60,965 nt of DNA from Mariniflexile gromovii (GTDB taxonomy: Bacteria; Bacteroidota; Bacteroidia; Flavobacteriales; Flavobacteriaceae), in contig NZ_JAGJCB010000021.1 of the NCBI RefSeq assembly GCF_017814435.1, positions 1-60,965 on the forward strand, written 5' to 3'. The notes below the pieces were generated by a model. That model was not told where the DNA came from. It did no database searches and was given only the letters and a program-made list of their open reading frames with translations. This document shows positions 1-60,965 of the stretch, one piece after another. Made by a program: the position numbers and the translations under genes. Position 1 is the stretch's first letter. The number at the start of each line of letters is the position of its first letter.

Positions 1-142
1 TAAGGCCAAATCGCTCTTTTGAACGAGATTCAGGAAAATACAGAACTAGAATCAAACCTAAAATAACTAAAAACCAAAAAGATAGCATATGACATTCTCT
101 TAACTTAATGACATTGCGCTCGCGCTAGCAGGGGTTCGGTTT

Positions 143-1375
143 TTATAGTTCAGGTAAATGATATAATTGTACAGCTAATGTTATATATGTCCCAGGGTCA
201 TTTTCTATATGAAATCTGTAATTAGTCCAACCCTTATTAATTACATCTAAAACTCTCACAAAATTTGGATGACCTTTAGCACTTTCTTCTGTTGCTTTTC
301 TAACCACAGAAATTTCCTGATTAGGCACAAACATCATTATTGCAGCTTTAGAATCTCTCCAAGTAAGATAGCCTAATATTTGGTCAATTGTTTCCACAAA
401 TCCTTTTGGTCCTTTCCAAATTTTACATTCACCGATAAAAAGATTTGTGCTTTCGTGCTTGATAGAAATATCTGTTTTCCCTTTTTTGTTATAAGCTTCT
501 CCTGCTACGACCCCTTCTATATTTGGTGCTAAAACAAAAATCAGTTGGTCTCTTAATGCTTCTTCACCTTTGTCTTTATAAAGTTCAGGATGATGTTCCC
601 AGTTATTCCCACAGTCTTGTAGTAATCCAAGAATATGCATATAATCTTCATCAGTTATGAACTTTTGATTTGTTACAGTATTACCTGCTCCAACAGGTTT
701 TGGTGAAATTTTTCTTTTCTTTACTATTCTTGGTGATTCGAATGCGGTAGGAACATCTTTTTTCTTTACTGGATATTTAAATTTAGACTTATAATCATTC
801 GTGTGATTTATTTTCTGAATTCTCTTCTTGATTTCCGTATCGATGAATTTCGGCAATTCCTTATGAAAATTGTCATATTCGCCTTTTACTACGTTCAATT
901 TTCCCACTATTGCATTTTTTGTTCTATCGAAATCTGAATCTATTTTTTCTGGTTCATTATAGATATCGATAAATTGAACATTCAAAGCATTATTTCGAAT
1001 TTCTAGAGTACCATACATTCCATTTGTTGAATACCTATTGGTTGGCGAAAACCTTAATAATCCAACATTTCCATTAATGGGAATATTATACTCAACAAGT
1101 TTTCTTTTAAATTTTTCATTTGGGTTGGATATATCAAATGTCGGTGGAAAATCTCTACCATAAACTTCTGTTTCTCCTATTTCCATTTCAATTTCTTCCC
1201 ATATAAAGGAAGGAAAATCATCAAGTGAATATTTAGACTCAAGATATTTTGAAAACTCTACTATTGGAATGCTATTAAAATACTCATCTGGTTGTGCGTT
1301 AATTTCAGCAATGATTTCTCTTGCTTTTGATGAAATTAAATTTCCAAATGGCTCTGTAAATATTTTATAATTCAT
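143..1375 (-). CDS. Predicted PD-(D/E)XK nuclease-like protein
   Basis: 410 residues, ATG start. I do not recognise the N-terminal 230 residues. The C-terminal part carries a plausible PD-(D/E)XK nuclease core: E272 in an EEALRDQ helix, then a GEAYNKKGKTDISI strand with D302, then FIGECKIW with E316 and K318, then a helix with Q332. This Asp...Glu-x-Lys order is the hallmark of restriction-endonuclease-fold enzymes, which cut or repair DNA. A basic linker (about 190-225) separates the two parts. The gene stands alone, with repeat-rich DNA upstream, and no methyltransferase is in the window. It could be a solitary defence nuclease or a non-catalytic relative. The fold call is reasonable; the role is unknown. 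Confidence 0.6.
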   Translation of the reverse strand: MNYKIFTEPFGNLISSKAREIIAEINAQPDEYFNSIPIVEFSKYLESKYSLDDFPSFIWEEIEMEIGETEVYGRDFPPTFDISNPNEKFKRKLVEYNIPINGNVGLLRFSPTNRYSTNGMYGTLEIRNNALNVQFIDIYNEPEKIDSDFDRTKNAIVGKLNVVKGEYDNFHKELPKFIDTEIKKRIQKINHTNDYKSKFKYPVKKKDVPTAFESPRIVKKRKISPKPVGAGNTVTNQKFITDEDYMHILGLLQDCGNNWEHHPELYKDKGEEALRDQLIFVLAPNIEGVVAGEAYNKKGKTDISIKHESTNLFIGECKIWKGPKGFVETIDQILGYLTWRDSKAAIMMFVPNQEISVVRKATEESAKGHPNFVRVLDVINKGWTNYRFHIENDPGTYITLAVQLYHLPEL

Positions 1376-1708
1376 TTTTTCTGACGTGATTCAAACTGAC
1401 ATACAACTTGTTTATATACTGAACTTTCATCCTTTTATACAGCCATTTTAGTTAGCTATACATAAGTCCAAATGCTTTTAATCATCTATTTCTTTCTTTT
1501 TTTAAAGTAAAAAATATATTACTTAGCAATTTAGAAATGTTTTACAATATTTCAAAGCATAATTTTTACAAATCCATAAAGTTTTGTTTCCATGTACCCT
1601 CCTTCGCCCTTTGTTCAGGCAAAGCCCTATTTTAAAAAAATACACCCGAACCGTAGACGAACAAAACCCGAACAAAACTCGAACAAAACCCCTACTTTTT
1701 TGGGGTGG

Positions 1709-1788
1709 TGTCTCAATGTGTGTCAAATTGTGTCAAATTGTGTCAAATCGTCTCATATTGTGTCAAATTGTGTCAATCTGTTTCATGG
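1709..1788. repeat. Degenerate 10-bp tandem array, 8 units
   Basis: Eight in-phase 10-bp units. Units 2-4 and 6 read TGTGTCAAAT exactly; the others differ at one to five positions (for example CGTCTCATAT, TGTGTCAATC). The period is close to one helical turn, so the repeated TGTCA half-sites would sit on one face of the DNA. Function unknown. Confidence 0.75.
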
Positions 1789-1915
1789 GTTTGGTGGTTA
1801 GGTGTTTGGTTATTAGGTTTGTGGGTTACTACTATTGACACTTAATAGTAATATGATGAGATGGCTTTACCTCGTCTACGCTCGTTACAGACTCTTCTCG
1901 CAATGACGTGGGTTC

Positions 1916-2022
1916 GCGTTAGGGATTGAAATGGAAAGCCCACAGCGACGCAGGAGCGAGGACTTGCAACCCTTCGCCTACGCTCAGGATAAATTCCAAG
2001 CCCGACCCTTTTCGGGGAACGC
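1916..2022 (+). repeat. Dispersed GCGTTA-element, copy 1 (107 bp)
   Basis: Begins GCGTTAGGGATTG and ends in AACGC. It shares with copies at 30310-30391 and 49774-49864 the blocks GGAAAGCCCACAGCG, GAGGACTTG and AAGCCCGACCC, with variable spacers. It encodes no protein. It looks like a small non-autonomous or REP-like element. This copy has the longest spacer. Confidence 0.7.
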
Positions 2023-2069
2023 CCAAATATTGAAAGATTGCTTCACTGTGTTCGCAATGACGTAAATTA

Positions 2070-3434
2070 TTAATTCCCCAAAAAAGATTGATACCATTTA
2101 CCCGATGCTTTTACAATGCGCTGTTGTGTTGAAAAATTGGTGTAAACCAAACCAAAACGTGGGTGGTAGCCTTCTGCCCACTCAAAATTATCGGTAAAGG
2201 TCCAAACAAAATAACCTGCTACGTTGAGCCCGTCTTTTTTGGCTTTGTGCACTTGCTCTAGGTATGCCTGTAAATAATGTAGGCGTTCTGTATCGTTCAC
2301 TTTGCCATCAATAAGCATATCAGGGAAAGCGGCGCCATTTTCGGTAATGATGATTTTATTAATGCCTTTGTATTGGTTAAACCGCTCTATCATGTTGTAA
2401 ATACTGGACGGATACACTTCCCAATCCATAAGGGTGGTTTTTACGTTACGCTTGGAGGCTTTTACTATTTTGGCTCGTAGGTAGGGCACATAATAACTGT
2501 GTTTCACCATTTCGCGGGTGTAATTTTGTACGCCAATAAAGTCGAAATTAAACACAGCATTTTTTAAATCTTGTGGTTTTATATAGGTTTCTATACGCCT
2601 GAGCACAGGCACGTGTTCGGTGGGGTAACCAAACCCCAACAGGGGTTCTATAAAAAGTCTATTTAAAAGCGCATCGGCTTTTTGGGCTGCCCGCATATCT
2701 TTGGGCGTATCCCTAAAAGGGGTTATTTGCGAACAGGAAAAGGTAGTGCCTATATGGGCATTGGGCACTAGGGCGCGCAACACCCTACCACCAATGGCTT
2801 GACAAAGCATGGCATGGTGTACCGCTGGCAAAAAGTTTTTTAAGCCTTTACTACCTGGGGCATGTACGCCCAAAAAGTAACCGGCACCTGTAAATACCAT
2901 GGGTTCGTTTAGTACCATCCAGTTTTTTACACGGTCGCCAAAATGGGTAGCGCAAACTTGTGCGTAGTTTTCAAACCACGAAAGCACGTCCCTATTTACC
3001 CAACCGCCTTGGTTTTGTAGGGCTTGTGGCAAATCCCAATGGTAAAGCGTTACCCAAGGTGTGATGCCACATTTTAAACAGAAATTGATAACCCGATTGT
3101 AAAAATCGATACCTTCGGCACTTACGGTTCCTGTACCGTTTGGAAGGATGCGCGACCACGCCAACGAAAACCGAAAGTGTTTGATGTTCATGGATTGCAT
3201 AAGCAGAATATCCGCTTCAAACCTATTGTAGAAATCGCAGGCTATTTGCCCATGCTGGTTGTTAAAGGTATTGCCATTTTTTGAGGTGAACTGATCCCAA
3301 ATGGAAGCACCTTTGTTGTGAACATTATGTGCACCTTCAATTTGATAGGCTGCGGTTGAGACCCCAAACACAAAGTCTTTTCCAAAATCTTGAGGTTTTA
3401 GGTTAAAAGGTTTTTGGGGTTTGTTAAAAGCCAT
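2070..3434 (-). CDS. GH1 family beta-glucosidase (cytosolic)
   Basis: 454 residues, the usual GH1 length, with no signal peptide, so cytoplasmic. GH1 enzymes release glucose or related sugars from the non-reducing end of beta-glycosides by a retaining mechanism. The acid/base motif NEP is seen with E177 (WMVLNEPMVF) and the nucleophile motif ENG with E365 (IIITENGAAF). The N-terminal GVSTAAYQIEGA and the YHWDLPQALQ substrate-site motif are also present. It is the last gene of a three-gene operon, 14 bp after the glycosyltransferase. That context hints at a glycolipid- or glycoside-linked role rather than bulk polysaccharide breakdown. The exact substrate is unknown. Confidence 0.92.
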   Translation of the reverse strand: MAFNKPQKPFNLKPQDFGKDFVFGVSTAAYQIEGAHNVHNKGASIWDQFTSKNGNTFNNQHGQIACDFYNRFEADILLMQSMNIKHFRFSLAWSRILPNGTGTVSAEGIDFYNRVINFCLKCGITPWVTLYHWDLPQALQNQGGWVNRDVLSWFENYAQVCATHFGDRVKNWMVLNEPMVFTGAGYFLGVHAPGSKGLKNFLPAVHHAMLCQAIGGRVLRALVPNAHIGTTFSCSQITPFRDTPKDMRAAQKADALLNRLFIEPLLGFGYPTEHVPVLRRIETYIKPQDLKNAVFNFDFIGVQNYTREMVKHSYYVPYLRAKIVKASKRNVKTTLMDWEVYPSSIYNMIERFNQYKGINKIIITENGAAFPDMLIDGKVNDTERLHYLQAYLEQVHKAKKDGLNVAGYFVWTFTDNFEWAEGYHPRFGLVYTNFSTQQRIVKASGKWYQSFLGN

Positions 3435-3448
3435 AAAGTGGTTTTGTA

Positions 3449-4438
3449 TTATAGATTTTCCTGTAACAGCTTATCTATAATTTGTTCGGTAATGTCCGGG
3501 TAGTTTACGTCTATAATGGTGTGGGTTTCCGTCCAATACACAATATCTTTTATATACTTTTTTTTAAGTGCCTTTATTACGGGTACGCCCATATCTTTTA
3601 AAGCTGCGGCATTGCATTGTTGCTCGTACTGCCCTTTCATGGGGATTACCAATAGTTTTTTACGCATAAAAAGGGCTTCGGCAGGGGTTTCAAATCCGCC
3701 ACCACAAAGAATGCCTTTGCTGGTTGCCATACTTTTTACAAAGGCTTCGTTGGTAATAGGCTGTACCGTAATATTTTTATAGGTAGTTACTTTTTTATTA
3801 TGTTTTGAAAATACTTGCCAGGACACCTCTTTGATTTTTGAAAGGATGCTTAGTATTTTTTCATCTTCATACGATGGTAAATACACCGTGTAATGGTTTC
3901 CTGTTTCACAAACGGCTTTTCTAATATCCTGCCTGATAACGGGTGTAAACACGCCTTCTTGATAGGCTTTAAAATGAAACCCATATTGCTTGGTTGTGGG
4001 TGCGTATTTTTTAAGAATCAACTTCCCTAAGGCGTCTTTTTTCTTAGGTTTTGGTGCATTTGGAACCATAACCGCCGCTTGGTGACTTAAACTGATGCAG
4101 GGTTTCTTTTTTAGTTTGCACGCCCATGCCGAAACAGGTTCGAAATCGTTGATTACTAAATCGTAGTTTTCAACGGGCAAGCTGCTTATTTCCTTATGAA
4201 GGCGCATGCTTTTTGCCTTAAAGTAAGTTTTCCAAAAATCGACACCTCCTTTTTTTCCAAACACAAAACTCAGGCCTTTTAGTCGGTACGTGATGGGGTA
4301 CGGAATGTTGATGTCGGCTTCGGTACCGCTTACCAAAATATCCAACTCAATATCCTTTTTTTGAAGGATGGGAATGATATCGCTCGCCCTACTTAAATGC
4401 CCGTTGCCCGTGCCTTGAATAGCGTAAAGTACTTTCAT
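3449..4438 (-). CDS. Glycosyltransferase, MGDG-synthase/MurG-like (TIGR00661-type)
   Basis: 329 residues. The N-terminus has GTGNGHLSRASDI, the glycine-rich GHLSR-type motif of GT28/MGDG-synthase-like enzymes. The C-terminal half has GILCGGGFETPAEAL followed by IPMKGQYEQQCNA, the nucleotide-sugar donor site of this fold. It therefore probably moves a sugar from a UDP- or similar donor onto a lipid or other membrane-associated acceptor. It sits 5 bp after the phosphoesterase gene and 14 bp before the GH1 gene, so the three are almost certainly co-transcribed. The acceptor cannot be read from the sequence. Confidence 0.75.
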   Translation of the reverse strand: MKVLYAIQGTGNGHLSRASDIIPILQKKDIELDILVSGTEADINIPYPITYRLKGLSFVFGKKGGVDFWKTYFKAKSMRLHKEISSLPVENYDLVINDFEPVSAWACKLKKKPCISLSHQAAVMVPNAPKPKKKDALGKLILKKYAPTTKQYGFHFKAYQEGVFTPVIRQDIRKAVCETGNHYTVYLPSYEDEKILSILSKIKEVSWQVFSKHNKKVTTYKNITVQPITNEAFVKSMATSKGILCGGGFETPAEALFMRKKLLVIPMKGQYEQQCNAAALKDMGVPVIKALKKKYIKDIVYWTETHTIIDVNYPDITEQIIDKLLQENL

Positions 4439-4443
4439 ACCGT

Positions 4444-5307
4444 TTAATTAACTTTAGATGGTTTAACACCGGTTTGAAACTCCTTCATCATGTTTTGAAA
4501 CAACACTTTGGTTTCCAATACATCATCTTCTTCGGTGTCTGCATCAACATCATCTTCAAATAAAAAGTTGTCTTTAAAACTGAACAAATGCCATGTGCCA
4601 TCAAAATATTCTAAGGCGGTTAGGTTTTCTACCCAATCGCCCGAATTCAAATACACAACTTCACCTTTTTCGGTTTCAATACGCTTTATTTCCGGTTGAT
4701 GGATGTGTCCGCAAATCACATAATCGTATTCGTTTTCAATAGCAATATCCGAGGCTATTTTTTCAAAATTATTGATGAACTTTACGGCAGACTTTACGCT
4801 GTTCTTTATTTTTTTAGACATTGATATAGGCCCTTTACCAAACTTTGCTGCAAAGAAGTTAATAAAACTGTTTAATAGTATTAACGAATCGTAGCCCACC
4901 GCACCCAATTTGGCTATGGATTTGGAGTGTTGCATGGTAACATCGAACACATCGCCATGAAATATCCATGCTTTTTTTCCATCGATGTTCAATAATTCTT
5001 TATTAGAAATACTGAAACTTCCCATTTGAAAACCTACAAACTTACGAAGCATCTCATCGTGATTGCCCGTTATGTAACGCACCTCAACACCGCTGGAAAT
5101 CCATGAGGTGATGAGTTTTATAATTTTCATATGCGACTTTGGCCAATAGCGTTTGCTGAATTGCCAAACATCTATAATATCGCCATTCAATATCACCTTT
5201 TCAGGTTTTATGGATTTTAGGTATTTATGAAGCTCTTTGGCACGACAGCCATAAGTTCCTAAATGCACATCTGAAATCACAACAATATCTACAGGTCTTT
5301 TTTTCAT
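4444..5307 (-). CDS. Calcineurin-like phosphoesterase, UDP-2,3-diacylglucosamine diphosphatase family
   Basis: 287 residues with the full dinuclear-metal phosphoesterase signature: SDVHLG (D13, H15), NGDIID (D43), GNHDEM (N82, H83) and the late CGHIHQPE. Overall it resembles the LpxH group, which hydrolyses UDP-2,3-diacylglucosamine to lipid X in lipid A synthesis. It extends beyond the E. coli-type enzyme with an acidic tail (DDVDADTEEDD). It is the first gene of the operon with the glycosyltransferase and GH1 glucosidase. True LpxH activity is not proven; paralogues of this fold act on other pyrophosphates. Confidence 0.75.
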   Translation of the reverse strand: MKKRPVDIVVISDVHLGTYGCRAKELHKYLKSIKPEKVILNGDIIDVWQFSKRYWPKSHMKIIKLITSWISSGVEVRYITGNHDEMLRKFVGFQMGSFSISNKELLNIDGKKAWIFHGDVFDVTMQHSKSIAKLGAVGYDSLILLNSFINFFAAKFGKGPISMSKKIKNSVKSAVKFINNFEKIASDIAIENEYDYVICGHIHQPEIKRIETEKGEVVYLNSGDWVENLTALEYFDGTWHLFSFKDNFLFEDDVDADTEEDDVLETKVLFQNMMKEFQTGVKPSKVN

Positions 5308-5752
5308 GTGCTTGAAATTTGCTTTATGATTTTAATTTTTAGGGAGGAAGCGTAACTACTTAAACAAATAGTTGTGGGTTTTACTGCTAGAGTAGATAAA
5401 TCGGTTAAGATTATCGTCATAGGCTTTGTATGTTGAAATAGTGTATTTTATTTCAAATGCAAAATTGCGCCAATTTCACTTATAATAAGTTAACGGAGTA
5501 TTAAATAGAGGTTAAGGTTTTGATGAATTACGATTGACGAATTATCAATTACGAATTAGGAATTACGAGTTATGAGTTATGAGTTATGAATTAGGAGTTA
5601 GGAGTTATGGACTATCAATTACGAATGATAGATTAGATCTTAAGACTAACTTCTAATGTCATAAAACCCGCAGTAACGTTCTTTGAACACAAAGAAGCAT
5701 CGCATTACAGTAAGCAAACTGCGCTTCATTTCTCATCCCTCACCGTAACGTT
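5308..5752. other. 445-bp intergenic region with heptamer array
   Basis: AT-rich and gene-free. It lies between two minus-strand genes, so it holds the promoter region of the phosphoesterase operon (right after 5307) and the 3' end of the TerC gene. The only clear structure is the heptamer array at 5525-5608. Confidence 0.5.
5525..5608. repeat. Degenerate heptamer tandem array, 12 units
   Basis: Twelve in-phase 7-bp units of the form (G/C)A(A/G)TTA(C/T/G), for example GAATTAC, CAATTAC, GAGTTAT three times, GAATTAG, GAGTTAG; only the second unit (GATTGAC) departs from it. The phase is kept over 84 bp while the bases vary. A second 7-bp array at 14664-14726 has a different unit (AATAGGC). Confidence 0.75.
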
Positions 5753-6694
5753 TCACTTTTTATGATTCCCTATGGATGCCGACACATACACCCCAATACC
5801 TAGTGATAGACCTATAAATAGTAATGAAAACCACTCAGGAATTTCTACCCAACTTGCAGTAATAAGTTTTATAGAAACAAACACCAATATAGCGAACACA
5901 CTGTATTTTAAGTAAACAAACCTTTCCAGCATGTTTGCCAAGAAAAAGTACAACGAGCGTAAACCCATAATGGCAAAAATATTAGAACTGTAAACTATAA
6001 ACGGGTCTGTGGTTACGGCAAAAATGGCAGGTATACTATCGAGGGCAAAAAGCAAATCGGTAAACTCTATGGTAAGCAAGGCTCCAAACAAAGCAGTAAA
6101 AACGCGTTTACCATTTACTCGGGTAACAAACTTTCCGCCATCAATAACATTGCTAAATCTAAAATACTTCATATAGCCTTTAGGCTCATCAAATTCGGTA
6201 TGTTCGGCTTCTTTTTTAAGCATCTTTAAAGCTGTGAACAGTAAAAACAGACCAAAAACAATGTTCATTCCGTGTATTTTATTAATAAGCACCAAACCAA
6301 CGCTAATTAAAATAGCTCTAAATACAATAGCTCCCAAAATACCTAAAAAGAGTAGTTTGTGTTGGTACTGGCTTGGTATTTTAAACGATGTAAAAATAAT
6401 AGCTATTACAAACAGGTTATCTACACTTAATGAAAGTTCAATGATGTAGCCCGTTAGGTATTTAATAAGAGCATCGGTAGCCGACAAATTATTAATATTT
6501 GCCACCAAGTTATGGCTATAACACCAATACAGCACCCCCGAAAACACCAGTGCGTTCGACACAAAAAACACAACCTCTAATATGGCTTTTTTTACTGAAG
6601 GTGTTTTATTCTTTTTATGTAAAACAAAAAAGTCTATAAACAAAAGCACTAAAACATATACTATTAAAACAATCCAAGGGGTTGTACTTGCCAT
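5753..6694 (-). CDS. TerC/Alx family integral membrane protein
   Basis: 313 residues with about nine hydrophobic segments. The TerC signature SLSVDNLFVIAIIF lies near residue 90, with a matching acidic membrane motif (EFTDLLFALDSIPAIFAV) in the second half. TerC/Alx proteins export metal ions, notably manganese in E. coli Alx and MntP-linked systems. It is an inner-membrane protein and has no evident operon partner. Length and motif order fit the family. The transported ion is an inference from relatives. Confidence 0.9.
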   Translation of the reverse strand: MASTTPWIVLIVYVLVLLFIDFFVLHKKNKTPSVKKAILEVVFFVSNALVFSGVLYWCYSHNLVANINNLSATDALIKYLTGYIIELSLSVDNLFVIAIIFTSFKIPSQYQHKLLFLGILGAIVFRAILISVGLVLINKIHGMNIVFGLFLLFTALKMLKKEAEHTEFDEPKGYMKYFRFSNVIDGGKFVTRVNGKRVFTALFGALLTIEFTDLLFALDSIPAIFAVTTDPFIVYSSNIFAIMGLRSLYFFLANMLERFVYLKYSVFAILVFVSIKLITASWVEIPEWFSLLFIGLSLGIGVYVSASIGNHKK

Positions 6695-7018
6695 GGTATT
6701 ACAGATTAATTTTTCAAGCTAATGTATGCTATTTTGTAATATATTTTTAAACTATTTTCATACTTAGTACAATAACATTTGCTTGAATATTTTAGGCATC
6801 ATTTCCGGATGTGGAGCCGAAGTAAAACCATCTGTTTATCCCATTTTGTGAGGTAGAACACTGTGAGATTTGGCAGAACAGCAAGCATCCGTAACTATTT
6901 AAAAGTTGATTGATAAAGCAATACAATTTGTTTAGATTTACCAAAAGTTAGTTTTATATATGTTTATATACCACTTAACAATCTTCAACCTACTATTTCT
7001 ACTACTTCGCGCACATAT
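6695..7018. other. 324-bp gene-free region
   Basis: No convincing gene, tandem repeat or hairpin. It contains the region upstream of the TerC gene (promoter, minus strand) and the 3' flank of the downstream lipoprotein gene. Confidence 0.4.
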
Positions 7019-7930
7019 TTAATTTGAAGTGACTCCCGCCCTTATGTGCTGGTTTGCTTTTGTATTGTAAGCATAGTCTATGAGGGTAACTACCTCGGTG
7101 GTTTTATCAAAGGCTATGCGCATCCAGCCAAAGTAGGTAGAATTGGCCCTATTATGTTGTACCCCTACTAGGTGCGTGCCATCGCCCCAAGCCCCTTCAT
7201 AAGAAACACTTCCATTGTTAAACGTGTTTCTTATTGCCAAAACACCAGAATCGGTAGTCCAGCGTTCATTGGTATTTAAACCTGCATCAATAATAGAACC
7301 TTCAGTTTGGGCAACCAAAAAACCCATGTTCAAGAAGTTATCATCTATTGCTGATCCTGATTTAATTCCATTTACACCTACCGGATTCATACCTACATAC
7401 AAACGGTCGCCCAAACTGTTTGCCGTTAGCTCTACAAATATGGTAAAATCTACATAGCCATCATCGGACAAATCTATTGCAATAGGATCTAAATCGCCAT
7501 ACTTTACCGTACTTCCAGACATTTTATACACAATAGTATTACCTTGTTCTGTAAAAAAACTTACTTCATTTCCATAAGAAGTCCCCATACTATTGGTAGC
7601 ATATGCCCTAACAAAATATTGTTGATTTGGCTCTAGATTATCAAAATGACTCTCAAAACTACCTGTGCCATGTCCGTTTACTTTTTTAGTTTGCAAATCC
7701 TTTGTTGGCTGCGGGTTAATATCCCAACAAATACCCCGTTCAGTAACTGGTTGCCCGCCATCGTGCGTAACCATACCTCCCGAAGTAGCCTGGTTGGACG
7801 TAATATTGGTAACCTCTAATGTTTGAACAATTGGTAAACTATCATTTTTTGGATCGTCGCTGCAACCACAAAAAAGCGCGATAAAAAAAGGGATGGACAA
7901 AAGAAACAATCTAAAACTATTTGCTTTCAT
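7019..7930 (-). CDS. Secreted lipoprotein with Fn3-like repeat domain
   Basis: 303 residues. A signal peptide ends at the lipobox FCGCSDD, so it is probably anchored in the outer membrane and surface exposed. Residues about 36-130 match the Bacteroidota Fn3/FISUMP-associated repeat: the sequence runs through ERGICWDINPQPT, a glycine-rich turn, then YFVRAYATNSMGTSYGNEV. The remaining 170 residues are beta-rich and unassigned. The function is unknown; such repeats usually present binding or adhesive domains. A small lipoprotein gene lies 135 bp upstream on the same strand. Confidence 0.75.
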   Translation of the reverse strand: MKANSFRLFLLSIPFFIALFCGCSDDPKNDSLPIVQTLEVTNITSNQATSGGMVTHDGGQPVTERGICWDINPQPTKDLQTKKVNGHGTGSFESHFDNLEPNQQYFVRAYATNSMGTSYGNEVSFFTEQGNTIVYKMSGSTVKYGDLDPIAIDLSDDGYVDFTIFVELTANSLGDRLYVGMNPVGVNGIKSGSAIDDNFLNMGFLVAQTEGSIIDAGLNTNERWTTDSGVLAIRNTFNNGSVSYEGAWGDGTHLVGVQHNRANSTYFGWMRIAFDKTTEVVTLIDYAYNTKANQHIRAGVTSN

Positions 7931-8065
7931 ATGTTATGTATTTTAGAATATTTATCCTGAAAGGTTTGCTAAACAAAAGCAGCTAGCTAATTTTATCAAC
8001 GGTTTTAAAAAAGATGATTAACCAGACTACAATAGCCCATAGTCTTTCCGGAATAAAATAATGAA

Positions 8066-8278
8066 TTATAAAAATGCTACATTTATATATGTTCTCTCAC
8101 CATCCTGGTACATATTAAGGCTCTTATTTGGAGCAGACAAACCACTTCCCTCTGTTATTGGCTCTTCTGTACCATAACAAGAACTCTCATTGGTATCGCA
8201 AATATCAGCTTCAGAAAACGGCGTTTCATTTCTGCAGGCAAAAAGCAGACCAAGGGATATAATAAAAAATTTTCTCAT
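8066..8278 (-). CDS. Small putative lipoprotein
   Basis: 70 residues, unrecognised. The N-terminus MRKFFIISLGLLFACRNE is a good lipoprotein signal with a Cys at the expected place. Mature residues are acidic and contain two further cysteines (ICDTNESSCYGTEE) that could form a disulphide. It starts from ATG and precedes the Fn3-like lipoprotein gene on the same strand. Function unknown, and it could be a species-specific gene. Confidence 0.55.
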   Translation of the reverse strand: MRKFFIISLGLLFACRNETPFSEADICDTNESSCYGTEEPITEGSGLSAPNKSLNMYQDGERTYINVAFL

Positions 8279-8385
8279 AAGTATTTTTTTATACTTAGAT
8301 ACTATTTTTCTTATTTGGTTGCGTTAAAAAAATAAAATATTGAGTGACAGTACACTTAAGAGAATCGTCAATTGATAATTGTTAA

Positions 8386-11007
8386 TCACTCCTCATCCAT
8401 TTCCATAATCAAATTAGCTATCAGTGCTGTCCACCCTGTTTGGTGCGATGCGCCCAGGCCTTTACCGTTGTCGCCATCAAAAAACTCGTAAAACAAGTGT
8501 AAATCTTTAAAATGTTCATCCTTTGAAAACTTGTTATCGGCACTATCGGCATGGTACTGGAATTTGCCTTCTTCATTGGCTTCAAACAGTTTTACCAAAC
8601 GTTTTGTAAGCTCGTTAGCAATTTGTTTTAAGTTGAGTTTGTTGCCAGAACCCGTTGGAAACTCATATTGATAGGTGGGTCCGTAAAAAGAATAATACTT
8701 GCGTAAGGACTGAATGATCATATAATTTAATGGCATCCAAATGGGTCCACGCCAGTTGGAGTTACCACCAAACATATTGGAACGACTCTCCCCTGGTTCG
8801 TATTGAATTTGATGATGCCCATGATGCTCAAAAACAAAAGGATGCGCTTCGTGGTACTTAGATAAGGAACGAATACCATAATCTGACAGGAACTCGTTTT
8901 CATCTAATAAACGGATCAATAAATGCTCTAGCCTAAAACCACGCATGATGGCGAATAGGTAATTACCGTCTTGGTTCGTTTCATCTAAATTGGTAATTAA
9001 AGACGCTAAGTCGGGGCGCGTTCTTATAATTTCGTTCGCCCTAAACCTGAAATCCTTTAATTCTTCAAAGAGGTCTTTATGCATAATTTCGGCGGCAAAC
9101 ATAGGAATAACACCTACCAAGGAGCGTACTTTAAGGCGACTGGTACTTCCGTTTGCCATTTCTACCACATCGTAATAGAAATTATCTTCATCATCCCAAA
9201 GTGAAATATCTTTTTTACCAATGTGGTGCATCGCCCAAGCTATGTTTAAGAAATGCCTAAAAAACTTAGCGGCAGATTCTTCATATATTTTATTGGTTTT
9301 AGCCAATTCCAAAGACATGCGAAGCATATTAAGCGTGAACATGGCCATCCAACTGGTAGCATCGGCTTGTTGCATTTTTTTAATACCCGGCGGCATATGG
9401 TTCCTATCGAACACCCCAATATTATCCAACCCTAAAAAACCGCCTTCAAAAAGGTCTGTACCACTGGTATCTTTTTGGTTTACCCACCACGTAAAATTGA
9501 TAAGTAGTTTTTGGAAGGCTTTTTCTAAAAATTCTGTATCGCCCCTACCCGTATAGTTTTTATCTTTTTCATACACATTCCACACAGCATATGAATGCAC
9601 AGGCGGGTTTACATCACTAAAATTCCACTCGTAAGCAGGAATTTGTCCGTTAGGGTGCATATAGTTTTCTTTAAGCACCAACAACAACTGTTCTTTAGCG
9701 AAAAAAGGATCAATTTCTACAAACGATGCCATATGGAATGCCAAATCCCAAGCAGCATACCACGGGTACTCCCATTTATCGGGCATGGAAATAACATGCC
9801 TGTTGGTAAGGTGTTGCCAACTGTAATTTCGCATATTTGCCCGCTCGGGTTTACTTTCACCTGGGCCACCAAACAACCATTTAAACACATCGTTATAATA
9901 GAATTGCTTGGTCCATAACAAACCAGAAAATGCACTTTTGGCAATGGCTTGATGGGTTTCTTGAATATCGGTTCTTATAGTTTCAGTATAAAACTCCTCA
10001 CATTCGGTAATACGTTGATGGAATATGGCATCAAACTCATCCCAAGGGTCTTTTACTTTCTTTTTACTTAAACGTATTTTAATACTTTTTTCTTCGCCTG
10101 CCTTTAACTTAAATTGGTGCCAAACGGCAAACTTAGACCCTGTTTTATCTGGGTTTACGGTTGCTTTTCCGTGTAACACATGGTCGTTAATACCATCTTT
10201 TACATATTTAACATCATTAGCAAAATTATAAATCCGTTTGTTATTGGTTTCGTTATCACAAAATAACTGTTCTGCATCTTCATGATACAAATAGTACCTA
10301 CCGTTTCTGATACTTCTAGATTGCACACTATTACTTGAAATAGATTTCATCACAGGGCGTTCATAGCGTTTGTTATGCTTCCAAAAATTACGAAACCATA
10401 AGTGTGGCAATACATGAATATCCGCTGCTTTTTTACCTCTATTTACCACGGTCACCTTCATTAAAATATCATCTAAATCGGCTTTGGCATATTCAATAAA
10501 GCAATCGAAATAAGCATTATCCTTAAAAGCATCCGTATCCAACAACTCGTATTCCGGTTCATGGCGCCCACGTTGGTTGCCGTTTACTAAATCGCCATAC
10601 GGAAATTCAGCATGTGGATATTTATAAAGATATTTAGAGTAGGAATGTGTAGGTGAGGATACTTGGTGGAAATAAAGTTCCTTTACATCTTCCCCGTGGT
10701 TCCCTTGGTTGTTGGTGAGTCCGAATAGGCGTTCTTTCAGAATAGGATCTTTACCATTCCAAAAAGCAGGTGCCAAACATAGTATTTCTCGTGAATCGGT
10801 AAAACCACCTATGCCCTCTTCTCCCCATCTATAAGCATTACTACGAGCTTTTTCATGGTCTATAAACTCCCAGGCTTCACCATGATTGCTATAATCTTCC
10901 CTAACGGTTCCCCATTGTCTTTCTGCTAAATACGGCCCCCATTTTTTCCAGTTTTTGTAATTGTTAGGGACTTTTAGTCTTTCTGCTTCCGAACCTTTTT
11001 GAATCAT
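8386..11007 (-). CDS. GH63-type glucosidase (mannosylglycerate-hydrolase-like)
   Basis: 873 residues and no signal peptide, so cytosolic. The N-terminus (QWGTVREDYSNHGEAWEF) and the block WYAAWDLAFHMASF (residues 417-430, with D421 a likely catalytic acid) are typical of the GH63 / MGH1-like (alpha/alpha)6-barrel enzymes. Later blocks GLDNIGVFDRNH, DATSWMAMF and NSNWRGPIWMP complete the barrel. Family members hydrolyse alpha-glucosides, glucosylglycerate or mannosylglycerate, which are often compatible solutes or storage oligosaccharides. The gene stands alone, about 360 bp from its neighbour, and is not next to transport genes. The substrate is open. Confidence 0.85.
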   Translation of the reverse strand: MIQKGSEAERLKVPNNYKNWKKWGPYLAERQWGTVREDYSNHGEAWEFIDHEKARSNAYRWGEEGIGGFTDSREILCLAPAFWNGKDPILKERLFGLTNNQGNHGEDVKELYFHQVSSPTHSYSKYLYKYPHAEFPYGDLVNGNQRGRHEPEYELLDTDAFKDNAYFDCFIEYAKADLDDILMKVTVVNRGKKAADIHVLPHLWFRNFWKHNKRYERPVMKSISSNSVQSRSIRNGRYYLYHEDAEQLFCDNETNNKRIYNFANDVKYVKDGINDHVLHGKATVNPDKTGSKFAVWHQFKLKAGEEKSIKIRLSKKKVKDPWDEFDAIFHQRITECEEFYTETIRTDIQETHQAIAKSAFSGLLWTKQFYYNDVFKWLFGGPGESKPERANMRNYSWQHLTNRHVISMPDKWEYPWYAAWDLAFHMASFVEIDPFFAKEQLLLVLKENYMHPNGQIPAYEWNFSDVNPPVHSYAVWNVYEKDKNYTGRGDTEFLEKAFQKLLINFTWWVNQKDTSGTDLFEGGFLGLDNIGVFDRNHMPPGIKKMQQADATSWMAMFTLNMLRMSLELAKTNKIYEESAAKFFRHFLNIAWAMHHIGKKDISLWDDEDNFYYDVVEMANGSTSRLKVRSLVGVIPMFAAEIMHKDLFEELKDFRFRANEIIRTRPDLASLITNLDETNQDGNYLFAIMRGFRLEHLLIRLLDENEFLSDYGIRSLSKYHEAHPFVFEHHGHHQIQYEPGESRSNMFGGNSNWRGPIWMPLNYMIIQSLRKYYSFYGPTYQYEFPTGSGNKLNLKQIANELTKRLVKLFEANEEGKFQYHADSADNKFSKDEHFKDLHLFYEFFDGDNGKGLGASHQTGWTALIANLIMEMDEE

Positions 11008-11373
11008 ATATTTTGGTATGAGAATTTTGTATAATTGATAAAATTAAAAAGTGAAAAGATAATTTCTACACTAAATTGTAGACTTACAACTTTTGAATTT
11101 TATACGCTTTTGAATAAAAATAAGTTATTTATTAGAAATAGTTACACCTTGTAAAAAGTATTGTGTAATTTCTTTTTTTTGTTCGCTTTCTTTTAATATC
11201 TCATAAAAAAACATCTAAAAATTAATGAAGTGATACTTTATTAAAACTTAAAATCTGTAATTTATTAGTTTTTTAAAAAATGGAACATAGTTTATAGCTT
11301 ATGGATTATAATTTATACCATTACTCTATAGTTATGAGTAATTTTGAGTAATATTTAACTAAATAAATTCATT
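11008..11373. other. 366-bp divergent intergenic region
   Basis: Very AT-rich DNA between two divergent genes, so it must hold both promoters. It contains a -7 box at 11339-11346 for the right-hand gene. A short weak 7-bp periodicity (TTTATAG/CTTATGG/ATTATAA/TTTATAC) runs at 11291-11318. No gene was seen. Confidence 0.45.
11339..11346 (+). promoter_or_regulatory. Candidate -7 element TAATTTTG
   Basis: Matches the Bacteroidota -7 consensus TAnnTTTG and ends 27 nt before the ATG of the T9SS cargo gene. I see no good -33 TTTG partner, so this is a prediction only. Confidence 0.4.
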
Positions 11374-12300
11374 ATGCAAAAAAAATTACAATTTTTATTA
11401 GCAGCTACAATGCTATGCACAGCAAATTTAATTTCAGCCCAAGGCGGTATTAACCATGTTTTTACAGATTTTGGCGGTTGGATTGTAGGAAATAATCCAG
11501 AAAGAACTAATCCTGCTGGAGGAACAATTCCTGCAGGCACATCAGCCGTATCTGGCGGACATTTAAATGTTACCATGGGGGGACAAAGCGAACCTTTTAC
11601 TGGGAGTTACAGATCAGATGTTAAATTTGATATAACTAACGGTGGAGGCACCAGTAGTTACACCATCAATTCAAACACAGACAAAATTTTGGCTATCAAG
11701 TTTATTGGTGACAGAGTTGCAGCTGGAACATTTAAGTTGGAAATGTATAATCTTACAGCAGGAGCTTGGATGAACAACAGTGGTTCGAGATATACAGCAG
11801 CTGGTACTACTACAACTGCAGCTGGTAACAAAATTTATTATTTTGATTTTAGTACGGATGCCAATTTTACTGCTGGCAATATAGCAATTAGTAGAATTAA
11901 TTTTACTATTGCAGATAATCCAAATGGAGGTTCATTTGTTGTAGATTGGATTGCCTCTTTTGCTGACATAGCTGCTCTTGAGGCTTATAAAGAGGCCAAA
12001 GATGACGGTACTTCCGATACAGAAGGTTCGTTGACATTAGGTATAGACGATGTTGTTACAAAAAACAATGCATTTAAAATATATCCAAATCCTTCAACCA
12101 ATAATTCATTCAATATTGAGTTGGAAAAGAGTTACTCTAAAAGTACCGCTACTGTAAAGGTTTATAATTTATTGGGTAGCGTTATTTTAAGTAAAACTGT
12201 GAATACCAATGTTAAAAAAACAACTATTAACCATAACTTAAATCCGGGGATGTATATTGTGCAAGTCGATACTACTTCTACCAAATTAGTAGTGAAATAG
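11374..12300 (+). CDS. T9SS type A sorting-domain protein
   Basis: 308 residues. A signal peptide is evident (cleavage near NLISAQ|GG). Residues about 235-308 form the type IX secretion C-terminal domain: FKIYPNPS..., then VKVYNLLGSVILSKTV, then NLNPGMYIVQVDT and a basic end (KLVVK). The protein is therefore exported by the Por/T9SS machinery and displayed or released. The middle (about 25-225) is Gly/Thr/Ser-rich and beta-sandwich-like, with no family I can name. It may bind carbohydrate, but that is a guess. It is monocistronic, with a strong terminator right after it. Confidence 0.85.
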   Translation: MQKKLQFLLAATMLCTANLISAQGGINHVFTDFGGWIVGNNPERTNPAGGTIPAGTSAVSGGHLNVTMGGQSEPFTGSYRSDVKFDITNGGGTSSYTINSNTDKILAIKFIGDRVAAGTFKLEMYNLTAGAWMNNSGSRYTAAGTTTTAAGNKIYYFDFSTDANFTAGNIAISRINFTIADNPNGGSFVVDWIASFADIAALEAYKEAKDDGTSDTEGSLTLGIDDVVTKNNAFKIYPNPSTNNSFNIELEKSYSKSTATVKVYNLLGSVILSKTVNTNVKKTTINHNLNPGMYIVQVDTTSTKLVVK

Positions 12301-12323
12301 TATTAACAAAGTATAGATATTTT

Positions 12324-12366
12324 AAAAACCTGCTCAAAATAAGTGTTTATTTTGAGCAGGTTTTTT
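12324..12366 (+). terminator. Rho-independent terminator after the T9SS gene
   Basis: A perfect 19-bp stem (12324-12342 with 12347-12365) around the loop GTGT, ending in a T-run. The A-run on the left makes it usable from the minus strand too, where the acyltransferase gene ends at 12460. Confidence 0.9.
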
Positions 12367-12459
12367 CTTATTTTAATTATAAAAATGTTTCAGACAAACA
12401 TAGTGTTAACGTGTTTGTTTAGAAAAGCTTATAAACTGAATTTAAAAAAATATTTTATA

Positions 12460-13257
12460 TTACCATTCACGAAGTTTATTCAGTGCTTCTTCTGCTTCCA
12501 GTTCTTTTTGAGAAATAACTTTTAAAAAGGATGGATGCTGCTCTATGGCATACTCGATGCGTTTTACAATATCATCCGTAGATTCGTTATCATAATCTAT
12601 CACCAAAGGTTCTTTTATTTCAATAGATTGAAGAATGTTTTTCTTTTTAATGCGCAAGCCCTTTTTATCGAATGAGCGTCTGAAACCATCAATTACAATA
12701 GGGACTACAACAGGTTTGTACTTTTTTATAATGAATGCCGTACCTTTTCTGATAGGTTTGAAAGGTGTAGTTGTACCTTGTGGAAAGGTGATCACCCATC
12801 CATCGTCTAAAGCCTTTCCAATATTAGAAATATCACTCATTTTTACTTGACGGTTTACGTCTTGTCCTTCAGCCCTCCATGTACGTTCAATGCTAATAGA
12901 CCCCATGTATGCTAAAATTTTAGGCAATAAACCAGCTTTCATGGTTTCTTTGGCAGCTACGTAATAGATATTTAGTTTTGGGTTCCATATATAACCAATG
13001 TTTTTAATGGAATCTGTGCGTCCGCTTAAACTCGCATTAAACACATGGAACATAGCCACTACATCGGCAAAGTAGGTTTGATGGTTTGATATGAACAATA
13101 CATTATTATCCGGCAGGTTTTTAAGAACTTCAGAGCCTTCTATTTGCAACTCATTAAAGCCACGGAAGCGTCTGTGGGTTAAAGCCCCAAAAATTCTAAT
13201 TAGCCACTTTTTAACAAAAAGTATATGCCCAAATGGATTTCTTTTAAACAATCCCAT
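12460..13257 (-). CDS. Lysophospholipid acyltransferase family protein (PlsC-like)
   Basis: 265 residues of the glycerolipid acyltransferase fold, which moves an acyl chain to a lysophospholipid or glycerol-3-phosphate derivative at the inner membrane. Motif I is NHQTYFAD: H59 and D65 are separated by five residues, where the family standard is HX4D. Motif III reads FPQGTTT (158-164) instead of the usual FPEGTRS. Both departures suggest a divergent subfamily or altered catalysis rather than a sequencing error, because the rest of the protein is intact. It precedes no partner closely; the NUDIX gene lies 50 bp upstream on the same strand. Confidence 0.75.
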   Translation of the reverse strand: MGLFKRNPFGHILFVKKWLIRIFGALTHRRFRGFNELQIEGSEVLKNLPDNNVLFISNHQTYFADVVAMFHVFNASLSGRTDSIKNIGYIWNPKLNIYYVAAKETMKAGLLPKILAYMGSISIERTWRAEGQDVNRQVKMSDISNIGKALDDGWVITFPQGTTTPFKPIRKGTAFIIKKYKPVVVPIVIDGFRRSFDKKGLRIKKKNILQSIEIKEPLVIDYDNESTDDIVKRIEYAIEQHPSFLKVISQKELEAEEALNKLREW

Positions 13258-13307
13258 AAATCACGCGTCAATTTGGTTAGATAGTACAAATGTAATAAAT
13301 CTATAAA

Positions 13308-13949
13308 CTACATGAGTTGTTTTAATAAATCTTTAATCTCACTAAGCATCATTGCTGTGGCACCCCAAACCACATAGTTATTGAGTTTGAATGCAGGCAC
13401 CTCAACATCAACACTATACGAGGTATTTACTATTTCAGTAATAATATTGGCATCATCTAAAAAATGATTCAATTTTACTTCAATGATGGCTTCCACCTCA
13501 TCATCTTGTTTTATAAATTGCGGCGTTGTTTTTGAGATGCCTATAAATGGATGCACATAAAAGTTACTGGGCGGTATGTAAACTTCAGTTAATGCTTTTA
13601 CCACTTCTATTTTTTTTATAGGCACTCCTACTTCTTCAAACGTTTCCCTAATAGCGGCCGCTTCCAAAGAAACGTCATGCGCTTCCAATTTGCCACCAGG
13701 AAACCCCACTTGGGCCGAATGCACGCCATGGTATGTTTTCCTTAGAATTAAAACCAAGTGGGTCATTTGATTAACATCAGGATAAAACAATGCCAAAACC
13801 CCTGCCCTTTTTGCTGTTTTTATAGCATGTTCTTGTTGTTTTAATAGTTCCTGCCTAAATGGAGGCACCATTTTAAACTGAGAAGCTTGGGCTGGTAGCG
13901 GTATATTTTTTATTTTTGAAATTGATATTAAAAACTCATCAAAATTCAT
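13308..13949 (-). CDS. NUDIX hydrolase, CoA pyrophosphatase type
   Basis: 213 residues. The Nudix box occupies about 85-109 (GGKLEAHDVSLEAAAIRETF then EEVG) and is preceded by the CoA-pyrophosphatase variant segment ending in HSAQVGFPGG. Such enzymes split CoA into 4'-phosphopantetheine and adenosine 3',5'-bisphosphate. The start codon is only 5 bp from that of the divergent cyclophilin gene. Each promoter must therefore lie inside, or very near, the other gene. The acyltransferase gene follows 50 bp downstream, so the two may be co-transcribed and linked through acyl-CoA metabolism. Confidence 0.85.
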   Translation of the reverse strand: MNFDEFLISISKIKNIPLPAQASQFKMVPPFRQELLKQQEHAIKTAKRAGVLALFYPDVNQMTHLVLILRKTYHGVHSAQVGFPGGKLEAHDVSLEAAAIRETFEEVGVPIKKIEVVKALTEVYIPPSNFYVHPFIGISKTTPQFIKQDDEVEAIIEVKLNHFLDDANIITEIVNTSYSVDVEVPAFKLNNYVVWGATAMMLSEIKDLLKQLM

Positions 13950-13954
13950 TCTGT

Positions 13955-14668
13955 ATGCGCGTTATCTTATTATTATGTGGTTTTATTCTCTTTTTCAATT
14001 GTGAAGATAAGGAAAGTAAAAAGAAAATAATTCCTAAAAAAGAAATAACAACGGTTGCTATAGAAGAGGGCCTTACCGGTGATGAAGACACTACCGATGT
14101 TGTAAATAGAGCATTCCCTAAATTAAATTCTAAAAATGCTATGGAGTTTTTTTTGCAGTATGACAAAGTACACAAGGAAAACAAAGTACGTTTAACTACC
14201 GATTTTGGAACCATTGACATTTTATTGTTTAATGAAACCAAATTCCACCGTTCTAACTTTATCTTTTTAACTAAGCAAAAGTATTTTAATGGCACTCAGT
14301 TTTATAGAGTGATTGATAATTTTATGGTACAGGCAGGAAATAGCGACGACAAAAAAACCGCTAACAAACGTACCTATATTGGTAAATATTTGTTACCACC
14401 AGACACCAAACGCGGATTTAAACACGACCGAGGTATGGTATCTATGCCCAGTAGCGAGATTGATAACCCACACAAACTAGCGTCGCCATACGAGTTTTTT
14501 ATTGTGCAACAACAAGGTGGTGCACACTTTTTAGATGGTGATTATACTATTTTTGGAAAAGTGACCAGAGGCATGGATGTGGTAGACAAAATAGCCGCTG
14601 TTGAAAAAGATGATGCCGATTGGCCGCTACGTAATATTTATATTAGAAATGTGGAGATTATTAAATAG
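13955..14668 (+). CDS. Peptidyl-prolyl isomerase (cyclophilin type), lipoprotein
   Basis: 237 residues from the ATG at 13955, which begins a lipoprotein signal ([16 protein letters not shown], Cys16). A longer open frame upstream would lack a signal peptide. Residues about 75-235 are a cyclophilin domain: [19 protein letters not shown], then [18 protein letters not shown], then the ILPF-like end region with [15 protein letters not shown]. It should assist protein folding in the periplasm or at the outer membrane. Its stop codon TAG is supplied by the first unit of a perfect 7-bp tandem array. It faces the NUDIX gene. Confidence 0.87.
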
Positions 14669-14726
14669 GCAATAGGCAATAGGCAATAGGCAATAGGCAA
14701 TAGGCAATAGGCAATAGGCAATAGGC
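14664..14726. repeat. Perfect heptamer array, 9 x AATAGGC
   Basis: Nine identical 7-bp units, the first of which contains the TAG stop of the upstream cyclophilin gene. Perfect identity implies recent expansion and easy slippage. It lies between convergent genes, so copy-number change should affect only the 3' untranslated regions. Confidence 0.95.
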
Positions 14727-14734
14727 AAAATTAA

Positions 14735-14782
14735 ACTTTGAGACTTTGAAACTTTGAAACTTTCAAACTTTCAAACTTTCAA
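14735..14782. repeat. Octamer array, 6 units of ACTTTSAR
   Basis: ACTTTGAG, ACTTTGAA twice, then ACTTTCAA three times, directly after the heptamer array. The last unit supplies the stop codon of the minus-strand TRIC-type gene. TTTGAA/TTCAAA are near-palindromic, so the RNA could fold. Confidence 0.9.
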
Positions 14783-15393
14783 ACTTCATCCTTATACAAA
14801 CTAGGTAAGCTAATTTTAAATTTCACAGCTATCAAGCGTACCGCAATAACTATTGAACCAGAAATAACAAATACAATGTTATCATCTATTGGCAATTTCC
14901 TGAGGATAAAATAAGCAAATCCTCCTAAAATACAAGCAGTTGCATATACTTCTTTTCTAAAAATCACAGGAATTTCATTACATAAAATATCTCTAATAAC
15001 ACCTCCAAAACAAGCCGTTATAGTACCTAATGCAATACAGATTATAGGATGTAAACCCATAATCAAGCCTTTTTGTATACCCACAACGGTATATAAACCA
15101 ATACCAATAGTATCAAAAAGAAATAAGGATATCCTTAAATAATCAAGATATTTCCTAAATATAATAGAGAAAACAGTAGCTCCAAGAATAACATAAACGT
15201 AGGTCATATTTAACATCCATGTTACAGGAGTTACTCCTATAAGTACATCTCTTAATGTTCCGCCACCAACTGAGGTTACAAATGCAATAATAAGCACACC
15301 AAAGGGATCCATTCTTTTTTCTAATGCCACCAATACACCTGAAATGGCAAAGGCGAAGGTTCCTAATATTTCTATAATTTGGATGAACATCAT
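14779..15393 (-). CDS. Trimeric intracellular cation (TRIC/UPF0126) channel family protein
   Basis: 204 residues with about seven hydrophobic segments in two repeats. Each repeat has the glycine motif of the family: VTSVGGGTLRDVLIG (about 40-53) and TACFGGVIRDILCN. Bacterial TRIC homologues form trimeric potassium-permeable channels in the inner membrane. The two methionines at the start are adjacent and either could be used. The 3' end runs into an octamer tandem array that supplies the stop codon, so the last residues (YKDEV) may be variable between strains. Confidence 0.88.
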   Translation of the reverse strand: MMFIQIIEILGTFAFAISGVLVALEKRMDPFGVLIIAFVTSVGGGTLRDVLIGVTPVTWMLNMTYVYVILGATVFSIIFRKYLDYLRISLFLFDTIGIGLYTVVGIQKGLIMGLHPIICIALGTITACFGGVIRDILCNEIPVIFRKEVYATACILGGFAYFILRKLPIDDNIVFVISGSIVIAVRLIAVKFKISLPSLYKDEV

Positions 15394-15485
15394 GGTTTTG
15401 GGTGTTGGGTGTTAATTTGTTTAGTTGTTAAGCTGAAATAACTTTGTACTTTCAACTTTGCTACTTTGTTACTTTCAACTTCAAT

Positions 15486-16211
15486 CTACATGTGCTGCGT
15501 ATAGTAATTATAATCTTTTAAAATGGTGTTTAAAAAATCTACATCGTATAAATTGGATTCGATATTTAAAACACTGGACACTTTGTTTCTTAATAAAGTA
15601 AGGGTTTTATAATCGTTATTCTTTTTTGAAATGGTGAATGCTTCCTTTATGATGCGTACATCTTTATCGGTAAGTTGGGTAACATTGGTAAAAACCGGCT
15701 GATAATCCTCTTCTAAATCTTCTAAAATGGTACTGGTAATTTTGTGTTTCTTTTTTACACTAATAACAACCGTTCCTGCAGCGGCATCGCCTACACGTTG
15801 CTTTTTATCAGACAACAAAATGCTTAAAACGCCAATAGAGGAAAAAAACATCCAAATATCCACAATACGCAACATCCACCTCACTAGCAAATTATACCAC
15901 TGGGTTGGGGCACCATCTACACGAACAACCTTTATTTTCAATATCATTTTCCCTATGGTTTGCCCACTAAAAAGAATGTGGCACAACACCGAATAAAAAA
16001 GTGCAGGTAAGGTTACTAAGCCTATTATACCACGTTTGGTCCAATCATCGGTACTGAAAATATCAGAGAGCGCTACCAAGTTCTCCATAATGGTTATGTA
16101 GGTCAATAAAATAAGACCATCAATTAAGAATGCGACAAACCGCTCGCCCAAACCAATTAATTTGTAATCTAAATTAACATTTTGTGCTGTGTTAATTGCT
16201 AAATTGCTCAT
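15486..16211 (-). CDS. RDD family membrane protein
   Basis: 241 residues. The N-terminal part is an RDD domain: LGERFVAFLIDGLIL with the Arg-Asp pair, a second helix, and FSGQTIGKMILKIKVVRVDG, followed by WMLRIVDIW. RDD proteins are small multi-helix inner-membrane proteins of unclear transport function. The C-terminal 90 residues are soluble and unassigned. It is divergent from the SpoIIM-like gene by 35 bp, and RDD genes commonly accompany SpoIIM-MoxR-DUF58 clusters. It therefore very likely belongs functionally to the six-gene set to its right. Confidence 0.85.
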   Translation of the reverse strand: MSNLAINTAQNVNLDYKLIGLGERFVAFLIDGLILLTYITIMENLVALSDIFSTDDWTKRGIIGLVTLPALFYSVLCHILFSGQTIGKMILKIKVVRVDGAPTQWYNLLVRWMLRIVDIWMFFSSIGVLSILLSDKKQRVGDAAAGTVVISVKKKHKITSTILEDLEEDYQPVFTNVTQLTDKDVRIIKEAFTISKKNNDYKTLTLLRNKVSSVLNIESNLYDVDFLNTILKDYNYYTQHM

Positions 16212-16246
16212 TGAAATGTATATTCGTTTCTAATTAAAATAGTTTT

Positions 16247-17218
16247 ATGCGCGAAGCATCTTTCGTGAAGCAAAATAAGGAAAAATGGATGGGTTTTGAA
16301 AATGCGTTACACAATAATGCAAAAATAAATCCGGACGACTTAGCTTCTTATTACATACATCTTACAAACGACCTTGCTTACGCGCAAACCTACTACCCCG
16401 ATAGTAAAACCTTGCTATACTTAAATTCTTTAGCATCAGAGGCGCATCAAAAAATTTATATCACCAAAAGAGAATCTAAAAACAAGATTGTTTCTTTTTG
16501 GAAATACGAATTTCCGCTGTTCTTCAAAAACTATCAAAAAACATTATTATATACGTTTTTAATATTTATGGCTGCTGTGGGCATTGGTGCGGTTTCAACT
16601 TTAAACGACGATTCGTTTGTGCGTTTAATTTTGGGCGATGCCTATGTAAACATGACCATAGAAAACATTGAAAAGGGCGAACCCATGGCGGTTTACAAAA
16701 GCGGCAGCAATATTGGGTCGTTTTTGGGCATTACCATAAACAATATCCGGGTGGCCATTATTGCGTTTGCATTTGGAGTCATTTTTAGCGTGGGCACTAT
16801 TTATATTCTTTTTAGCAACGGGATTATGTTGGGAGCGTTTATCACCTTTTTTTACAACTACGGGATTTTAGAAAAAACATCAACCGTTTGGTTACATGGT
16901 ACTATTGAAATTTCTGTTATTGTTATTGCAGGTTGTGCTGGTTTGGTAATGGGCAATAGTTTTTTATTTCCGAAAACTTATTCCAGACGGGTGGCTTTTA
17001 CCAAAGGTGCCAAAGACGGATTGAAAATTGTGGTAAGCACCATACCGTTTTTTATTATTGCTGGTTTTATTGAAGGTTTCATCACCCGATATGGCGAACA
17101 AATGCCTTGGGTAGTATCATACGGCATCATTGCCTGCTCGCTGTTTTTAATATTATTTTACTACGTTATTTACCCCATAAAGTTGAACAACGCTTATCAA
17201 TCTGATTTAAAAAAATGA
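16247..17218 (+). CDS. Stage II sporulation protein M (SpoIIM)-like membrane protein
   Basis: 323 residues: a soluble N-terminal helical part (1-95), then about five membrane helices. The core NIRVAIIAFAFGVIFSVGTI followed by LFSNGIMLGAFITFF, and HGTIEISVIVIAGCAGL, are typical of the SpoIIM/UPF family seen outside spore formers. The organism is no spore former, so the name reflects family only. In such clusters the protein is thought to act with MoxR and DUF58 proteins in envelope assembly. Its stop overlaps the next start by ATGA (4 bp), showing tight translational coupling. Confidence 0.85.
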   Translation: MREASFVKQNKEKWMGFENALHNNAKINPDDLASYYIHLTNDLAYAQTYYPDSKTLLYLNSLASEAHQKIYITKRESKNKIVSFWKYEFPLFFKNYQKTLLYTFLIFMAAVGIGAVSTLNDDSFVRLILGDAYVNMTIENIEKGEPMAVYKSGSNIGSFLGITINNIRVAIIAFAFGVIFSVGTIYILFSNGIMLGAFITFFYNYGILEKTSTVWLHGTIEISVIVIAGCAGLVMGNSFLFPKTYSRRVAFTKGAKDGLKIVVSTIPFFIIAGFIEGFITRYGEQMPWVVSYGIIACSLFLILFYYVIYPIKLNNAYQSDLKK

Positions 17219-18135
17219 ACAAACCCTACATAGAATTACGCAACAGACATGATTTTGGCGAAACCATAAACACCTATTTTCTGTTTCTTAAATACAACTT
17301 TAAAAAATACACCAGTTTGTACTTGCGCTATAATGCCGTAAGTATCATCCTTTCCATTATTGCGTCCTATTTATTGGTAACCGGTTTTATGGGGCTAGCC
17401 AGTAGAGATTTTAGGTTTGGCATGAACAACGATGGCGACCACACCATTTATTTAATTGTTGGCGCAGTGGTTCTGGTACTTGTTTTATTTGTAACGGCAC
17501 TTATAAATTATAGTTTTTCAAGTGCTTATATGGCTGAATATGTTAATAGTTCCGGCGAGGTACAGTCTAAAAACGTGTGGCAGAAAATCAAACATAATTT
17601 AGGCACCGTTATTCTATTCATCTTTTTAGGCATCGGTTTATACATTGGGTATTTTATAGTTTCCCTGATTTTTGCCTTTATTCCGTTAATAGGCATGCTC
17701 ATTCAGTATGGATTAAGTTTTTTACTTGCTGCATTTTTCGGCTTATCATTTATTTCTATTTTCTCGGACAATAAAGGGTTGAGCAGTGCTTTATCAGAAG
17801 GTTGGTCGTTTACCTTTTCCAGCTTCGGAAAAGTGATTCTTTACGGTTTGGTAATTGGTATTTTAAATATGATGATTACCATGTTAATCATTTCTATCCC
17901 TGGTTTCATCATTGGTATTTACGTTTATTTTTCATTGGAAAGCAATGTAGATTTAGTAACAAGCATTTTCGCCAACGTTATATTCACATTAGGTTTTGCC
18001 ATGTTTTTACTCTCGTTTATTTACACTCAGGCTTTATCGCAAATTGCGTACAGCGTGTTGTATTACAATATATATGAAGAAAAAAACAATGTATTTTTAA
18101 GAAACAAAATTGAACAAATTGGGGTTAATGAATAA
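17215..18135 (+). CDS. Multi-pass membrane protein of the MoxR cluster
   Basis: 306 residues with about six hydrophobic segments and no motif I can name with certainty. It resembles the membrane domain fused to some glycerophosphodiester phosphodiesterases, and DUF4013-like proteins. It is coupled on both sides: 4-bp overlap with the SpoIIM-like gene and 8-bp overlap with the DUF4129 gene. The operon position makes a role with MoxR/DUF58 in the cell envelope the best inference. Function unknown. Confidence 0.75.
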   Translation: MNKPYIELRNRHDFGETINTYFLFLKYNFKKYTSLYLRYNAVSIILSIIASYLLVTGFMGLASRDFRFGMNNDGDHTIYLIVGAVVLVLVLFVTALINYSFSSAYMAEYVNSSGEVQSKNVWQKIKHNLGTVILFIFLGIGLYIGYFIVSLIFAFIPLIGMLIQYGLSFLLAAFFGLSFISIFSDNKGLSSALSEGWSFTFSSFGKVILYGLVIGILNMMITMLIISIPGFIIGIYVYFSLESNVDLVTSIFANVIFTLGFAMFLLSFIYTQALSQIAYSVLYYNIYEEKNNVFLRNKIEQIGVNE

Positions 18136-18868
18136 AATGAAGCACCATATTTCGGTTACTTTTGGTCTATTTCTTAGCACTGCATATTGTTTTGCACAAG
18201 ATAGTATTCAAAGAGACTCTTCAAATATTAAGGTGACTTACTTTAAAGATGCCATAAAAGATCGTTATAAAGGTGATGATTTCAACTATTCCATAAACGA
18301 TACCGGCGGTATCAATTTATTGCAACGTATCTTACAGAAATTTTTTGAGTGGTTAAGAAATATCTTTGTTTGGTTAAAAAATGCTTTAGGTATTGATATT
18401 GAATTTATTGATTACAAAACTTTTGAATACATTATATATGGGATTTTAGGTGTTGTTGTGCTCTATGTAATCATTAAATTTTTAATGCAATCGCCTATAA
18501 ATTCAGTATTTAAAACAGATACCCAAGAGATTGACAATTTTAAATACGTTGAAGAAAACATAAAAGATGTGAATTTTGACCAACTGGTTGAAGCTGCTTT
18601 AAAAGACAACAATTACAGATTGGCAACACGCTATTTGTACTTAAAATCGTTAAAACTACTTACCAATAAAAACATTATTGAATGGCATTACGATAAAACA
18701 AACAACGAATATTTAAACGAGATTAAGGACGAAAACACCAAATCCGTTTTCAAGCGCATATCCTATATATACGATTATGTTTGGTATGGCGAATTCCCCA
18801 TTGATGAAGCTATTTATGTGAAAAACCAATCTGATTTCGACAAAATAAACACGCTGCAACATGGATAA
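18128..18868 (+). CDS. DUF4129-type membrane protein
   Basis: 246 residues from the ATG at 18128, which overlaps the upstream stop and follows GGGG; the ATG at 18137 is also possible. Signal peptide or first helix (VTFGLFLSTAYCFAQ), then one clear membrane helix near 110-130. The cytosolic C-terminus has the DUF4129-like block NYRLATRYLYLKSLKLL followed by NEYLNEI and IYDYVWYGEF. The domain is regularly found with MoxR and DUF58 proteins. The 8-bp overlap with the next gene shows coupling. Biochemical role unknown. Confidence 0.8.
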   Translation: MNKMKHHISVTFGLFLSTAYCFAQDSIQRDSSNIKVTYFKDAIKDRYKGDDFNYSINDTGGINLLQRILQKFFEWLRNIFVWLKNALGIDIEFIDYKTFEYIIYGILGVVVLYVIIKFLMQSPINSVFKTDTQEIDNFKYVEENIKDVNFDQLVEAALKDNNYRLATRYLYLKSLKLLTNKNIIEWHYDKTNNEYLNEIKDENTKSVFKRISYIYDYVWYGEFPIDEAIYVKNQSDFDKINTLQHG

Positions 18869-20081
18869 AAAATCTAAAATAGCACTCTATGCTATAGGAG
18901 CGGTTATCGTGTTGATGATGCTTGCAGAAATAACCAAACCCAAGGCTTTAAATTGGCGCGATTCTTATACGGCTGTCGATAAAATTCCATTAGGTTGCTA
19001 CGTGCTTTTTAATGAGTTAAAAAACATTTCAGATAAACCCATAAAAATTTCAAATAAAACGGCTTTTGAAAATTTAAAAGATGTTGAAACTGATAAAAAA
19101 ACGGTTAGCCTTTTTATAAATAATGGCATACATTTCGACAAACAAGACTCCGAATCGCTTATTAAATATGTAGAAAATGGCAACTCGGTATTTATTAGTA
19201 CCAACTATATGTATGGTGTTTTAAGCGATACGTTAAATATAAGAATTGGTTCAGACTATAATAATTTTTTCAAAAAGCCCTCTTTAAATAGCTTTACTAG
19301 CCCCAATTTAAAACCCAACGAACGCCAATTTAATGATGTTATTGAAAACAGCTTTTTCACTAGTTTAGATACGCTTAACGCCGTTGCGTTGGGCACTAGC
19401 AAAGTTGAAAAAACCGAAAAAATTATTAATGATACCATTCCAGATACGAACATCAACTTTATAAAAGTGCCTTTTGGAAATAAAAATGGGGCGTTTTTTA
19501 TACATACCAACCCATTTGCGTTTAGCAATTACCATATGCTGAACCAAAATGAAGCGTATGCCGCAACCGTTTTATCGTTTTTACCCAAACATCAAATTAT
19601 TTGGGATAGTTATTATAAAAGCGGACGCAAAGTTATTAGCAGTCCGTTACGTTTTGTGCTTCAAAACCAAGCATTAAAGTGGGCGTTTTATATTGCCCTA
19701 CTATCGTTAATACTATTTGTTATTTTTAGAGGGAAACGCACCCAACGCATCATTCCCGTGGTAGAACCTTTAAAAAACGCTACTGTGGATTTTACCAGAA
19801 CCATTGGCGATTTGTACTATCAACATGGTAATTTCACCAACATTATCACCAATAAAATCCAGTATTTTTTAGAACAAATCCGCACAAAATACTATTTAAA
19901 TACGAATGAATTGGGCGATCATTTTATTTCGAAATTAGCTATCAAATCATCCAACAAAAAGGAAGATACCAAAGCTTTAATAGACTATATTGTTTATTTA
20001 AAATCGAAATCGAACCATACCGAAGCCGATTTAATTCAACTTAACAAACTCATAGAATCATTTACAAAACACACAGCATAA
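18861..20081 (+). CDS. DUF4350 domain-containing membrane protein
   Basis: 406 residues with an N-terminal helix (IALYAIGAVIVLMMLAEI) and a second one near 275 (WAFYIALLSLILFVIF). The region between is the periplasmic DUF4350 domain, which has a glutamine-amidotransferase-like fold: SLFINNGIHFD, then LIKYVENGNSVFISTNYM. The C-terminal 110 residues are cytosolic and helical. It overlaps the MoxR start by one base (TAATG). DUF4350 is a standard partner in MoxR/DUF58 operons. Confidence 0.85.
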   Translation: MDKKSKIALYAIGAVIVLMMLAEITKPKALNWRDSYTAVDKIPLGCYVLFNELKNISDKPIKISNKTAFENLKDVETDKKTVSLFINNGIHFDKQDSESLIKYVENGNSVFISTNYMYGVLSDTLNIRIGSDYNNFFKKPSLNSFTSPNLKPNERQFNDVIENSFFTSLDTLNAVALGTSKVEKTEKIINDTIPDTNINFIKVPFGNKNGAFFIHTNPFAFSNYHMLNQNEAYAATVLSFLPKHQIIWDSYYKSGRKVISSPLRFVLQNQALKWAFYIALLSLILFVIFRGKRTQRIIPVVEPLKNATVDFTRTIGDLYYQHGNFTNIITNKIQYFLEQIRTKYYLNTNELGDHFISKLAIKSSNKKEDTKALIDYIVYLKSKSNHTEADLIQLNKLIESFTKHTA

Positions 20082-21079
20082 TGGAAGAACAAACTCCTGA
20101 AAATCAAGATGTAAATTTTGAAAGCAGACTCGATTTAAAACCGCTTCAAAACCATGTGAAAGCCATAAAAAAAGAAATAGGCAAAATAATTGTTGGACAA
20201 AACGAGATGATTGAATTGCTCATCATTTCTTTGCTTTCAAACGGGCACACCCTTATTGAAGGAGTTCCTGGAGTTGCAAAAACCATTACCGCTAAATTAT
20301 TGGCAAAAACACTGGCGGTCGGTTTTAGCAGAATTCAGTTCACACCCGATTTAATGCCAAGTGACATTTTAGGAACTTCCATTTTTAATGTAAAAACCAA
20401 CGAGTTTGAGTATAAAAAAGGTCCTATTTTTTCAAACATTATTCTGATTGATGAGATAAACCGGGCCCCTGCAAAAACGCAAGCTGCTTTGTTTGAAGTT
20501 ATGGGCGAACGCCAAATTACCATGGATGGTACCAGATATGTTATGGAGTCACCATTTTTAGTATTTGCAACCCAAAACCCCATTGAACAAGAAGGCACAT
20601 ACCGCTTGCCTGAAGCGCAATTGGACCGTTTTCTGTTCAAAATAAATGTAGATTACCCAACGCTTGAAAACGAGGTTCAAATTTTAATGGAAAACCACCA
20701 AAGACAAGATATTTTAGATTTTAATGCGGTTATACCCGTTTTAAACGCACAGCAAATTGCACACTACCAAGGTTTGATAAAGCAAATATTGGTTGAAAAC
20801 CATTTAATAAGCTACATTGCTTCTATTATAAACAACACACGTACCAATGCCAATTTGTATTTAGGCGCTTCACCACGTGCATCTATTGCCATATTGAATG
20901 CTGCCAAATCCAACGCTGCTATTAACGGAAGGGATTTTGTAACTCCCGACGATATAAAACGCTGTACCAAAGCCGTATTAAAGCACCGTTTGGTATTAAC
21001 CCCAGAACGGGAAATGGAAGGTTTTACGGTTGAAAAAGTTATTGAACAAATTTTAGAAACTATTGAAATTCCAAGATAA
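20081..21079 (+). CDS. MoxR family AAA+ ATPase
   Basis: 332 residues. Walker A GVPGVAKT (61-68), Walker B IILIDEINRAP (about 119-129), sensor 1 FATQNPIEQEGTY, and the lid with LGASPRASIAI. MoxR ATPases act as chaperones that mature or load partner proteins, usually those with von Willebrand or DUF58 domains. The cognate DUF58 gene lies 228 bp downstream, separated by an inverted repeat. All catalytic elements are intact. Confidence 0.95.
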   Translation: MEEQTPENQDVNFESRLDLKPLQNHVKAIKKEIGKIIVGQNEMIELLIISLLSNGHTLIEGVPGVAKTITAKLLAKTLAVGFSRIQFTPDLMPSDILGTSIFNVKTNEFEYKKGPIFSNIILIDEINRAPAKTQAALFEVMGERQITMDGTRYVMESPFLVFATQNPIEQEGTYRLPEAQLDRFLFKINVDYPTLENEVQILMENHQRQDILDFNAVIPVLNAQQIAHYQGLIKQILVENHLISYIASIINNTRTNANLYLGASPRASIAILNAAKSNAAINGRDFVTPDDIKRCTKAVLKHRLVLTPEREMEGFTVEKVIEQILETIEIPR

Positions 21080-21128
21080 ATTTCAAGGCTTATCCGTAAT
21101 CACTCATAACAAAGCTCTAAATGTCAGG

Positions 21129-21191
21129 TCGAGCGCAGTCGAGACCTCACTTTGAAGTTATTAAGCTCAATAACCTCTCGACTGCGCTCGA
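21129..21191. repeat. Inverted repeat, 16-bp perfect arms (REP-like)
   Basis: Arms at 21129-21144 (TCGAGCGCAGTCGAGA) and 21176-21191 are exact reverse complements around a 31-bp loop. It lies between moxR and the DUF58 gene. The same arm recurs at 24238-24294. A hairpin here could lower read-through inside the operon. Confidence 0.9.
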
Positions 21192-21307
21192 GAAGACAGT
21201 AATTTATAATTGATAACGGGCATTTTATAAATATTTAAATAGATTTAAAATCGCTACGCTGTTAGAAACAAGAATAAGGACTTTATAGTCGTGGCAAAAA
21301 TTAATAA

Positions 21308-22639
21308 ATGAAACACTTTTTCAAAAATATCTACTTAAATACTCACTTTTTTGTAAGTGTAAGTGTTCTTGTTTTCCTATTTATTCTGGCATATATTTTT
21401 CCAGGGTTATTGGTCATCGCCCAAATGTTGTTTTTTGTTTTTGTAAGTTTATTGATAATAGATGTCATCTTGCTATTCAAACAAAAAGGCATCACAGCAT
21501 CGCGAATTTTACCAGAAAAATTGAGTAATGGAGACGATAATCCTATTGAAATTTCATTAAAAAACAATTACAATTTCACCAGTAGTATAAAACTTATTGA
21601 TGAGCTACCGTTTCAATACCAAAAACGCGATTTTGAAATAGATACAAAATTAGAAAAACAAGCTAATAAAAAAATTACCTACACCCTTCGCCCTTTAGAA
21701 CGCGGCGAATATTATTTTGGCCATTTAAATTTGTATGCTTGTAGCCCCATCTGTTTAATTTCAAGACGTTTTCAATTTGGAAAAGATGCGATGGTGCCCA
21801 ATTACCCATCGTTTTTACAGTTGAAAAAATACATGCTTATGGCCTTTTCAAACAAGATTTTTGAATATGGTTTGAAAAAGATACGCCGCATTGGGCATAC
21901 TATGGAATTTGAGCAAATTAAAGATTACGTACAAGGTGATGATTTGCGCAACATCAACTGGAAAGCTACCGCAAAAAGCAACCGACTGATGGTAAATCAA
22001 TACCAAGACGAGCGCTCGCAACCTGTTTACAGTGTGATTGATAAAGGCAGGGTCATGAAAATGCCCTTTGAAGGGTTAAGTTTGCTGGATTATGCCATTA
22101 ATGCATCCTTAGTAATTAGCAATGTAGCATTAAAGAAGCAAGATAAAGCAGGGTTATTTTCATTTTCAAGAAAGGTTGAAAACCGTGTAGTTGCCGAACG
22201 TAGGCCATCGCAAATGAATACTATTTTGGAAACCTTGTATAATTTAGATACCGATTTTGTAGAGTCGGATTTTTCAAGATTGTATATAGATATAAAGCGT
22301 AGCTTAAACCAACGAAGTTTACTGTTGTTATACACCAACTTTGAAACTTTAGATGCTTTGCACAGGCAATTACCTTATCTAAAAGCCATTGCTAAAAACC
22401 ATTTATTGGTTGTTATCTTTTTTGAAAATACCGAATTACAAAAACTTACCCGAAAAAGTGCCACAAACACCTTTGAAATATTCGAAAAAACCATTGCTGA
22501 AAAGTTTATTTATGAAAAGAAATTAATTGTAAACGAGCTTCAAAAACACGGTATCCAAAGTATATTAACGCCTCCCGAACATTTAACAATAAACACAATT
22601 AACAAATATTTGGAAATAAAAGCTAGAGGTTTGTTGTAA
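21308..22639 (+). CDS. DUF58 domain-containing protein
   Basis: 443 residues with two N-terminal membrane helices (about 13-55). The DUF58 signature is GDDLRNINWKATAKSNRLMV (about 217-236), followed by QYQDERSQPVYSVIDKGRVM. The last part corresponds to the first strand of a von Willebrand-like domain, but the metal site (usually DxSxS) reads DKGRV, so metal binding is doubtful. Probably a MoxR client acting at the inner membrane. A bidirectional terminator follows 5 bp after the stop. Confidence 0.9.
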   Translation: MKHFFKNIYLNTHFFVSVSVLVFLFILAYIFPGLLVIAQMLFFVFVSLLIIDVILLFKQKGITASRILPEKLSNGDDNPIEISLKNNYNFTSSIKLIDELPFQYQKRDFEIDTKLEKQANKKITYTLRPLERGEYYFGHLNLYACSPICLISRRFQFGKDAMVPNYPSFLQLKKYMLMAFSNKIFEYGLKKIRRIGHTMEFEQIKDYVQGDDLRNINWKATAKSNRLMVNQYQDERSQPVYSVIDKGRVMKMPFEGLSLLDYAINASLVISNVALKKQDKAGLFSFSRKVENRVVAERRPSQMNTILETLYNLDTDFVESDFSRLYIDIKRSLNQRSLLLLYTNFETLDALHRQLPYLKAIAKNHLLVVIFFENTELQKLTRKSATNTFEIFEKTIAEKFIYEKKLIVNELQKHGIQSILTPPEHLTINTINKYLEIKARGLL

Positions 22640-22644
22640 TAAAA

Positions 22645-22670
22645 AAAGACCTTCAAATTTGAAGGTCTTT
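22645..22670. terminator. Bidirectional terminator, 13-bp perfect palindrome
   Basis: A perfect 26-bp palindrome (GACCTTCAAATTTGAAGGTC with flanking AAA/TTT) between the convergent DUF58 and dps genes. A-run on the left and TTT on the right serve both directions. Confidence 0.85.
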
Positions 22671-22692
22671 CCGGCTATTAATCAGTCTTGTA

Positions 22693-23172
22693 TTAAACGG
22701 TTTCGCTTAACCAAGCCTTCATCATCCAAACGGTTTTTTCTTGTTCCGTTATAAAATCACTCATCATGGAGTTGGTACCTTCATCGTTGGCATCGCCCGA
22801 TTTATCTAAAATGGCACGTTCAATTTTTAATAATTCCGACAGGGAATCAACAATTAAAGTCACTGCCTTTTCATCTTGTGAAATATTTTTACCAATAGGT
22901 ACTCGGGCATGTTCCATATAATCTTTAAAAGTATGAAGCGGTGTTTCGCCCAATGCTAAAACACGTTCTGCAATTAAATCTACTTTCATATTGGCATCGG
23001 TGTACAATTCTTCAAACTTCACATGCAAATCAAAAAAGCGTTTTCCTTTAATGTTCCAATGGATACCACGTAGGTTTTGATAATATATTTGAAAATTTGC
23101 CAACAAGTTATTTAAGTCTTTTGCCAAATCTTTGGTCTTTTCAATGTCTAATCCTATACTATTTAATGTCAT
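22693..23172 (-). CDS. dps: Dps family ferritin-like DNA-protection protein
   Basis: 159 residues, a normal Dps length. The ferroxidase ligands are all present with canonical spacing: H38, H50, D65 and E69, around the motif GIHWNIKGKRFFDLH. Dps forms a 12-subunit shell that oxidises iron with hydrogen peroxide and shields DNA. It is transcribed away from an OxyR gene across a 103-bp gap, which fits peroxide control. A TAAATTTG -7 box lies 23 nt before the start codon. Confidence 0.95.
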   Translation of the reverse strand: MTLNSIGLDIEKTKDLAKDLNNLLANFQIYYQNLRGIHWNIKGKRFFDLHVKFEELYTDANMKVDLIAERVLALGETPLHTFKDYMEHARVPIGKNISQDEKAVTLIVDSLSELLKIERAILDKSGDANDEGTNSMMSDFITEQEKTVWMMKAWLSETV

Positions 23173-23195
23173 CAGTACTCTGTTTTATTATACTA

Positions 23196-23203
23196 CAAAT
23201 TTA
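23196..23203 (-). promoter_or_regulatory. Candidate dps promoter -7 element (TAAATTTG)
   Basis: On the minus strand it matches TAnnTTTG, 23 nt before the dps ATG. The rest of the 103-bp dps-oxyR gap contains the inverted motif ATCGATA...TATTGATAG (about 23223-23242), a candidate regulator site, possibly for OxyR. Confidence 0.45.
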
Positions 23204-23275
23204 ATCTATAATTAACAGTTAAATCGATAAGTTTTATTGATAGTTTTTATACTTTTATAGGCTAAATTGATATAC

Positions 23276-24217
23276 ATGACTATTACACAATTATACTATG
23301 TTTTGGCAGTAGCCGAAAATCAAAATTTCACAAAAGCAGCTGAAAAATGTTTTGTAACGCAGCCAACCTTAAGCATGCAAATACAAAAACTGGAAGAAGA
23401 ATTGGATATTCAAATTTTCGACCGTAGCAAAAAACCCATTGAATTGACCGATGTTGGCAGAAAAATAGTAACGCAAGCCAGAAATATTGTAAACGAATCG
23501 TATAGAATCCAGGATATTGTAGACCAACAAAAAGGGTTTATTGGTGGCGAATTCAAACTTGGCATCATCCCTACGGTTATGCCAACACTTCTGCCCATGT
23601 TTTTGAAAAATTTCATAAAAAAACACCCTAAAATAAAGCTTAAAATTGAAGAGCTTACCACCGAGGAAATTATTGAACGCTTAAAAGATGGCCATCTAGA
23701 TGCCGCCATTGCCGCTACGCCTTTAGAAGATGAAAACATTAAAGAACGTGTACTTTATTTTGAACCTTTTGTGAGTTACATTCCTAATAACCATAGATTG
23801 CATGGCAACAAAAAAATTGATGTGGCTGATTTGGATATTAGCGATATGCTATTGCTTGAAGATGGACATTGTTTTAGAGATGGCGTGATTAATTTATGTA
23901 AAGCTTTTAAAGATCAATCGGACGAGCAATTTCAGTTGGAAAGTGGCAGTATTGAAACCTTGATAAAATTATCGAACGAAGGTTTAGGGATGACGCTTCT
24001 ACCCTATTTACATACCTTGGATATTAATGAAAAGGAAAAACAAAACCTGCATTACTTTAACGAGCCCACACCTGCCAGGGAAGTAAGCCTTATTTACCAT
24101 AAGAGTGAATTGAAAATGCAAATTATTGAAGCCTTGCAAGATGTTATATCTGGCGTAATTCGTGGTGCTATTGCGTTTCAGGATGTAAAAATTATTAGTC
24201 CGTTGCCATCTAAATAA
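23276..24217 (+). CDS. oxyR: OxyR-type LysR family regulator
   Basis: 313 residues from the ATG at 23276; the frame also offers a non-preferred start 9 bp upstream. N-terminal winged helix (TITQLYYVLAVAENQNFTKA to FDRSKKPIELT). The effector domain carries GHCFRDGVINLC with C199 and C208, the exact redox pair of E. coli OxyR. It should therefore sense peroxide by disulphide formation and activate genes such as dps, which is divergent from it. A strong hairpin follows the stop codon. Confidence 0.93.
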   Translation: MTITQLYYVLAVAENQNFTKAAEKCFVTQPTLSMQIQKLEEELDIQIFDRSKKPIELTDVGRKIVTQARNIVNESYRIQDIVDQQKGFIGGEFKLGIIPTVMPTLLPMFLKNFIKKHPKIKLKIEELTTEEIIERLKDGHLDAAIAATPLEDENIKERVLYFEPFVSYIPNNHRLHGNKKIDVADLDISDMLLLEDGHCFRDGVINLCKAFKDQSDEQFQLESGSIETLIKLSNEGLGMTLLPYLHTLDINEKEKQNLHYFNEPTPAREVSLIYHKSELKMQIIEALQDVISGVIRGAIAFQDVKIISPLPSK

Positions 24218-24237
24218 AAAAAGCATCAAAATGTTTA

Positions 24238-24294
24238 TCAGGTCGAGCGCAGTCGAGAACTTAAAAAATTAGGTCTCGACTGCGCTCGACCTGA
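24238..24294. repeat. Inverted repeat, 21-bp perfect arms (REP-like / terminator)
   Basis: Arms 24238-24258 and 24274-24294 are exact reverse complements with a 15-bp loop. The arm contains the same 16-bp core as the repeat at 21129-21191. It sits between the convergent oxyR and beta-barrel genes, so it probably ends transcription from both sides even without a long T-run. Confidence 0.9.
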
Positions 24295-24315
24295 CACATG
24301 TTCAAACAACTTCAT

Positions 24316-25308
24316 TTACAATACATAATTCAAATAAATAGTAAATCTGTTTTTAGACGTTACATTATCTCCAAACAAATGCTGATTTATAGGAAATGTA
24401 TAATTTGCTCCTACTATAAACTTATCAACCATAAACTCAGAACCCAGTGTTCCGTTTACAATGTTTCCATTAGTACCTTGTAACGCTTCACCAAATTGTT
24501 TTATGGAATCATATACATCGCCCGAAACACCTATAAACGGACTTAAAGCCGATTTTTCAAACGGTACATTGTAATAGACGTTTGAAGCAAAACTAAATTG
24601 ATTTCCAAAACGGTATTCGTTTTTGTTTTCTGTTTTTAAATAATAGGTTGCGGTTGTATTTACACCTACTTTGTTTCTGGAATAGGTGTGCATCAACGAA
24701 AACACAGCGTCAAAACTTCCTGTTCCTACCTGAAAGCCTGGGTTTACTCTATTGGCTAAACCTTCCTCAAAAGCGCCTGTTGGTAACTTCGCCCCTAAAC
24801 CAAAATTTAATTGGTGTGCAGATAATTCTCTTTCTTCGTTTGCATCATCCTCATTTTCAGCTTTCTTTTTATAAAATTTAAATTGATACCAACCAATGAT
24901 TGACATATCACCCAAACCATTTCTATGTTCACTTCTATCTTCAAATTCCCTTTTTAAATCTTGATATGGAATGATGGCATTTAATGAAAATCTTTCACTA
25001 ATAGGTACACGCCCCCAAAGTTGATAGGTATTGAAACGTTCCGTACTTGTTGGCGAATTACTAAAAATACCGTCTTTCGATTTAAAATCTTGGTAAATGT
25101 ATCTTACTCCCACAAAACTCACATTTCCTAAAGTGCCAAAACTAGAACTTCCACTACTGGTAGAACATCCGCATAAATCGCAAAAAAACTCAAACGCACT
25201 GTGTTCATGTGGCGGTATGGATTTCGCTTCATTTTGTAAAGGAATTAAAAAAAACAACAGTCCTATCAAAACCGCTTTTATATTAATATTCTGCAAATCT
25301 TTTATCAT
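24316..25308 (-). CDS. Putative outer-membrane beta-barrel protein of metal locus, Cys-rich N-terminus
   Basis: 330 residues. A signal peptide is followed by a metal-binding-looking segment, PPHEHSAFEFFCDLCGCS (H34, H36, C43, C46, C48). The rest alternates in short beta strands and ends with an aromatic-rich strand (RFTIYLNYVL), as in outer-membrane transporters of the phenol-degradation MetA type. The gene overlaps the end of the di-haem enzyme gene by 26 bp, so they are coupled. Best inference: an outer-membrane channel or sensor for a metal handled by this locus, probably copper. Confidence 0.7.
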   Translation of the reverse strand: MIKDLQNINIKAVLIGLLFFLIPLQNEAKSIPPHEHSAFEFFCDLCGCSTSSGSSSFGTLGNVSFVGVRYIYQDFKSKDGIFSNSPTSTERFNTYQLWGRVPISERFSLNAIIPYQDLKREFEDRSEHRNGLGDMSIIGWYQFKFYKKKAENEDDANEERELSAHQLNFGLGAKLPTGAFEEGLANRVNPGFQVGTGSFDAVFSLMHTYSRNKVGVNTTATYYLKTENKNEYRFGNQFSFASNVYYNVPFEKSALSPFIGVSGDVYDSIKQFGEALQGTNGNIVNGTLGSEFMVDKFIVGANYTFPINQHLFGDNVTSKNRFTIYLNYVL

Positions 25309-26326
25309 TTAAAAATTCGTTATCTGTAAGTGTTTTTAAGAACGCAATAATGCTCTCTTTTTCATAGGCATTTAATGTAATGCCATAGGTGTTATCGGCT
25401 CTTAGAAGTGATGGATCTACATTTCCGTTATCCACAGCGCCTGAGTTGTAAAAATCTAAAACGGCTTCTAAAGTTGCAAACCTTCCATCATGCATGTATG
25501 GAAAGGTGTTTTCCACGTTTCTTAAACTGGGCACTTTAAATTTGTACAAATCATTTGGGTTTTCAAAAATTACAAACCGCCCTTTATCATTTAATTTTGG
25601 GTTTACAGGCAACCCGTTGTTTCTATAGGATTGGTCCGTAAACAAATCGGTTGCATGACAGGATGTACATTTGTTTTTAAAGGTGTTTAAACCATCTAAT
25701 TCTATTTGAGATAAAGTAACATTATCTTCATTTCTAACGTATTTATCGTATTTAGAATTTGAAGATACCATCATAACCATAAATTGTGATAAGGCTTTTA
25801 GCATGTTTGCTGAATTAATCTCGCCATCATCAAAGGCTTTTGCAAATTGCTTTTGATAGTAAGAGTCCTTTTTAAGCTTTTCTACAACATTTGATAAGGT
25901 TTCACCCATTTCCAATTCGCTTGTAAGTGGAATAATAGGTTGAAAGTCTAAATGTGTAGCAGATCCATCCCACATAAACTCTTTTTGAAATGCCATATTT
26001 TGGATGGGTGTTGCATTTCTAAACCCTATGCCTCCATTAACGCCATGGCTTAAAGTATGCCCATGATGGGTAAATGCAAAAGCTTGTTCGTGACAAAAAG
26101 CACATGGAATAGCATCATTGGCAGACAATCTCCCCTCATAAAACAAGGATTTACCCAACTCGAAACCTTCTTGGGTTAAGGGGTTGTTCTCCAGATTATA
26201 GACAATATCTGGAAAGTTTGACGGCAGCTCTAATGTTAAAGGTCTTGGAATATAAACACCTTCATCTTCTGAACACGACACCAAAAAAAGCTGAACAAAA
26301 ATAACTGTAATAAGTATTTTTTTCAT
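25283..26326 (-). CDS. Di-haem cytochrome c peroxidase family enzyme, MbnH/MauG-like
   Basis: 347 residues. Lipoprotein signal with Cys18 (FLVSCSEDE). Two c-type haem sites: CAFCH (75-79) and CTSCH (220-224). The conserved MHDGRFATLEAVLDFY block follows (from 278). This is the bacterial CCP/MauG fold. Next to an MbnP-family gene it most resembles MbnH, which oxidises a tryptophan of MbnP to kynurenine to create a copper site. It lies 81 bp after mbnP-like and overlaps the barrel gene. Simple peroxidase activity is the alternative. Confidence 0.85.
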   Translation of the reverse strand: MKKILITVIFVQLFLVSCSEDEGVYIPRPLTLELPSNFPDIVYNLENNPLTQEGFELGKSLFYEGRLSANDAIPCAFCHEQAFAFTHHGHTLSHGVNGGIGFRNATPIQNMAFQKEFMWDGSATHLDFQPIIPLTSELEMGETLSNVVEKLKKDSYYQKQFAKAFDDGEINSANMLKALSQFMVMMVSSNSKYDKYVRNEDNVTLSQIELDGLNTFKNKCTSCHATDLFTDQSYRNNGLPVNPKLNDKGRFVIFENPNDLYKFKVPSLRNVENTFPYMHDGRFATLEAVLDFYNSGAVDNGNVDPSLLRADNTYGITLNAYEKESIIAFLKTLTDNEFLNDKRFAEY

Positions 26327-26407
26327 CTGCTATCTTTTTACAAATTCATATATAGAATGATTAGGAAGCAATTATAAAACTACTTCCTAACCGTATCTAA
26401 TTATGAT

Positions 26408-27208
26408 TTAGTTATTGTGTACATGGTGCACCTCAAAAATACCCTTTAGATTATTGGCAATCACAGGTGTTGTTTCTGCACTGGTGTGTACTTGGTTGTA
26501 ACCATCGGCAAAGTTTACAGATGTTTCACCATCAAACACTTTAGAAATATCGGCAACAATATGTACTTCAGGTTGCGCTGTTTCGCGCACTCTTACTGTG
26601 TTTGGGAATGCTAAAGTAACTTCTTTATAATTATCTAAAGATGTACCCACGCTACCCATGTGCAAAGCCAAAGCTCCATCTTCAACTGCAGGATTAGCAA
26701 TAGTGGAAGAGTAAGTACCATCAAAACGCATAAACCTGTATCCTGTAGCCCACGCCCACATCATACCTGCGGCTTGTGCATTAGCAAGAAAATCGCCTTG
26801 ACCATCGGCTCCCAAAGCATAACGTGTTTGGTCAATGCCTATCCCAAAAGTAATTTCAGTATAATCGGCAGCATCAACTCCATCTAATGTAATTAGTATT
26901 TCGCCTGCATTATTTCCGTTAGCTTCATCTATAATAAAGACATTATTTTCAGTTGGATAAGTAAATGTGTTACCTTCAGAATCTTTAACCCTAACATTGC
27001 TGACAATATATTTTAAGGTTGTAAGTTTATATGATTCATTGTTGGATTTATTATAGGAAGTTCCGAAAATAAAATCTTGATCCCCCACGCTATTATCGAA
27101 CTTTAAAGTTAAAGTTCCTGTTTGTCCTTCTAGACTTTCATCATCTGATGAACATGATATAATTGATACGCATAGCAATAATGCCAATGCTATTTTAGTG
27201 ATTTTCAT
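26408..27208 (-). CDS. MbnP family copper-associated lipoprotein
   Basis: 266 residues, lipoprotein signal (CVSIISCSSDD, Cys19). The body has family features: GTLTLKFDNSVG near the N-terminus, the YIVSNVRVKD strand, and the block MMWAWATGYRFMRFDG (149-164) with W151 and W153, then ALHMGS. It ends in a histidine-rich tail (FEVHHVHNN). In methanotrophs MbnP binds copper after MbnH converts a Trp to kynurenine. The same gene pair here points to copper binding at the cell surface or periplasm. No methanobactin peptide gene is visible. Confidence 0.82.
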   Translation of the reverse strand: MKITKIALALLLCVSIISCSSDDESLEGQTGTLTLKFDNSVGDQDFIFGTSYNKSNNESYKLTTLKYIVSNVRVKDSEGNTFTYPTENNVFIIDEANGNNAGEILITLDGVDAADYTEITFGIGIDQTRYALGADGQGDFLANAQAAGMMWAWATGYRFMRFDGTYSSTIANPAVEDGALALHMGSVGTSLDNYKEVTLAFPNTVRVRETAQPEVHIVADISKVFDGETSVNFADGYNQVHTSAETTPVIANNLKGIFEVHHVHNN

Positions 27209-27377
27209 AGGTAAATTTTTATTGTTTTTTTTTAATTGTCAAATACAACATCCACAGAGTCCTTCATCAATGATAAAAAGGTATCATCATAGATGTTTCA
27301 TTTATTAGAAATTTAATAGCAACGTGCTATTACTGGCAAGCTCTAAAAAAGCCTTGTAAAAAACTGAATATTAAATT

Positions 27378-27788
27378 TTAAGCAATTGGGGGTTTGTATG
27401 CTTTATATACATGTAGAAAGTGGTAGTCATTGGTATAACAAAAACTATCTTTTTTATAAACTTCAACAATAAATTTGTTGAATTTCACTTCTTGGGAAGT
27501 AGATATAAATACGGGTATAAATGATTCGGAAATAACCCTTAAAGGTTTATTGCTATCATCATCATTTTTATTTGAAGTTTCACTTAACTGAGTTGCTAAA
27601 TGACATTTACCATTACATTGAAACTCTGGTTTATCTTTGTTTATACAGTATTTTTCAATTATACCATCTATATTCAACTCAAAATAAACCAATTGTCCAA
27701 TATAAAATGCCGGACGAATGGAAAAGCAAAATAAAAGAAATATGGTAATAAGCTTTTTCAGATGAGTTGTTTTCTTGCAAATATACAA
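27378..27788 (-). CDS. Small membrane-anchored CNGKCH protein of the metal locus
   Basis: 136 residues. No ATG exists in this frame; the best start is TTG at 27788, close after a terminator. An N-terminal helix (KKLITIFLLFCFSI) is followed by EKYC...EFQCNGKCHLATQL with C48, C58, C62 and H63, a compact set of soft-metal ligands. I do not know a named family, but the motif and its place upstream of the MbnP-like gene suggest a copper- or zinc-binding accessory protein. The 169-bp gap to the MbnP-like gene could contain another promoter. Confidence 0.65.
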   Translation of the reverse strand: MYICKKTTHLKKLITIFLLFCFSIRPAFYIGQLVYFELNIDGIIEKYCINKDKPEFQCNGKCHLATQLSETSNKNDDDSNKPLRVISESFIPVFISTSQEVKFNKFIVEVYKKDSFCYTNDYHFLHVYKAYKPPIA

Positions 27789-27818
27789 TTCAACTGAATA
27801 CTTTAACTGATTTTTGTC

Positions 27819-27851
27819 ATAAAAAAAGCGACCTAATGGTCGCTCTTTTTT
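27819..27851 (-). terminator. Rho-independent terminator after the 65-aa gene
   Basis: Stem AGCGACC/GGTCGCT (27827-27833 with 27838-27844) around TAAT, flanked by A and T runs. It overlaps the stop codon of the small gene on the minus strand and lies just 31 bp upstream of the next start. Confidence 0.88.
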
Positions 27852-28047
27852 ATGGTTTTAAATAAATTAAACATTGATTTAATTCTGGGTTTTGCTGTAC
27901 AAGAGAAAGAATAAATTGTTTAAGCTCTTCTAACTCGTAAGGTAATAAATTTTGGATTGCCTTTTGTACTTCTTTGCAAAACAACGAAGCATCAAAACTA
28001 ACTTTTTTAAGCACAGTTTTTGTATACTCAAGCATTGCTCTTGCCAT
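27850..28047 (-). CDS. Small conserved hypothetical protein (65 aa)
   Basis: 65 residues, mostly helical, no signal peptide or membrane helix: it begins MARAMLEYTKTVLKKVSFD and has an amphipathic helix-loop-helix with two cysteines. It resembles short cytosolic proteins I have seen repeatedly in Flavobacteriaceae, without known function. It has its own strong terminator at the stop codon, and about 260 bp of AT-rich DNA upstream, so it is probably a short monocistronic gene. Confidence 0.65.
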   Translation of the reverse strand: MARAMLEYTKTVLKKVSFDASLFCKEVQKAIQNLLPYELEELKQFILSLVQQNPELNQCLIYLKP

Positions 28048-28309
28048 ATTTTGTAAGGTTTAGGTTTAATAATTGTAGATTTATTTTATAGGCTCTATTG
28101 TTTTTATTGAGTTATAAATTTAATGAAAAATATTAAAGTATTTTAAAATTTTATTAAAATTAACGTTTCAATAACTCGACAAGTATATAGAACTTTTACA
28201 TAAAAAACTATTAATTAGTGATATTTTTTTAAGATTTTTAAAACAAAAATTTTATTTCAACCTTGAAATATCTACTTTCAACGATAATAATTCAAAGAAA
28301 AAGAAGTTT

Positions 28310-29110
28310 TTAGAAACTATTATCACCATCTAAAAGATTTCCTAAACCACCTAAAATACTACCTTCTCCTTTATCTTTTCCACCGCCTTGTGGCGCCGAT
28401 GCCAATACACGCCCCGCCAACCTACTAAATGGTAAAGACTGGATATATACCGTTCCTGGACCTTGAAGTTTTGCAAAAAACAAACCTTCACCTCCAAAAA
28501 TGGTGTTTTTAATACCGCCAACAAACTCAATATCATAATCTACATCTTGGGTAAAGCCCACAATACAACCGGTATCTACACGCAACGTTTCACCGCGTTG
28601 CAATACTTTTTTTGCCATGGTACCACCAGCATGCACAAATGCCATACCATCGCCCTCTAGTTTTTGCATGATGAAACCTTCACCTCCAAAAAGTCCACGA
28701 CCTAATTTTTTTGAAAATTCTATACCAATACTTACTCCTTTGGCTGCGCATAAAAAAGCATCTTTTTGGCAAATAAACTTACCTCGAAATTCGGTTAAAT
28801 CTATGGGGATAATTTTTCCTGGGTAAGGTGATGCAAAACTTACATTGCGCTTTCCTGTTAGGGTGTTGTAAAACGCCGTCATAAACAAACTTTCGCCTGT
28901 TAGAATACGTTTTCCTGCGCCTAAAATTTTTCCTAAAAACCCAGAATCGTTTTTGGCACCATCACCAAAAATGGTTTCCATTTTAATGCCATCGTCCATC
29001 ATCATAAAACTTCCTGCTTCGGCAATAACACCTTCTTGCGGGTCGAGTTCTATTTCTACATATTGCATTTCTTCGCCGTAAATTCTATAGTCAATTTCGT
29101 GTGCTGTCAT
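28310..29110 (-). CDS. TIGR00266/AIM24 family protein
   Basis: 266 residues, no signal peptide. It is glycine-rich and made of repeated short beta strands: [13 protein letters not shown] near residue 31, GILTGESLF-type block, then [15 protein letters not shown] and [22 protein letters not shown]. These are hallmarks of the AIM24/TIGR00266 trimeric beta-roll family, whose function is unclear in bacteria. It ends with a [18 protein letters not shown] tail. A DUF4442 gene lies upstream on the same strand, separated by an octamer repeat region. Confidence 0.9.
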
Positions 29111-29127
29111 TTTTATTGTTTTTTGTT

Positions 29128-29175
29128 GATTTGTTGATTTGTTAAATCGTTGAATTGTTTATTTGTAGCATTGTT
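29128..29175. repeat. Degenerate octamer array, 6 units
   Basis: GATTTGTT twice, then AAATCGTT, GAATTGTT, TATTTGTA, GCATTGTT. It continues more loosely to about 29215. It occupies the leader of the AIM24 gene. Confidence 0.7.
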
Positions 29176-29245
29176 TGAGAATTTGTTACATTTTTTTGTT
29201 AGTTGTTAAGTTGTAAAACAGCTAAACGACTTTACAACATACAAC

Positions 29246-29701
29246 TTAACTCTTAGCTTTAATGCTCCATTCAAAAACAAAGGTTGAAACTTCTAGTCCT
29301 TCTTCATTTACTCCTATGGATTTCATACTAATGGTTTGCCCCTCGCCTGTTTCAATGGCTTTGATAAGTGCTTCATCTATTAATTGTCCATCGTTACAAG
29401 TGAAGGTTATTTTACCGGTTGCTTTTTTAGTAAATGTAGCGGTGTTCGATGTGACTAACATAGACACCCGCTTACCTGAGGCTTTTATTTTCGTCATCAT
29501 TAAAGCGCCCGTAGAAAACTCTGCCGCCATACCTTGCACTGCCCAAAACATGGAATTAAATGGGTTTTGATTTATCCAACGGTGTTTTACCGTAACCACG
29601 CATTTATTGGCATCTATAGATTGGGTTCTTACACCACAAATATATGCCGATGGCAACTTGAAAAAGGTGTAAGTATTTAGTTTTATGGGAGTTATATTCA
29701 T
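29246..29701 (-). CDS. DUF4442 domain-containing protein (hotdog-fold thioesterase-like)
   Basis: 151 residues, cytosolic. The central sequence HRWINQNPFNSMFWAVQGMAAEFSTGALMM matches the DUF4442 pattern, which is related to PaaI-type hotdog thioesterases (quoted here in part: HRWINQNPFNSMF). The Asn/Ser-containing start of the central helix is conserved, but the catalytic acid is not certain. Substrate unknown. It is divergent from the DUF4870 gene. Confidence 0.75.
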   Translation of the reverse strand: MNITPIKLNTYTFFKLPSAYICGVRTQSIDANKCVVTVKHRWINQNPFNSMFWAVQGMAAEFSTGALMMTKIKASGKRVSMLVTSNTATFTKKATGKITFTCNDGQLIDEALIKAIETGEGQTISMKSIGVNEEGLEVSTFVFEWSIKAKS

Positions 29702-29810
29702 TTATAATGATTTAATTTTTTACTAAGTTATGAAAATATTTTTCATCTTGAATTGTTAATTTTATGTTAAAATATGGTACTATGCGTAACATAATACCTT
29801 TTTAAAGACA

Positions 29811-29818
29811 TATATTTG
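29811..29818 (+). promoter_or_regulatory. Candidate -7 element TATATTTG
   Basis: Exact TAnnTTTG match ending 29 nt before the ATG of the DUF4870 gene. Confidence 0.45.
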
Positions 29819-29847
29819 CATAAGAAACTATTATATGTTTTAAAATC

Positions 29848-30294
29848 ATGTTAGATAATCATCAAAAAAACATTGCCACATTTATTCATTTATCAACCTT
29901 TAGTAGGTTTATTATTCCGTTTGGGAATTTTATTGGGCCTATTGTGTTATGGGTTGCTAATAAGGAAAAATCGGAGTTTGTGGACCAACACGGAAAACAG
30001 GCTATTAATTTTCAAATAAGCATGTTACTGTATGCCATTATTATTGGAACGCTTTCTATTCCGTTTTTTGTTTTCAACCTATTTAGTCATTTTGATTTTA
30101 TAGATTTTAACGGATTTCATGATTTCCATATTAATATAGGTAAACCATCGGCTCTATTATATATAGGTGGCGCATTGGGCGTAGTTGCGGTTATTGCCTT
30201 TATAATAGAACTTGTTTTAATTGTTAATGCGAGTTTAAAAGCTAGGGATGGGGCATATTACAAATACCCATTTACCATTAATTTTTTAAAGTAA
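29848..30294 (+). CDS. DUF4870 domain-containing membrane protein
   Basis: 148 residues with about three to four hydrophobic segments. The order FIPFGNFIGPIVLWVANKEKSEFVDQHGKQAINFQ is typical of DUF4870 (key part: ANKEKSEFVDQHGKQ). It ends with a short tail after YYKYPFTINFL, which is also conserved. It is a small inner-membrane protein of unknown function. A dispersed repeat follows the stop codon, before the PadR operon on the same strand. Confidence 0.85.
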   Translation: MLDNHQKNIATFIHLSTFSRFIIPFGNFIGPIVLWVANKEKSEFVDQHGKQAINFQISMLLYAIIIGTLSIPFFVFNLFSHFDFIDFNGFHDFHINIGKPSALLYIGGALGVVAVIAFIIELVLIVNASLKARDGAYYKYPFTINFLK

Positions 30295-30309
30295 ATGGCA
30301 AATATGCCG

Positions 30310-30391
30310 GCGTTAGGGATTGCAGTGGAAAGCCCACAGCGAGGTACGAGCGAGGACTTGTAACGTAAAGCCCGACCCGATAGGGTAACGC
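30310..30391 (+). repeat. Dispersed GCGTTA-element, copy 2 (82 bp)
   Basis: The shortest copy, starting GCGTTAGGGATTGCAGTGG and ending GGGTAACGC. The ends are an inverted repeat (GCGTTA/TAACGC). It lies between the DUF4870 and PadR genes. Confidence 0.75.
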
Positions 30392-30478
30392 ACAAAAGAG
30401 AAAAATAAAATTTCATCAATAAATCATCAAAAATCAATCAAAAAATGAACAGTTTCACAAAATTAAACGAATGACACC

Positions 30479-30823
30479 ATGAAGATAGAGAACACAAAAG
30501 CACAAATGCGTAAAGGGGTTTTGGAATTCTGCATACTATCGGTCCTAAAGGACGACGATGCGTATGTTGCAGAAATTTTAGACACGCTAAAAGACGCAAA
30601 ATTGCTAGTGGTTGAAGGGACTATTTACCCACTACTAACCAGATTGAAAAATGCTGGACTTTTAAACTACCGCTGGGAGGAAAGTACCTCTGGACCGCCT
30701 AGAAAATATTACGGATTGACGGAAACCGGCAAGTTATTTTTAACCGAATTAAACACCACGTGGAGCGAATTGCAAAACGCTGTGAACTTAGTAACCAACA
30801 CCAAAAAACAACAAGAAAAATGA
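30479..30823 (+). CDS. PadR family transcriptional regulator
   Basis: 114 residues, the compact PadR form. The winged helix is clear: MRKGVLEFCILSVL, then VVEGTIYPLLTRLKNAGLL, then SGPPRKYYGLTETGK. PadR proteins are usually repressors that respond to a ligand or membrane stress. Its stop overlaps the start of the PspC gene (ATGA), so the two are translated together and the regulator probably controls its own operon. No ligand can be predicted. Confidence 0.93.
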   Translation: MKIENTKAQMRKGVLEFCILSVLKDDDAYVAEILDTLKDAKLLVVEGTIYPLLTRLKNAGLLNYRWEESTSGPPRKYYGLTETGKLFLTELNTTWSELQNAVNLVTNTKKQQEK

Positions 30824-32589
30824 ATAAAACAGTCAACATAAATTTAGCAGGCACTTTCTTCCACATTGATGAAGATGCATATTTAAAGCTGCAACATTAT
30901 CTTGAGGCTATAAAACGTTCATTTACAGACTCTCAAGGTCGTAACGAGATTATTGCAGATATTGAGGCGCGTATTGCAGAGCTTTTTAATGAGCGTGTAC
31001 AAAACGACAGACAGGTAATAAGAATTAAGGAAGTAGACGAAGTCATTTCCATTATGGGGCAACCGGAAGATTATTTGGTGGACGACGAGATATTTGAGGA
31101 CGAACCACAAACGAGCTACGAAAGAAAATCATCGGCCTCAAAAAAGCTATTTAGAGATACCGAGAACTCTTATATTGGTGGTGTAGCTTCTGGATTGGGG
31201 CATTATTTAGGTATTGATACCATTTGGATACGTTTACTATGGGTATTATTAATTTTTGGAATGGGAACGGGCATCCTACTGTACATTTTACTTTGGATTT
31301 TAGTACCTGAAGCGAAAACAACAGCCGAAAAAATAATGATGACGGGCGAACCCGTGAACATTAGCAACATTGAAAAAAAAATAAAAGACGGGTTTGAGAC
31401 CGTTACTGAAACAGTAAGCGATGTTGCAAAAAACGTAAGTGATTCGGTTTCGAACGCTGCTAAAAAAGTAGATTTTAACAAACAGGGAAACAAGATAAAA
31501 TCGAGCTCTAAAACGTTTTTTGACACTTTAGCAGATGTTATTATGTTCTTCTTTAAAATAATAGCCAAATTTATAGGTATTATTTTAATTCTTGTTGGTG
31601 CCTTTGCATTGATTGCCTTAATTATTGGGTGGTTTTCAGTAGGTGTTGCGAATGTTGTAAACATACCAGGTTTAGACTTAATAGACATTGCCAATGCTGG
31701 TAACACACCTATTTGGTTGGCATCATTATTAGTCTTTTTTGCCATTGGAATACCATTCTTTTTCCTGTTCTACTTAGGCTTAAAAATTCTAGTAAACAAC
31801 CTGAAATCTATAGGTAATATTGCAAAATTCACGCTTTTAGGTTTATGGTTAATTTCAATTATTGGATTGGTGGTTATGGGTATTAGGCAAGCCAGCGAAC
31901 ATGCTTTTAACGAACGTGTTATTGAGAAACAAGAACTGTTAATTACCGCTAACGATACTTTAGAAGTAAAAATGACTGACAATGATTTATTAAGAAATCG
32001 ATACGACAGACATGATTCTTTTAAAGTAGCCAGTAATGAAAAAGGTGAAAAAACCATTTACAATTCAGACATCCTTATTCTTGTTAAATCAACTACCGAT
32101 TCGTTAGCACATATAAGTATTGAAAAAAGTGCCGATGGCAGAGACTATGAAAAAGCCATTGAACGCGCCAAAAACATCCATTATAATTATACCTTAAAAG
32201 GAAATGAATTAAACTTAGATCCTTATCTATCTACCCTTTCCAAAAACAAATTTTCCGACCAAGAAGTAACCGTTATTTTGTATTTACCTGAAGGAACTGT
32301 TGCTAAATTTAACAACAACACAAAGCATTTTTTAAACTATAGAATTCCATCAAACTATGTAAACCATTATTTAAATGTTACTGAAGAAGGTATTATATGT
32401 AACGATTGTGATGATGATGAATTTGAAGTAAACATTGATGTTCCTAATGTTAAAATAGATAAAAACGGTATAGAAATTAAAGGTGATAAAAGCCATTTGA
32501 AAATTAACGATGAAGGCATTAATGCCGAATCGGAAGAAGTGAAATTAAAAATTGATGGCGACGGTATAAATATTAAATCCGATAATTAA
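30820..32589 (+). CDS. PspC domain-containing envelope-stress protein
   Basis: 589 residues from the ATG at 30820; the frame extends further upstream but overlaps PadR too far. N-terminal soluble helical part (1-90). The PspC domain covers about 105-175: DTENSYIGGVASGLGHYLGI then WIRLLWVLLIFG. Three further hydrophobic segments follow (about 230-345). A 220-residue periplasmic beta-rich C-terminus ends in repeated DG/NDEG strands. Related proteins sense envelope stress. Operon with padR and, after an inserted repeat, an HGIN gene. Confidence 0.88.
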   Translation: MNKTVNINLAGTFFHIDEDAYLKLQHYLEAIKRSFTDSQGRNEIIADIEARIAELFNERVQNDRQVIRIKEVDEVISIMGQPEDYLVDDEIFEDEPQTSYERKSSASKKLFRDTENSYIGGVASGLGHYLGIDTIWIRLLWVLLIFGMGTGILLYILLWILVPEAKTTAEKIMMTGEPVNISNIEKKIKDGFETVTETVSDVAKNVSDSVSNAAKKVDFNKQGNKIKSSSKTFFDTLADVIMFFFKIIAKFIGIILILVGAFALIALIIGWFSVGVANVVNIPGLDLIDIANAGNTPIWLASLLVFFAIGIPFFFLFYLGLKILVNNLKSIGNIAKFTLLGLWLISIIGLVVMGIRQASEHAFNERVIEKQELLITANDTLEVKMTDNDLLRNRYDRHDSFKVASNEKGEKTIYNSDILILVKSTTDSLAHISIEKSADGRDYEKAIERAKNIHYNYTLKGNELNLDPYLSTLSKNKFSDQEVTVILYLPEGTVAKFNNNTKHFLNYRIPSNYVNHYLNVTEEGIICNDCDDDEFEVNIDVPNVKIDKNGIEIKGDKSHLKINDEGINAESEEVKLKIDGDGINIKSDN

Positions 32590-32686
32590 ACATTTCAGCA
32601 CTAAAAAACAACAGTTCAGGTATTTAAGTTACTAATCAAAACCAAAAAATTAGATATTTGAACAACAAAAATCATCAATCAAGGCT

Positions 32687-32808
32687 GTCTGAAAAAGTGT
32701 AATTGCACGTCATAATGAGCTTGTCGAAAAATTTTAACTTATTAATAATCAATATAGGTTTCGAAAAGCTCAAACTGACAAAGCAAATACAAAAACACTT
32801 ATTCAGAC
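32687..32808. mobile_element. MITE-like element A
   Basis: Non-coding, with 14-bp terminal inverted repeats (32687-32700 GTCTGAAAAAGTGT and 32795-32808, 13 of 14 matching). It shares with element B (33577-33707, inverted) the end sequence and a core TTAACTTATTAATAATCAAT. It splits the PspC gene from the HGIN gene. Confidence 0.6.
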
Positions 32809-32828
32809 TGCATTAAAAACGAACAGTT

Positions 32829-33545
32829 ATGACAACATTAGTAAAAATTATTGTAGCAACTATAGTAAGCTTAAGTTTATTCTCCTGCAATTTTAACTTT
32901 GGCGTAAAAGGAAATGGACATGTTACTGTTGAAAACCGCCCAATAAACATCCCATTTACAGCCATAAAAGCTTCAGAAGGTTTAAATGTGGTTTTAACAC
33001 AAAGTGACGACGAAAGTATTAAGGTTGAAGCCGATGACAATTTACAAGATCTTATTATAACCGAAGTTATTGATAATGTTTTAAAAATTCATACTAAAGA
33101 AAACATTGGCAATTGCATTTCTAAAAAAGTTATAGTAAACTTTAAAGATGTTACCAGCATTATAGCTACTAGTGGCAGCGATGTAAAATCTACCAACACA
33201 TTTACCATTAAAGATTTGGATTTAGAAACCACAAGTGGTAGCGATATGGTTTTGGATGTTAATACCGCTTCATTAAATTGTAAATCTACCAGTGGCAGCG
33301 ATTTAAAACTATCTGGAAAAACCATTAAACTTATTGCAGAAGCAACCAGCGGTAGCGCTATAAAAGCTGCCGATTTAACAGCTGAATCTAGCCAAGTTAA
33401 AGCAACCAGTGGTGCCAATATTACGGTAAACACCTCCAAAGAATTAACGGCAAACGCTAGCAGTGGTGGCGACATTAAATACCTAGGAAACCCAGAAATT
33501 GTAAATAAAAGCGATAGCTCTTCTGGCAGTGTTAAAAAACAATAA
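32829..33545 (+). CDS. Head GIN (DUF2807) domain lipoprotein
   Basis: 238 residues, lipoprotein signal with Cys20 (LSLFSCNFN). The DUF2807 fold is a right-handed beta-helix: the repeated TSGSD / TSGSA / SSGGD motif returns about every 20-22 residues from 110 on (IATSGSDVKS, LETTSGSDM, STSGSDLKLS, ATSGSAIKA, ATSGANITV, ASSGGDIKY). It probably sits in the outer membrane or periplasm. It is next to padR-pspC and is flanked on both sides by related inverted mobile-like elements. Confidence 0.9.
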   Translation: MTTLVKIIVATIVSLSLFSCNFNFGVKGNGHVTVENRPINIPFTAIKASEGLNVVLTQSDDESIKVEADDNLQDLIITEVIDNVLKIHTKENIGNCISKKVIVNFKDVTSIIATSGSDVKSTNTFTIKDLDLETTSGSDMVLDVNTASLNCKSTSGSDLKLSGKTIKLIAEATSGSAIKAADLTAESSQVKATSGANITVNTSKELTANASSGGDIKYLGNPEIVNKSDSSSGSVKKQ

Positions 33546-33576
33546 CCATTTACAACCAACCAAATTTTAAAAACAG

Positions 33577-33707
33577 GAGGTTGTCTAAAAAGTCTATATA
33601 TTGTCAAACTGAACTTGTTTCAGTTTTTAACAAATATTGATTATCAACGAGTTAAGATTCTGAAATGAATTCAGAATGACACTTATTGAGACTTTTTAGG
33701 CAGCCTC
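33577..33707. mobile_element. MITE-like element B (inverted relative to A)
   Basis: Terminal inverted repeats of 19 bp (33577-33595 and 33689-33707, 17 of 19 matching; GAGGYTGYCTAAAAAGTCT type). Its reverse complement aligns with element A over the ends and the core. It sits between convergent genes, so its hairpin may also end transcription. Confidence 0.65.
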
Positions 33708-33713
33708 TTTGTA

Positions 33714-35882
33714 TTAATCTTCATCAGGTTTGGCCAATTGAAAATTGGGGTGTCCAGATTGCCAATAAAAGAAAGCAAACATGCCTGCTAATTCATTTAT
33801 AGTATCTGTTAGTTTGGTGCCTCCACCATGGCCACCTTCAAAGTTAGTTAAAAATAAAATGGGTTTATCAGAGGTATTGGCCGCTTGCAATTTAGCTGCA
33901 AACTTTGCAGGTTGCCATGCTATAACACGTGGATCATTTATTCCAGCCGTAATTAACATAGCAGGGTATTCAGTATCAGGCTCTATGTGATGATAAGAAT
34001 CCATTTCCAATAAACCTTTAAATTCTTCAGGATCTTTAACCGTACCAAATTCAGGTGTGTTTACGGGTCCGTTTGGAGTTTCTTCCATCCTAACGGTATT
34101 CATGGCTCCTACCATAGGCGCTCCTGCAACAAATAAATCTGGGCGTTCTGTTATAGCCCTTCCAACAAAAATTCCTCCAGCACTTCCTCCAAAAATGGAT
34201 AATTTACTTGGAATGGTATAGCCTTCGTTAATCAAATATTCTGCCGTTGCAATGCCATCTTTCCATGTATTAGGTTTTGTTTCTTTTTGGCCTGCTCTAT
34301 GCCATGCTTCGCCCAACTCTCCACCACCTCTTACATGTGGCACCACCAACACACCATTGTATAAAGTATACGCCAATGTGATAGGGCTAAAAAACGGATT
34401 AGTAGAACTACCATAAGCACCATAAGTGTAGATTACCGTAGGGTTTTGCCCATCCATTTCTATGTTCTTTTTATGAATAATGGAAACTGGCACCATAACG
34501 CCATCGTGAGATCTAACCATAACTTCTTTAGCTATCAAGTTATCTAATTCCGGATATTCCACAGGAGTTGATAATTGTTGATGCGTAAATGTGTTTGTTG
34601 CTGGATGATATAAAAACCGTTTGCTTGGAGATGTCCAACCTGAAATGGATATCCAAATTTCAGATGATTCGCTATTTTTACTTTCCAAATCAACTTGACC
34701 CGCCGCAAATGGTAATTGAAGTTTTACAGGAACTTTTTTATTGTTAGGAAGAAAATACACATTGGCTTCTACCCCATTTTTCATAACAGCATAATAGAGT
34801 CCATCTTTAGTAACTTCTAAATCGGTTATCATTTCAGATTTAGATTCTGAAACAATAGTTTTAGCATTCGAAAAAGCGGGTGCCTTTAGTGACGCTTTCA
34901 AAATTTTATAATTGGATGCATCTTTGAAAGAAAGAAAATAAATATATTTATTATCGACGTCAAAATTAACAACGTTATTAATTCGCTCCATTAATATTTT
35001 CCATTTCGTGTTTGAATCGGATTGAGGTTCTTTATAAAATACTTCCAAACTATTATCTACGGAAGATATAAGCAGTAAATCTAAATTTGATTCTTCAGAG
35101 TAAATTACAATAGGATATTCTTCACTTTCAATAGGAACTTCGGGATGCAATTCAGATGAAAAAACCAAAGCGTCTGCTTCTTGTTCGGTTTCCATTTTAT
35201 GAATATAAACCTTTGTAAAAACCCCTCTATTCATATCTGTTACATCGGGAGAATTTAACTTATTGTAATAGAATTCTTTACCGGATTTTAACCATGATAT
35301 ACCTGAAGCCAAATGCAATATTTCGGGAAATCTTTCTCCGTTCTCTGTAAAAATCAAAGTCTCTGGATTCTCAGAACCGTTAGCTGCAACGGTTACAGCT
35401 ATTTTATCTCCTTGTATATTAGGGCTAATTGATTGGATAGCATATGTTTCATCAGTACCTTCTTTATAGGTTTCTGGATCAAAAAAAAGAGATTCTTCTC
35501 CTTCATAGCCATTTCGTTTATACATTTTAGCAATCTCTTCACCAGGGACGCGCTTTAAATAATAGTAAACATTACTCTTGGTAATTTTTAAACCATTCAC
35601 TGAGGAAGCTCTCCTATCTATCAACTCCATCATTTTATCAAATAATACCTTTTTTCCTGAAATACTATTTAAAACGGAGGATGCATAATTTGCGTTTTCT
35701 TTCATCCATGAAACAACTTCTGGATTACTTAAATCTTCCATATATTGATATGGATCTTCTAATGTTATGCCATGATATTGGTTAGTTACAACTTTAACTG
35801 GAGCTAAAGCTGGCTTAATGGATTCTTGCGCATTTATAGCAAAGCCTACCACCATTAATACAGTACTTAATATTTTTTTCAT
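33714..35882 (-). CDS. Prolyl oligopeptidase family (S9) serine peptidase
   Basis: 722 residues with signal peptide (VVGFAINAQ|ES), so periplasmic or secreted. N-terminal part: GITLEDPYQYMEDL followed by a seven-bladed propeller (about 70-430). C-terminal alpha/beta hydrolase with S567 (FGGSAGG), D650 (GINDPRV) and H685 (EGGHGGG). Such enzymes cut short peptides after proline. All catalytic residues are intact. The stop lies 7 bp from element B. The upstream gap of 190 bp is divergent with the second HGIN gene. Confidence 0.94.
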   Translation of the reverse strand: MKKILSTVLMVVGFAINAQESIKPALAPVKVVTNQYHGITLEDPYQYMEDLSNPEVVSWMKENANYASSVLNSISGKKVLFDKMMELIDRRASSVNGLKITKSNVYYYLKRVPGEEIAKMYKRNGYEGEESLFFDPETYKEGTDETYAIQSISPNIQGDKIAVTVAANGSENPETLIFTENGERFPEILHLASGISWLKSGKEFYYNKLNSPDVTDMNRGVFTKVYIHKMETEQEADALVFSSELHPEVPIESEEYPIVIYSEESNLDLLLISSVDNSLEVFYKEPQSDSNTKWKILMERINNVVNFDVDNKYIYFLSFKDASNYKILKASLKAPAFSNAKTIVSESKSEMITDLEVTKDGLYYAVMKNGVEANVYFLPNNKKVPVKLQLPFAAGQVDLESKNSESSEIWISISGWTSPSKRFLYHPATNTFTHQQLSTPVEYPELDNLIAKEVMVRSHDGVMVPVSIIHKKNIEMDGQNPTVIYTYGAYGSSTNPFFSPITLAYTLYNGVLVVPHVRGGGELGEAWHRAGQKETKPNTWKDGIATAEYLINEGYTIPSKLSIFGGSAGGIFVGRAITERPDLFVAGAPMVGAMNTVRMEETPNGPVNTPEFGTVKDPEEFKGLLEMDSYHHIEPDTEYPAMLITAGINDPRVIAWQPAKFAAKLQAANTSDKPILFLTNFEGGHGGGTKLTDTINELAGMFAFFYWQSGHPNFQLAKPDED

Positions 35883-36039
35883 AATAATTTAATTATCAAC
35901 AGTTTAACCTTAAAAATAAATTATCAAAAAACTCTTAGGAATAGTCTTCAATTTACAAAAATAAAGCATGCCTTTATAAATTAAAGGAACCTATTTTTTT
36001 TCGTAGAAGCTTAAATTAAGGTTTAGTATGGTTTTTGCT

Positions 36040-36047
36040 TATCTTTG
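36040..36047 (+). promoter_or_regulatory. Candidate -7 element TATCTTTG
   Basis: TAnnTTTG match ending 27 nt before the ATG of the second HGIN gene, the same distance as at 11339-11346. Confidence 0.45.
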
Positions 36048-36074
36048 TTAACACAACAACTTTCTTTCAAATCG

Positions 36075-36911
36075 ATGAATAAACCATTTTTCACTATTTT
36101 ATTTGTTTTATTTTTCTGCTTTATTTCTGAGGCACAAAAACCCGAAAAAGTAAAAGGAAATAAAAATGTGACCGTCATTCAAACAGAAATCAACCCATTT
36201 CATACCATTATTGTTGATGAAGATTTTGATATTGAAATAATTTATAACACCGTACCTTCCGTAACTATTGAAACCGATGAAAACTTACATGAATTTATAA
36301 AGTTTAATGTGAGTAACGGTGTTTTATCGTTTGATAAAACTGCAAAAATCACCTCAAAAAAAAGATTGAATATAACCGTTAATTATGATGATAGTTTAAA
36401 CAATATTAAAACCACCGATTCTGGCGAAATACTGTCGTTAACTACCATGGATCTGGAAAATGCTATTCTTATAACAGAAGGTTCTTCAAAAGCGGGTTTA
36501 ACTATAAAAACCACCAATTTTGAGTTTCAAAGTAATGGGAAATCCAAAGTGAAGCTTAATTTAACCTGCGAGAATGCAAAACTATCATTAACCGATAATA
36601 GTAAAATTGACGCACTAATATACGCGCCTGTAACCAATATCGATTTATATCAACATGCCAGCGCCAATATTGAAGGGGAAACCAATGAATTTGGATTAAG
36701 AACCGATAATTCTTCAGGGTTTAATGGTAAAAATTTTACTGCTACAACTTGTAACACTTTAAACGAAATGTCCAGTGACGCCTTTATAGAAGTTACAGAT
36801 ACCGTAACTATTGATGCTTCGGGTACCAGTAGTGTTTATTTGTATGGAGAACCTAAAATTATTATAAATAAACTTAGGGGCACTTCTAAACTTCAAAAGA
36901 AAGAAAAATAA
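36075..36911 (+). CDS. Head GIN (DUF2807) domain secreted protein
   Basis: 278 residues from the ATG at 36075, which begins a good signal peptide (FTILFVLFFCFISEAQ|KP); the frame is open 30 bp further upstream without a better start. The rest is the DUF2807 beta-helix, similar in design to the lipoprotein gene at 32829 but lacking the TSGSD ladder and the lipobox. The paralogue suggests functional specialisation. A -7 box TATCTTTG stands 27 nt upstream. Convergent with the first YceI gene after 40 bp. Confidence 0.8.
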   Translation: MNKPFFTILFVLFFCFISEAQKPEKVKGNKNVTVIQTEINPFHTIIVDEDFDIEIIYNTVPSVTIETDENLHEFIKFNVSNGVLSFDKTAKITSKKRLNITVNYDDSLNNIKTTDSGEILSLTTMDLENAILITEGSSKAGLTIKTTNFEFQSNGKSKVKLNLTCENAKLSLTDNSKIDALIYAPVTNIDLYQHASANIEGETNEFGLRTDNSSGFNGKNFTATTCNTLNEMSSDAFIEVTDTVTIDASGTSSVYLYGEPKIIINKLRGTSKLQKKEK

Positions 36912-36951
36912 TAGCAATACACTATACTAGAATTTGAACTATTATAATATT

Positions 36952-37542
36952 TTATTTTTCTATAACTCCCAATTGAAAATGGATTTCAATTTTATCATCT
37001 ACAGAAATGAGTCCGAAAATTTTTTTAGGTGCTTCTAGATTATAATCGGATAAACTTATTCTTAAGTCTCCAGCAATTCGCAAGGTTTCGTTATTTTTAA
37101 CCTTTACAGGAATTTTATAGCTTTTGGTTATTCCAGCAATTTCAATATTTACCAGTGCGTGAACATCCAAGGTGTTTTCAATTTGACTAATTTCCTTTAA
37201 ATACAATTTAATTTGAGGATATCTATCGGCTTTTAGAATTTTTTGAAAATCGCTATTTATAGCTTTTCCTCCGCAGTCGAAACAATCAGTTTCTAAAATT
37301 AATGCGGTTTTATTGAAAACCATTTTATCACTTTTCAGGTGATACGTTACCTGTATTGGGTTTTTAAATTTATTAATATTAAATACACAAGAAAAGTTAC
37401 TTACATTGGTAGTACCCTTCACAAACAAAGAACTTTCTGCAGTTATAACAACCGATGTGCTTTTACTAACCGAGTCTCTAGTTGTAAAAGCTACTGCTGT
37501 TAAAATAGCAATTAAAAATACAAACTTCTTGATAATCATCAT
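36952..37542 (-). CDS. YceI family protein (first copy)
   Basis: 196 residues from the ATG at 37542 (adjacent Met at 37539). Signal peptide region KKFVFLIAILTAVAF. The YceI lipocalin-like fold is seen in SSLFVKGTTNVSNFSC, the DCFDCGGKAINS segment with two cysteines, and ISLSDYNLEAPKKIFGLISV near the end. YceI proteins bind polyisoprenoids or related lipids in the periplasm. Last gene of a possible YceI-porin-YceI unit, 121 bp after the porin gene. It is diverged from the copy at 38956. Confidence 0.82.
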   Translation of the reverse strand: MMIIKKFVFLIAILTAVAFTTRDSVSKSTSVVITAESSLFVKGTTNVSNFSCVFNINKFKNPIQVTYHLKSDKMVFNKTALILETDCFDCGGKAINSDFQKILKADRYPQIKLYLKEISQIENTLDVHALVNIEIAGITKSYKIPVKVKNNETLRIAGDLRISLSDYNLEAPKKIFGLISVDDKIEIHFQLGVIEK

Positions 37543-37663
37543 ATTAAAACTAATATTCGTAAATTTTATTATAAAATACAAGTCTCAAAAGTAAGTGCCA
37601 ATTTTAATTAATTTAATGGAATACCTACCTTTGAGACTTGTTGGGGTTTTAATTGTTTTTATA

Positions 37664-38932
37664 TTAGAAACTTATGGCAGCTTCAATTACAAGACCGTTA
37701 AACTTACCATCTTCTAACAAGTTTCCAGTTGGGTAATCGTTATATTTTTGGTTTACATATTCAGCTTTTAACAAGATGTTTTTTGTCATAAACCAACCAG
37801 CACCTAGTTGGAATCTGTTTATGCTTACATCATCGCCACTAGCTAATTCAGCATTTACAGTATTGTATCGAGTACCTAAATAAACGTTCTCTTTAGCACC
37901 AAATCTATAGATAAGTTCACCTGCGTATTGTGTAGCTTTTCTTCTATCGGCTTCAGTTAAAGCTCTTCCTGAAGTTAACTCAACAGTTCCAAAAACTTCC
38001 AAACCTCCATATTTTAAGAAAGGATTAATCATAACTGCAGTAATTTTGTTTTTGAATCCTGGGTCGAAACGTCCAGATCTAAAGTTATCGCTAGTTGCAG
38101 TGGCATCTTGCATCACACTGTAATATCTAGAACCTGCTCTGTCTGCTGTGTATAAATAAACAGATGGTGCGTATCCTGTATTATATAAAGAGCCAGATAA
38201 TCTAAATCTAAAATCGTCGTTAATTTGTTTATCATAACCTACTTTAGCTAAAAATGCAGCGCCTCCTGTAGTACCATTTGCTATCTTAACATTTTGGTTA
38301 AGTTTACCGTTAGAGAACCCAATCATTCCGAATAATCCACTATTGCATTGGTAAAAAACTTCAGCGCCTACTTCGGTTGTAAAAGAATCCATAATTAAGT
38401 TTCCAACAAACGGATTGAAAAGTGTTTGTGCATTATCACTTCTTCTAAAGTGCGCATCACCGTAGTTATTTTCCATGTGTCCAATTTTAATAGTGGTTTT
38501 TTTCATAAGGTCTTCCAAAAAGCCTTCACTAATAAAATTTAATTTATCAATTTGGAAATATCCACCTTTAACATAAGGTTCTGGGTGGTGTCTAGAAGAT
38601 AGATATGTTCTTAAATGCATTCTAACACCATCATAAAGTGCCACGTCTAAATCTAAATTGGCAGTTGCTAAGTTAAAATTGCTTCCAATTTCGCCTAAAG
38701 GAACAGCTCCAGAGTTCTCATTGTCCAAAGCTTGGAATTGAAGTGTAGAAGCACCACCAACTCTAACTTTTACACCATCAAAAGTTGTAACAGTATCTTT
38801 ACGCGTCTCAAAAACACCTATACCATCTTGGTCTTGTGGTTGAAAATTATCTAAATTTCGGTTTTGGGCATTTATACCGAACCCTACTAATGCGATTCCT
38901 AAGAATATTGCTTTATTTAATATTGATTTCAT
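37664..38932 (-). CDS. Outer-membrane porin (beta-barrel)
   Basis: 422 residues. Signal peptide (ALVGFGINAQ|NR), then a beta-barrel with many amphipathic strands ending in an aromatic residue (NGLVIEAAISF). Features such as VRVGGASTLQFQALD near the start, HLRTYLSSRHHPEPY and YLGTRYNT are those of Bacteroidota porins of the OprO/P-like class. It sits between two YceI genes, 23 bp after one. The substrate is unknown. Confidence 0.8.
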   Translation of the reverse strand: MKSILNKAIFLGIALVGFGINAQNRNLDNFQPQDQDGIGVFETRKDTVTTFDGVKVRVGGASTLQFQALDNENSGAVPLGEIGSNFNLATANLDLDVALYDGVRMHLRTYLSSRHHPEPYVKGGYFQIDKLNFISEGFLEDLMKKTTIKIGHMENNYGDAHFRRSDNAQTLFNPFVGNLIMDSFTTEVGAEVFYQCNSGLFGMIGFSNGKLNQNVKIANGTTGGAAFLAKVGYDKQINDDFRFRLSGSLYNTGYAPSVYLYTADRAGSRYYSVMQDATATSDNFRSGRFDPGFKNKITAVMINPFLKYGGLEVFGTVELTSGRALTEADRRKATQYAGELIYRFGAKENVYLGTRYNTVNAELASGDDVSINRFQLGAGWFMTKNILLKAEYVNQKYNDYPTGNLLEDGKFNGLVIEAAISF

Positions 38933-38955
38933 GATTTTTGTTTTTTATTTGTTGA

Positions 38956-39540
38956 TTATTTATATATGGTTGAAAATTTAATTGTTATATCATCACCCGT
39001 TGTGATGGTGCCTAATAAAGCTGTTGGAGGATCGATTTTAAAGTCGGTCATTTTAATTTTCTTTTCACCTGTAAGCGTAATTTTACCGTCTACTATGCTA
39101 AGAGAAAACTCTAAAGGAATGCTTTTTTTAACTCCAGAAATACTTAAGTTTCCTTCTGCTTTAATTACAAATTTGCCATTTCCTTTATTTACTGTTTCTT
39201 TTACACTAGTTAATTGAAAAGAAATATTTTTGTGGCTGCTTGTATTTAAAGCTTTATAGGTGTTTTTATCCATGCTAGACTTACCACTTTTAAGGCTTTC
39301 TGCAACTATATTAATGGTACATGACTCAATTTCACCTGCTTCAAGACTTTTAAAAACTATTTTTCCACTTTGTTGTTCGGCAGTTAAGTGCCAATCGTGT
39401 AAACTTGAAGTTCCTAAAACCGTTAATGTAGATTCTTTGTTTACTAAATTAAATTGTTGGGCTTGGATTGAATGAGATGTGAAGACTAAAAGAAGCATAA
39501 AGCCAAAAACTCTTTTAAACATTTTAATATTGCTATTCAT
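38956..39540 (-). CDS. YceI family protein (second copy)
   Basis: 194 residues from ATG 39540, or 188 from 39522, where the signal peptide (FKRVFGFMLLLVFTSHSIQA|QQ) begins. The YceI core is seen in STLTVLGTSSLHDWHL, MDKNTYKALNTSSHKNISFQ and MTDFKIDPPTALLGTITTGDD. Probable periplasmic lipid carrier or stress protein. First gene of the YceI-porin-YceI group. Confidence 0.88.
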   Translation of the reverse strand: MNSNIKMFKRVFGFMLLLVFTSHSIQAQQFNLVNKESTLTVLGTSSLHDWHLTAEQQSGKIVFKSLEAGEIESCTINIVAESLKSGKSSMDKNTYKALNTSSHKNISFQLTSVKETVNKGNGKFVIKAEGNLSISGVKKSIPLEFSLSIVDGKITLTGEKKIKMTDFKIDPPTALLGTITTGDDITIKFSTIYK

Positions 39541-39646
39541 AATTTTGATTTTTATTATGAAGCAAATTTCTTAGTTAAGCAAGTATTAAAATATGATAAT
39601 AGTCATATTACTAATTTTTTGATTCTAGGCAAGTAAATTTTCACCA

Positions 39647-39682
39647 CAAAAAAAGAGGCCCACAGCACATTGAAGACCTCTT
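39647..39682 (-). terminator. Probable terminator after the GH13 gene
   Basis: A 6-bp stem (AAGAGG with CCTCTT) and a purine-rich loop, followed on the minus strand by a T-run. The stem is short. Confidence 0.5.
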
Positions 39683-39775
39683 AAATAACTAAATATCAAT
39701 TTAGTAAAACGTAAAATTCATTTTAATTAATGGACCAAAAAAAATGACATCAAATTAATTAGTTAAGAAAAAATT

Positions 39776-41614
39776 TTAAAACTTTGTTGATAGAATAGTA
39801 ATTCCTTTTGAATTTAGTAGCATGTCTTTTCCCCAAATAAACACATCGTTATTCACAATATTTTTCAAAGTTTTTCCATATAAACATATTTCTTCAAAAT
39901 GTTCCAGATTAATAGTTATTGGTTCTTCATTTTTGTTGATAATAACAGCTACCGTTTCATTTTCAAAAATTCTAAACAATAAATACGTGCTATTAAATGG
40001 AGCAAAATGGATGGTTTTTCCTTTGTGTATGGCTTTACTTTTTTTACGATACAGCAATATTTGTTTTATAAAACCTTGCATATCTATTTGCGCATCGGTT
40101 AAACCTTTTCCTGTAAACGCATTTACGGCATCGCCTTCCCAACCACCTGGAAAATCACTACGAATTAAACCGTGATCGCCTGGGTTTGCGGAATCGTTCA
40201 TTAAAACTTCGGTGCCGTAATAAATTTGCGGTATTCGAGGTAAAGTTAAAATATAACCCACTGCCATTTTATTGCTCAATAAATCTTCATTTAATTGGGT
40301 AAAAATGCGGCTCATATCATGGTTATCGGGAAAAACCATAATGTCTTTTGGTGTTGCGTAGTGAAAGTCGTTTGCCAACCCTTCATACATTTTAACCAAG
40401 CCTGTGTCCCAGTTTTCTTGTTCATTTAAAGCGTTTACAATTTGACGTTGCATTGCAAAATCCATAGGGGATTTTAAGTTAGATTTATAACCATCCCTAT
40501 TAATAGCGCCTTTTTGCCAATATCCAATAATTAAAGGGTTGTAACTCCATTCTTCGCCAACAATATTAAAATTGGGGTATTGTTCCATGATAGCACCCGC
40601 CCACCGGCTCATAAACTCTTTATCAGAATATGGATAGGTATCTTGACGAATACCACCTAAATTGGCAGTTTCAATCCACCAAATACTGTTTTGAATGAGG
40701 TAGTTTGCCATAAATGGGTTGCGTTGATTTAAATCGGGCATCCCAGACATAAACCAACCATCATTCATTTGTTCACGGTCTTTTCTTGAAGCGTAAATAT
40801 CTTGGTTAATGGTACGTCTGTGATTGGATGTAATGATGGCTTTTTTATCCCACGAATCTTTGTTTTCTTCATAGTGATCCTGATAATTAACCCAATCATG
40901 AAATGGTAAATCCTTCATCCACCAATGTTCCAATCCGCAATGGTTTGCCACTTGATCCATAATAAGTTTCATCCCTTTTTCCTTGGTTTTATGTGCCAAC
41001 TCTAGATAATCTTCTAAAGTTCCAAACCGAGGATCGATTTCATAAAAATCGGTCATGGCATACCCATGATATGAACCACTGGGCATATTATTTGTTAATA
41101 CAGGGCATGACCAAATGGCGGTAAATCCCATACTTTCTATATAATCCAAATGATTGATAATTCCTTTAATATCGCCACCATGTCGCGCATAAGGATTGCT
41201 TCTATCAATGGTTTTTTCTAATAAATCTTCATTAATTTCGTTGGAAGGATTTCCTTTTGAAAATCGATCTGGGGTGATAAGATAGATAACATCTGAACTA
41301 TCAAACCCTACAAAATCTTCAGCAGGTTTTTTTCTCGATTTCAGTTCGTAGTTTTGTTCTATAACATCACCATTATCCAACTTAAATACAATATTGAATG
41401 CACCTGCCCTGGTTGTTTTATCTATTTCTAAATCTATAAATAAGTAATTATCACTATCGCCTTTATGTACACTTTTTATGGTTACACCCAAATAATTTAT
41501 TTCAGGTATAGCCATAGATATCATTGGGTGCCTTACCAATAACTGTAATTCAGAATTTTTAAACCCTACCCACCAATTGGAAGGCTCTATACGTTCAATA
41601 TCATTTCGTTTCAC
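39776..41614 (-). CDS. GH13 family glycosidase, cyclomaltodextrinase/neopullulanase-like
   Basis: 612 residues from a GTG start at 41614; no ATG lies upstream before a stop. N-terminal beta domain (1-100) of cyclomaltodextrinases, then a (beta/alpha)8 barrel with D325 (GGIRQDTYPY), E354 (IVGEEW) and D433 (FPDNHD). These hydrolyse alpha-1,4 or 1,6 linkages in maltodextrins or pullulan. No signal peptide is seen, so it appears cytosolic. Last gene of the PUL, 238 bp after glpF. An alpha-glucanase in a beta-glucan PUL is unexpected. Confidence 0.9.
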   Translation of the reverse strand: MKRNDIERIEPSNWWVGFKNSELQLLVRHPMISMAIPEINYLGVTIKSVHKGDSDNYLFIDLEIDKTTRAGAFNIVFKLDNGDVIEQNYELKSRKKPAEDFVGFDSSDVIYLITPDRFSKGNPSNEINEDLLEKTIDRSNPYARHGGDIKGIINHLDYIESMGFTAIWSCPVLTNNMPSGSYHGYAMTDFYEIDPRFGTLEDYLELAHKTKEKGMKLIMDQVANHCGLEHWWMKDLPFHDWVNYQDHYEENKDSWDKKAIITSNHRRTINQDIYASRKDREQMNDGWFMSGMPDLNQRNPFMANYLIQNSIWWIETANLGGIRQDTYPYSDKEFMSRWAGAIMEQYPNFNIVGEEWSYNPLIIGYWQKGAINRDGYKSNLKSPMDFAMQRQIVNALNEQENWDTGLVKMYEGLANDFHYATPKDIMVFPDNHDMSRIFTQLNEDLLSNKMAVGYILTLPRIPQIYYGTEVLMNDSANPGDHGLIRSDFPGGWEGDAVNAFTGKGLTDAQIDMQGFIKQILLYRKKSKAIHKGKTIHFAPFNSTYLLFRIFENETVAVIINKNEEPITINLEHFEEICLYGKTLKNIVNNDVFIWGKDMLLNSKGITILSTKF

Positions 41615-41852
41615 TATTATAAAAATTTTATGGCTTTAATTTTAATCCACTAAACAGTAAATATAAAACCTTAGCAACTTAATAAATATAATACAACTAT
41701 TATTATTTGAAATGAAATTTCATATATACAATCTATTTTTAATAAAATCTTTAAATGAAGTACCTAAAAAAACACTTTTGGCAATATTCACTGGATACTA
41801 TGTTTTATAAATAATTAGTATCAAAATAAAAATTAAAAAAAAACATTTCTAA

Positions 41853-42581
41853 TTACGACAAAGCCAACATTAAAAAAGCTGCCATAGAAGCCCCGATAAT
41901 AGGGCCCAAAATAGGAATCCAGGAATAACCCCAATCACTTGAAGCTTTATTTTTAATAGGAAGAAGTGCGTGCATAATTCGTGGACCTAAATCCCTCGCC
42001 GGATTAATAGCGTACCCTGTTGTACCACCTAATGACAAACCTATAGCCCAAACCAAAAAAGCAACGGGAACAGCACCTAAAGAACCTAAGCCTATTATGG
42101 TTTGTGTATCATTAATAGTTGCATTTGTAAAATATAGAATGGTGAAAATCAATACAAAAGTACCCACGATTTCACTAATTAAATTTGAAACCGTATTCCG
42201 AATTGCCGGTGCTGTACAAAAAACCGCTTTTTTGGTAGCGCCATCATCAGTAGCCTCGAAATGGTTTTTATAAACCAACCAAACAGTTGAAGCACCTAAC
42301 ATGGCACCTATCATTTGTGCTACAATATAAGAAGGTACCGACTCCCAAGGAAATTTACCAGCAATAGCTAACGCAATACTAACCGCAGGATTAATATGAG
42401 CACCACTATATGGCCCAGTTACAACCACCGCTACATAAACAGCCAATGCCCAACCTGCTGTGATAACAATCCAACCACTATTATTACCTATTGTTTTATT
42501 TAAAACGACGTTGGCAACTACGCCACCTCCTAATAAAATTAGTAAAGCTGTCCCTATAATTTCTGCTATAAATGGTGTCAT
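41853..42581 (-). CDS. glpF: Glycerol uptake facilitator (aquaglyceroporin)
   Basis: 242 residues with six membrane helices. Two NPA half-helix motifs, HINPAVSIAL and AINPARDLGPRIMHA, are present; the Asp after the second NPA (NPARD) marks glycerol-conducting rather than pure water channels. It imports glycerol by facilitated diffusion. It is part of the minus-strand series after glpK (106 bp). Confidence 0.95.
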   Translation of the reverse strand: MTPFIAEIIGTALLILLGGGVVANVVLNKTIGNNSGWIVITAGWALAVYVAVVVTGPYSGAHINPAVSIALAIAGKFPWESVPSYIVAQMIGAMLGASTVWLVYKNHFEATDDGATKKAVFCTAPAIRNTVSNLISEIVGTFVLIFTILYFTNATINDTQTIIGLGSLGAVPVAFLVWAIGLSLGGTTGYAINPARDLGPRIMHALLPIKNKASSDWGYSWIPILGPIIGASMAAFLMLALS

Positions 42582-42636
42582 AATTATTTATGTTTTGAAG
42601 GTTGATATACGATTTTATTGCTTTTAACTATTGAAA

Positions 42637-42678
42637 TTCGTGAATCGTGAATCGTGATGCGTAATTCTTAATTCGTAA
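42637..42678. repeat. Degenerate heptamer array, 6 units
   Basis: TTCGTGA, ATCGTGA twice, TGCGTAA, TTCTTAA, TTCGTAA, between glpK and glpF. Period 7, like the arrays at 5525 and 14664. Confidence 0.7.
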
Positions 42679-42687
42679 TTATTTTTA

Positions 42688-44181
42688 TTACAATTTTGAC
42701 CAATATTCCAAAGCATCAATAGCTTTATACCAACCTTTAATTTCCTTATCAATGATATCTCTTTCTGTCGTTGGTTTAAAAGACGTATCGGTTTGCCATA
42801 TTTCCTGAATTTCCTCAGCACTTTCCCAATAACCAACAGCTAATCCCGCTAAAAATGCTGCACCCATAGCAGTCGTTTCCACCACTTTAGGACGTACTGT
42901 TACCGTATTCAACACATCTGCCTGAAATTGCATAAGGGTGTTATTTACCGTAGCGCCACCATCAACCCGTAACTCTTTTATAGAGATCCCCGAATCGGCT
43001 TCCATCGCTTTTAATACATCCATGGTTTGATACGCCATAGATTCTATAGCAGCACGTGCTATATGGGCATCGGTACTACCTCTAGTCAACCCAAAAATAG
43101 TTCCTTGTGCATGTTGGTTCCAATGTGGCGCTCCTAATCCTGCAAATGCTGGCACAAAATAAACCCCATCAGAACTTTTAACGGAGCCCGCTAACTTTTC
43201 AACATCATCAGAGGTTCTTATTATTTTCAAACTATCGCGCAACCACTGAACCACAGCGCCAGCAATGAAGATACTGCCTTCTAAAGCGTAGTGGGTTTTT
43301 CCATTAATTTTCCACGCTACTGTGGTTAATAAGTTGTTTTTTGAAACTATGGGTTTCTCCCCAATGTTCATCAACATGAAACAGCCTGTGCCATAGGTAT
43401 TTTTAACCATGCCGGGTTTGGTACACATTTGCCCGAATAAAGCAGCTTGTTGATCGCCTGCTATTCCAGAAATTGGAATGTTGGCATCATAAAACGTCGA
43501 TTTTGTATGCCCATATACTTCGCTAGATTGTTTAACTTCTGGCAACATACTTTTAGGAATGGTGAGCAACTCTAGCAACTCATCATCCCAATCCATGGTA
43601 TTGATGTTGAACAGCAAGGTTCTTGATGCATTGGAAACATCGGTTACGTGTTGATCGCCTTTGGTGAAATTCCAAATCAACCAGGTATCAATAGTTCCTA
43701 AAATTAAGTCTCCCGCTTCGGCTTTTTTTCTTGCACCTTCTACATGGTCTAAAATCCATTTTACTTTGGTGCCCGAAAAATAGGAATCAATTACCAATCC
43801 TGTTTTTTCTCTTATCAAATCACTTTTACCTTGCTTTTTAAGCTCATCGCAATAATCGGAAGTTCTTTTATCTTGCCACACAATAGCATTGTAAACAGGC
43901 TTTCCGGTGTTTTTATCCCAAACCACAACCGTTTCACGCTGGTTGGTAATTCCAATAGCCGCCATGTTTTCAACATTCAAACCTTTTTTTGCAATAGCTT
44001 CGGCTGCAACACCAGCTTGTGTGGACCAAATTTCATTAGGGTCGTGTTCCACCCAACCTGGTTTTGGAAAATATTGGGTAAATTCTTTTTGTGCTACAGA
44101 TACGATGCTTCCTTTTTTGTCGAAAACAATAGCTCGGGAACTGGTTGTTCCTTGGTCTAGGGCAAGTATATATTTTTCCAT
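42688..44181 (-). CDS. glpK: Glycerol kinase
   Basis: 497 residues, the standard length. FGGY-kinase nucleotide loop DQGTTSS (9-15), family signature [23 protein letters not shown], and the late [14 protein letters not shown]. It phosphorylates glycerol to sn-glycerol 3-phosphate using ATP, trapping glycerol that enters through GlpF. It lies between glpD and glpF in one orientation, so the three form the complete aerobic glycerol route. Confidence 0.97.
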
Positions 44182-44297
44182 AGTAATTAGTTTTATTATT
44201 TAGTTGGTAGTTGGTGTTAGTTGGTTTTTGGTTGATTAGTGGTTGGTTGTTAAAGAACTTCAACTTAACACCTCCACGACAAACGTCTTAACTTTCT

Positions 44298-45836
44298 TTA
44301 CAATACATATTGATTTGCTATTTTGGTACATTCATTAATTTGCTGTAATTCCCATATATCATCTTTACCTAATTCATTTGCTAATATTTTGGTTACCATA
44401 GGAATTATTTCTAAAGTAGCTTTAGCATCTAAAAACAGTGTACGAACTCTTCTTGCCAAAATATCTTCCACAGTTCTTGCCATTTCATATCGAATGGCCC
44501 AAATAATTTCTGCTTTGGTATAAGGAAGCCGTGGGTGTAGTGTATCTCCTAATTCTGGAGTTTCCCTGATTAATTCTTGAATAGCAGCCTTATCACTTCC
44601 ATAAATATATTGATGCTGTGTTTTATCAATTGAATCCATAGCCCCATGGATTTTTACACCTTTTGTTTTACAGGGTTTACTTTCTAATTTCCCAATGGAA
44701 ATAGCTTTATTCACGGTGTCTTGAGCCATACGTCTATAAGTTGTCCATTTACCGCCCGTTATGGTAATCAATTCAGAATTTGAAACAATAATTTTATGGC
44801 TTCTTGAAATTTCTTTGGTTTTTTCAGACTTATTTTTGGGTGCTGACAATGGGCGTAAACCTGCAAAAATGCTCAACACATCTGCCCTACTTACCATTTT
44901 TGTTAGATAACTGTTTGCTGTATCGATAATGAAATCTATTTCTTCATCTAAAGCTTTGGGCTCTAAACTATGGCTATCAAGCAAGGTATCGGTAGTTCCA
45001 ACCACTATTTTATCATGCCACGGCACTAAAAACAATACCCTGCCATCGTTGGTTTTTGGAATCATAATCGCATCGTTTCCTGGCAAAAATGATTTATCTA
45101 AAACCAAATGTATGCCTTGACTTGGGCGCACCATGTTTTTTGCTTCAGAATTATCCATTTTCAGAATTTCATCAGTAAAAACACCTGTAGCATTTATAAC
45201 CACTTTAGCGTTTAAGGTATAGGAAACTTTTGTTTCAGTATCTTCTGCCACCACGCCATTTACTATTCCTTTGCTATTTTTTGTTAGCTGATTTACTTTA
45301 AAATGATTTAAAACAGTCGCTCCGTGCTCTATAGCCGTTTGTGCTATATTTACTGCTAATCTGGCATCATCAAATTGACCATCATGATATACCACACCGC
45401 CTTTAAGTTTTCCGTTTTTAATGGTACTTAATCTTGAAAGTGTTTCTTTTTTATTAATTCGAATGGAGGTTCCAAAACTTAATTTACCTGCCAAAGCATC
45501 GTAAATTTTAAGTCCGATTGTATATTTAATCGTATCAAACCAATTATAATTTGGAATGATAAAAGACTGATTATTTGCCAAATGAGAAGCATTTTTTAAC
45601 AACAAACCTCTTTCGTACAACGCTTCTTTAACCAAATCGATGTTGCCTTGTGCCAAATAGCGCACCCCGCCATGAAGCAATTTTGTACTCCTACTCGAGG
45701 TGCCTTTTGCAAAATCCACTTGTTCCAATAACAGTGTTTTAAACCCTCGCGTGGCACTATCTAAAGCAACGCCCAAACCTGTGGCACCACCTCCAATAAT
45801 TATCACATCCCAATTGGTATTTGCTTCCAATTGCAT
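44298..45836 (-). CDS. glpD: Glycerol-3-phosphate dehydrogenase (FAD, quinone-linked)
   Basis: 512 residues from the ATG at 45836; the open frame continues to a TTG 39 bp upstream, without a better signal. FAD-binding loop VIIIGGGATGLG (11-22), then SRSTKLLHGGVRYLAQGN, the flavin signature of GlpD. Middle NATGVFTDEI and LVPWHDKIVVGTTDT. It oxidises glycerol 3-phosphate to dihydroxyacetone phosphate at the membrane, feeding quinones. It follows the GH3 gene by 69 bp on the same strand. Confidence 0.96.
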   Translation of the reverse strand: MQLEANTNWDVIIIGGGATGLGVALDSATRGFKTLLLEQVDFAKGTSSRSTKLLHGGVRYLAQGNIDLVKEALYERGLLLKNASHLANNQSFIIPNYNWFDTIKYTIGLKIYDALAGKLSFGTSIRINKKETLSRLSTIKNGKLKGGVVYHDGQFDDARLAVNIAQTAIEHGATVLNHFKVNQLTKNSKGIVNGVVAEDTETKVSYTLNAKVVINATGVFTDEILKMDNSEAKNMVRPSQGIHLVLDKSFLPGNDAIMIPKTNDGRVLFLVPWHDKIVVGTTDTLLDSHSLEPKALDEEIDFIIDTANSYLTKMVSRADVLSIFAGLRPLSAPKNKSEKTKEISRSHKIIVSNSELITITGGKWTTYRRMAQDTVNKAISIGKLESKPCKTKGVKIHGAMDSIDKTQHQYIYGSDKAAIQELIRETPELGDTLHPRLPYTKAEIIWAIRYEMARTVEDILARRVRTLFLDAKATLEIIPMVTKILANELGKDDIWELQQINECTKIANQYVL

Positions 45837-45905
45837 TATGAGTGTTTCTCTTTTAAAAATATTGTTCTCTTTCAATAGTTATTTTTTGATGTGATTTTAT
45901 GTTTT

Positions 45906-48230
45906 TTATTCTGTCACTGAAAATGTTGCTTTTAATTTAGCGTTTGAATCGCCTCCGACCCATACATTAAAATCGCCAGGTTCAACCTCCCATTTTTTGT
46001 TGATGGTGTAAAACTGAAGCTTTTCAGCATTAATTATAAAGTTAACGGTTTTTGTTTCACCAGCTTTAATCATTATTTTTTTGAAGTCTTTTAATTCTTT
46101 TATTGGACGTGTTAAACTTCCAAATAAATCTCGGATATATAGCTGAATCACTTCTTCACCATCTCTAGTTCCTGTATTTGAAACTTCAACAGATAATTTG
46201 ATTTCTCCGTTTTTTGCGATTTCTTTTTTATCCAATTTCAAGTTTTTATATTCAAAAGTGGTATAGCTCAACCCAAAACCAAAAGGATATAAAGCGGTTT
46301 TTGGTGCATCTATATAACCCGAATACGTAACATGACTTGGGCTATAAGGCCTACCTGTATTTTTTTGGTTGTAATATAAAGGTTCTTGCCCTACGTTATG
46401 TGGAAATGAAACCGGTAATTTACCCGACGGATTATAGTCTCCAAACAATACATCGGCAATGGCATTACCTGATTCTGAACCTAAAAACCAACATTCTAAA
46501 ATAGAAGGAATATTTTTTGCTGCCCAAGAAATATCCATGGGTCTTCCGTTCATTAAAACAATTACCACGTTTTTATTCACTTTGTAAACGGCTTCCAATA
46601 ATTGTTGCTGTACACCGAAAAAACCAATATTAGTCTGACTTCTACCCTCGCCCGTTTGAAAAGCATCCTCTCCTATTGCCAACAAAACAACCTCAGCTTT
46701 TTTAGCGGCTTCAACAGCAGCAGGAATACCCGAAGTATCCGTATCATTAAATTTTAAAGGATGTAAAAATTGGTTTTCTCCAGGTTTTACGGTAGGTATG
46801 GTTAACTCAGCTCCCTTTTCATAATAGACTTTGGTTGTTTTACCTACGGCATTTTTAACACCTTCTAAAAGTGAAACTGCCGAATTGTATGTACCTTTTG
46901 CTCTCCAGTTTCCTAGCGGTGCATCTTTATCGTTGGCAAGCGGCCCGATAACTGCAATACTTTTTATGCTTTTGGAAATTGGTAACAGTTTCGTTTCATT
47001 TTTAAGTAAAACGATGGATTTTTTTGCACCATCGCGAGCAATGGCCAAATGTTCTTTGGTGTAAACATCGTTTTTTTCGCGTTCTTCATTGCAATATTTA
47101 TAAGGGTCATCAAACAAACCTAATTGAAATTTCAACCGTAAAACACGCTTTACGGCATCATCCAATTGAGCCATAGTTATTTTATTTTCTTTCAACAAGG
47201 TTTCTAAATGTGCTTCATAAGCATACGATTCCATATCCATATCGCTACCGGCATTCAACGCTATTTCACTGGCTTGTTTTTTATCTTTGGCATAACCGTG
47301 TGCTATCATTTCTCCAATAGAACCCCAATCGGATACTACAAAACCATTCCAACCCCAATCCCTTTTCAAAATATCTCTTTGCAGCACTTTATTTCCTGTG
47401 GAAGGAATGCCATCTATATCGTTAAACGAATTCATAAATGTAGCCACACCAGCCTCTGCCGCCGCTTTAAATGGTGGCAAAATGGTGTTATGCAATTCGT
47501 ATTCACCAATATTTACAGTATTATAATCCCTTCCAGCCTCTGCAAATCCGTAGCCCGCAAAATGTTTTGCACATGCGGCAATAGTGCTTGTTGAAGATAA
47601 ATCGTTTCCTTGAAAGCCTTGAATACGAGCCACCCCTATTACAGTATTCAAATAAGTGTCTTCACCAGCACCTTCCATAATTCTGCCCCAGCGTGCGTCT
47701 CTAGACACATCAATCATGGGTGCAAAGGTCCAGTGGATCCCTGAAGCAGCAGTTTCTTTAGCAGCAATGGCAGCGGTTTGTTTGATGATATCTAAATCCC
47801 AACTGGCGCTTTCACCCAGTGGAATTGGGAAAATGGTTTTGTAACCGTGAATGACATCATACCCAAAAATTAATGGTATTTTAAGTCTGGAATGTTCCAT
47901 AACTATTTTCTGGGTTTCCCGAATGGTTGCTACTGAAGCGATGTTCAACATGGAACCAACTTCGCCATTTTTAAGTTTGTCTAATTTATGCTGATCGCCA
48001 TTAGAGGATGACGGACCAGTAGCATCCCACTTACCGCTGTATTGTACCAACTGTCCAATTTTTTCATTCACACGCATAAGTGCTAAAACAGAATCTACTT
48101 TTTGTTCTGTTCTTGCATCTAAATGACTGACTGCATAATCATGCTTTTCACTAGTGACACGTTTCTTAAAGCTATATAATAAAACAGCTATGAGTAGTAT
48201 TGGAATGAATAATAGGATTTGTTTTTTCAT
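45906..48230 (-). CDS. bglX: GH3 beta-glucosidase (BglX-like)
   Basis: 774 residues from the ATG at 48230, preceded by a typical A-rich leader; the ATG at 48254 adds eight basic residues. A single N-terminal membrane anchor (ILLFIPILLIAVLLYSF) suggests periplasmic anchoring. Substrate and nucleophile motifs: AKHFAGYGFAEAGRDY and GFVVSDWGS (D301). Likely acid/base E528 (QTGEGRSQ). A C-terminal Fn3-like domain covers the last 90 residues. It removes glucose from beta-linked oligosaccharides. It follows the sulfatase gene closely. Confidence 0.94.
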   Translation of the reverse strand: MKKQILLFIPILLIAVLLYSFKKRVTSEKHDYAVSHLDARTEQKVDSVLALMRVNEKIGQLVQYSGKWDATGPSSSNGDQHKLDKLKNGEVGSMLNIASVATIRETQKIVMEHSRLKIPLIFGYDVIHGYKTIFPIPLGESASWDLDIIKQTAAIAAKETAASGIHWTFAPMIDVSRDARWGRIMEGAGEDTYLNTVIGVARIQGFQGNDLSSTSTIAACAKHFAGYGFAEAGRDYNTVNIGEYELHNTILPPFKAAAEAGVATFMNSFNDIDGIPSTGNKVLQRDILKRDWGWNGFVVSDWGSIGEMIAHGYAKDKKQASEIALNAGSDMDMESYAYEAHLETLLKENKITMAQLDDAVKRVLRLKFQLGLFDDPYKYCNEEREKNDVYTKEHLAIARDGAKKSIVLLKNETKLLPISKSIKSIAVIGPLANDKDAPLGNWRAKGTYNSAVSLLEGVKNAVGKTTKVYYEKGAELTIPTVKPGENQFLHPLKFNDTDTSGIPAAVEAAKKAEVVLLAIGEDAFQTGEGRSQTNIGFFGVQQQLLEAVYKVNKNVVIVLMNGRPMDISWAAKNIPSILECWFLGSESGNAIADVLFGDYNPSGKLPVSFPHNVGQEPLYYNQKNTGRPYSPSHVTYSGYIDAPKTALYPFGFGLSYTTFEYKNLKLDKKEIAKNGEIKLSVEVSNTGTRDGEEVIQLYIRDLFGSLTRPIKELKDFKKIMIKAGETKTVNFIINAEKLQFYTINKKWEVEPGDFNVWVGGDSNAKLKATFSVTE

Positions 48231-48266
48231 TTTTTTGCGCTTGTTTCTATCCATCGGACATAACTT

Positions 48267-49745
48267 TTAATACTTGCCAATATTGGTATCACACCAGTTT
48301 TGGTAAGCAGTTTCTAATTCTTTTACTTTATCGGGATATTGGGTTGATAAATCAATTCTTTCTCCAGGGTCTTCTTCTAAATTGAATAATTTTAACGTAA
48401 AATCATCTCTAATAGGCTTAATATATAAATTACTTGGTCTGCCTTTCCAGTGTTCTTCATTGGTGTTTGTTAATTTCCAATCGCCTTTTCTAACGGCCCA
48501 GGTTTTTTGCCATTTCCAAACCAACACCCTGTCTTTTTCTGGTTGTAATAAATTGATACCATCAATGGTATTATCCGTTAATTTAATACCAACTGCCGAT
48601 GCAATGGTTGGTAAAATATCCATAGCGGACACATACGCATTTTGGGTTTGACCAGCAGCAATTTTTCCAAGCCAGCTTATTGCCATGGGCACCCGAATAC
48701 CACCTTCCCAAATGGAGTATTTCCCGGCAGTCAACGGGCTGTTATTGGCACCATTTAAAGGTGTTCCGCCATTATCAGACAAAAAGATGATGAGCGTTTC
48801 ATTATCTAAACCTTGATTCTTAATAGATTCTAAAAGCTTTCCAATATTATCATCCAAACAATTCAAATTTGCTAAATAATATTTTCTCAAATCTTCATCT
48901 TGAATATCGCCTAACCGCGAATATTTATCATAATACGCCGCATAACTCCCGGGTTTATGTTTCGCATAAGCCATTAAACTATCAGGATCATAATTGGGAA
49001 TGGGTTTCACATCATATTTGTCTAAATATTTCTGTGGGACTTCATGAATTAAATGATGCACCGAATTGTAAGCCAGCGTCAAAAAAAACGGCTTGTCTTT
49101 AGATTTTTGAATGTACTGAATAGCCTCGTCTGTTAAAATATCCGTCAAATAGCCTTCATCATAACTTTTCACGCCATTATTGTGCATTAACGGGCCTAAA
49201 ACAGCACTCGTTCCGTTAGGATCGGGCGTTCTATCTTTCATTTCTTGCGAAAGCAACCAATAGTCGTGCGCATGGGCACTAAAACCTAAAAACTCGTCGT
49301 AACCGTGCTTTAAAGGGTATTCCCTAACATCATACTTATGGAAATTTTTCCCTAAATCGTTCTTCCCAATTCTAGCCGTGGCATACCCCGCTTCTTTTAA
49401 ATATTCAGCAATGGTTTTAACCGAATCGGGCAAACCAGGTCCCCAACTGGCATATTTATCCCATCTAATTTGGTTTTTCCCCGTGAGCATACCCACTCTC
49501 GACGGACTGCAAACAGGCGCCGTAGTATATGCTTGGGTAAATACCATCCCCGATTTTGCCAACTTCCCCATATTGGGCGTTTCTGCCGAGGTATCATGGT
49601 TTTTAAAAGGCTCAAAATCAGCATATCCTTGATCGTCCACAACAATCAAAAGGACATTAGGTGCCTTATCTTTTTTTACAGACTGCACATTATTTTTACA
49701 AGAAAACAAACCAAAAAACAGCGCAATAATGAGTATATTTTTCAT
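48267..49745 (-). CDS. S1 family sulfatase (arylsulfatase-like), lipoprotein
   Basis: 492 residues, lipoprotein signal (FFGLFSCKNN, Cys16). Active site: C79 in TTAPVCSPSRVGMLTG, the CxPSR motif that is matured to formylglycine, and metal ligands D37-D38 (LLIVVDDQGY). LSDNGGTPLNG is the later metal-site block. It hydrolyses sulfate esters of an extracellular glycan or small molecule. It needs a maturase (AslB-like) encoded elsewhere. A repeat element and a 266-bp gap separate it from the phosphodiesterase-like gene upstream. Confidence 0.93.
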   Translation of the reverse strand: MKNILIIALFFGLFSCKNNVQSVKKDKAPNVLLIVVDDQGYADFEPFKNHDTSAETPNMGKLAKSGMVFTQAYTTAPVCSPSRVGMLTGKNQIRWDKYASWGPGLPDSVKTIAEYLKEAGYATARIGKNDLGKNFHKYDVREYPLKHGYDEFLGFSAHAHDYWLLSQEMKDRTPDPNGTSAVLGPLMHNNGVKSYDEGYLTDILTDEAIQYIQKSKDKPFFLTLAYNSVHHLIHEVPQKYLDKYDVKPIPNYDPDSLMAYAKHKPGSYAAYYDKYSRLGDIQDEDLRKYYLANLNCLDDNIGKLLESIKNQGLDNETLIIFLSDNGGTPLNGANNSPLTAGKYSIWEGGIRVPMAISWLGKIAAGQTQNAYVSAMDILPTIASAVGIKLTDNTIDGINLLQPEKDRVLVWKWQKTWAVRKGDWKLTNTNEEHWKGRPSNLYIKPIRDDFTLKLFNLEEDPGERIDLSTQYPDKVKELETAYQNWCDTNIGKY

Positions 49746-49773
49746 GTGTTTATTTAATTAGTTTATAATTTGG

Positions 49774-49864
49774 GCGTTACCCTTTGGGTCGGGCTTTCCG
49801 CTACAAGCCTCGCGCTCCCGAAATTTCGGGACCGCTGTGGGCTTTCCGCTGCAATCCCTAACGC
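49774..49864 (-). repeat. Dispersed GCGTTA-element, copy 3 (91 bp)
   Basis: Opposite orientation to the other two. On the minus strand it starts TAACGC-complement GCGTTAGGGATTGCAGCGG and ends GGGTAACGC. An inner palindrome CCCGAAATTTCGGG adds a hairpin. It splits the PUL between the EEP gene and the sulfatase gene. Confidence 0.75.
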
Positions 49865-50011
49865 GGAATTACCAGCTATCATTTAGACCAATCCAAGTCT
49901 ATGTTGCATTAAAAATATCTTTTCAATACCCACTTCGACAAGCTCAGTGTGACATATAGTTATTCATTTGTATTTCAATTAAATGACAACTATTTTTCGT
50001 ATTAAAAAATT

Positions 50012-50848
50012 CTATTTTAAAGTAAATTCAACATACACCGGAAAGTGGTCCGACGGATATTTCAACTCTTTAGAATCACTCAAAACCGCTTGTTTGTTTA
50101 CCTTAAGGTTTTCAGATTTTGATATAAAAACGTAATCAATCTTTCGGGTTACCGCTTCATTAAATTTAAAACCATTGAATGTTCCGTTAGGCCCAAACGT
50201 TAATTTGGCAGCTGTTTCGGTATTCAGCATATCTTCCAATAAATTTTTAATCAGCAAACTATTCAGTTCTACATTAAAATCGCCCATCAAAATCACAGGA
50301 TAATTTTTGGTATTCACTTCCACCATTTTTTTCTGGATTTGCTTGATACCGTTTAACTTTGCCTGCTCGCCCACATGATCTAAATGCGTATTGAAAACCC
50401 AAAATTTCTTTTTGGTTTTTAAATCGGTAAACAAACCATAGGTGCAAATTCTTGGATAAGCGGCATCCCAACCTTTTGAAACTTTTTCAGGTGTTTCAGA
50501 AAGCCAAAATGTGTTTTCGTTTTCAACCTTAAACTTTTTGGTATTGTAAAATATGGAAGAATGCTCCCCTTCACTGCCGCCGTCCCTTCCTAAGCCAATA
50601 GTATTATAATTTTTTAAGGCTTGTTTTAAGTCACTCATTTGGTTTGGTCTTGCCTCCTGTACCCCTAAAATATCTGGAGCAAAAAACAGCACTTGCGAAC
50701 TTAAAAAGTCTTTTCTGTGTGTCCATGCATTTTCACCATCGGAAGCCACATCCAAACGAATATTATACGTCATAGCGCTAAAATTTTGACTTTGGCAACT
50801 TGTAACGCTTAGCATAACAATGAGTAATAATCCTAAATATTTTTTCAT
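50012..50848 (-). CDS. Endonuclease/exonuclease/phosphatase (EEP) family lipoprotein
   Basis: 278 residues from the ATG at 50848, which begins a lipoprotein signal (LIVMLSVTSCQSQ, Cys18); the frame is open upstream without a better start. EEP signature: MTYNIRLD, GVQEARPNQ, NTHLDHVG, MGDFNVE, KIDYVFIS and SDHFPVY, all metal-site residues present. Such surface lipoproteins act on phosphodiesters or phosphomonoesters, for example of sphingolipids, nucleotides or glycans. It starts 4 bp after the GDPD-GH16 stop, so the two are translationally coupled. Confidence 0.9.
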   Translation of the reverse strand: MKKYLGLLLIVMLSVTSCQSQNFSAMTYNIRLDVASDGENAWTHRKDFLSSQVLFFAPDILGVQEARPNQMSDLKQALKNYNTIGLGRDGGSEGEHSSIFYNTKKFKVENENTFWLSETPEKVSKGWDAAYPRICTYGLFTDLKTKKKFWVFNTHLDHVGEQAKLNGIKQIQKKMVEVNTKNYPVILMGDFNVELNSLLIKNLLEDMLNTETAAKLTFGPNGTFNGFKFNEAVTRKIDYVFISKSENLKVNKQAVLSDSKELKYPSDHFPVYVEFTLK

Positions 50849-50852
50849 ATGC

Positions 50853-52436
50853 TTATTCTTTTTTTTGAAAAACTCTAACGTAATCAATCATCATTTTTTG
50901 AGGAAACACACTGTCGTCAATTCCTTTTTGTCCACCTAACATACCACCAACGGACACGTTCAATATTAAATGAAACTTCTGGTCGAATGGCCATTCCGCT
51001 GTTGTTTTATGCTCGTTTTCAATTTGATTATAAACCACATCATCTAAAATAAAATCCATTTTTTCTGGTGTCCATTCTAAAGCAAACACATGAAAAGTAT
51101 CATAAGGCTTGTCTATGAATATTTTTTTGCCTCTTTCGGTGCCAATCATGTGGTTATAGGCTTTGGTATGGATGGTTCCGAATATAGAATCGGGATTAAA
51201 ACCCACATGCTCCATAATATCTATTTCGCCACTTTCTGGCCAACCTACTTGTTTTCTGTTTTCACCAAGCATCCAAATGGCGGGCCATAAACCAACGCCT
51301 TTTGGCAATTTTGCTTTCACTTCTATACGTCCGTATTTCCATGATGCCAATCCATCAGTTTTTAATCGTGCCGAGGTATATTGTGCGGTATCAATTTCGG
51401 CAACATATTTTAACCAACTTTTCTTCTTTAATTCCTCGTTACCATAATCTTTATTGGCAATTTTCTCTTTATGGGCTTCAATAATTAAATGACCGTTTTC
51501 TACTCTAGCGTTTTTTAAACTATCGGTAAAATATTGTTTTTCTTGGTTGCTTATAAAGCCATAATCGTAAGCCCATTTGGTGTTATCGGGTTTGCCTTTA
51601 TAATTAAACTCATCGCTCCAAACCAACTTGTAACCTTGTTTTGTTGGGCTCTTTGCTATTCTTTCAAATAATAATTCGGGCTCATCGGTCGTGATAAAAT
51701 CAAAATCGTTTGCCAATAACCAATCCATATCTTCAGTGGTATTGGCTACCCAAGCATTCAATATCAATCCATGTTCTTTAGCACCATCAATCCATTGCGG
51801 ACGTATTTTATACTTATAAACTAGGTAGTCCATACCCGTTATGCCATCTTCTTTTAAACGTTCGGGTGTTTTAGAACCATCTAAATATTGTGTTTTAGCA
51901 TTTGGATCTAGCTCTTTTACTTTTTTTAGAATTTCATAACTAAAACTGATGTATGTTAATATGAAAGGTTCCGCATTTAATGCTTTAACCATTTTCACCA
52001 CTTTCTCTGCAATAACCAAATTTTGTCCTTCTGTTTTAGAAGGTTTTATTTCGCATACCAAACCTGTACCTGTATTGTTTTGCATACCCACCAATAGATA
52101 TTGTTCTAAAGTTGGCAACGTTTCACCATTAGAAAGTTTGTGTTTGGATAATTCTGCATAGGTGGTTTCTTCTACAACCAAATTGTTATAATCGGCATCG
52201 TGGGTAACAATAAGTACATCGTCCGAAGTCATTCTAACATCAAACTCAGACCCTACACAGTTAAATTCAATAGCACGTTTTAATGATGCTATGGAATTTT
52301 CCGGGAGATTATTCGTTTTCCATGCGCCACGGTGTGCAATTACAGGATTATCTGCAAAAGCAACCATATCCTTTTGAAAAGTGGCTTTACAGGAAATAAA
52401 ACCTATTACTACTATACATATAAATAAATACCGCAT
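50853..52436 (-). CDS. GDPD-GH16 fusion lipoprotein
   Basis: 527 residues. Lipoprotein signal (VIGFISCKA, Cys16). Residues about 30-262 form a glycerophosphodiester phosphodiesterase domain: IAHRGAW (H35, R36), GSEFDVR (E64, D66), VTHDA (H79), CEIKP (E129), and DFITTDEPELL at its end. It splits glycerophosphodiesters to glycerol 3-phosphate and an alcohol. Residues about 268-527 form a GH16 beta-glucanase domain with ESGEIDIMEHVG (E404, D406, E409), as in laminarinases. Both active sites look intact, and no linker longer than a few residues separates them. It sits between SusD and the EEP gene in the PUL. Confidence 0.92.
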   Translation of the reverse strand: MRYLFICIVVIGFISCKATFQKDMVAFADNPVIAHRGAWKTNNLPENSIASLKRAIEFNCVGSEFDVRMTSDDVLIVTHDADYNNLVVEETTYAELSKHKLSNGETLPTLEQYLLVGMQNNTGTGLVCEIKPSKTEGQNLVIAEKVVKMVKALNAEPFILTYISFSYEILKKVKELDPNAKTQYLDGSKTPERLKEDGITGMDYLVYKYKIRPQWIDGAKEHGLILNAWVANTTEDMDWLLANDFDFITTDEPELLFERIAKSPTKQGYKLVWSDEFNYKGKPDNTKWAYDYGFISNQEKQYFTDSLKNARVENGHLIIEAHKEKIANKDYGNEELKKKSWLKYVAEIDTAQYTSARLKTDGLASWKYGRIEVKAKLPKGVGLWPAIWMLGENRKQVGWPESGEIDIMEHVGFNPDSIFGTIHTKAYNHMIGTERGKKIFIDKPYDTFHVFALEWTPEKMDFILDDVVYNQIENEHKTTAEWPFDQKFHLILNVSVGGMLGGQKGIDDSVFPQKMMIDYVRVFQKKE

Positions 52437-52495
52437 TGCTTCTTAAATAATGGCTCTTATAATGCCATCTTAAATCTATTTCATTATATATTTTA

Positions 52496-52533
52496 TTAAG
52501 ATACAAGGGCAGTTAATTGCCCTTATATCTTAA
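52496..52533 (-). promoter_or_regulatory. Stem-loop between susD and the enzyme genes
   Basis: A 16-bp stem with one mismatch (52496-52511 and 52518-52533; inner AAGGGCA/TGCCCTT) around a 6-nt loop. No T-run follows, so it is probably an mRNA processing or stability element that sets SusC/SusD apart from downstream enzymes, rather than a full terminator. Confidence 0.7.
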
Positions 52534-52588
52534 ACCTGCTATTAATCAGTGAGAAACTATAATCTCTTGTGATAAATATTAAAAAATT

Positions 52589-54229
52589 TTAATTATTGTA
52601 ACCATCATTTTGAGGGTAGTTAGGCCCAAATAAATCGATATCATCTTGAAAGATGGGCATATTTATATAATGGTCTTTCCAATTTAATCTAGAGTCTTGG
52701 GCACCGTTATAATACGTTGGGTAATAAGGACCATCTCCAGAATATGTTCTCATTTGATAGTTCATTACTTCTTGTCCGAACCTTTTTAAAGTAAACCAAC
52801 GTTGTCCTTCAAAAGCCAATTCGCGTGCATTCTCGTCTAAAATATCTTGTAATGTTAAACTGGTAAATTCTGCTGCTTTGGCTCTTTTTCTAATAGCATT
52901 AAAATAAGGTAAAGGATCTCCGCTACCAGATCTCAATATGGCTTCAGCGGCTATTAAATAGGTTTCCGCCAATCGATACACCATAATATTACTTCTTTGT
53001 GTATAGGAATTAGGATCGTCATCCTCTTGAGCAAACTTAAGGCAAGAAGGCGATATAAAACGATAATAATTATTCACTTCGGAAGCACTTGGAGTTGTAC
53101 TAGTAGACGTTTCTCTACGTCTGAATGCAGTTATTTGTTGTCCTGATCTAGGGCCTTTATTGTAATAGTATTTTAATCTGAAATAGGTATCATCATCTCT
53201 TGTGTCATTTGGATCCTGTTCCAAAAGACCTAATAAATAACGATTTGGTCTAATACGCGCAAAGCCTCTTCCTCCTTGAGATATATCAGAATCAACTTCG
53301 GCACCACCATCTAACTGGAAGTATTGGGCTGTATAATATGCATTAACCATATTGGCACCACCACCACCTAACACATCATCTTTAGCTTGAATAACAAATA
53401 ATTGTTCTGAGTGATTTCTATCGCCTTTAAATACATCAGCAGTAGTAGGTACTAATTTATGAGGACTATTAGGGTTTTCTATAACATCTAACGCTTGCGC
53501 TTTGGCTTCTGCCCAATTGCCTTCAGTCATGGCCACTACGGCTTTAACATGTTTAGCTGTTCCTTTAGATACACGGCCAAAAGTTACATTCCAATCCAAA
53601 TGCTCTATAGCAAAACTTAAATCACTATTTAACAATGCATATATTTCTTCTTTTGAAGATTTATCTTGAATAACAATAAAGGCATTATCAACTGTTACAG
53701 ATTCTGTAGTTACATAAATGTTATTATACATTCTGTATAACATAAAATAAGCTTCGGCCCTAAAAAATTTGGCTTCTGCAATAATTTGATTTCTGGACGC
53801 TTCACTTACACCTTTAACCACTTCTGCCGCATTGATAATATCGGTGGCTTTGGATGCTATTTTATAATAATTTTTCCAAAATAGCCTTGACATAAATTGC
53901 GCTCCCAAATCGCCACTAGGTGCAATATTTCTTGTGTATCTTCCTATATTACCTGCATAACCAGATCTGGTTAAACTTAAATCAGCTAAAGCGGATAAGA
54001 TTACCCCACCCATATAATCTTGTTCATTTATATCATAACGATCTCTGTTAAAATTGTATAAACTTACAACACCCGCTTGTAACCCAGCTTCTGTGTTGTA
54101 CACATAACCAGAATCAATTAAGGTACTTGGTTGTTCTTCCAAAAACTCCTCGCACGATACCGTTGTGAAAAGTGCTATAAATACCAGCAAACAAGCTGCT
54201 GTCCTTTTATAAAAATGTTTTGTATTCAT
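52589..54229 (-). CDS. SusD/RagB family surface glycan-binding lipoprotein
   Basis: 546 residues. Signal with Cys26 (TTVSCEEFLEEQP). Tetratricopeptide-like SusD fold: YYKIASKATDIINAAE, AEAKFFRAEAYFMLYRMY, then FNAIRKRAKAAEF, ARELAFEGQRWFTLKRFG and a C-terminal RLNWKDHYINMPIF. It caps the SusC channel on the cell surface and binds the polysaccharide. It directly follows SusC (20 bp). Confidence 0.97.
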   Translation of the reverse strand: MNTKHFYKRTAACLLVFIALFTTVSCEEFLEEQPSTLIDSGYVYNTEAGLQAGVVSLYNFNRDRYDINEQDYMGGVILSALADLSLTRSGYAGNIGRYTRNIAPSGDLGAQFMSRLFWKNYYKIASKATDIINAAEVVKGVSEASRNQIIAEAKFFRAEAYFMLYRMYNNIYVTTESVTVDNAFIVIQDKSSKEEIYALLNSDLSFAIEHLDWNVTFGRVSKGTAKHVKAVVAMTEGNWAEAKAQALDVIENPNSPHKLVPTTADVFKGDRNHSEQLFVIQAKDDVLGGGGANMVNAYYTAQYFQLDGGAEVDSDISQGGRGFARIRPNRYLLGLLEQDPNDTRDDDTYFRLKYYYNKGPRSGQQITAFRRRETSTSTTPSASEVNNYYRFISPSCLKFAQEDDDPNSYTQRSNIMVYRLAETYLIAAEAILRSGSGDPLPYFNAIRKRAKAAEFTSLTLQDILDENARELAFEGQRWFTLKRFGQEVMNYQMRTYSGDGPYYPTYYNGAQDSRLNWKDHYINMPIFQDDIDLFGPNYPQNDGYNN

Positions 54230-54249
54230 AATATCTATATTTTTTAAAA

Positions 54250-57200
54250 TTATAAATTAACTTTTACTCCAAATGTTAAACTTCTTGCATCTGGATATCC
54301 TGTATCCGCACTAGAAAAAGTGTTTCTTATATTTACTTCTGGACTATACCCTATGTAATCTGTTTTAGTCCATAAATTTGTTGCTGTTACATAAAACTTA
54401 ATTTCTTCAATGCTGAGTTTTGTAAAAACAGATTGTGGCAACGTGTACCCTAAACTAAGGGTTCTAAGTCTTATATATGAAGCGTCTTTAACACCCAATG
54501 AATTTAAAAATTGAGGTGGCGACGTGTAACTAGGTCTTGGATAGGTTGTTGATGGATTTTCGGGAGTGTAATAAGGTACTTTTACCCCATTTACTCTACT
54601 TTGCAATGTACCACCATTATTGAAATCGGTTAAAAACGGGTTTACTCTGGTAGCACCTTCTACGGCATAAAAATCGACTAACAAATCAAACCCCTTGTAA
54701 GATACTGTTGAAGAAAGCGAGCCAAACCAGTCTGGATTAGGGTCTGTATAAACGATATCCTCTTGGGTTATTTTACCATCATTATTCACATCTTTAACTC
54801 TAATATCACCAGATCTAAGATTTGGTTGTGGTATTGCAGAATCTGGATTTGCTTGTGGTGCATTTGCAAAATCATCTCCTTCTTGATAGATGCCATCAAA
54901 TTGATAGTGTCTAATAACCCTGCTTGGTTGCCCAACATAATAATTATAGGCATTGTCTTCTAAAACAGGATTACCATCACCATCATTATAAAGCTCTATC
55001 AATTCATTTTTATTATTAGACCAATTGGTAGTAACAGACCATTTAAAATCATCGGTATTAATCAAATTGGCTGTTAAGCTTAACTCAATACCTGAGTTTT
55101 GTAATTCGCCTGCATTAAAAAATGTATATTGATAACCGGTGATAGAAGGCACTGGTCTTCTTAACAACAAATTGGTTGTTCTTGAATCATAATACTCAAT
55201 GGAACCTGTTAAGAACCTGTTGAATAATGCATAATCAAGACCTAAATTTAAGGTTGTTATTTTTTCATATTTCAAATCTAGGTTAGGCAAAACTACAGAA
55301 GGCGAATACCCAGATGCTGTTTCACCATCAAAAATATAATTTTGACCTTCTGCCGTAAAAAGTGATGTGTAAGCTTGTTTTAAACCATTAACTAAGCTAC
55401 CATAACTGGCTCTAAACTTTAATTCTTGAATAGCATCTACATCTTCTAAAAAACTTTCATTGTGAATTTTCCATGCGAATGAAGCGGCAGGATTATGTGC
55501 CCACTTATTTCCCGATGCATTAACTGAAGCGCCATCTGCTCTGTACGTTGCTGAAAACAAGTATCTATCCATTAAGTTATAACGTGCTCTTCCCATAAAC
55601 GATGCATTTCTTTGAGAGGTTTGATCGCGTTCTACCGAAACAAGTCCAATGGCATTTGTAATACCATTATAGCCTAAGCTTTCATTTGGAAACCCTGTTG
55701 CTTGCGTAAAAGTTCTAGAGAATTTATCTTCTTGAGAAGATTGTACTAATGTTAAATCGAACTTATGGTCTGCATTGAATTCTTTATCATAAGTTAAAAT
55801 ATTTTCAATTAAATACGATTCTCTTAATTGATTGTCAATTCTTGCGATACCTCTGTCTGCATCACCCGCAGAACTTAAAGAAGATTGATATTGGCCGCGT
55901 TCAGAGTTTTTTCGCGTTAAATTGGTTTTTAATTGATATTGTAAGTTTTTAGTAATTTGCCATGTAGGCGTTACGTTTATTACAAAGTCATTCCCTTTTT
56001 CATTGTTGGTTTGTTCGCGTAAATTCCATAAAGGGTTTGTTGCACTACCAAGTTCACCATCTGGAAATTGGGTTATGCTACCATCGGGATTGTAAGCACT
56101 TCCCAATGGGGAAAATGTTATAACGTTAACCGCCGCAGCTCTGTCTATGTCATCATTCAACAGATTCAAATCAAAATTAACAGAGAACTTGTCATTAATT
56201 TTTTGATCTACATTCAATCTTAAATTTTTTCTTGCATAGCTAGAGGTAGGTATGATACCGTCTTCTTTAAAATAGTTTATACTTCCGTACACTTTTGTTA
56301 ATTCAGTACCACCAGCTACACTAATAGACTGACTGTTAATAGTTCCAGTTCTTAACAATTCTTCTTCCCAATCAACAAAATTATTGTTGGCAATATTATT
56401 TAACTCTACAGAAGTAAACGCCACTGTTTCACCAGGGTACGCATCGTTAGCATCGTCCGCCCTTAAAGCTTCCCTTCTTAACTGCGCAAATTCCTGTCCG
56501 CTATATACATCAAAATTGCGTTCAATATTTTTTGTGGTAACATAGCCATGATAAGAAACATTTACCTTCCCTACAGTACCTCTTTTAGTGGTTATCAAAA
56601 TAACACCATTAGCACCTCGAGACCCATAAATAGCTTGTGCAGAAGCATCTTTAAGAACTTCAATTGATTTTATATCATCCGAATTGATATCTTCAATACC
56701 TCCTTCTCTAATAATACCATCTACAACGTAAATAGCGCTTGTGTTACCTTCAATAGAACTGCGACCTCTAAATATAACTTCAGAACTACCTCCTGGTCTT
56801 AAGGTACCACCGCCAACTTCAACTTGCAAGCCCGCAATTCTACCTCTAAGCATTTCGGTAACATCGGATGTTGGCGTCATTACGGCTTTAGATAAATCGG
56901 CTGTTCCCACAGCATTTACCAAATCGCTTTTTCTTTGTGTACCATAACCTACCACAACAACCTCATCTAAAGTACTGGCATCTACCGCTAATAAAACATT
57001 TATTGTATTTGAAGTAATTGCTACATCTTTAGTTTTAAAACCTATATATGATATGGTTAAGGTTGTTGCGCTATTGGCAACCGATATTGAAAATTTTCCA
57101 TCAAAATCTGTAGACACACCATTGGTAGTTCCTTTTACAATTACCGAAGCTCCTGGTAATGGCATATTATCGTCTGCAGATAATACCGTTCCAGTTATTG

Positions 57201-57294
57201 TTTTTTGCGATTGTGCCATGGCTACAACCGAAGCCAGAAAAAACAATAATGGAATTAGGATTTTAATTTTTTGATTAAATAATTTTAGTTTCAT
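54250..57294 (-). CDS. SusC/RagA TonB-linked outer-membrane transporter
   Basis: 1014 residues from the ATG at 57294; a TTG 27 bp upstream is in frame, but overlaps the promoter box. Signal peptide to about residue 28; carboxypeptidase-D-like N-terminal extension (about 32-105); TonB box and plug start LDEVVVVGYGTQRK (109-122); beta-barrel to the last strand SLTFGVKVNL. It imports oligosaccharides with energy from TonB. The partner SusD is next. Confidence 0.97.
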   Translation of the reverse strand: MKLKLFNQKIKILIPLLFFLASVVAMAQSQKTITGTVLSADDNMPLPGASVIVKGTTNGVSTDFDGKFSISVANSATTLTISYIGFKTKDVAITSNTINVLLAVDASTLDEVVVVGYGTQRKSDLVNAVGTADLSKAVMTPTSDVTEMLRGRIAGLQVEVGGGTLRPGGSSEVIFRGRSSIEGNTSAIYVVDGIIREGGIEDINSDDIKSIEVLKDASAQAIYGSRGANGVILITTKRGTVGKVNVSYHGYVTTKNIERNFDVYSGQEFAQLRREALRADDANDAYPGETVAFTSVELNNIANNNFVDWEEELLRTGTINSQSISVAGGTELTKVYGSINYFKEDGIIPTSSYARKNLRLNVDQKINDKFSVNFDLNLLNDDIDRAAAVNVITFSPLGSAYNPDGSITQFPDGELGSATNPLWNLREQTNNEKGNDFVINVTPTWQITKNLQYQLKTNLTRKNSERGQYQSSLSSAGDADRGIARIDNQLRESYLIENILTYDKEFNADHKFDLTLVQSSQEDKFSRTFTQATGFPNESLGYNGITNAIGLVSVERDQTSQRNASFMGRARYNLMDRYLFSATYRADGASVNASGNKWAHNPAASFAWKIHNESFLEDVDAIQELKFRASYGSLVNGLKQAYTSLFTAEGQNYIFDGETASGYSPSVVLPNLDLKYEKITTLNLGLDYALFNRFLTGSIEYYDSRTTNLLLRRPVPSITGYQYTFFNAGELQNSGIELSLTANLINTDDFKWSVTTNWSNNKNELIELYNDGDGNPVLEDNAYNYYVGQPSRVIRHYQFDGIYQEGDDFANAPQANPDSAIPQPNLRSGDIRVKDVNNDGKITQEDIVYTDPNPDWFGSLSSTVSYKGFDLLVDFYAVEGATRVNPFLTDFNNGGTLQSRVNGVKVPYYTPENPSTTYPRPSYTSPPQFLNSLGVKDASYIRLRTLSLGYTLPQSVFTKLSIEEIKFYVTATNLWTKTDYIGYSPEVNIRNTFSSADTGYPDARSLTFGVKVNL

Positions 57295-57318
57295 AGAATG
57301 TAATTTTAAGTTTAGTTT

Positions 57319-57326
57319 CAAAAGTA
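57319..57326 (-). promoter_or_regulatory. Candidate susC promoter -7 element (TACTTTTG)
   Basis: Matches TAnnTTTG, 24 nt before the ATG at 57294. The upstream 260 bp to the regulator gene is gene-free and presumably holds the regulator's operator. Confidence 0.45.
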
Positions 57327-57589
57327 TAGTTCTGCTCGATTTTAACTTTTACATAAAAATTAAGCATATGTAAACTTAACCCCTAAAATTGATAATTCCA
57401 TAATTTTAACCCCGACAAAAAACGAACATCGTAATTTAAAAAGGTGTTAACTTTTAAATATTAAGCCAAAAGCCCTATAAATACGGTAAAGTTATAATTA
57501 GAAAAATTTTATACAGAAACCCGCGAAAACATTAGCTTTTCGGCCCTTGTAGTGGTAATGTCGTGGTAAAAAACAGGCTTGTAGTGTTA

Positions 57590-60370
57590 CTAGAAGTTTA
57601 AGATATAGTTAACTAGCCCACTATCATGCTCTAAACCTAATTTCTTTCTTAACCTGTAACGTTTAGTTTCAACGCTTTTAATAGATATGTTAAGCAAGGG
57701 TGCCATTTCTTTTGAAGATAAATTCAACCTTAAATAGGCACAGAAGCGCAAATCGTTGGGAGTTAAATCGGGGTGGGATTGTTTTATTTTGTCTAAAAAG
57801 TCTTTATCGGCATTATTGAAAGCTTGTTCAAAAAACGACCAATCTTTGGAATCATTCAAATTGTTATCTATAAGTTTTAATGCAGCCATATTATCGGTGT
57901 GCTTATTTTTTTTCAGTTCCTTTTTTATGCTGTTTAAAACTTCATTCTTTTTTATAATACTCATTGTTGAAATTGCAAGCTCTCGGTTTTTACTTTCAAT
58001 GTCCTGATTTAACTTTTCATTTTTAATACTTGTTATTAATTGCTCGTTTTCTAATTGCTTGTGCGCATGCAACTTCTTGTAATACTTCTTATAGGTTTTA
58101 TGCATAAATAATGAAAAACCAAATATTGAAACCAAATACAACAATATGGCTGTATTTGATAAAAACCAAGGTCTGTTTATTTTAAAATTGTAGCTTATAA
58201 CATTACTAGACAATTTATTTCCAATTTTGGCACGAATGTTTAAGTTATAGTCTCCAAAAGGCAAGTTTTCAAATATAAGTTCAGACTTGCTGTTCCATTC
58301 ACTCCATTGGTTATACCTTCCATTAAGTTTATACTGATATTGAACAACATTGTACTTATTGTAAACAGGAACACTGTAATTAAAGGTTATGGAGTTGTTT
58401 TCATATTCGAATACACCTGAACTATTAATATCTACTGCTATATTATCGGTTTCAACGGTATTCAACTCAATAGAATTAAGGATGAGTTGATAGCTTTCAT
58501 TTTTATTTAATTGGGAAATATCTAAGGTAAGATACCCATCGGTTATACCAATTAGGTAATTATTGTTTTTAAGGTGCGAAATATTTTCGTAACCTATTTG
58601 TCCTTTTCGTAATGGATATGGAATGGCTACTTTATTAATTTTTAGCTCGTTTGTTAAATCGTTTACATCTACATAACTAATATTATCGTTGGAAAAAGCC
58701 CAAAGCTTTTGCGTATCATCTACAACCAATTTACCTGATGCATACTCCGATTGTGTAACTATAGTACTAAGAGTCGAATCCTTTACAAAACTTTTTTTTG
58801 TGGCATCAAAAGCAAGTACCCCATCTTTATAGGCGTATAAAATGCGGTCTTTATATTTAATTAGGCTTGAATTTTTATCGATAGGAACTGCAGAATCTAT
58901 AAAAACATTTTTGGTCTTGGTGAAATTTTCATCAATTTTAAGTCTAAAAACACCTTTATAACCATGACTTACCCAAACCTCATTATGGTTTGTTATTTCA
59001 AAATATCTTGCTGAATTATTAAAACCTTCAATTTTGCTTTTTAGTTTCCAATTTCCGTTTTCTTTAGCCAATACATTCAATCCGTTATAGTTGCCTTCTA
59101 AAAGCATGTTTTCTTTATTAGGAATGGGTTTAAAGCCCCAGGTTCCGGGTATGCTTGTTACCAAAATAGCTTGGTCTTTTTTTATAATGAATGTTCCGGA
59201 ATGATGCCCGCAAAACAACTCGTTATTATACTGAAACAAGCTCCAAACTTGCCCAGAAGTACCAGCTACGAATTTAAAAGGGTCTTCTTGTGAAAATGCT
59301 TTTTTATAAAACAAACCTTGATTGGTACCCAAATACAAAATACCATTAAAAATGGCAGAGGCATATATGGTTCCTATTTTACCTTCATCATCATTAAAAA
59401 CCCGTATGGGCGATTTTATGTTGATACAATTAATGCCATTATCCAAACCAACCCATAAATTTTCGTCTCTATCTTCAAACACGCATAGTGCTGTGTTATT
59501 ACTAAGTCCATTGCTTCTGTTTAGTTCGTATTCTATACGCCCTGTCTTAGATAAATAAACAATACCATTTTTTATGGTACCTATTATAAAGCTTTTGTCT
59601 TTTAGTTGAATGCTGTTAAAAACATTCATTTTTTTTATGGATTGTTGAGCAGGAGCATCCCATTCTGACACCTTATTATTAATTAAAGTATAAAAACCCG
59701 CTCCACGAGTCTGTATAAGTAAGCCTTCTTCTATTGAAAAAATGTTTACTACCTTATCATTTTTAAAAAGTTGGTCGTCTAATATTAACTTAGGTTTACC
59801 TGCTACAATTTTATAAATACCTTCATTGGTAACATGATAATAAATAACATTTTGAATATTAAAAACTCTTGAAATTCCGTTTTTAGAATTCATTATGGAA
59901 TTTGCACCGGTAACCGGGTTATAAAAATAAATTCTGTTGAAGGATTGAAATAAAACCCATTCATCATAAGTAATAATATTCCAAATATGTTCATCTTCAA
60001 TCATGGTCTCCTTAAATTTAGAAACCAAACTTTGGTACTGTAATTTACCAAACACATCACGTTCCCAAAAACCAAATTCCATGTAACATCCTGTGTAAAT
60101 TCGATTTCCAACTACATTAACAGCTCTAATAATGGTATTGTTTGGAGATGGATACATAGTCCATTTAGCACCATTATATTCTAAAAGCCCTTCATTGTTG
60201 GCTACATAAATAAATTTATTAGGAGCTTGAGAAATCATCCAGTTCTGATTTTCCCCGTCATAATCTGTTGGGGTAAACTTTTGTATAGGAGGCAATTCTT
60301 GTACTAATAAACTATTGGGCACAAAAAATAAAAGAAGAAAACACAAACCTATATGGATGATACTTTTCAT
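57590..60370 (-). CDS. PUL regulator: two-component-type propeller, Y_Y_Y and LuxR-type HTH
   Basis: 926 residues. Signal peptide; periplasmic two-component regulator propeller repeats (about 30-650; for example EDRDENLWVGLDNGINCI); a Y_Y_Y domain (about 655-735); one membrane helix at about 739-757; coiled coil (about 765-825); and a cytosolic C-terminal LuxR-type helix-turn-helix (about 866-926: LTPNDLRFCAYLRLNLSSKE, then SIKSVETKRYRLRKKLGL). No histidine kinase or receiver domain is present. The protein can thus sense glycan outside and bind DNA inside by itself. It precedes susC, on the same strand. Confidence 0.9.
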   Translation of the reverse strand: MKSIIHIGLCFLLLFFVPNSLLVQELPPIQKFTPTDYDGENQNWMISQAPNKFIYVANNEGLLEYNGAKWTMYPSPNNTIIRAVNVVGNRIYTGCYMEFGFWERDVFGKLQYQSLVSKFKETMIEDEHIWNIITYDEWVLFQSFNRIYFYNPVTGANSIMNSKNGISRVFNIQNVIYYHVTNEGIYKIVAGKPKLILDDQLFKNDKVVNIFSIEEGLLIQTRGAGFYTLINNKVSEWDAPAQQSIKKMNVFNSIQLKDKSFIIGTIKNGIVYLSKTGRIEYELNRSNGLSNNTALCVFEDRDENLWVGLDNGINCINIKSPIRVFNDDEGKIGTIYASAIFNGILYLGTNQGLFYKKAFSQEDPFKFVAGTSGQVWSLFQYNNELFCGHHSGTFIIKKDQAILVTSIPGTWGFKPIPNKENMLLEGNYNGLNVLAKENGNWKLKSKIEGFNNSARYFEITNHNEVWVSHGYKGVFRLKIDENFTKTKNVFIDSAVPIDKNSSLIKYKDRILYAYKDGVLAFDATKKSFVKDSTLSTIVTQSEYASGKLVVDDTQKLWAFSNDNISYVDVNDLTNELKINKVAIPYPLRKGQIGYENISHLKNNNYLIGITDGYLTLDISQLNKNESYQLILNSIELNTVETDNIAVDINSSGVFEYENNSITFNYSVPVYNKYNVVQYQYKLNGRYNQWSEWNSKSELIFENLPFGDYNLNIRAKIGNKLSSNVISYNFKINRPWFLSNTAILLYLVSIFGFSLFMHKTYKKYYKKLHAHKQLENEQLITSIKNEKLNQDIESKNRELAISTMSIIKKNEVLNSIKKELKKNKHTDNMAALKLIDNNLNDSKDWSFFEQAFNNADKDFLDKIKQSHPDLTPNDLRFCAYLRLNLSSKEMAPLLNISIKSVETKRYRLRKKLGLEHDSGLVNYILNF

Positions 60371-60965
60371 AAAAAAAGAAGCTGTTTTTATACAATCTAC
60401 TAAGATTAGGACAATTTAAGAAGATTTACAATAATATTACGGTATTATGTGCAATCAGTTGGCTAAATACTATATTCAAATTATTAATTATTTCAACTGA
60501 AACCGTGTAAACACAAAACACGTTATCAATCTAAAAACGAACAACGAAAGATCACATGGCAATAAAACACGTCTTATTATAAATTCAAAAGTATAAGATC
60601 ACTAAAAATACGATTTTTGTTTTTTGAAGTTTGCCGGGTGTTACATAGTACGTAATTTGAAAAACAAAATACCTCAACAATTCCATTAGCGATTTGTTTA
60701 TTGAAATCAGAAGTTGTTAATTATTTTATTGTAGCGTTTGTCTTTCTTTTGAAAAAATATTAGCTGGTGGGGTTTCAGGCTATTTTTTTGAAACAATTCG
60801 ATTTTATCAATTAACGTTTTACTTTTTCAGGATACCTTGCTGTGTCTAGTCCTAAATAACCGATACAGATTATTAAAGGATTAAATTTATAAATTAAAGC
60901 TGAACAATGTTATCATTGTTCAGCTTTTTTGATTTGTATTGTTTTCTTTTCAATTGATTTTGTTC
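60371..60965. other. 595-bp gene-free region at the right edge
   Basis: No gene on either strand. It must contain the promoter of the PUL regulator (minus strand, next to 60370). A plus-strand terminator near the end (60896-60930) has no visible protein gene before it. Confidence 0.5.
60896..60930 (+). terminator. Orphan plus-strand terminator
   Basis: A 14-bp perfect stem (60896-60909 AAAGCTGAACAATG with 60914-60927) around a TTAT loop, followed by a run of six T (60925-60930) on the plus strand. On the minus strand the tail is less U-rich. It implies a transcript ending here. Confidence 0.8.

Follow-up and report, generated by a model that had tools for sequence, protein, structure and literature searches.

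The locus analyzed here raises the question of why a polysaccharide utilization locus (PUL) would join beta-glucanases to a GDPD phosphodiesterase and to the genes of glycerol catabolism, and whether these parts serve the breakdown of one and the same polymer. The window, by which we mean the whole 60,965-nucleotide stretch of DNA analyzed, is an entire contig of the 4.28-Mb draft genome of Mariniflexile gromovii (G000 in the family sample below). Eleven minus-strand ORFs, identified from the ORF list and translations of the window, run from position 60370 downwards in the order regulator, SusC, SusD, GDPD-GH16, EEP, sulfatase, GH3, GlpD, GlpK, GlpF and GH13 (Table 1). Domains were called by Pfam and NCBIfam profile searches, with scores read against the model cut-offs, and ORFs and both profile sets agree with the eleven same-strand genes and named domains of the first-pass annotation. 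SusC and SusD are adjacent, and GH16, GH3 and sulfatase genes lie on the same strand, as expected of a PUL.

Table 1. Genes of the locus in the window and related Pedobacter features
Feature	Position	Strand	Evidence
PUL regulator, sensor propeller / Y_Y_Y	57590..60370	-	weak Pfam matches; C-terminal LuxR-type HTH by eye
SusC outer-membrane transporter	54250..57321	-	TIGR04056 797 bits, cut-off 368
SusD-like lipoprotein	52589..54229	-	PF07980 + PF14322
Fused GDPD-GH16 lipoprotein	50853..52436	-	PF03009 + PF00722; 7ww4 match
EEP-family lipoprotein	50012..50887	-	PF03372; 4c1r match
Sulfatase lipoprotein, CSPSR motif	48267..49745	-	PF00884, 198 bits
GH3 beta-glucosidase, BglX type	45906..48254	-	NF011678 784 bits, cut-off 666
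GlpD, glycerol-3-phosphate dehydrogenase	44298..45875	-	PF01266 + PF16901 (DAO, DAO_C) over cut-off
GlpK, glycerol kinase	42688..44181	-	TIGR01311 755 bits, cut-off 590
GlpF-type MIP channel	41853..42581	-	PF00230; TIGR00861 185 bits, cut-off 171
GH13 neighbor	39776..41614	-	PF00128; cyclomaltodextrinase-type N and C domains
Pedobacter GDPD-GH16 and phospholipase C-type gene	L106 6270-8642
Pedobacter GDPD-GH16 and phospholipase C-type gene	L107 11630-14002
Pedobacter GDPD-GH16 and phospholipase C-type gene	L108 11663-14035

For comparison with relatives we used a family sample of 397 Flavobacteriaceae genomes, searched with the window's GDPD domain (orthologue threshold E up to 1e-50) and with its GlpK (E up to 1e-190, up to three candidates scored per genome); GDPD-domain orthologues were found in 30 of them, at 31 loci. 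Many gene labels in the relatives derive from BLAST against reference proteins, where some of the SusC and SusD references are neighboring genes taken without a Pfam check. The window's regulator, which has a homologue no more than 13 kb from GDPD at 17 of the 31 loci (the window included), scores 25.6 bits against Y_Y_Y (cut-off 26.6) and 20.6 bits against Reg_prop (cut-off 20.4), with no other Pfam match, and its C-terminus reads by eye as a LuxR-type helix-turn-helix. GlpD reaches 302 bits against NF008899, under the 360 cut-off of that model, and the GlpF-type channel carries, as read by eye in its translation, an NPARD motif, which we take to be that of MIP channels.

Measured by ORF ends, the gaps are 268 bp from regulator to SusC, 20 bp from SusC to SusD, 152 bp from SusD to GDPD, 266 bp from EEP to sulfatase and 12 bp from sulfatase to GH3, while the GDPD and EEP ORFs overlap by 35, or are separated by 4 bp if EEP begins at an internal ATG, likely the one near 50848. 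The glycerol genes begin 30 bp after GH3, or 69 bp when counted from the likely GlpD ATG near 45836, with 116 bp between GlpD and GlpK and 106 bp between GlpK and GlpF. GH13, counted in the gene set by the first-pass annotation, is set apart by 238 bp, and the stretches examined near GDPD in the 13 linked relatives described below carry no GH13 BLAST label; we accordingly rejected it as a member of the unit and treat it as a neighbor. Downstream of it, at 36952-39540 on the minus strand, lie two YceI genes flanking one for a 422-aa protein, which has no Pfam match and looks by eye like an outer-membrane beta-barrel. Scans for consensus promoters and for terminators came out near background (90 promoter-like sites vs. 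a shuffle mean of 82.8, and 15 terminator-like sites vs. 13.3 in shuffles). Above position 36000, a flavobacterial promoter pattern matches the minus strand at two sites, which fall within GlpK and GlpF, and no match lies in an intergenic gap between SusC and GlpF. A TAnnTTTG element at 57326 coincides in part with the TTG listed as the start of SusC and precedes the first ATG by about 25 bp; the ATG near 57294 is the likely start of that gene.

The GDPD-GH16 protein, 527 aa long, is predicted to combine a phosphodiesterase domain (GDPD, about residues 30-260) with an endo-beta-1,3(4)-glucanase domain (GH16, about residues 270-525). H35, E64, D66, H79 and E129, presumably the catalytic and metal positions of GDPD (HR, ExD, HD and E), are invariant in 11 of 11 aligned fused proteins, the window's included, as are E404, D406 and E409 of the GH16 ExDxxE motif; the GDPD residues are furthermore the same letters in alignments to the solved GDPDs 3no3 and 2pz0. 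Across both halves (residues 29-525, E = 8e-148) the protein matches PDB entries 7ww4/7wwc, so its architecture has already been solved, although these entries are named as a beta-1,3(4)-glucanase only; a literature search by these ids found no paper mentioning them, and a second activity of the 7ww4 enzyme may have been overlooked. Among solved proteins, the GH16 half is nearest to beta-1,3(4)-glucanases and laminarinases; one of its matches, 6xof, is described as SCLam, an endo-beta-1,3(4)-glucanase active on both laminarin and barley glucan (PMC7961093). GDPD and GH16 share one polypeptide in 14 of the 31 loci of the family sample, and among the best 80 of 587 relatives the fusion is found in proteins that share as little as 42% identity with that of the window.

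Within those best 80, 29 loci were annotated; the fused loci in named records number 21 (L089-L109, with 10-kb flanks). SusC accompanies the fusion in 12 of the 21, EEP in 10 and GlpK in 6 (Gelidibacter salicanalis, Polaribacter porphyrae, Aureibaculum marinum, A. flavum, an uncultured Psychroserpens and Winogradskyella echinorum), and the fused loci of Pedobacter, Niabella and Aureispira have no SusC, EEP or GlpK within the 10-kb flanks. Three Pedobacter loci (L106-L108) instead carry a phospholipase C-type gene next to GDPD-GH16, labeled by Pfam in L106 and by BLAST in L107 and L108 (75% and 80%), which hints that other phosphoester groups or lipids may be substrates there. This neighbor lends some weight to the explanation that a single regulon handles two substrates, laminarin and, separately, glycerophosphodiesters from the phospholipid head groups of the same dead biomass, with GDPD and EEP acting on small molecules; GDPD enzymes classically cleave free glycerophosphodiesters, and some GDPD PULs (G336, G373, G094 and G180) have no GH16. 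We regard this explanation as unlikely, given that fusion of GDPD to an endo-glucanase, kept over the range of identities just given, suggests a single substrate molecule, and that L106-L108 represent another setting, as no SusC homologue is labeled in the flanks examined.

The lipoprotein encoded after the fusion bears on the fate of the phosphate. Among solved proteins it is closest to 3mpr, a putative EEP protein (E = 1e-51), and to 4c1r (E = 2.5e-51), the latter being the nearest one with a functional name, mannosyl-6-phosphatase; it is probably a sugar- or glycerol-phosphate phosphatase, and its closeness to 4c1r fits the earlier proposal that it would dephosphorylate released glycerol 3-phosphate. 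Both proteins belong to the EEP family, but 4c1r is presumably part of a Bacteroides mannan system, whereas the window's EEP is paired with GDPD and GH16. That proposal had started from the lack of a visible GlpT-type transporter, which holds genome-wide: the genome yields a single GlpT-like match, of 47.5 bits where the model cut-off is 632.55, and a GlpT route for glycerol 3-phosphate is therefore unlikely. The E. coli glp regulon with glpTQ also joins an exported GDPD to GlpF, GlpK and GlpD, whereas the window, without a GlpT over the cut-off, has a phosphatase and SusCD and a GDPD fused to a glucanase; a route like that of E. coli was considered and ruled out by this lack of GlpT.

An EEP gene lies within 13 kb in 14 of the 14 fused loci of the family sample, whether glp is near or not, and phosphate removal thus looks more constant in that sample than glycerol catabolism. 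The same constancy would be expected if the locus were primarily a phosphate-scavenging system in which GDPD and EEP free phosphate from organic matter, with sugars as a by-product, but we consider this highly improbable: SusC lies near 27 and GH16 near 19 of the 31 GDPD loci (GH3 near 14), a pattern expected where the target is a sugar polymer, the window genes scanned (part of its ORFs) include none for phosphate uptake, and outside the family sample the constancy of EEP breaks down, as the named records show. The sulfatase combines a PF00884 domain with the CSPSR form, seen in its translation, of the CxPSR motif of formylglycine sulfatases. Its nearest solved relatives are proteins named kappa- and iota-carrageenan sulfatases, a resemblance that would count against a beta-glucan as the substrate.

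The connection to glycerol catabolism was assessed in the family sample from the match coordinates of the GDPD and GlpK searches. GlpK is present in 22 of the 30 GDPD genomes and lies within 12.2 kb of GDPD in 14 of these 22 (G000, G134, G070, G094, G119, G125, G133, G157, G209, G225, G244, G314, G336 and G373), vs. 0.16 of 22 expected under random placement, a figure that ignores common descent. The linkage is thus not due to chance, and chance placement of the glp genes was ruled out on these numbers. GlpK is found elsewhere, not near GDPD, in seven of the 22 (G001, G080, G143, G289, G297, G322 and G335), and in the remaining one, G047, GDPD sits on a 7.9-kb contig on which linkage cannot be judged. 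An FGGY-type kinase with 26% identity to GlpK lies near GDPD in G080. No GlpK reaches 1e-190 in eight of the 30 genomes with GDPD; among these eight and G335, five of the nine have a GlpD homologue (E up to 1e-60), two of them at 34% identity. Moreover, G323, a genome of the same genus with no GlpK at 1e-190, has the series regulator-SusC-SusD-GDPD-GH16-EEP-sulfatase-GH3 without glp. Because of this glp-free core and the eight genomes without GlpK, the glp genes are a separable add-on cassette and not an obligate part of the system. The link between glp and PUL drawn in the first-pass annotation consequently stands as a recurrent association, present in several gene orders, and falls as an obligate one: the refuting case that it had named, relatives with the core and without glp, is realized in part, yet the 14 linked genomes do not support a chance link. 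The locus is, in short, a real, recurrent PUL variant with an optional glycerol cassette.

It is also important to note that the only GlpK (at 1e-150) and the only GlpD (at 1e-10) of the window genome are the copies in this locus, so that the glp genes can also serve ordinary glycerol use. Together with the glp operons that relatives keep away from any GDPD-GH16, and with the glp-free PUL of G323, these sole copies could be taken to mean that glp is simply the ordinary glycerol pathway of the genome, its position next to the PUL being due to chance or to local hitch-hiking. We judge this to be very unlikely, since it is at odds with the observed excess of linkage and its several arrangements, with the two GlpK copies of G336 and G373, one at the GDPD PUL and the other elsewhere, and with the position of the window's glp genes directly behind GH3 and without a DeoR gene, such as is labeled in 8 of the 31 GDPD loci.

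At least four arrangements occur among the 14 linked genomes, one of them without GH16 and with another phosphatase. The glp genes are downstream of GH3 in the window and G070; DeoR, GlpD, GlpK and GlpF are upstream of the regulator in G209, G134, G119, G244, G125 and G157 (DeoR label checked by Pfam in G134 and by BLAST in the other five), with the sulfatase beyond in five of these six (not G119); and glp is directly upstream of SusC in G314. G225 has GlpK-GlpF-GDPD-GH16 at another locus, and two Arenibacter records have GlpK-GlpF-GH16 at what is apparently the same place, equated through a flanking HI0933-family gene (L114 and L053) and through matching ORF lengths (L115). Between GlpF and the HI0933-family gene, this place is empty in L075, holds GH16 in L114 and L115, and holds GDPD and GH16 in L053. 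The GH16-less PUL of G336, G373 and G094 comprises SusC, a calcineurin-like phosphoesterase, GDPD and glp, with SusD labeled in G336 and G373; as a type (L173, L175, L063 and L064, from G336, G373, G094 and G180, with PF16370/PF16371) it stands beside glp in three of four cases and represents the same logic with a different phosphatase. In a GlpK tree of 33 rows, a subset of the GlpK matches that share at least about 78% identity with the window protein save G336 (67%, a long branch of unsure placement), the linked state requires nine changes, at least four of them forced by starred branches; it shows no clustering (85 of 500 shuffles need as few), and solo glp operons are interspersed with the linked ones. 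The association of GDPD with glp has therefore arisen or been lost several times.

The remaining linked genome, G133, has glp at the 3' side or end of a larger PUL that also holds GH2, two GH16, EEP, GH3, GH31, GDSL and SASA genes. Such additions would suit a polymer of glycerol phosphate other than a glucan, for example an exopolysaccharide of bacterial origin or a teichoic-acid-like polymer that contains beta-glucosyl units, as would the GH97 gene of G336, which comes without GH16, and the GH36, SASA and PhoD genes next to glp in G047, which lie on a different contig from the GDPD of that genome; teichoic acids can be substrates of PhoD and GDPD types. In the window itself, however, the sulfatase is accompanied by GH16 and GH3 alone, and the matches of GH16 are beta-1,3(4)-glucanases and laminarinases, so that we hold a non-glucan polymer to be quite improbable. 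The G047 cluster (L070, 212-13689) has GH36, two SASA-domain proteins, PhoD, GlpD, GlpK, GlpF and GH3 pieces in a row; separate from the GDPD-GH16 contig of that genome, it may be a continuation of the same PUL.

Returning to a decorated beta-glucan, we read GH16 and GH3 as signs of a beta-glucan, the sulfatase as a sign of sulfate, GDPD and the phosphatase as signs of phosphodiesters, and the fusion as a sign that glucan and phosphodiester occur on one molecule. On these gene contents we put at about an even chance that the locus is a PUL for a beta-1,3(4)-linked glucan, or glucan-like glycan, carrying glycerol phosphodiesters and sulfate; because the fused enzyme, the likely phosphatase and glp occur together, a pairing kept in some relatives, the bacterium may feed on a glycerol-phosphate beta-glucan. 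This estimate is not lowered by the fused loci of named records that lack EEP, since the model is about loci in which the fusion comes with SusCD. We infer the substrate, the order of the steps, the substrate of EEP, protein localization and co-transcription. GH16 of the fused lipoprotein would cut the glucan backbone, and GDPD would release glycerol 3-phosphate, or glycerol leaving a sugar-phosphate; SusC/SusD would import the oligosaccharides, the sulfatase would remove sulfate, the EEP phosphatase would take phosphate off glycerol 3-phosphate or off the sugar, and GH3 would release glucose, while glycerol would enter through GlpF and be converted by GlpK and GlpD into dihydroxyacetone phosphate. 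Our best reading is that glucose and phosphate would be recovered from the polymer, joined by glycerol in carriers of glp, and that the core of relatives lacking glp would yield sugar and phosphate only. Phosphoglycerol-bearing beta-glucans do occur in nature, namely the OPG of E. coli (PMC10514313), the backbone of which is described as beta-1,2-linked with beta-1,6 branches (PMC11842490). This linkage differs from that expected for the window's GH16 and counts against the model, and no beta-1,3-linked phosphoglycerol glucan was noticed in literature searches naming phosphoglycerol.

Laminarin PULs of marine Flavobacteriia consist of SusC/SusD, GH16, GH3 and a regulator, all of which the window shares, while it adds GDPD fused to GH16, an EEP phosphatase, a sulfatase and glpFKD, none of which is known to belong to that set. 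As in the window, a GDPD gene lies inside the putative PUL PAM95095-90 of Flavobacterium IR1, together with glycoamylase, GH3 and GH43, but the parts of that report available to us mention no GH16 fusion, EEP, sulfatase or glp (PMC12758843). The same IR1 set of GDPD, glycoamylase, GH3 and GH43 lies beside SusC and SusD in G317 (glycoamylase and GH43 labeled by Pfam, the rest by BLAST). The first-pass annotation knew of no described PUL with the present gene set, and our literature search, which reached only a minority of subscription journals, likewise found none with GDPD-GH16 and glp genes. Tentatively, and with the balance of probability against us, we propose that these loci form an undescribed class of PULs for phosphoglycerol-decorated sulfated beta-glucans, a class of polymer so far unrecognized in the sea, and that a two-activity GDPD-GH16 enzyme strips phosphoglycerol from the chain that it cuts. 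The model predicts a natural glycan carrying glycerol phosphodiesters, would tie carbon and phosphorus recycling together in one locus, and suggests a role for the GDPD and EEP genes seen in PULs of Bacteroidota. A second carbohydrate-related region lies at the other end of the contig (2070-5307 and 8386-11007), where GH1, glycosyltransferase and metallophosphoesterase genes stand in a row, with a MGH1-like/GH63-domain protein further on.
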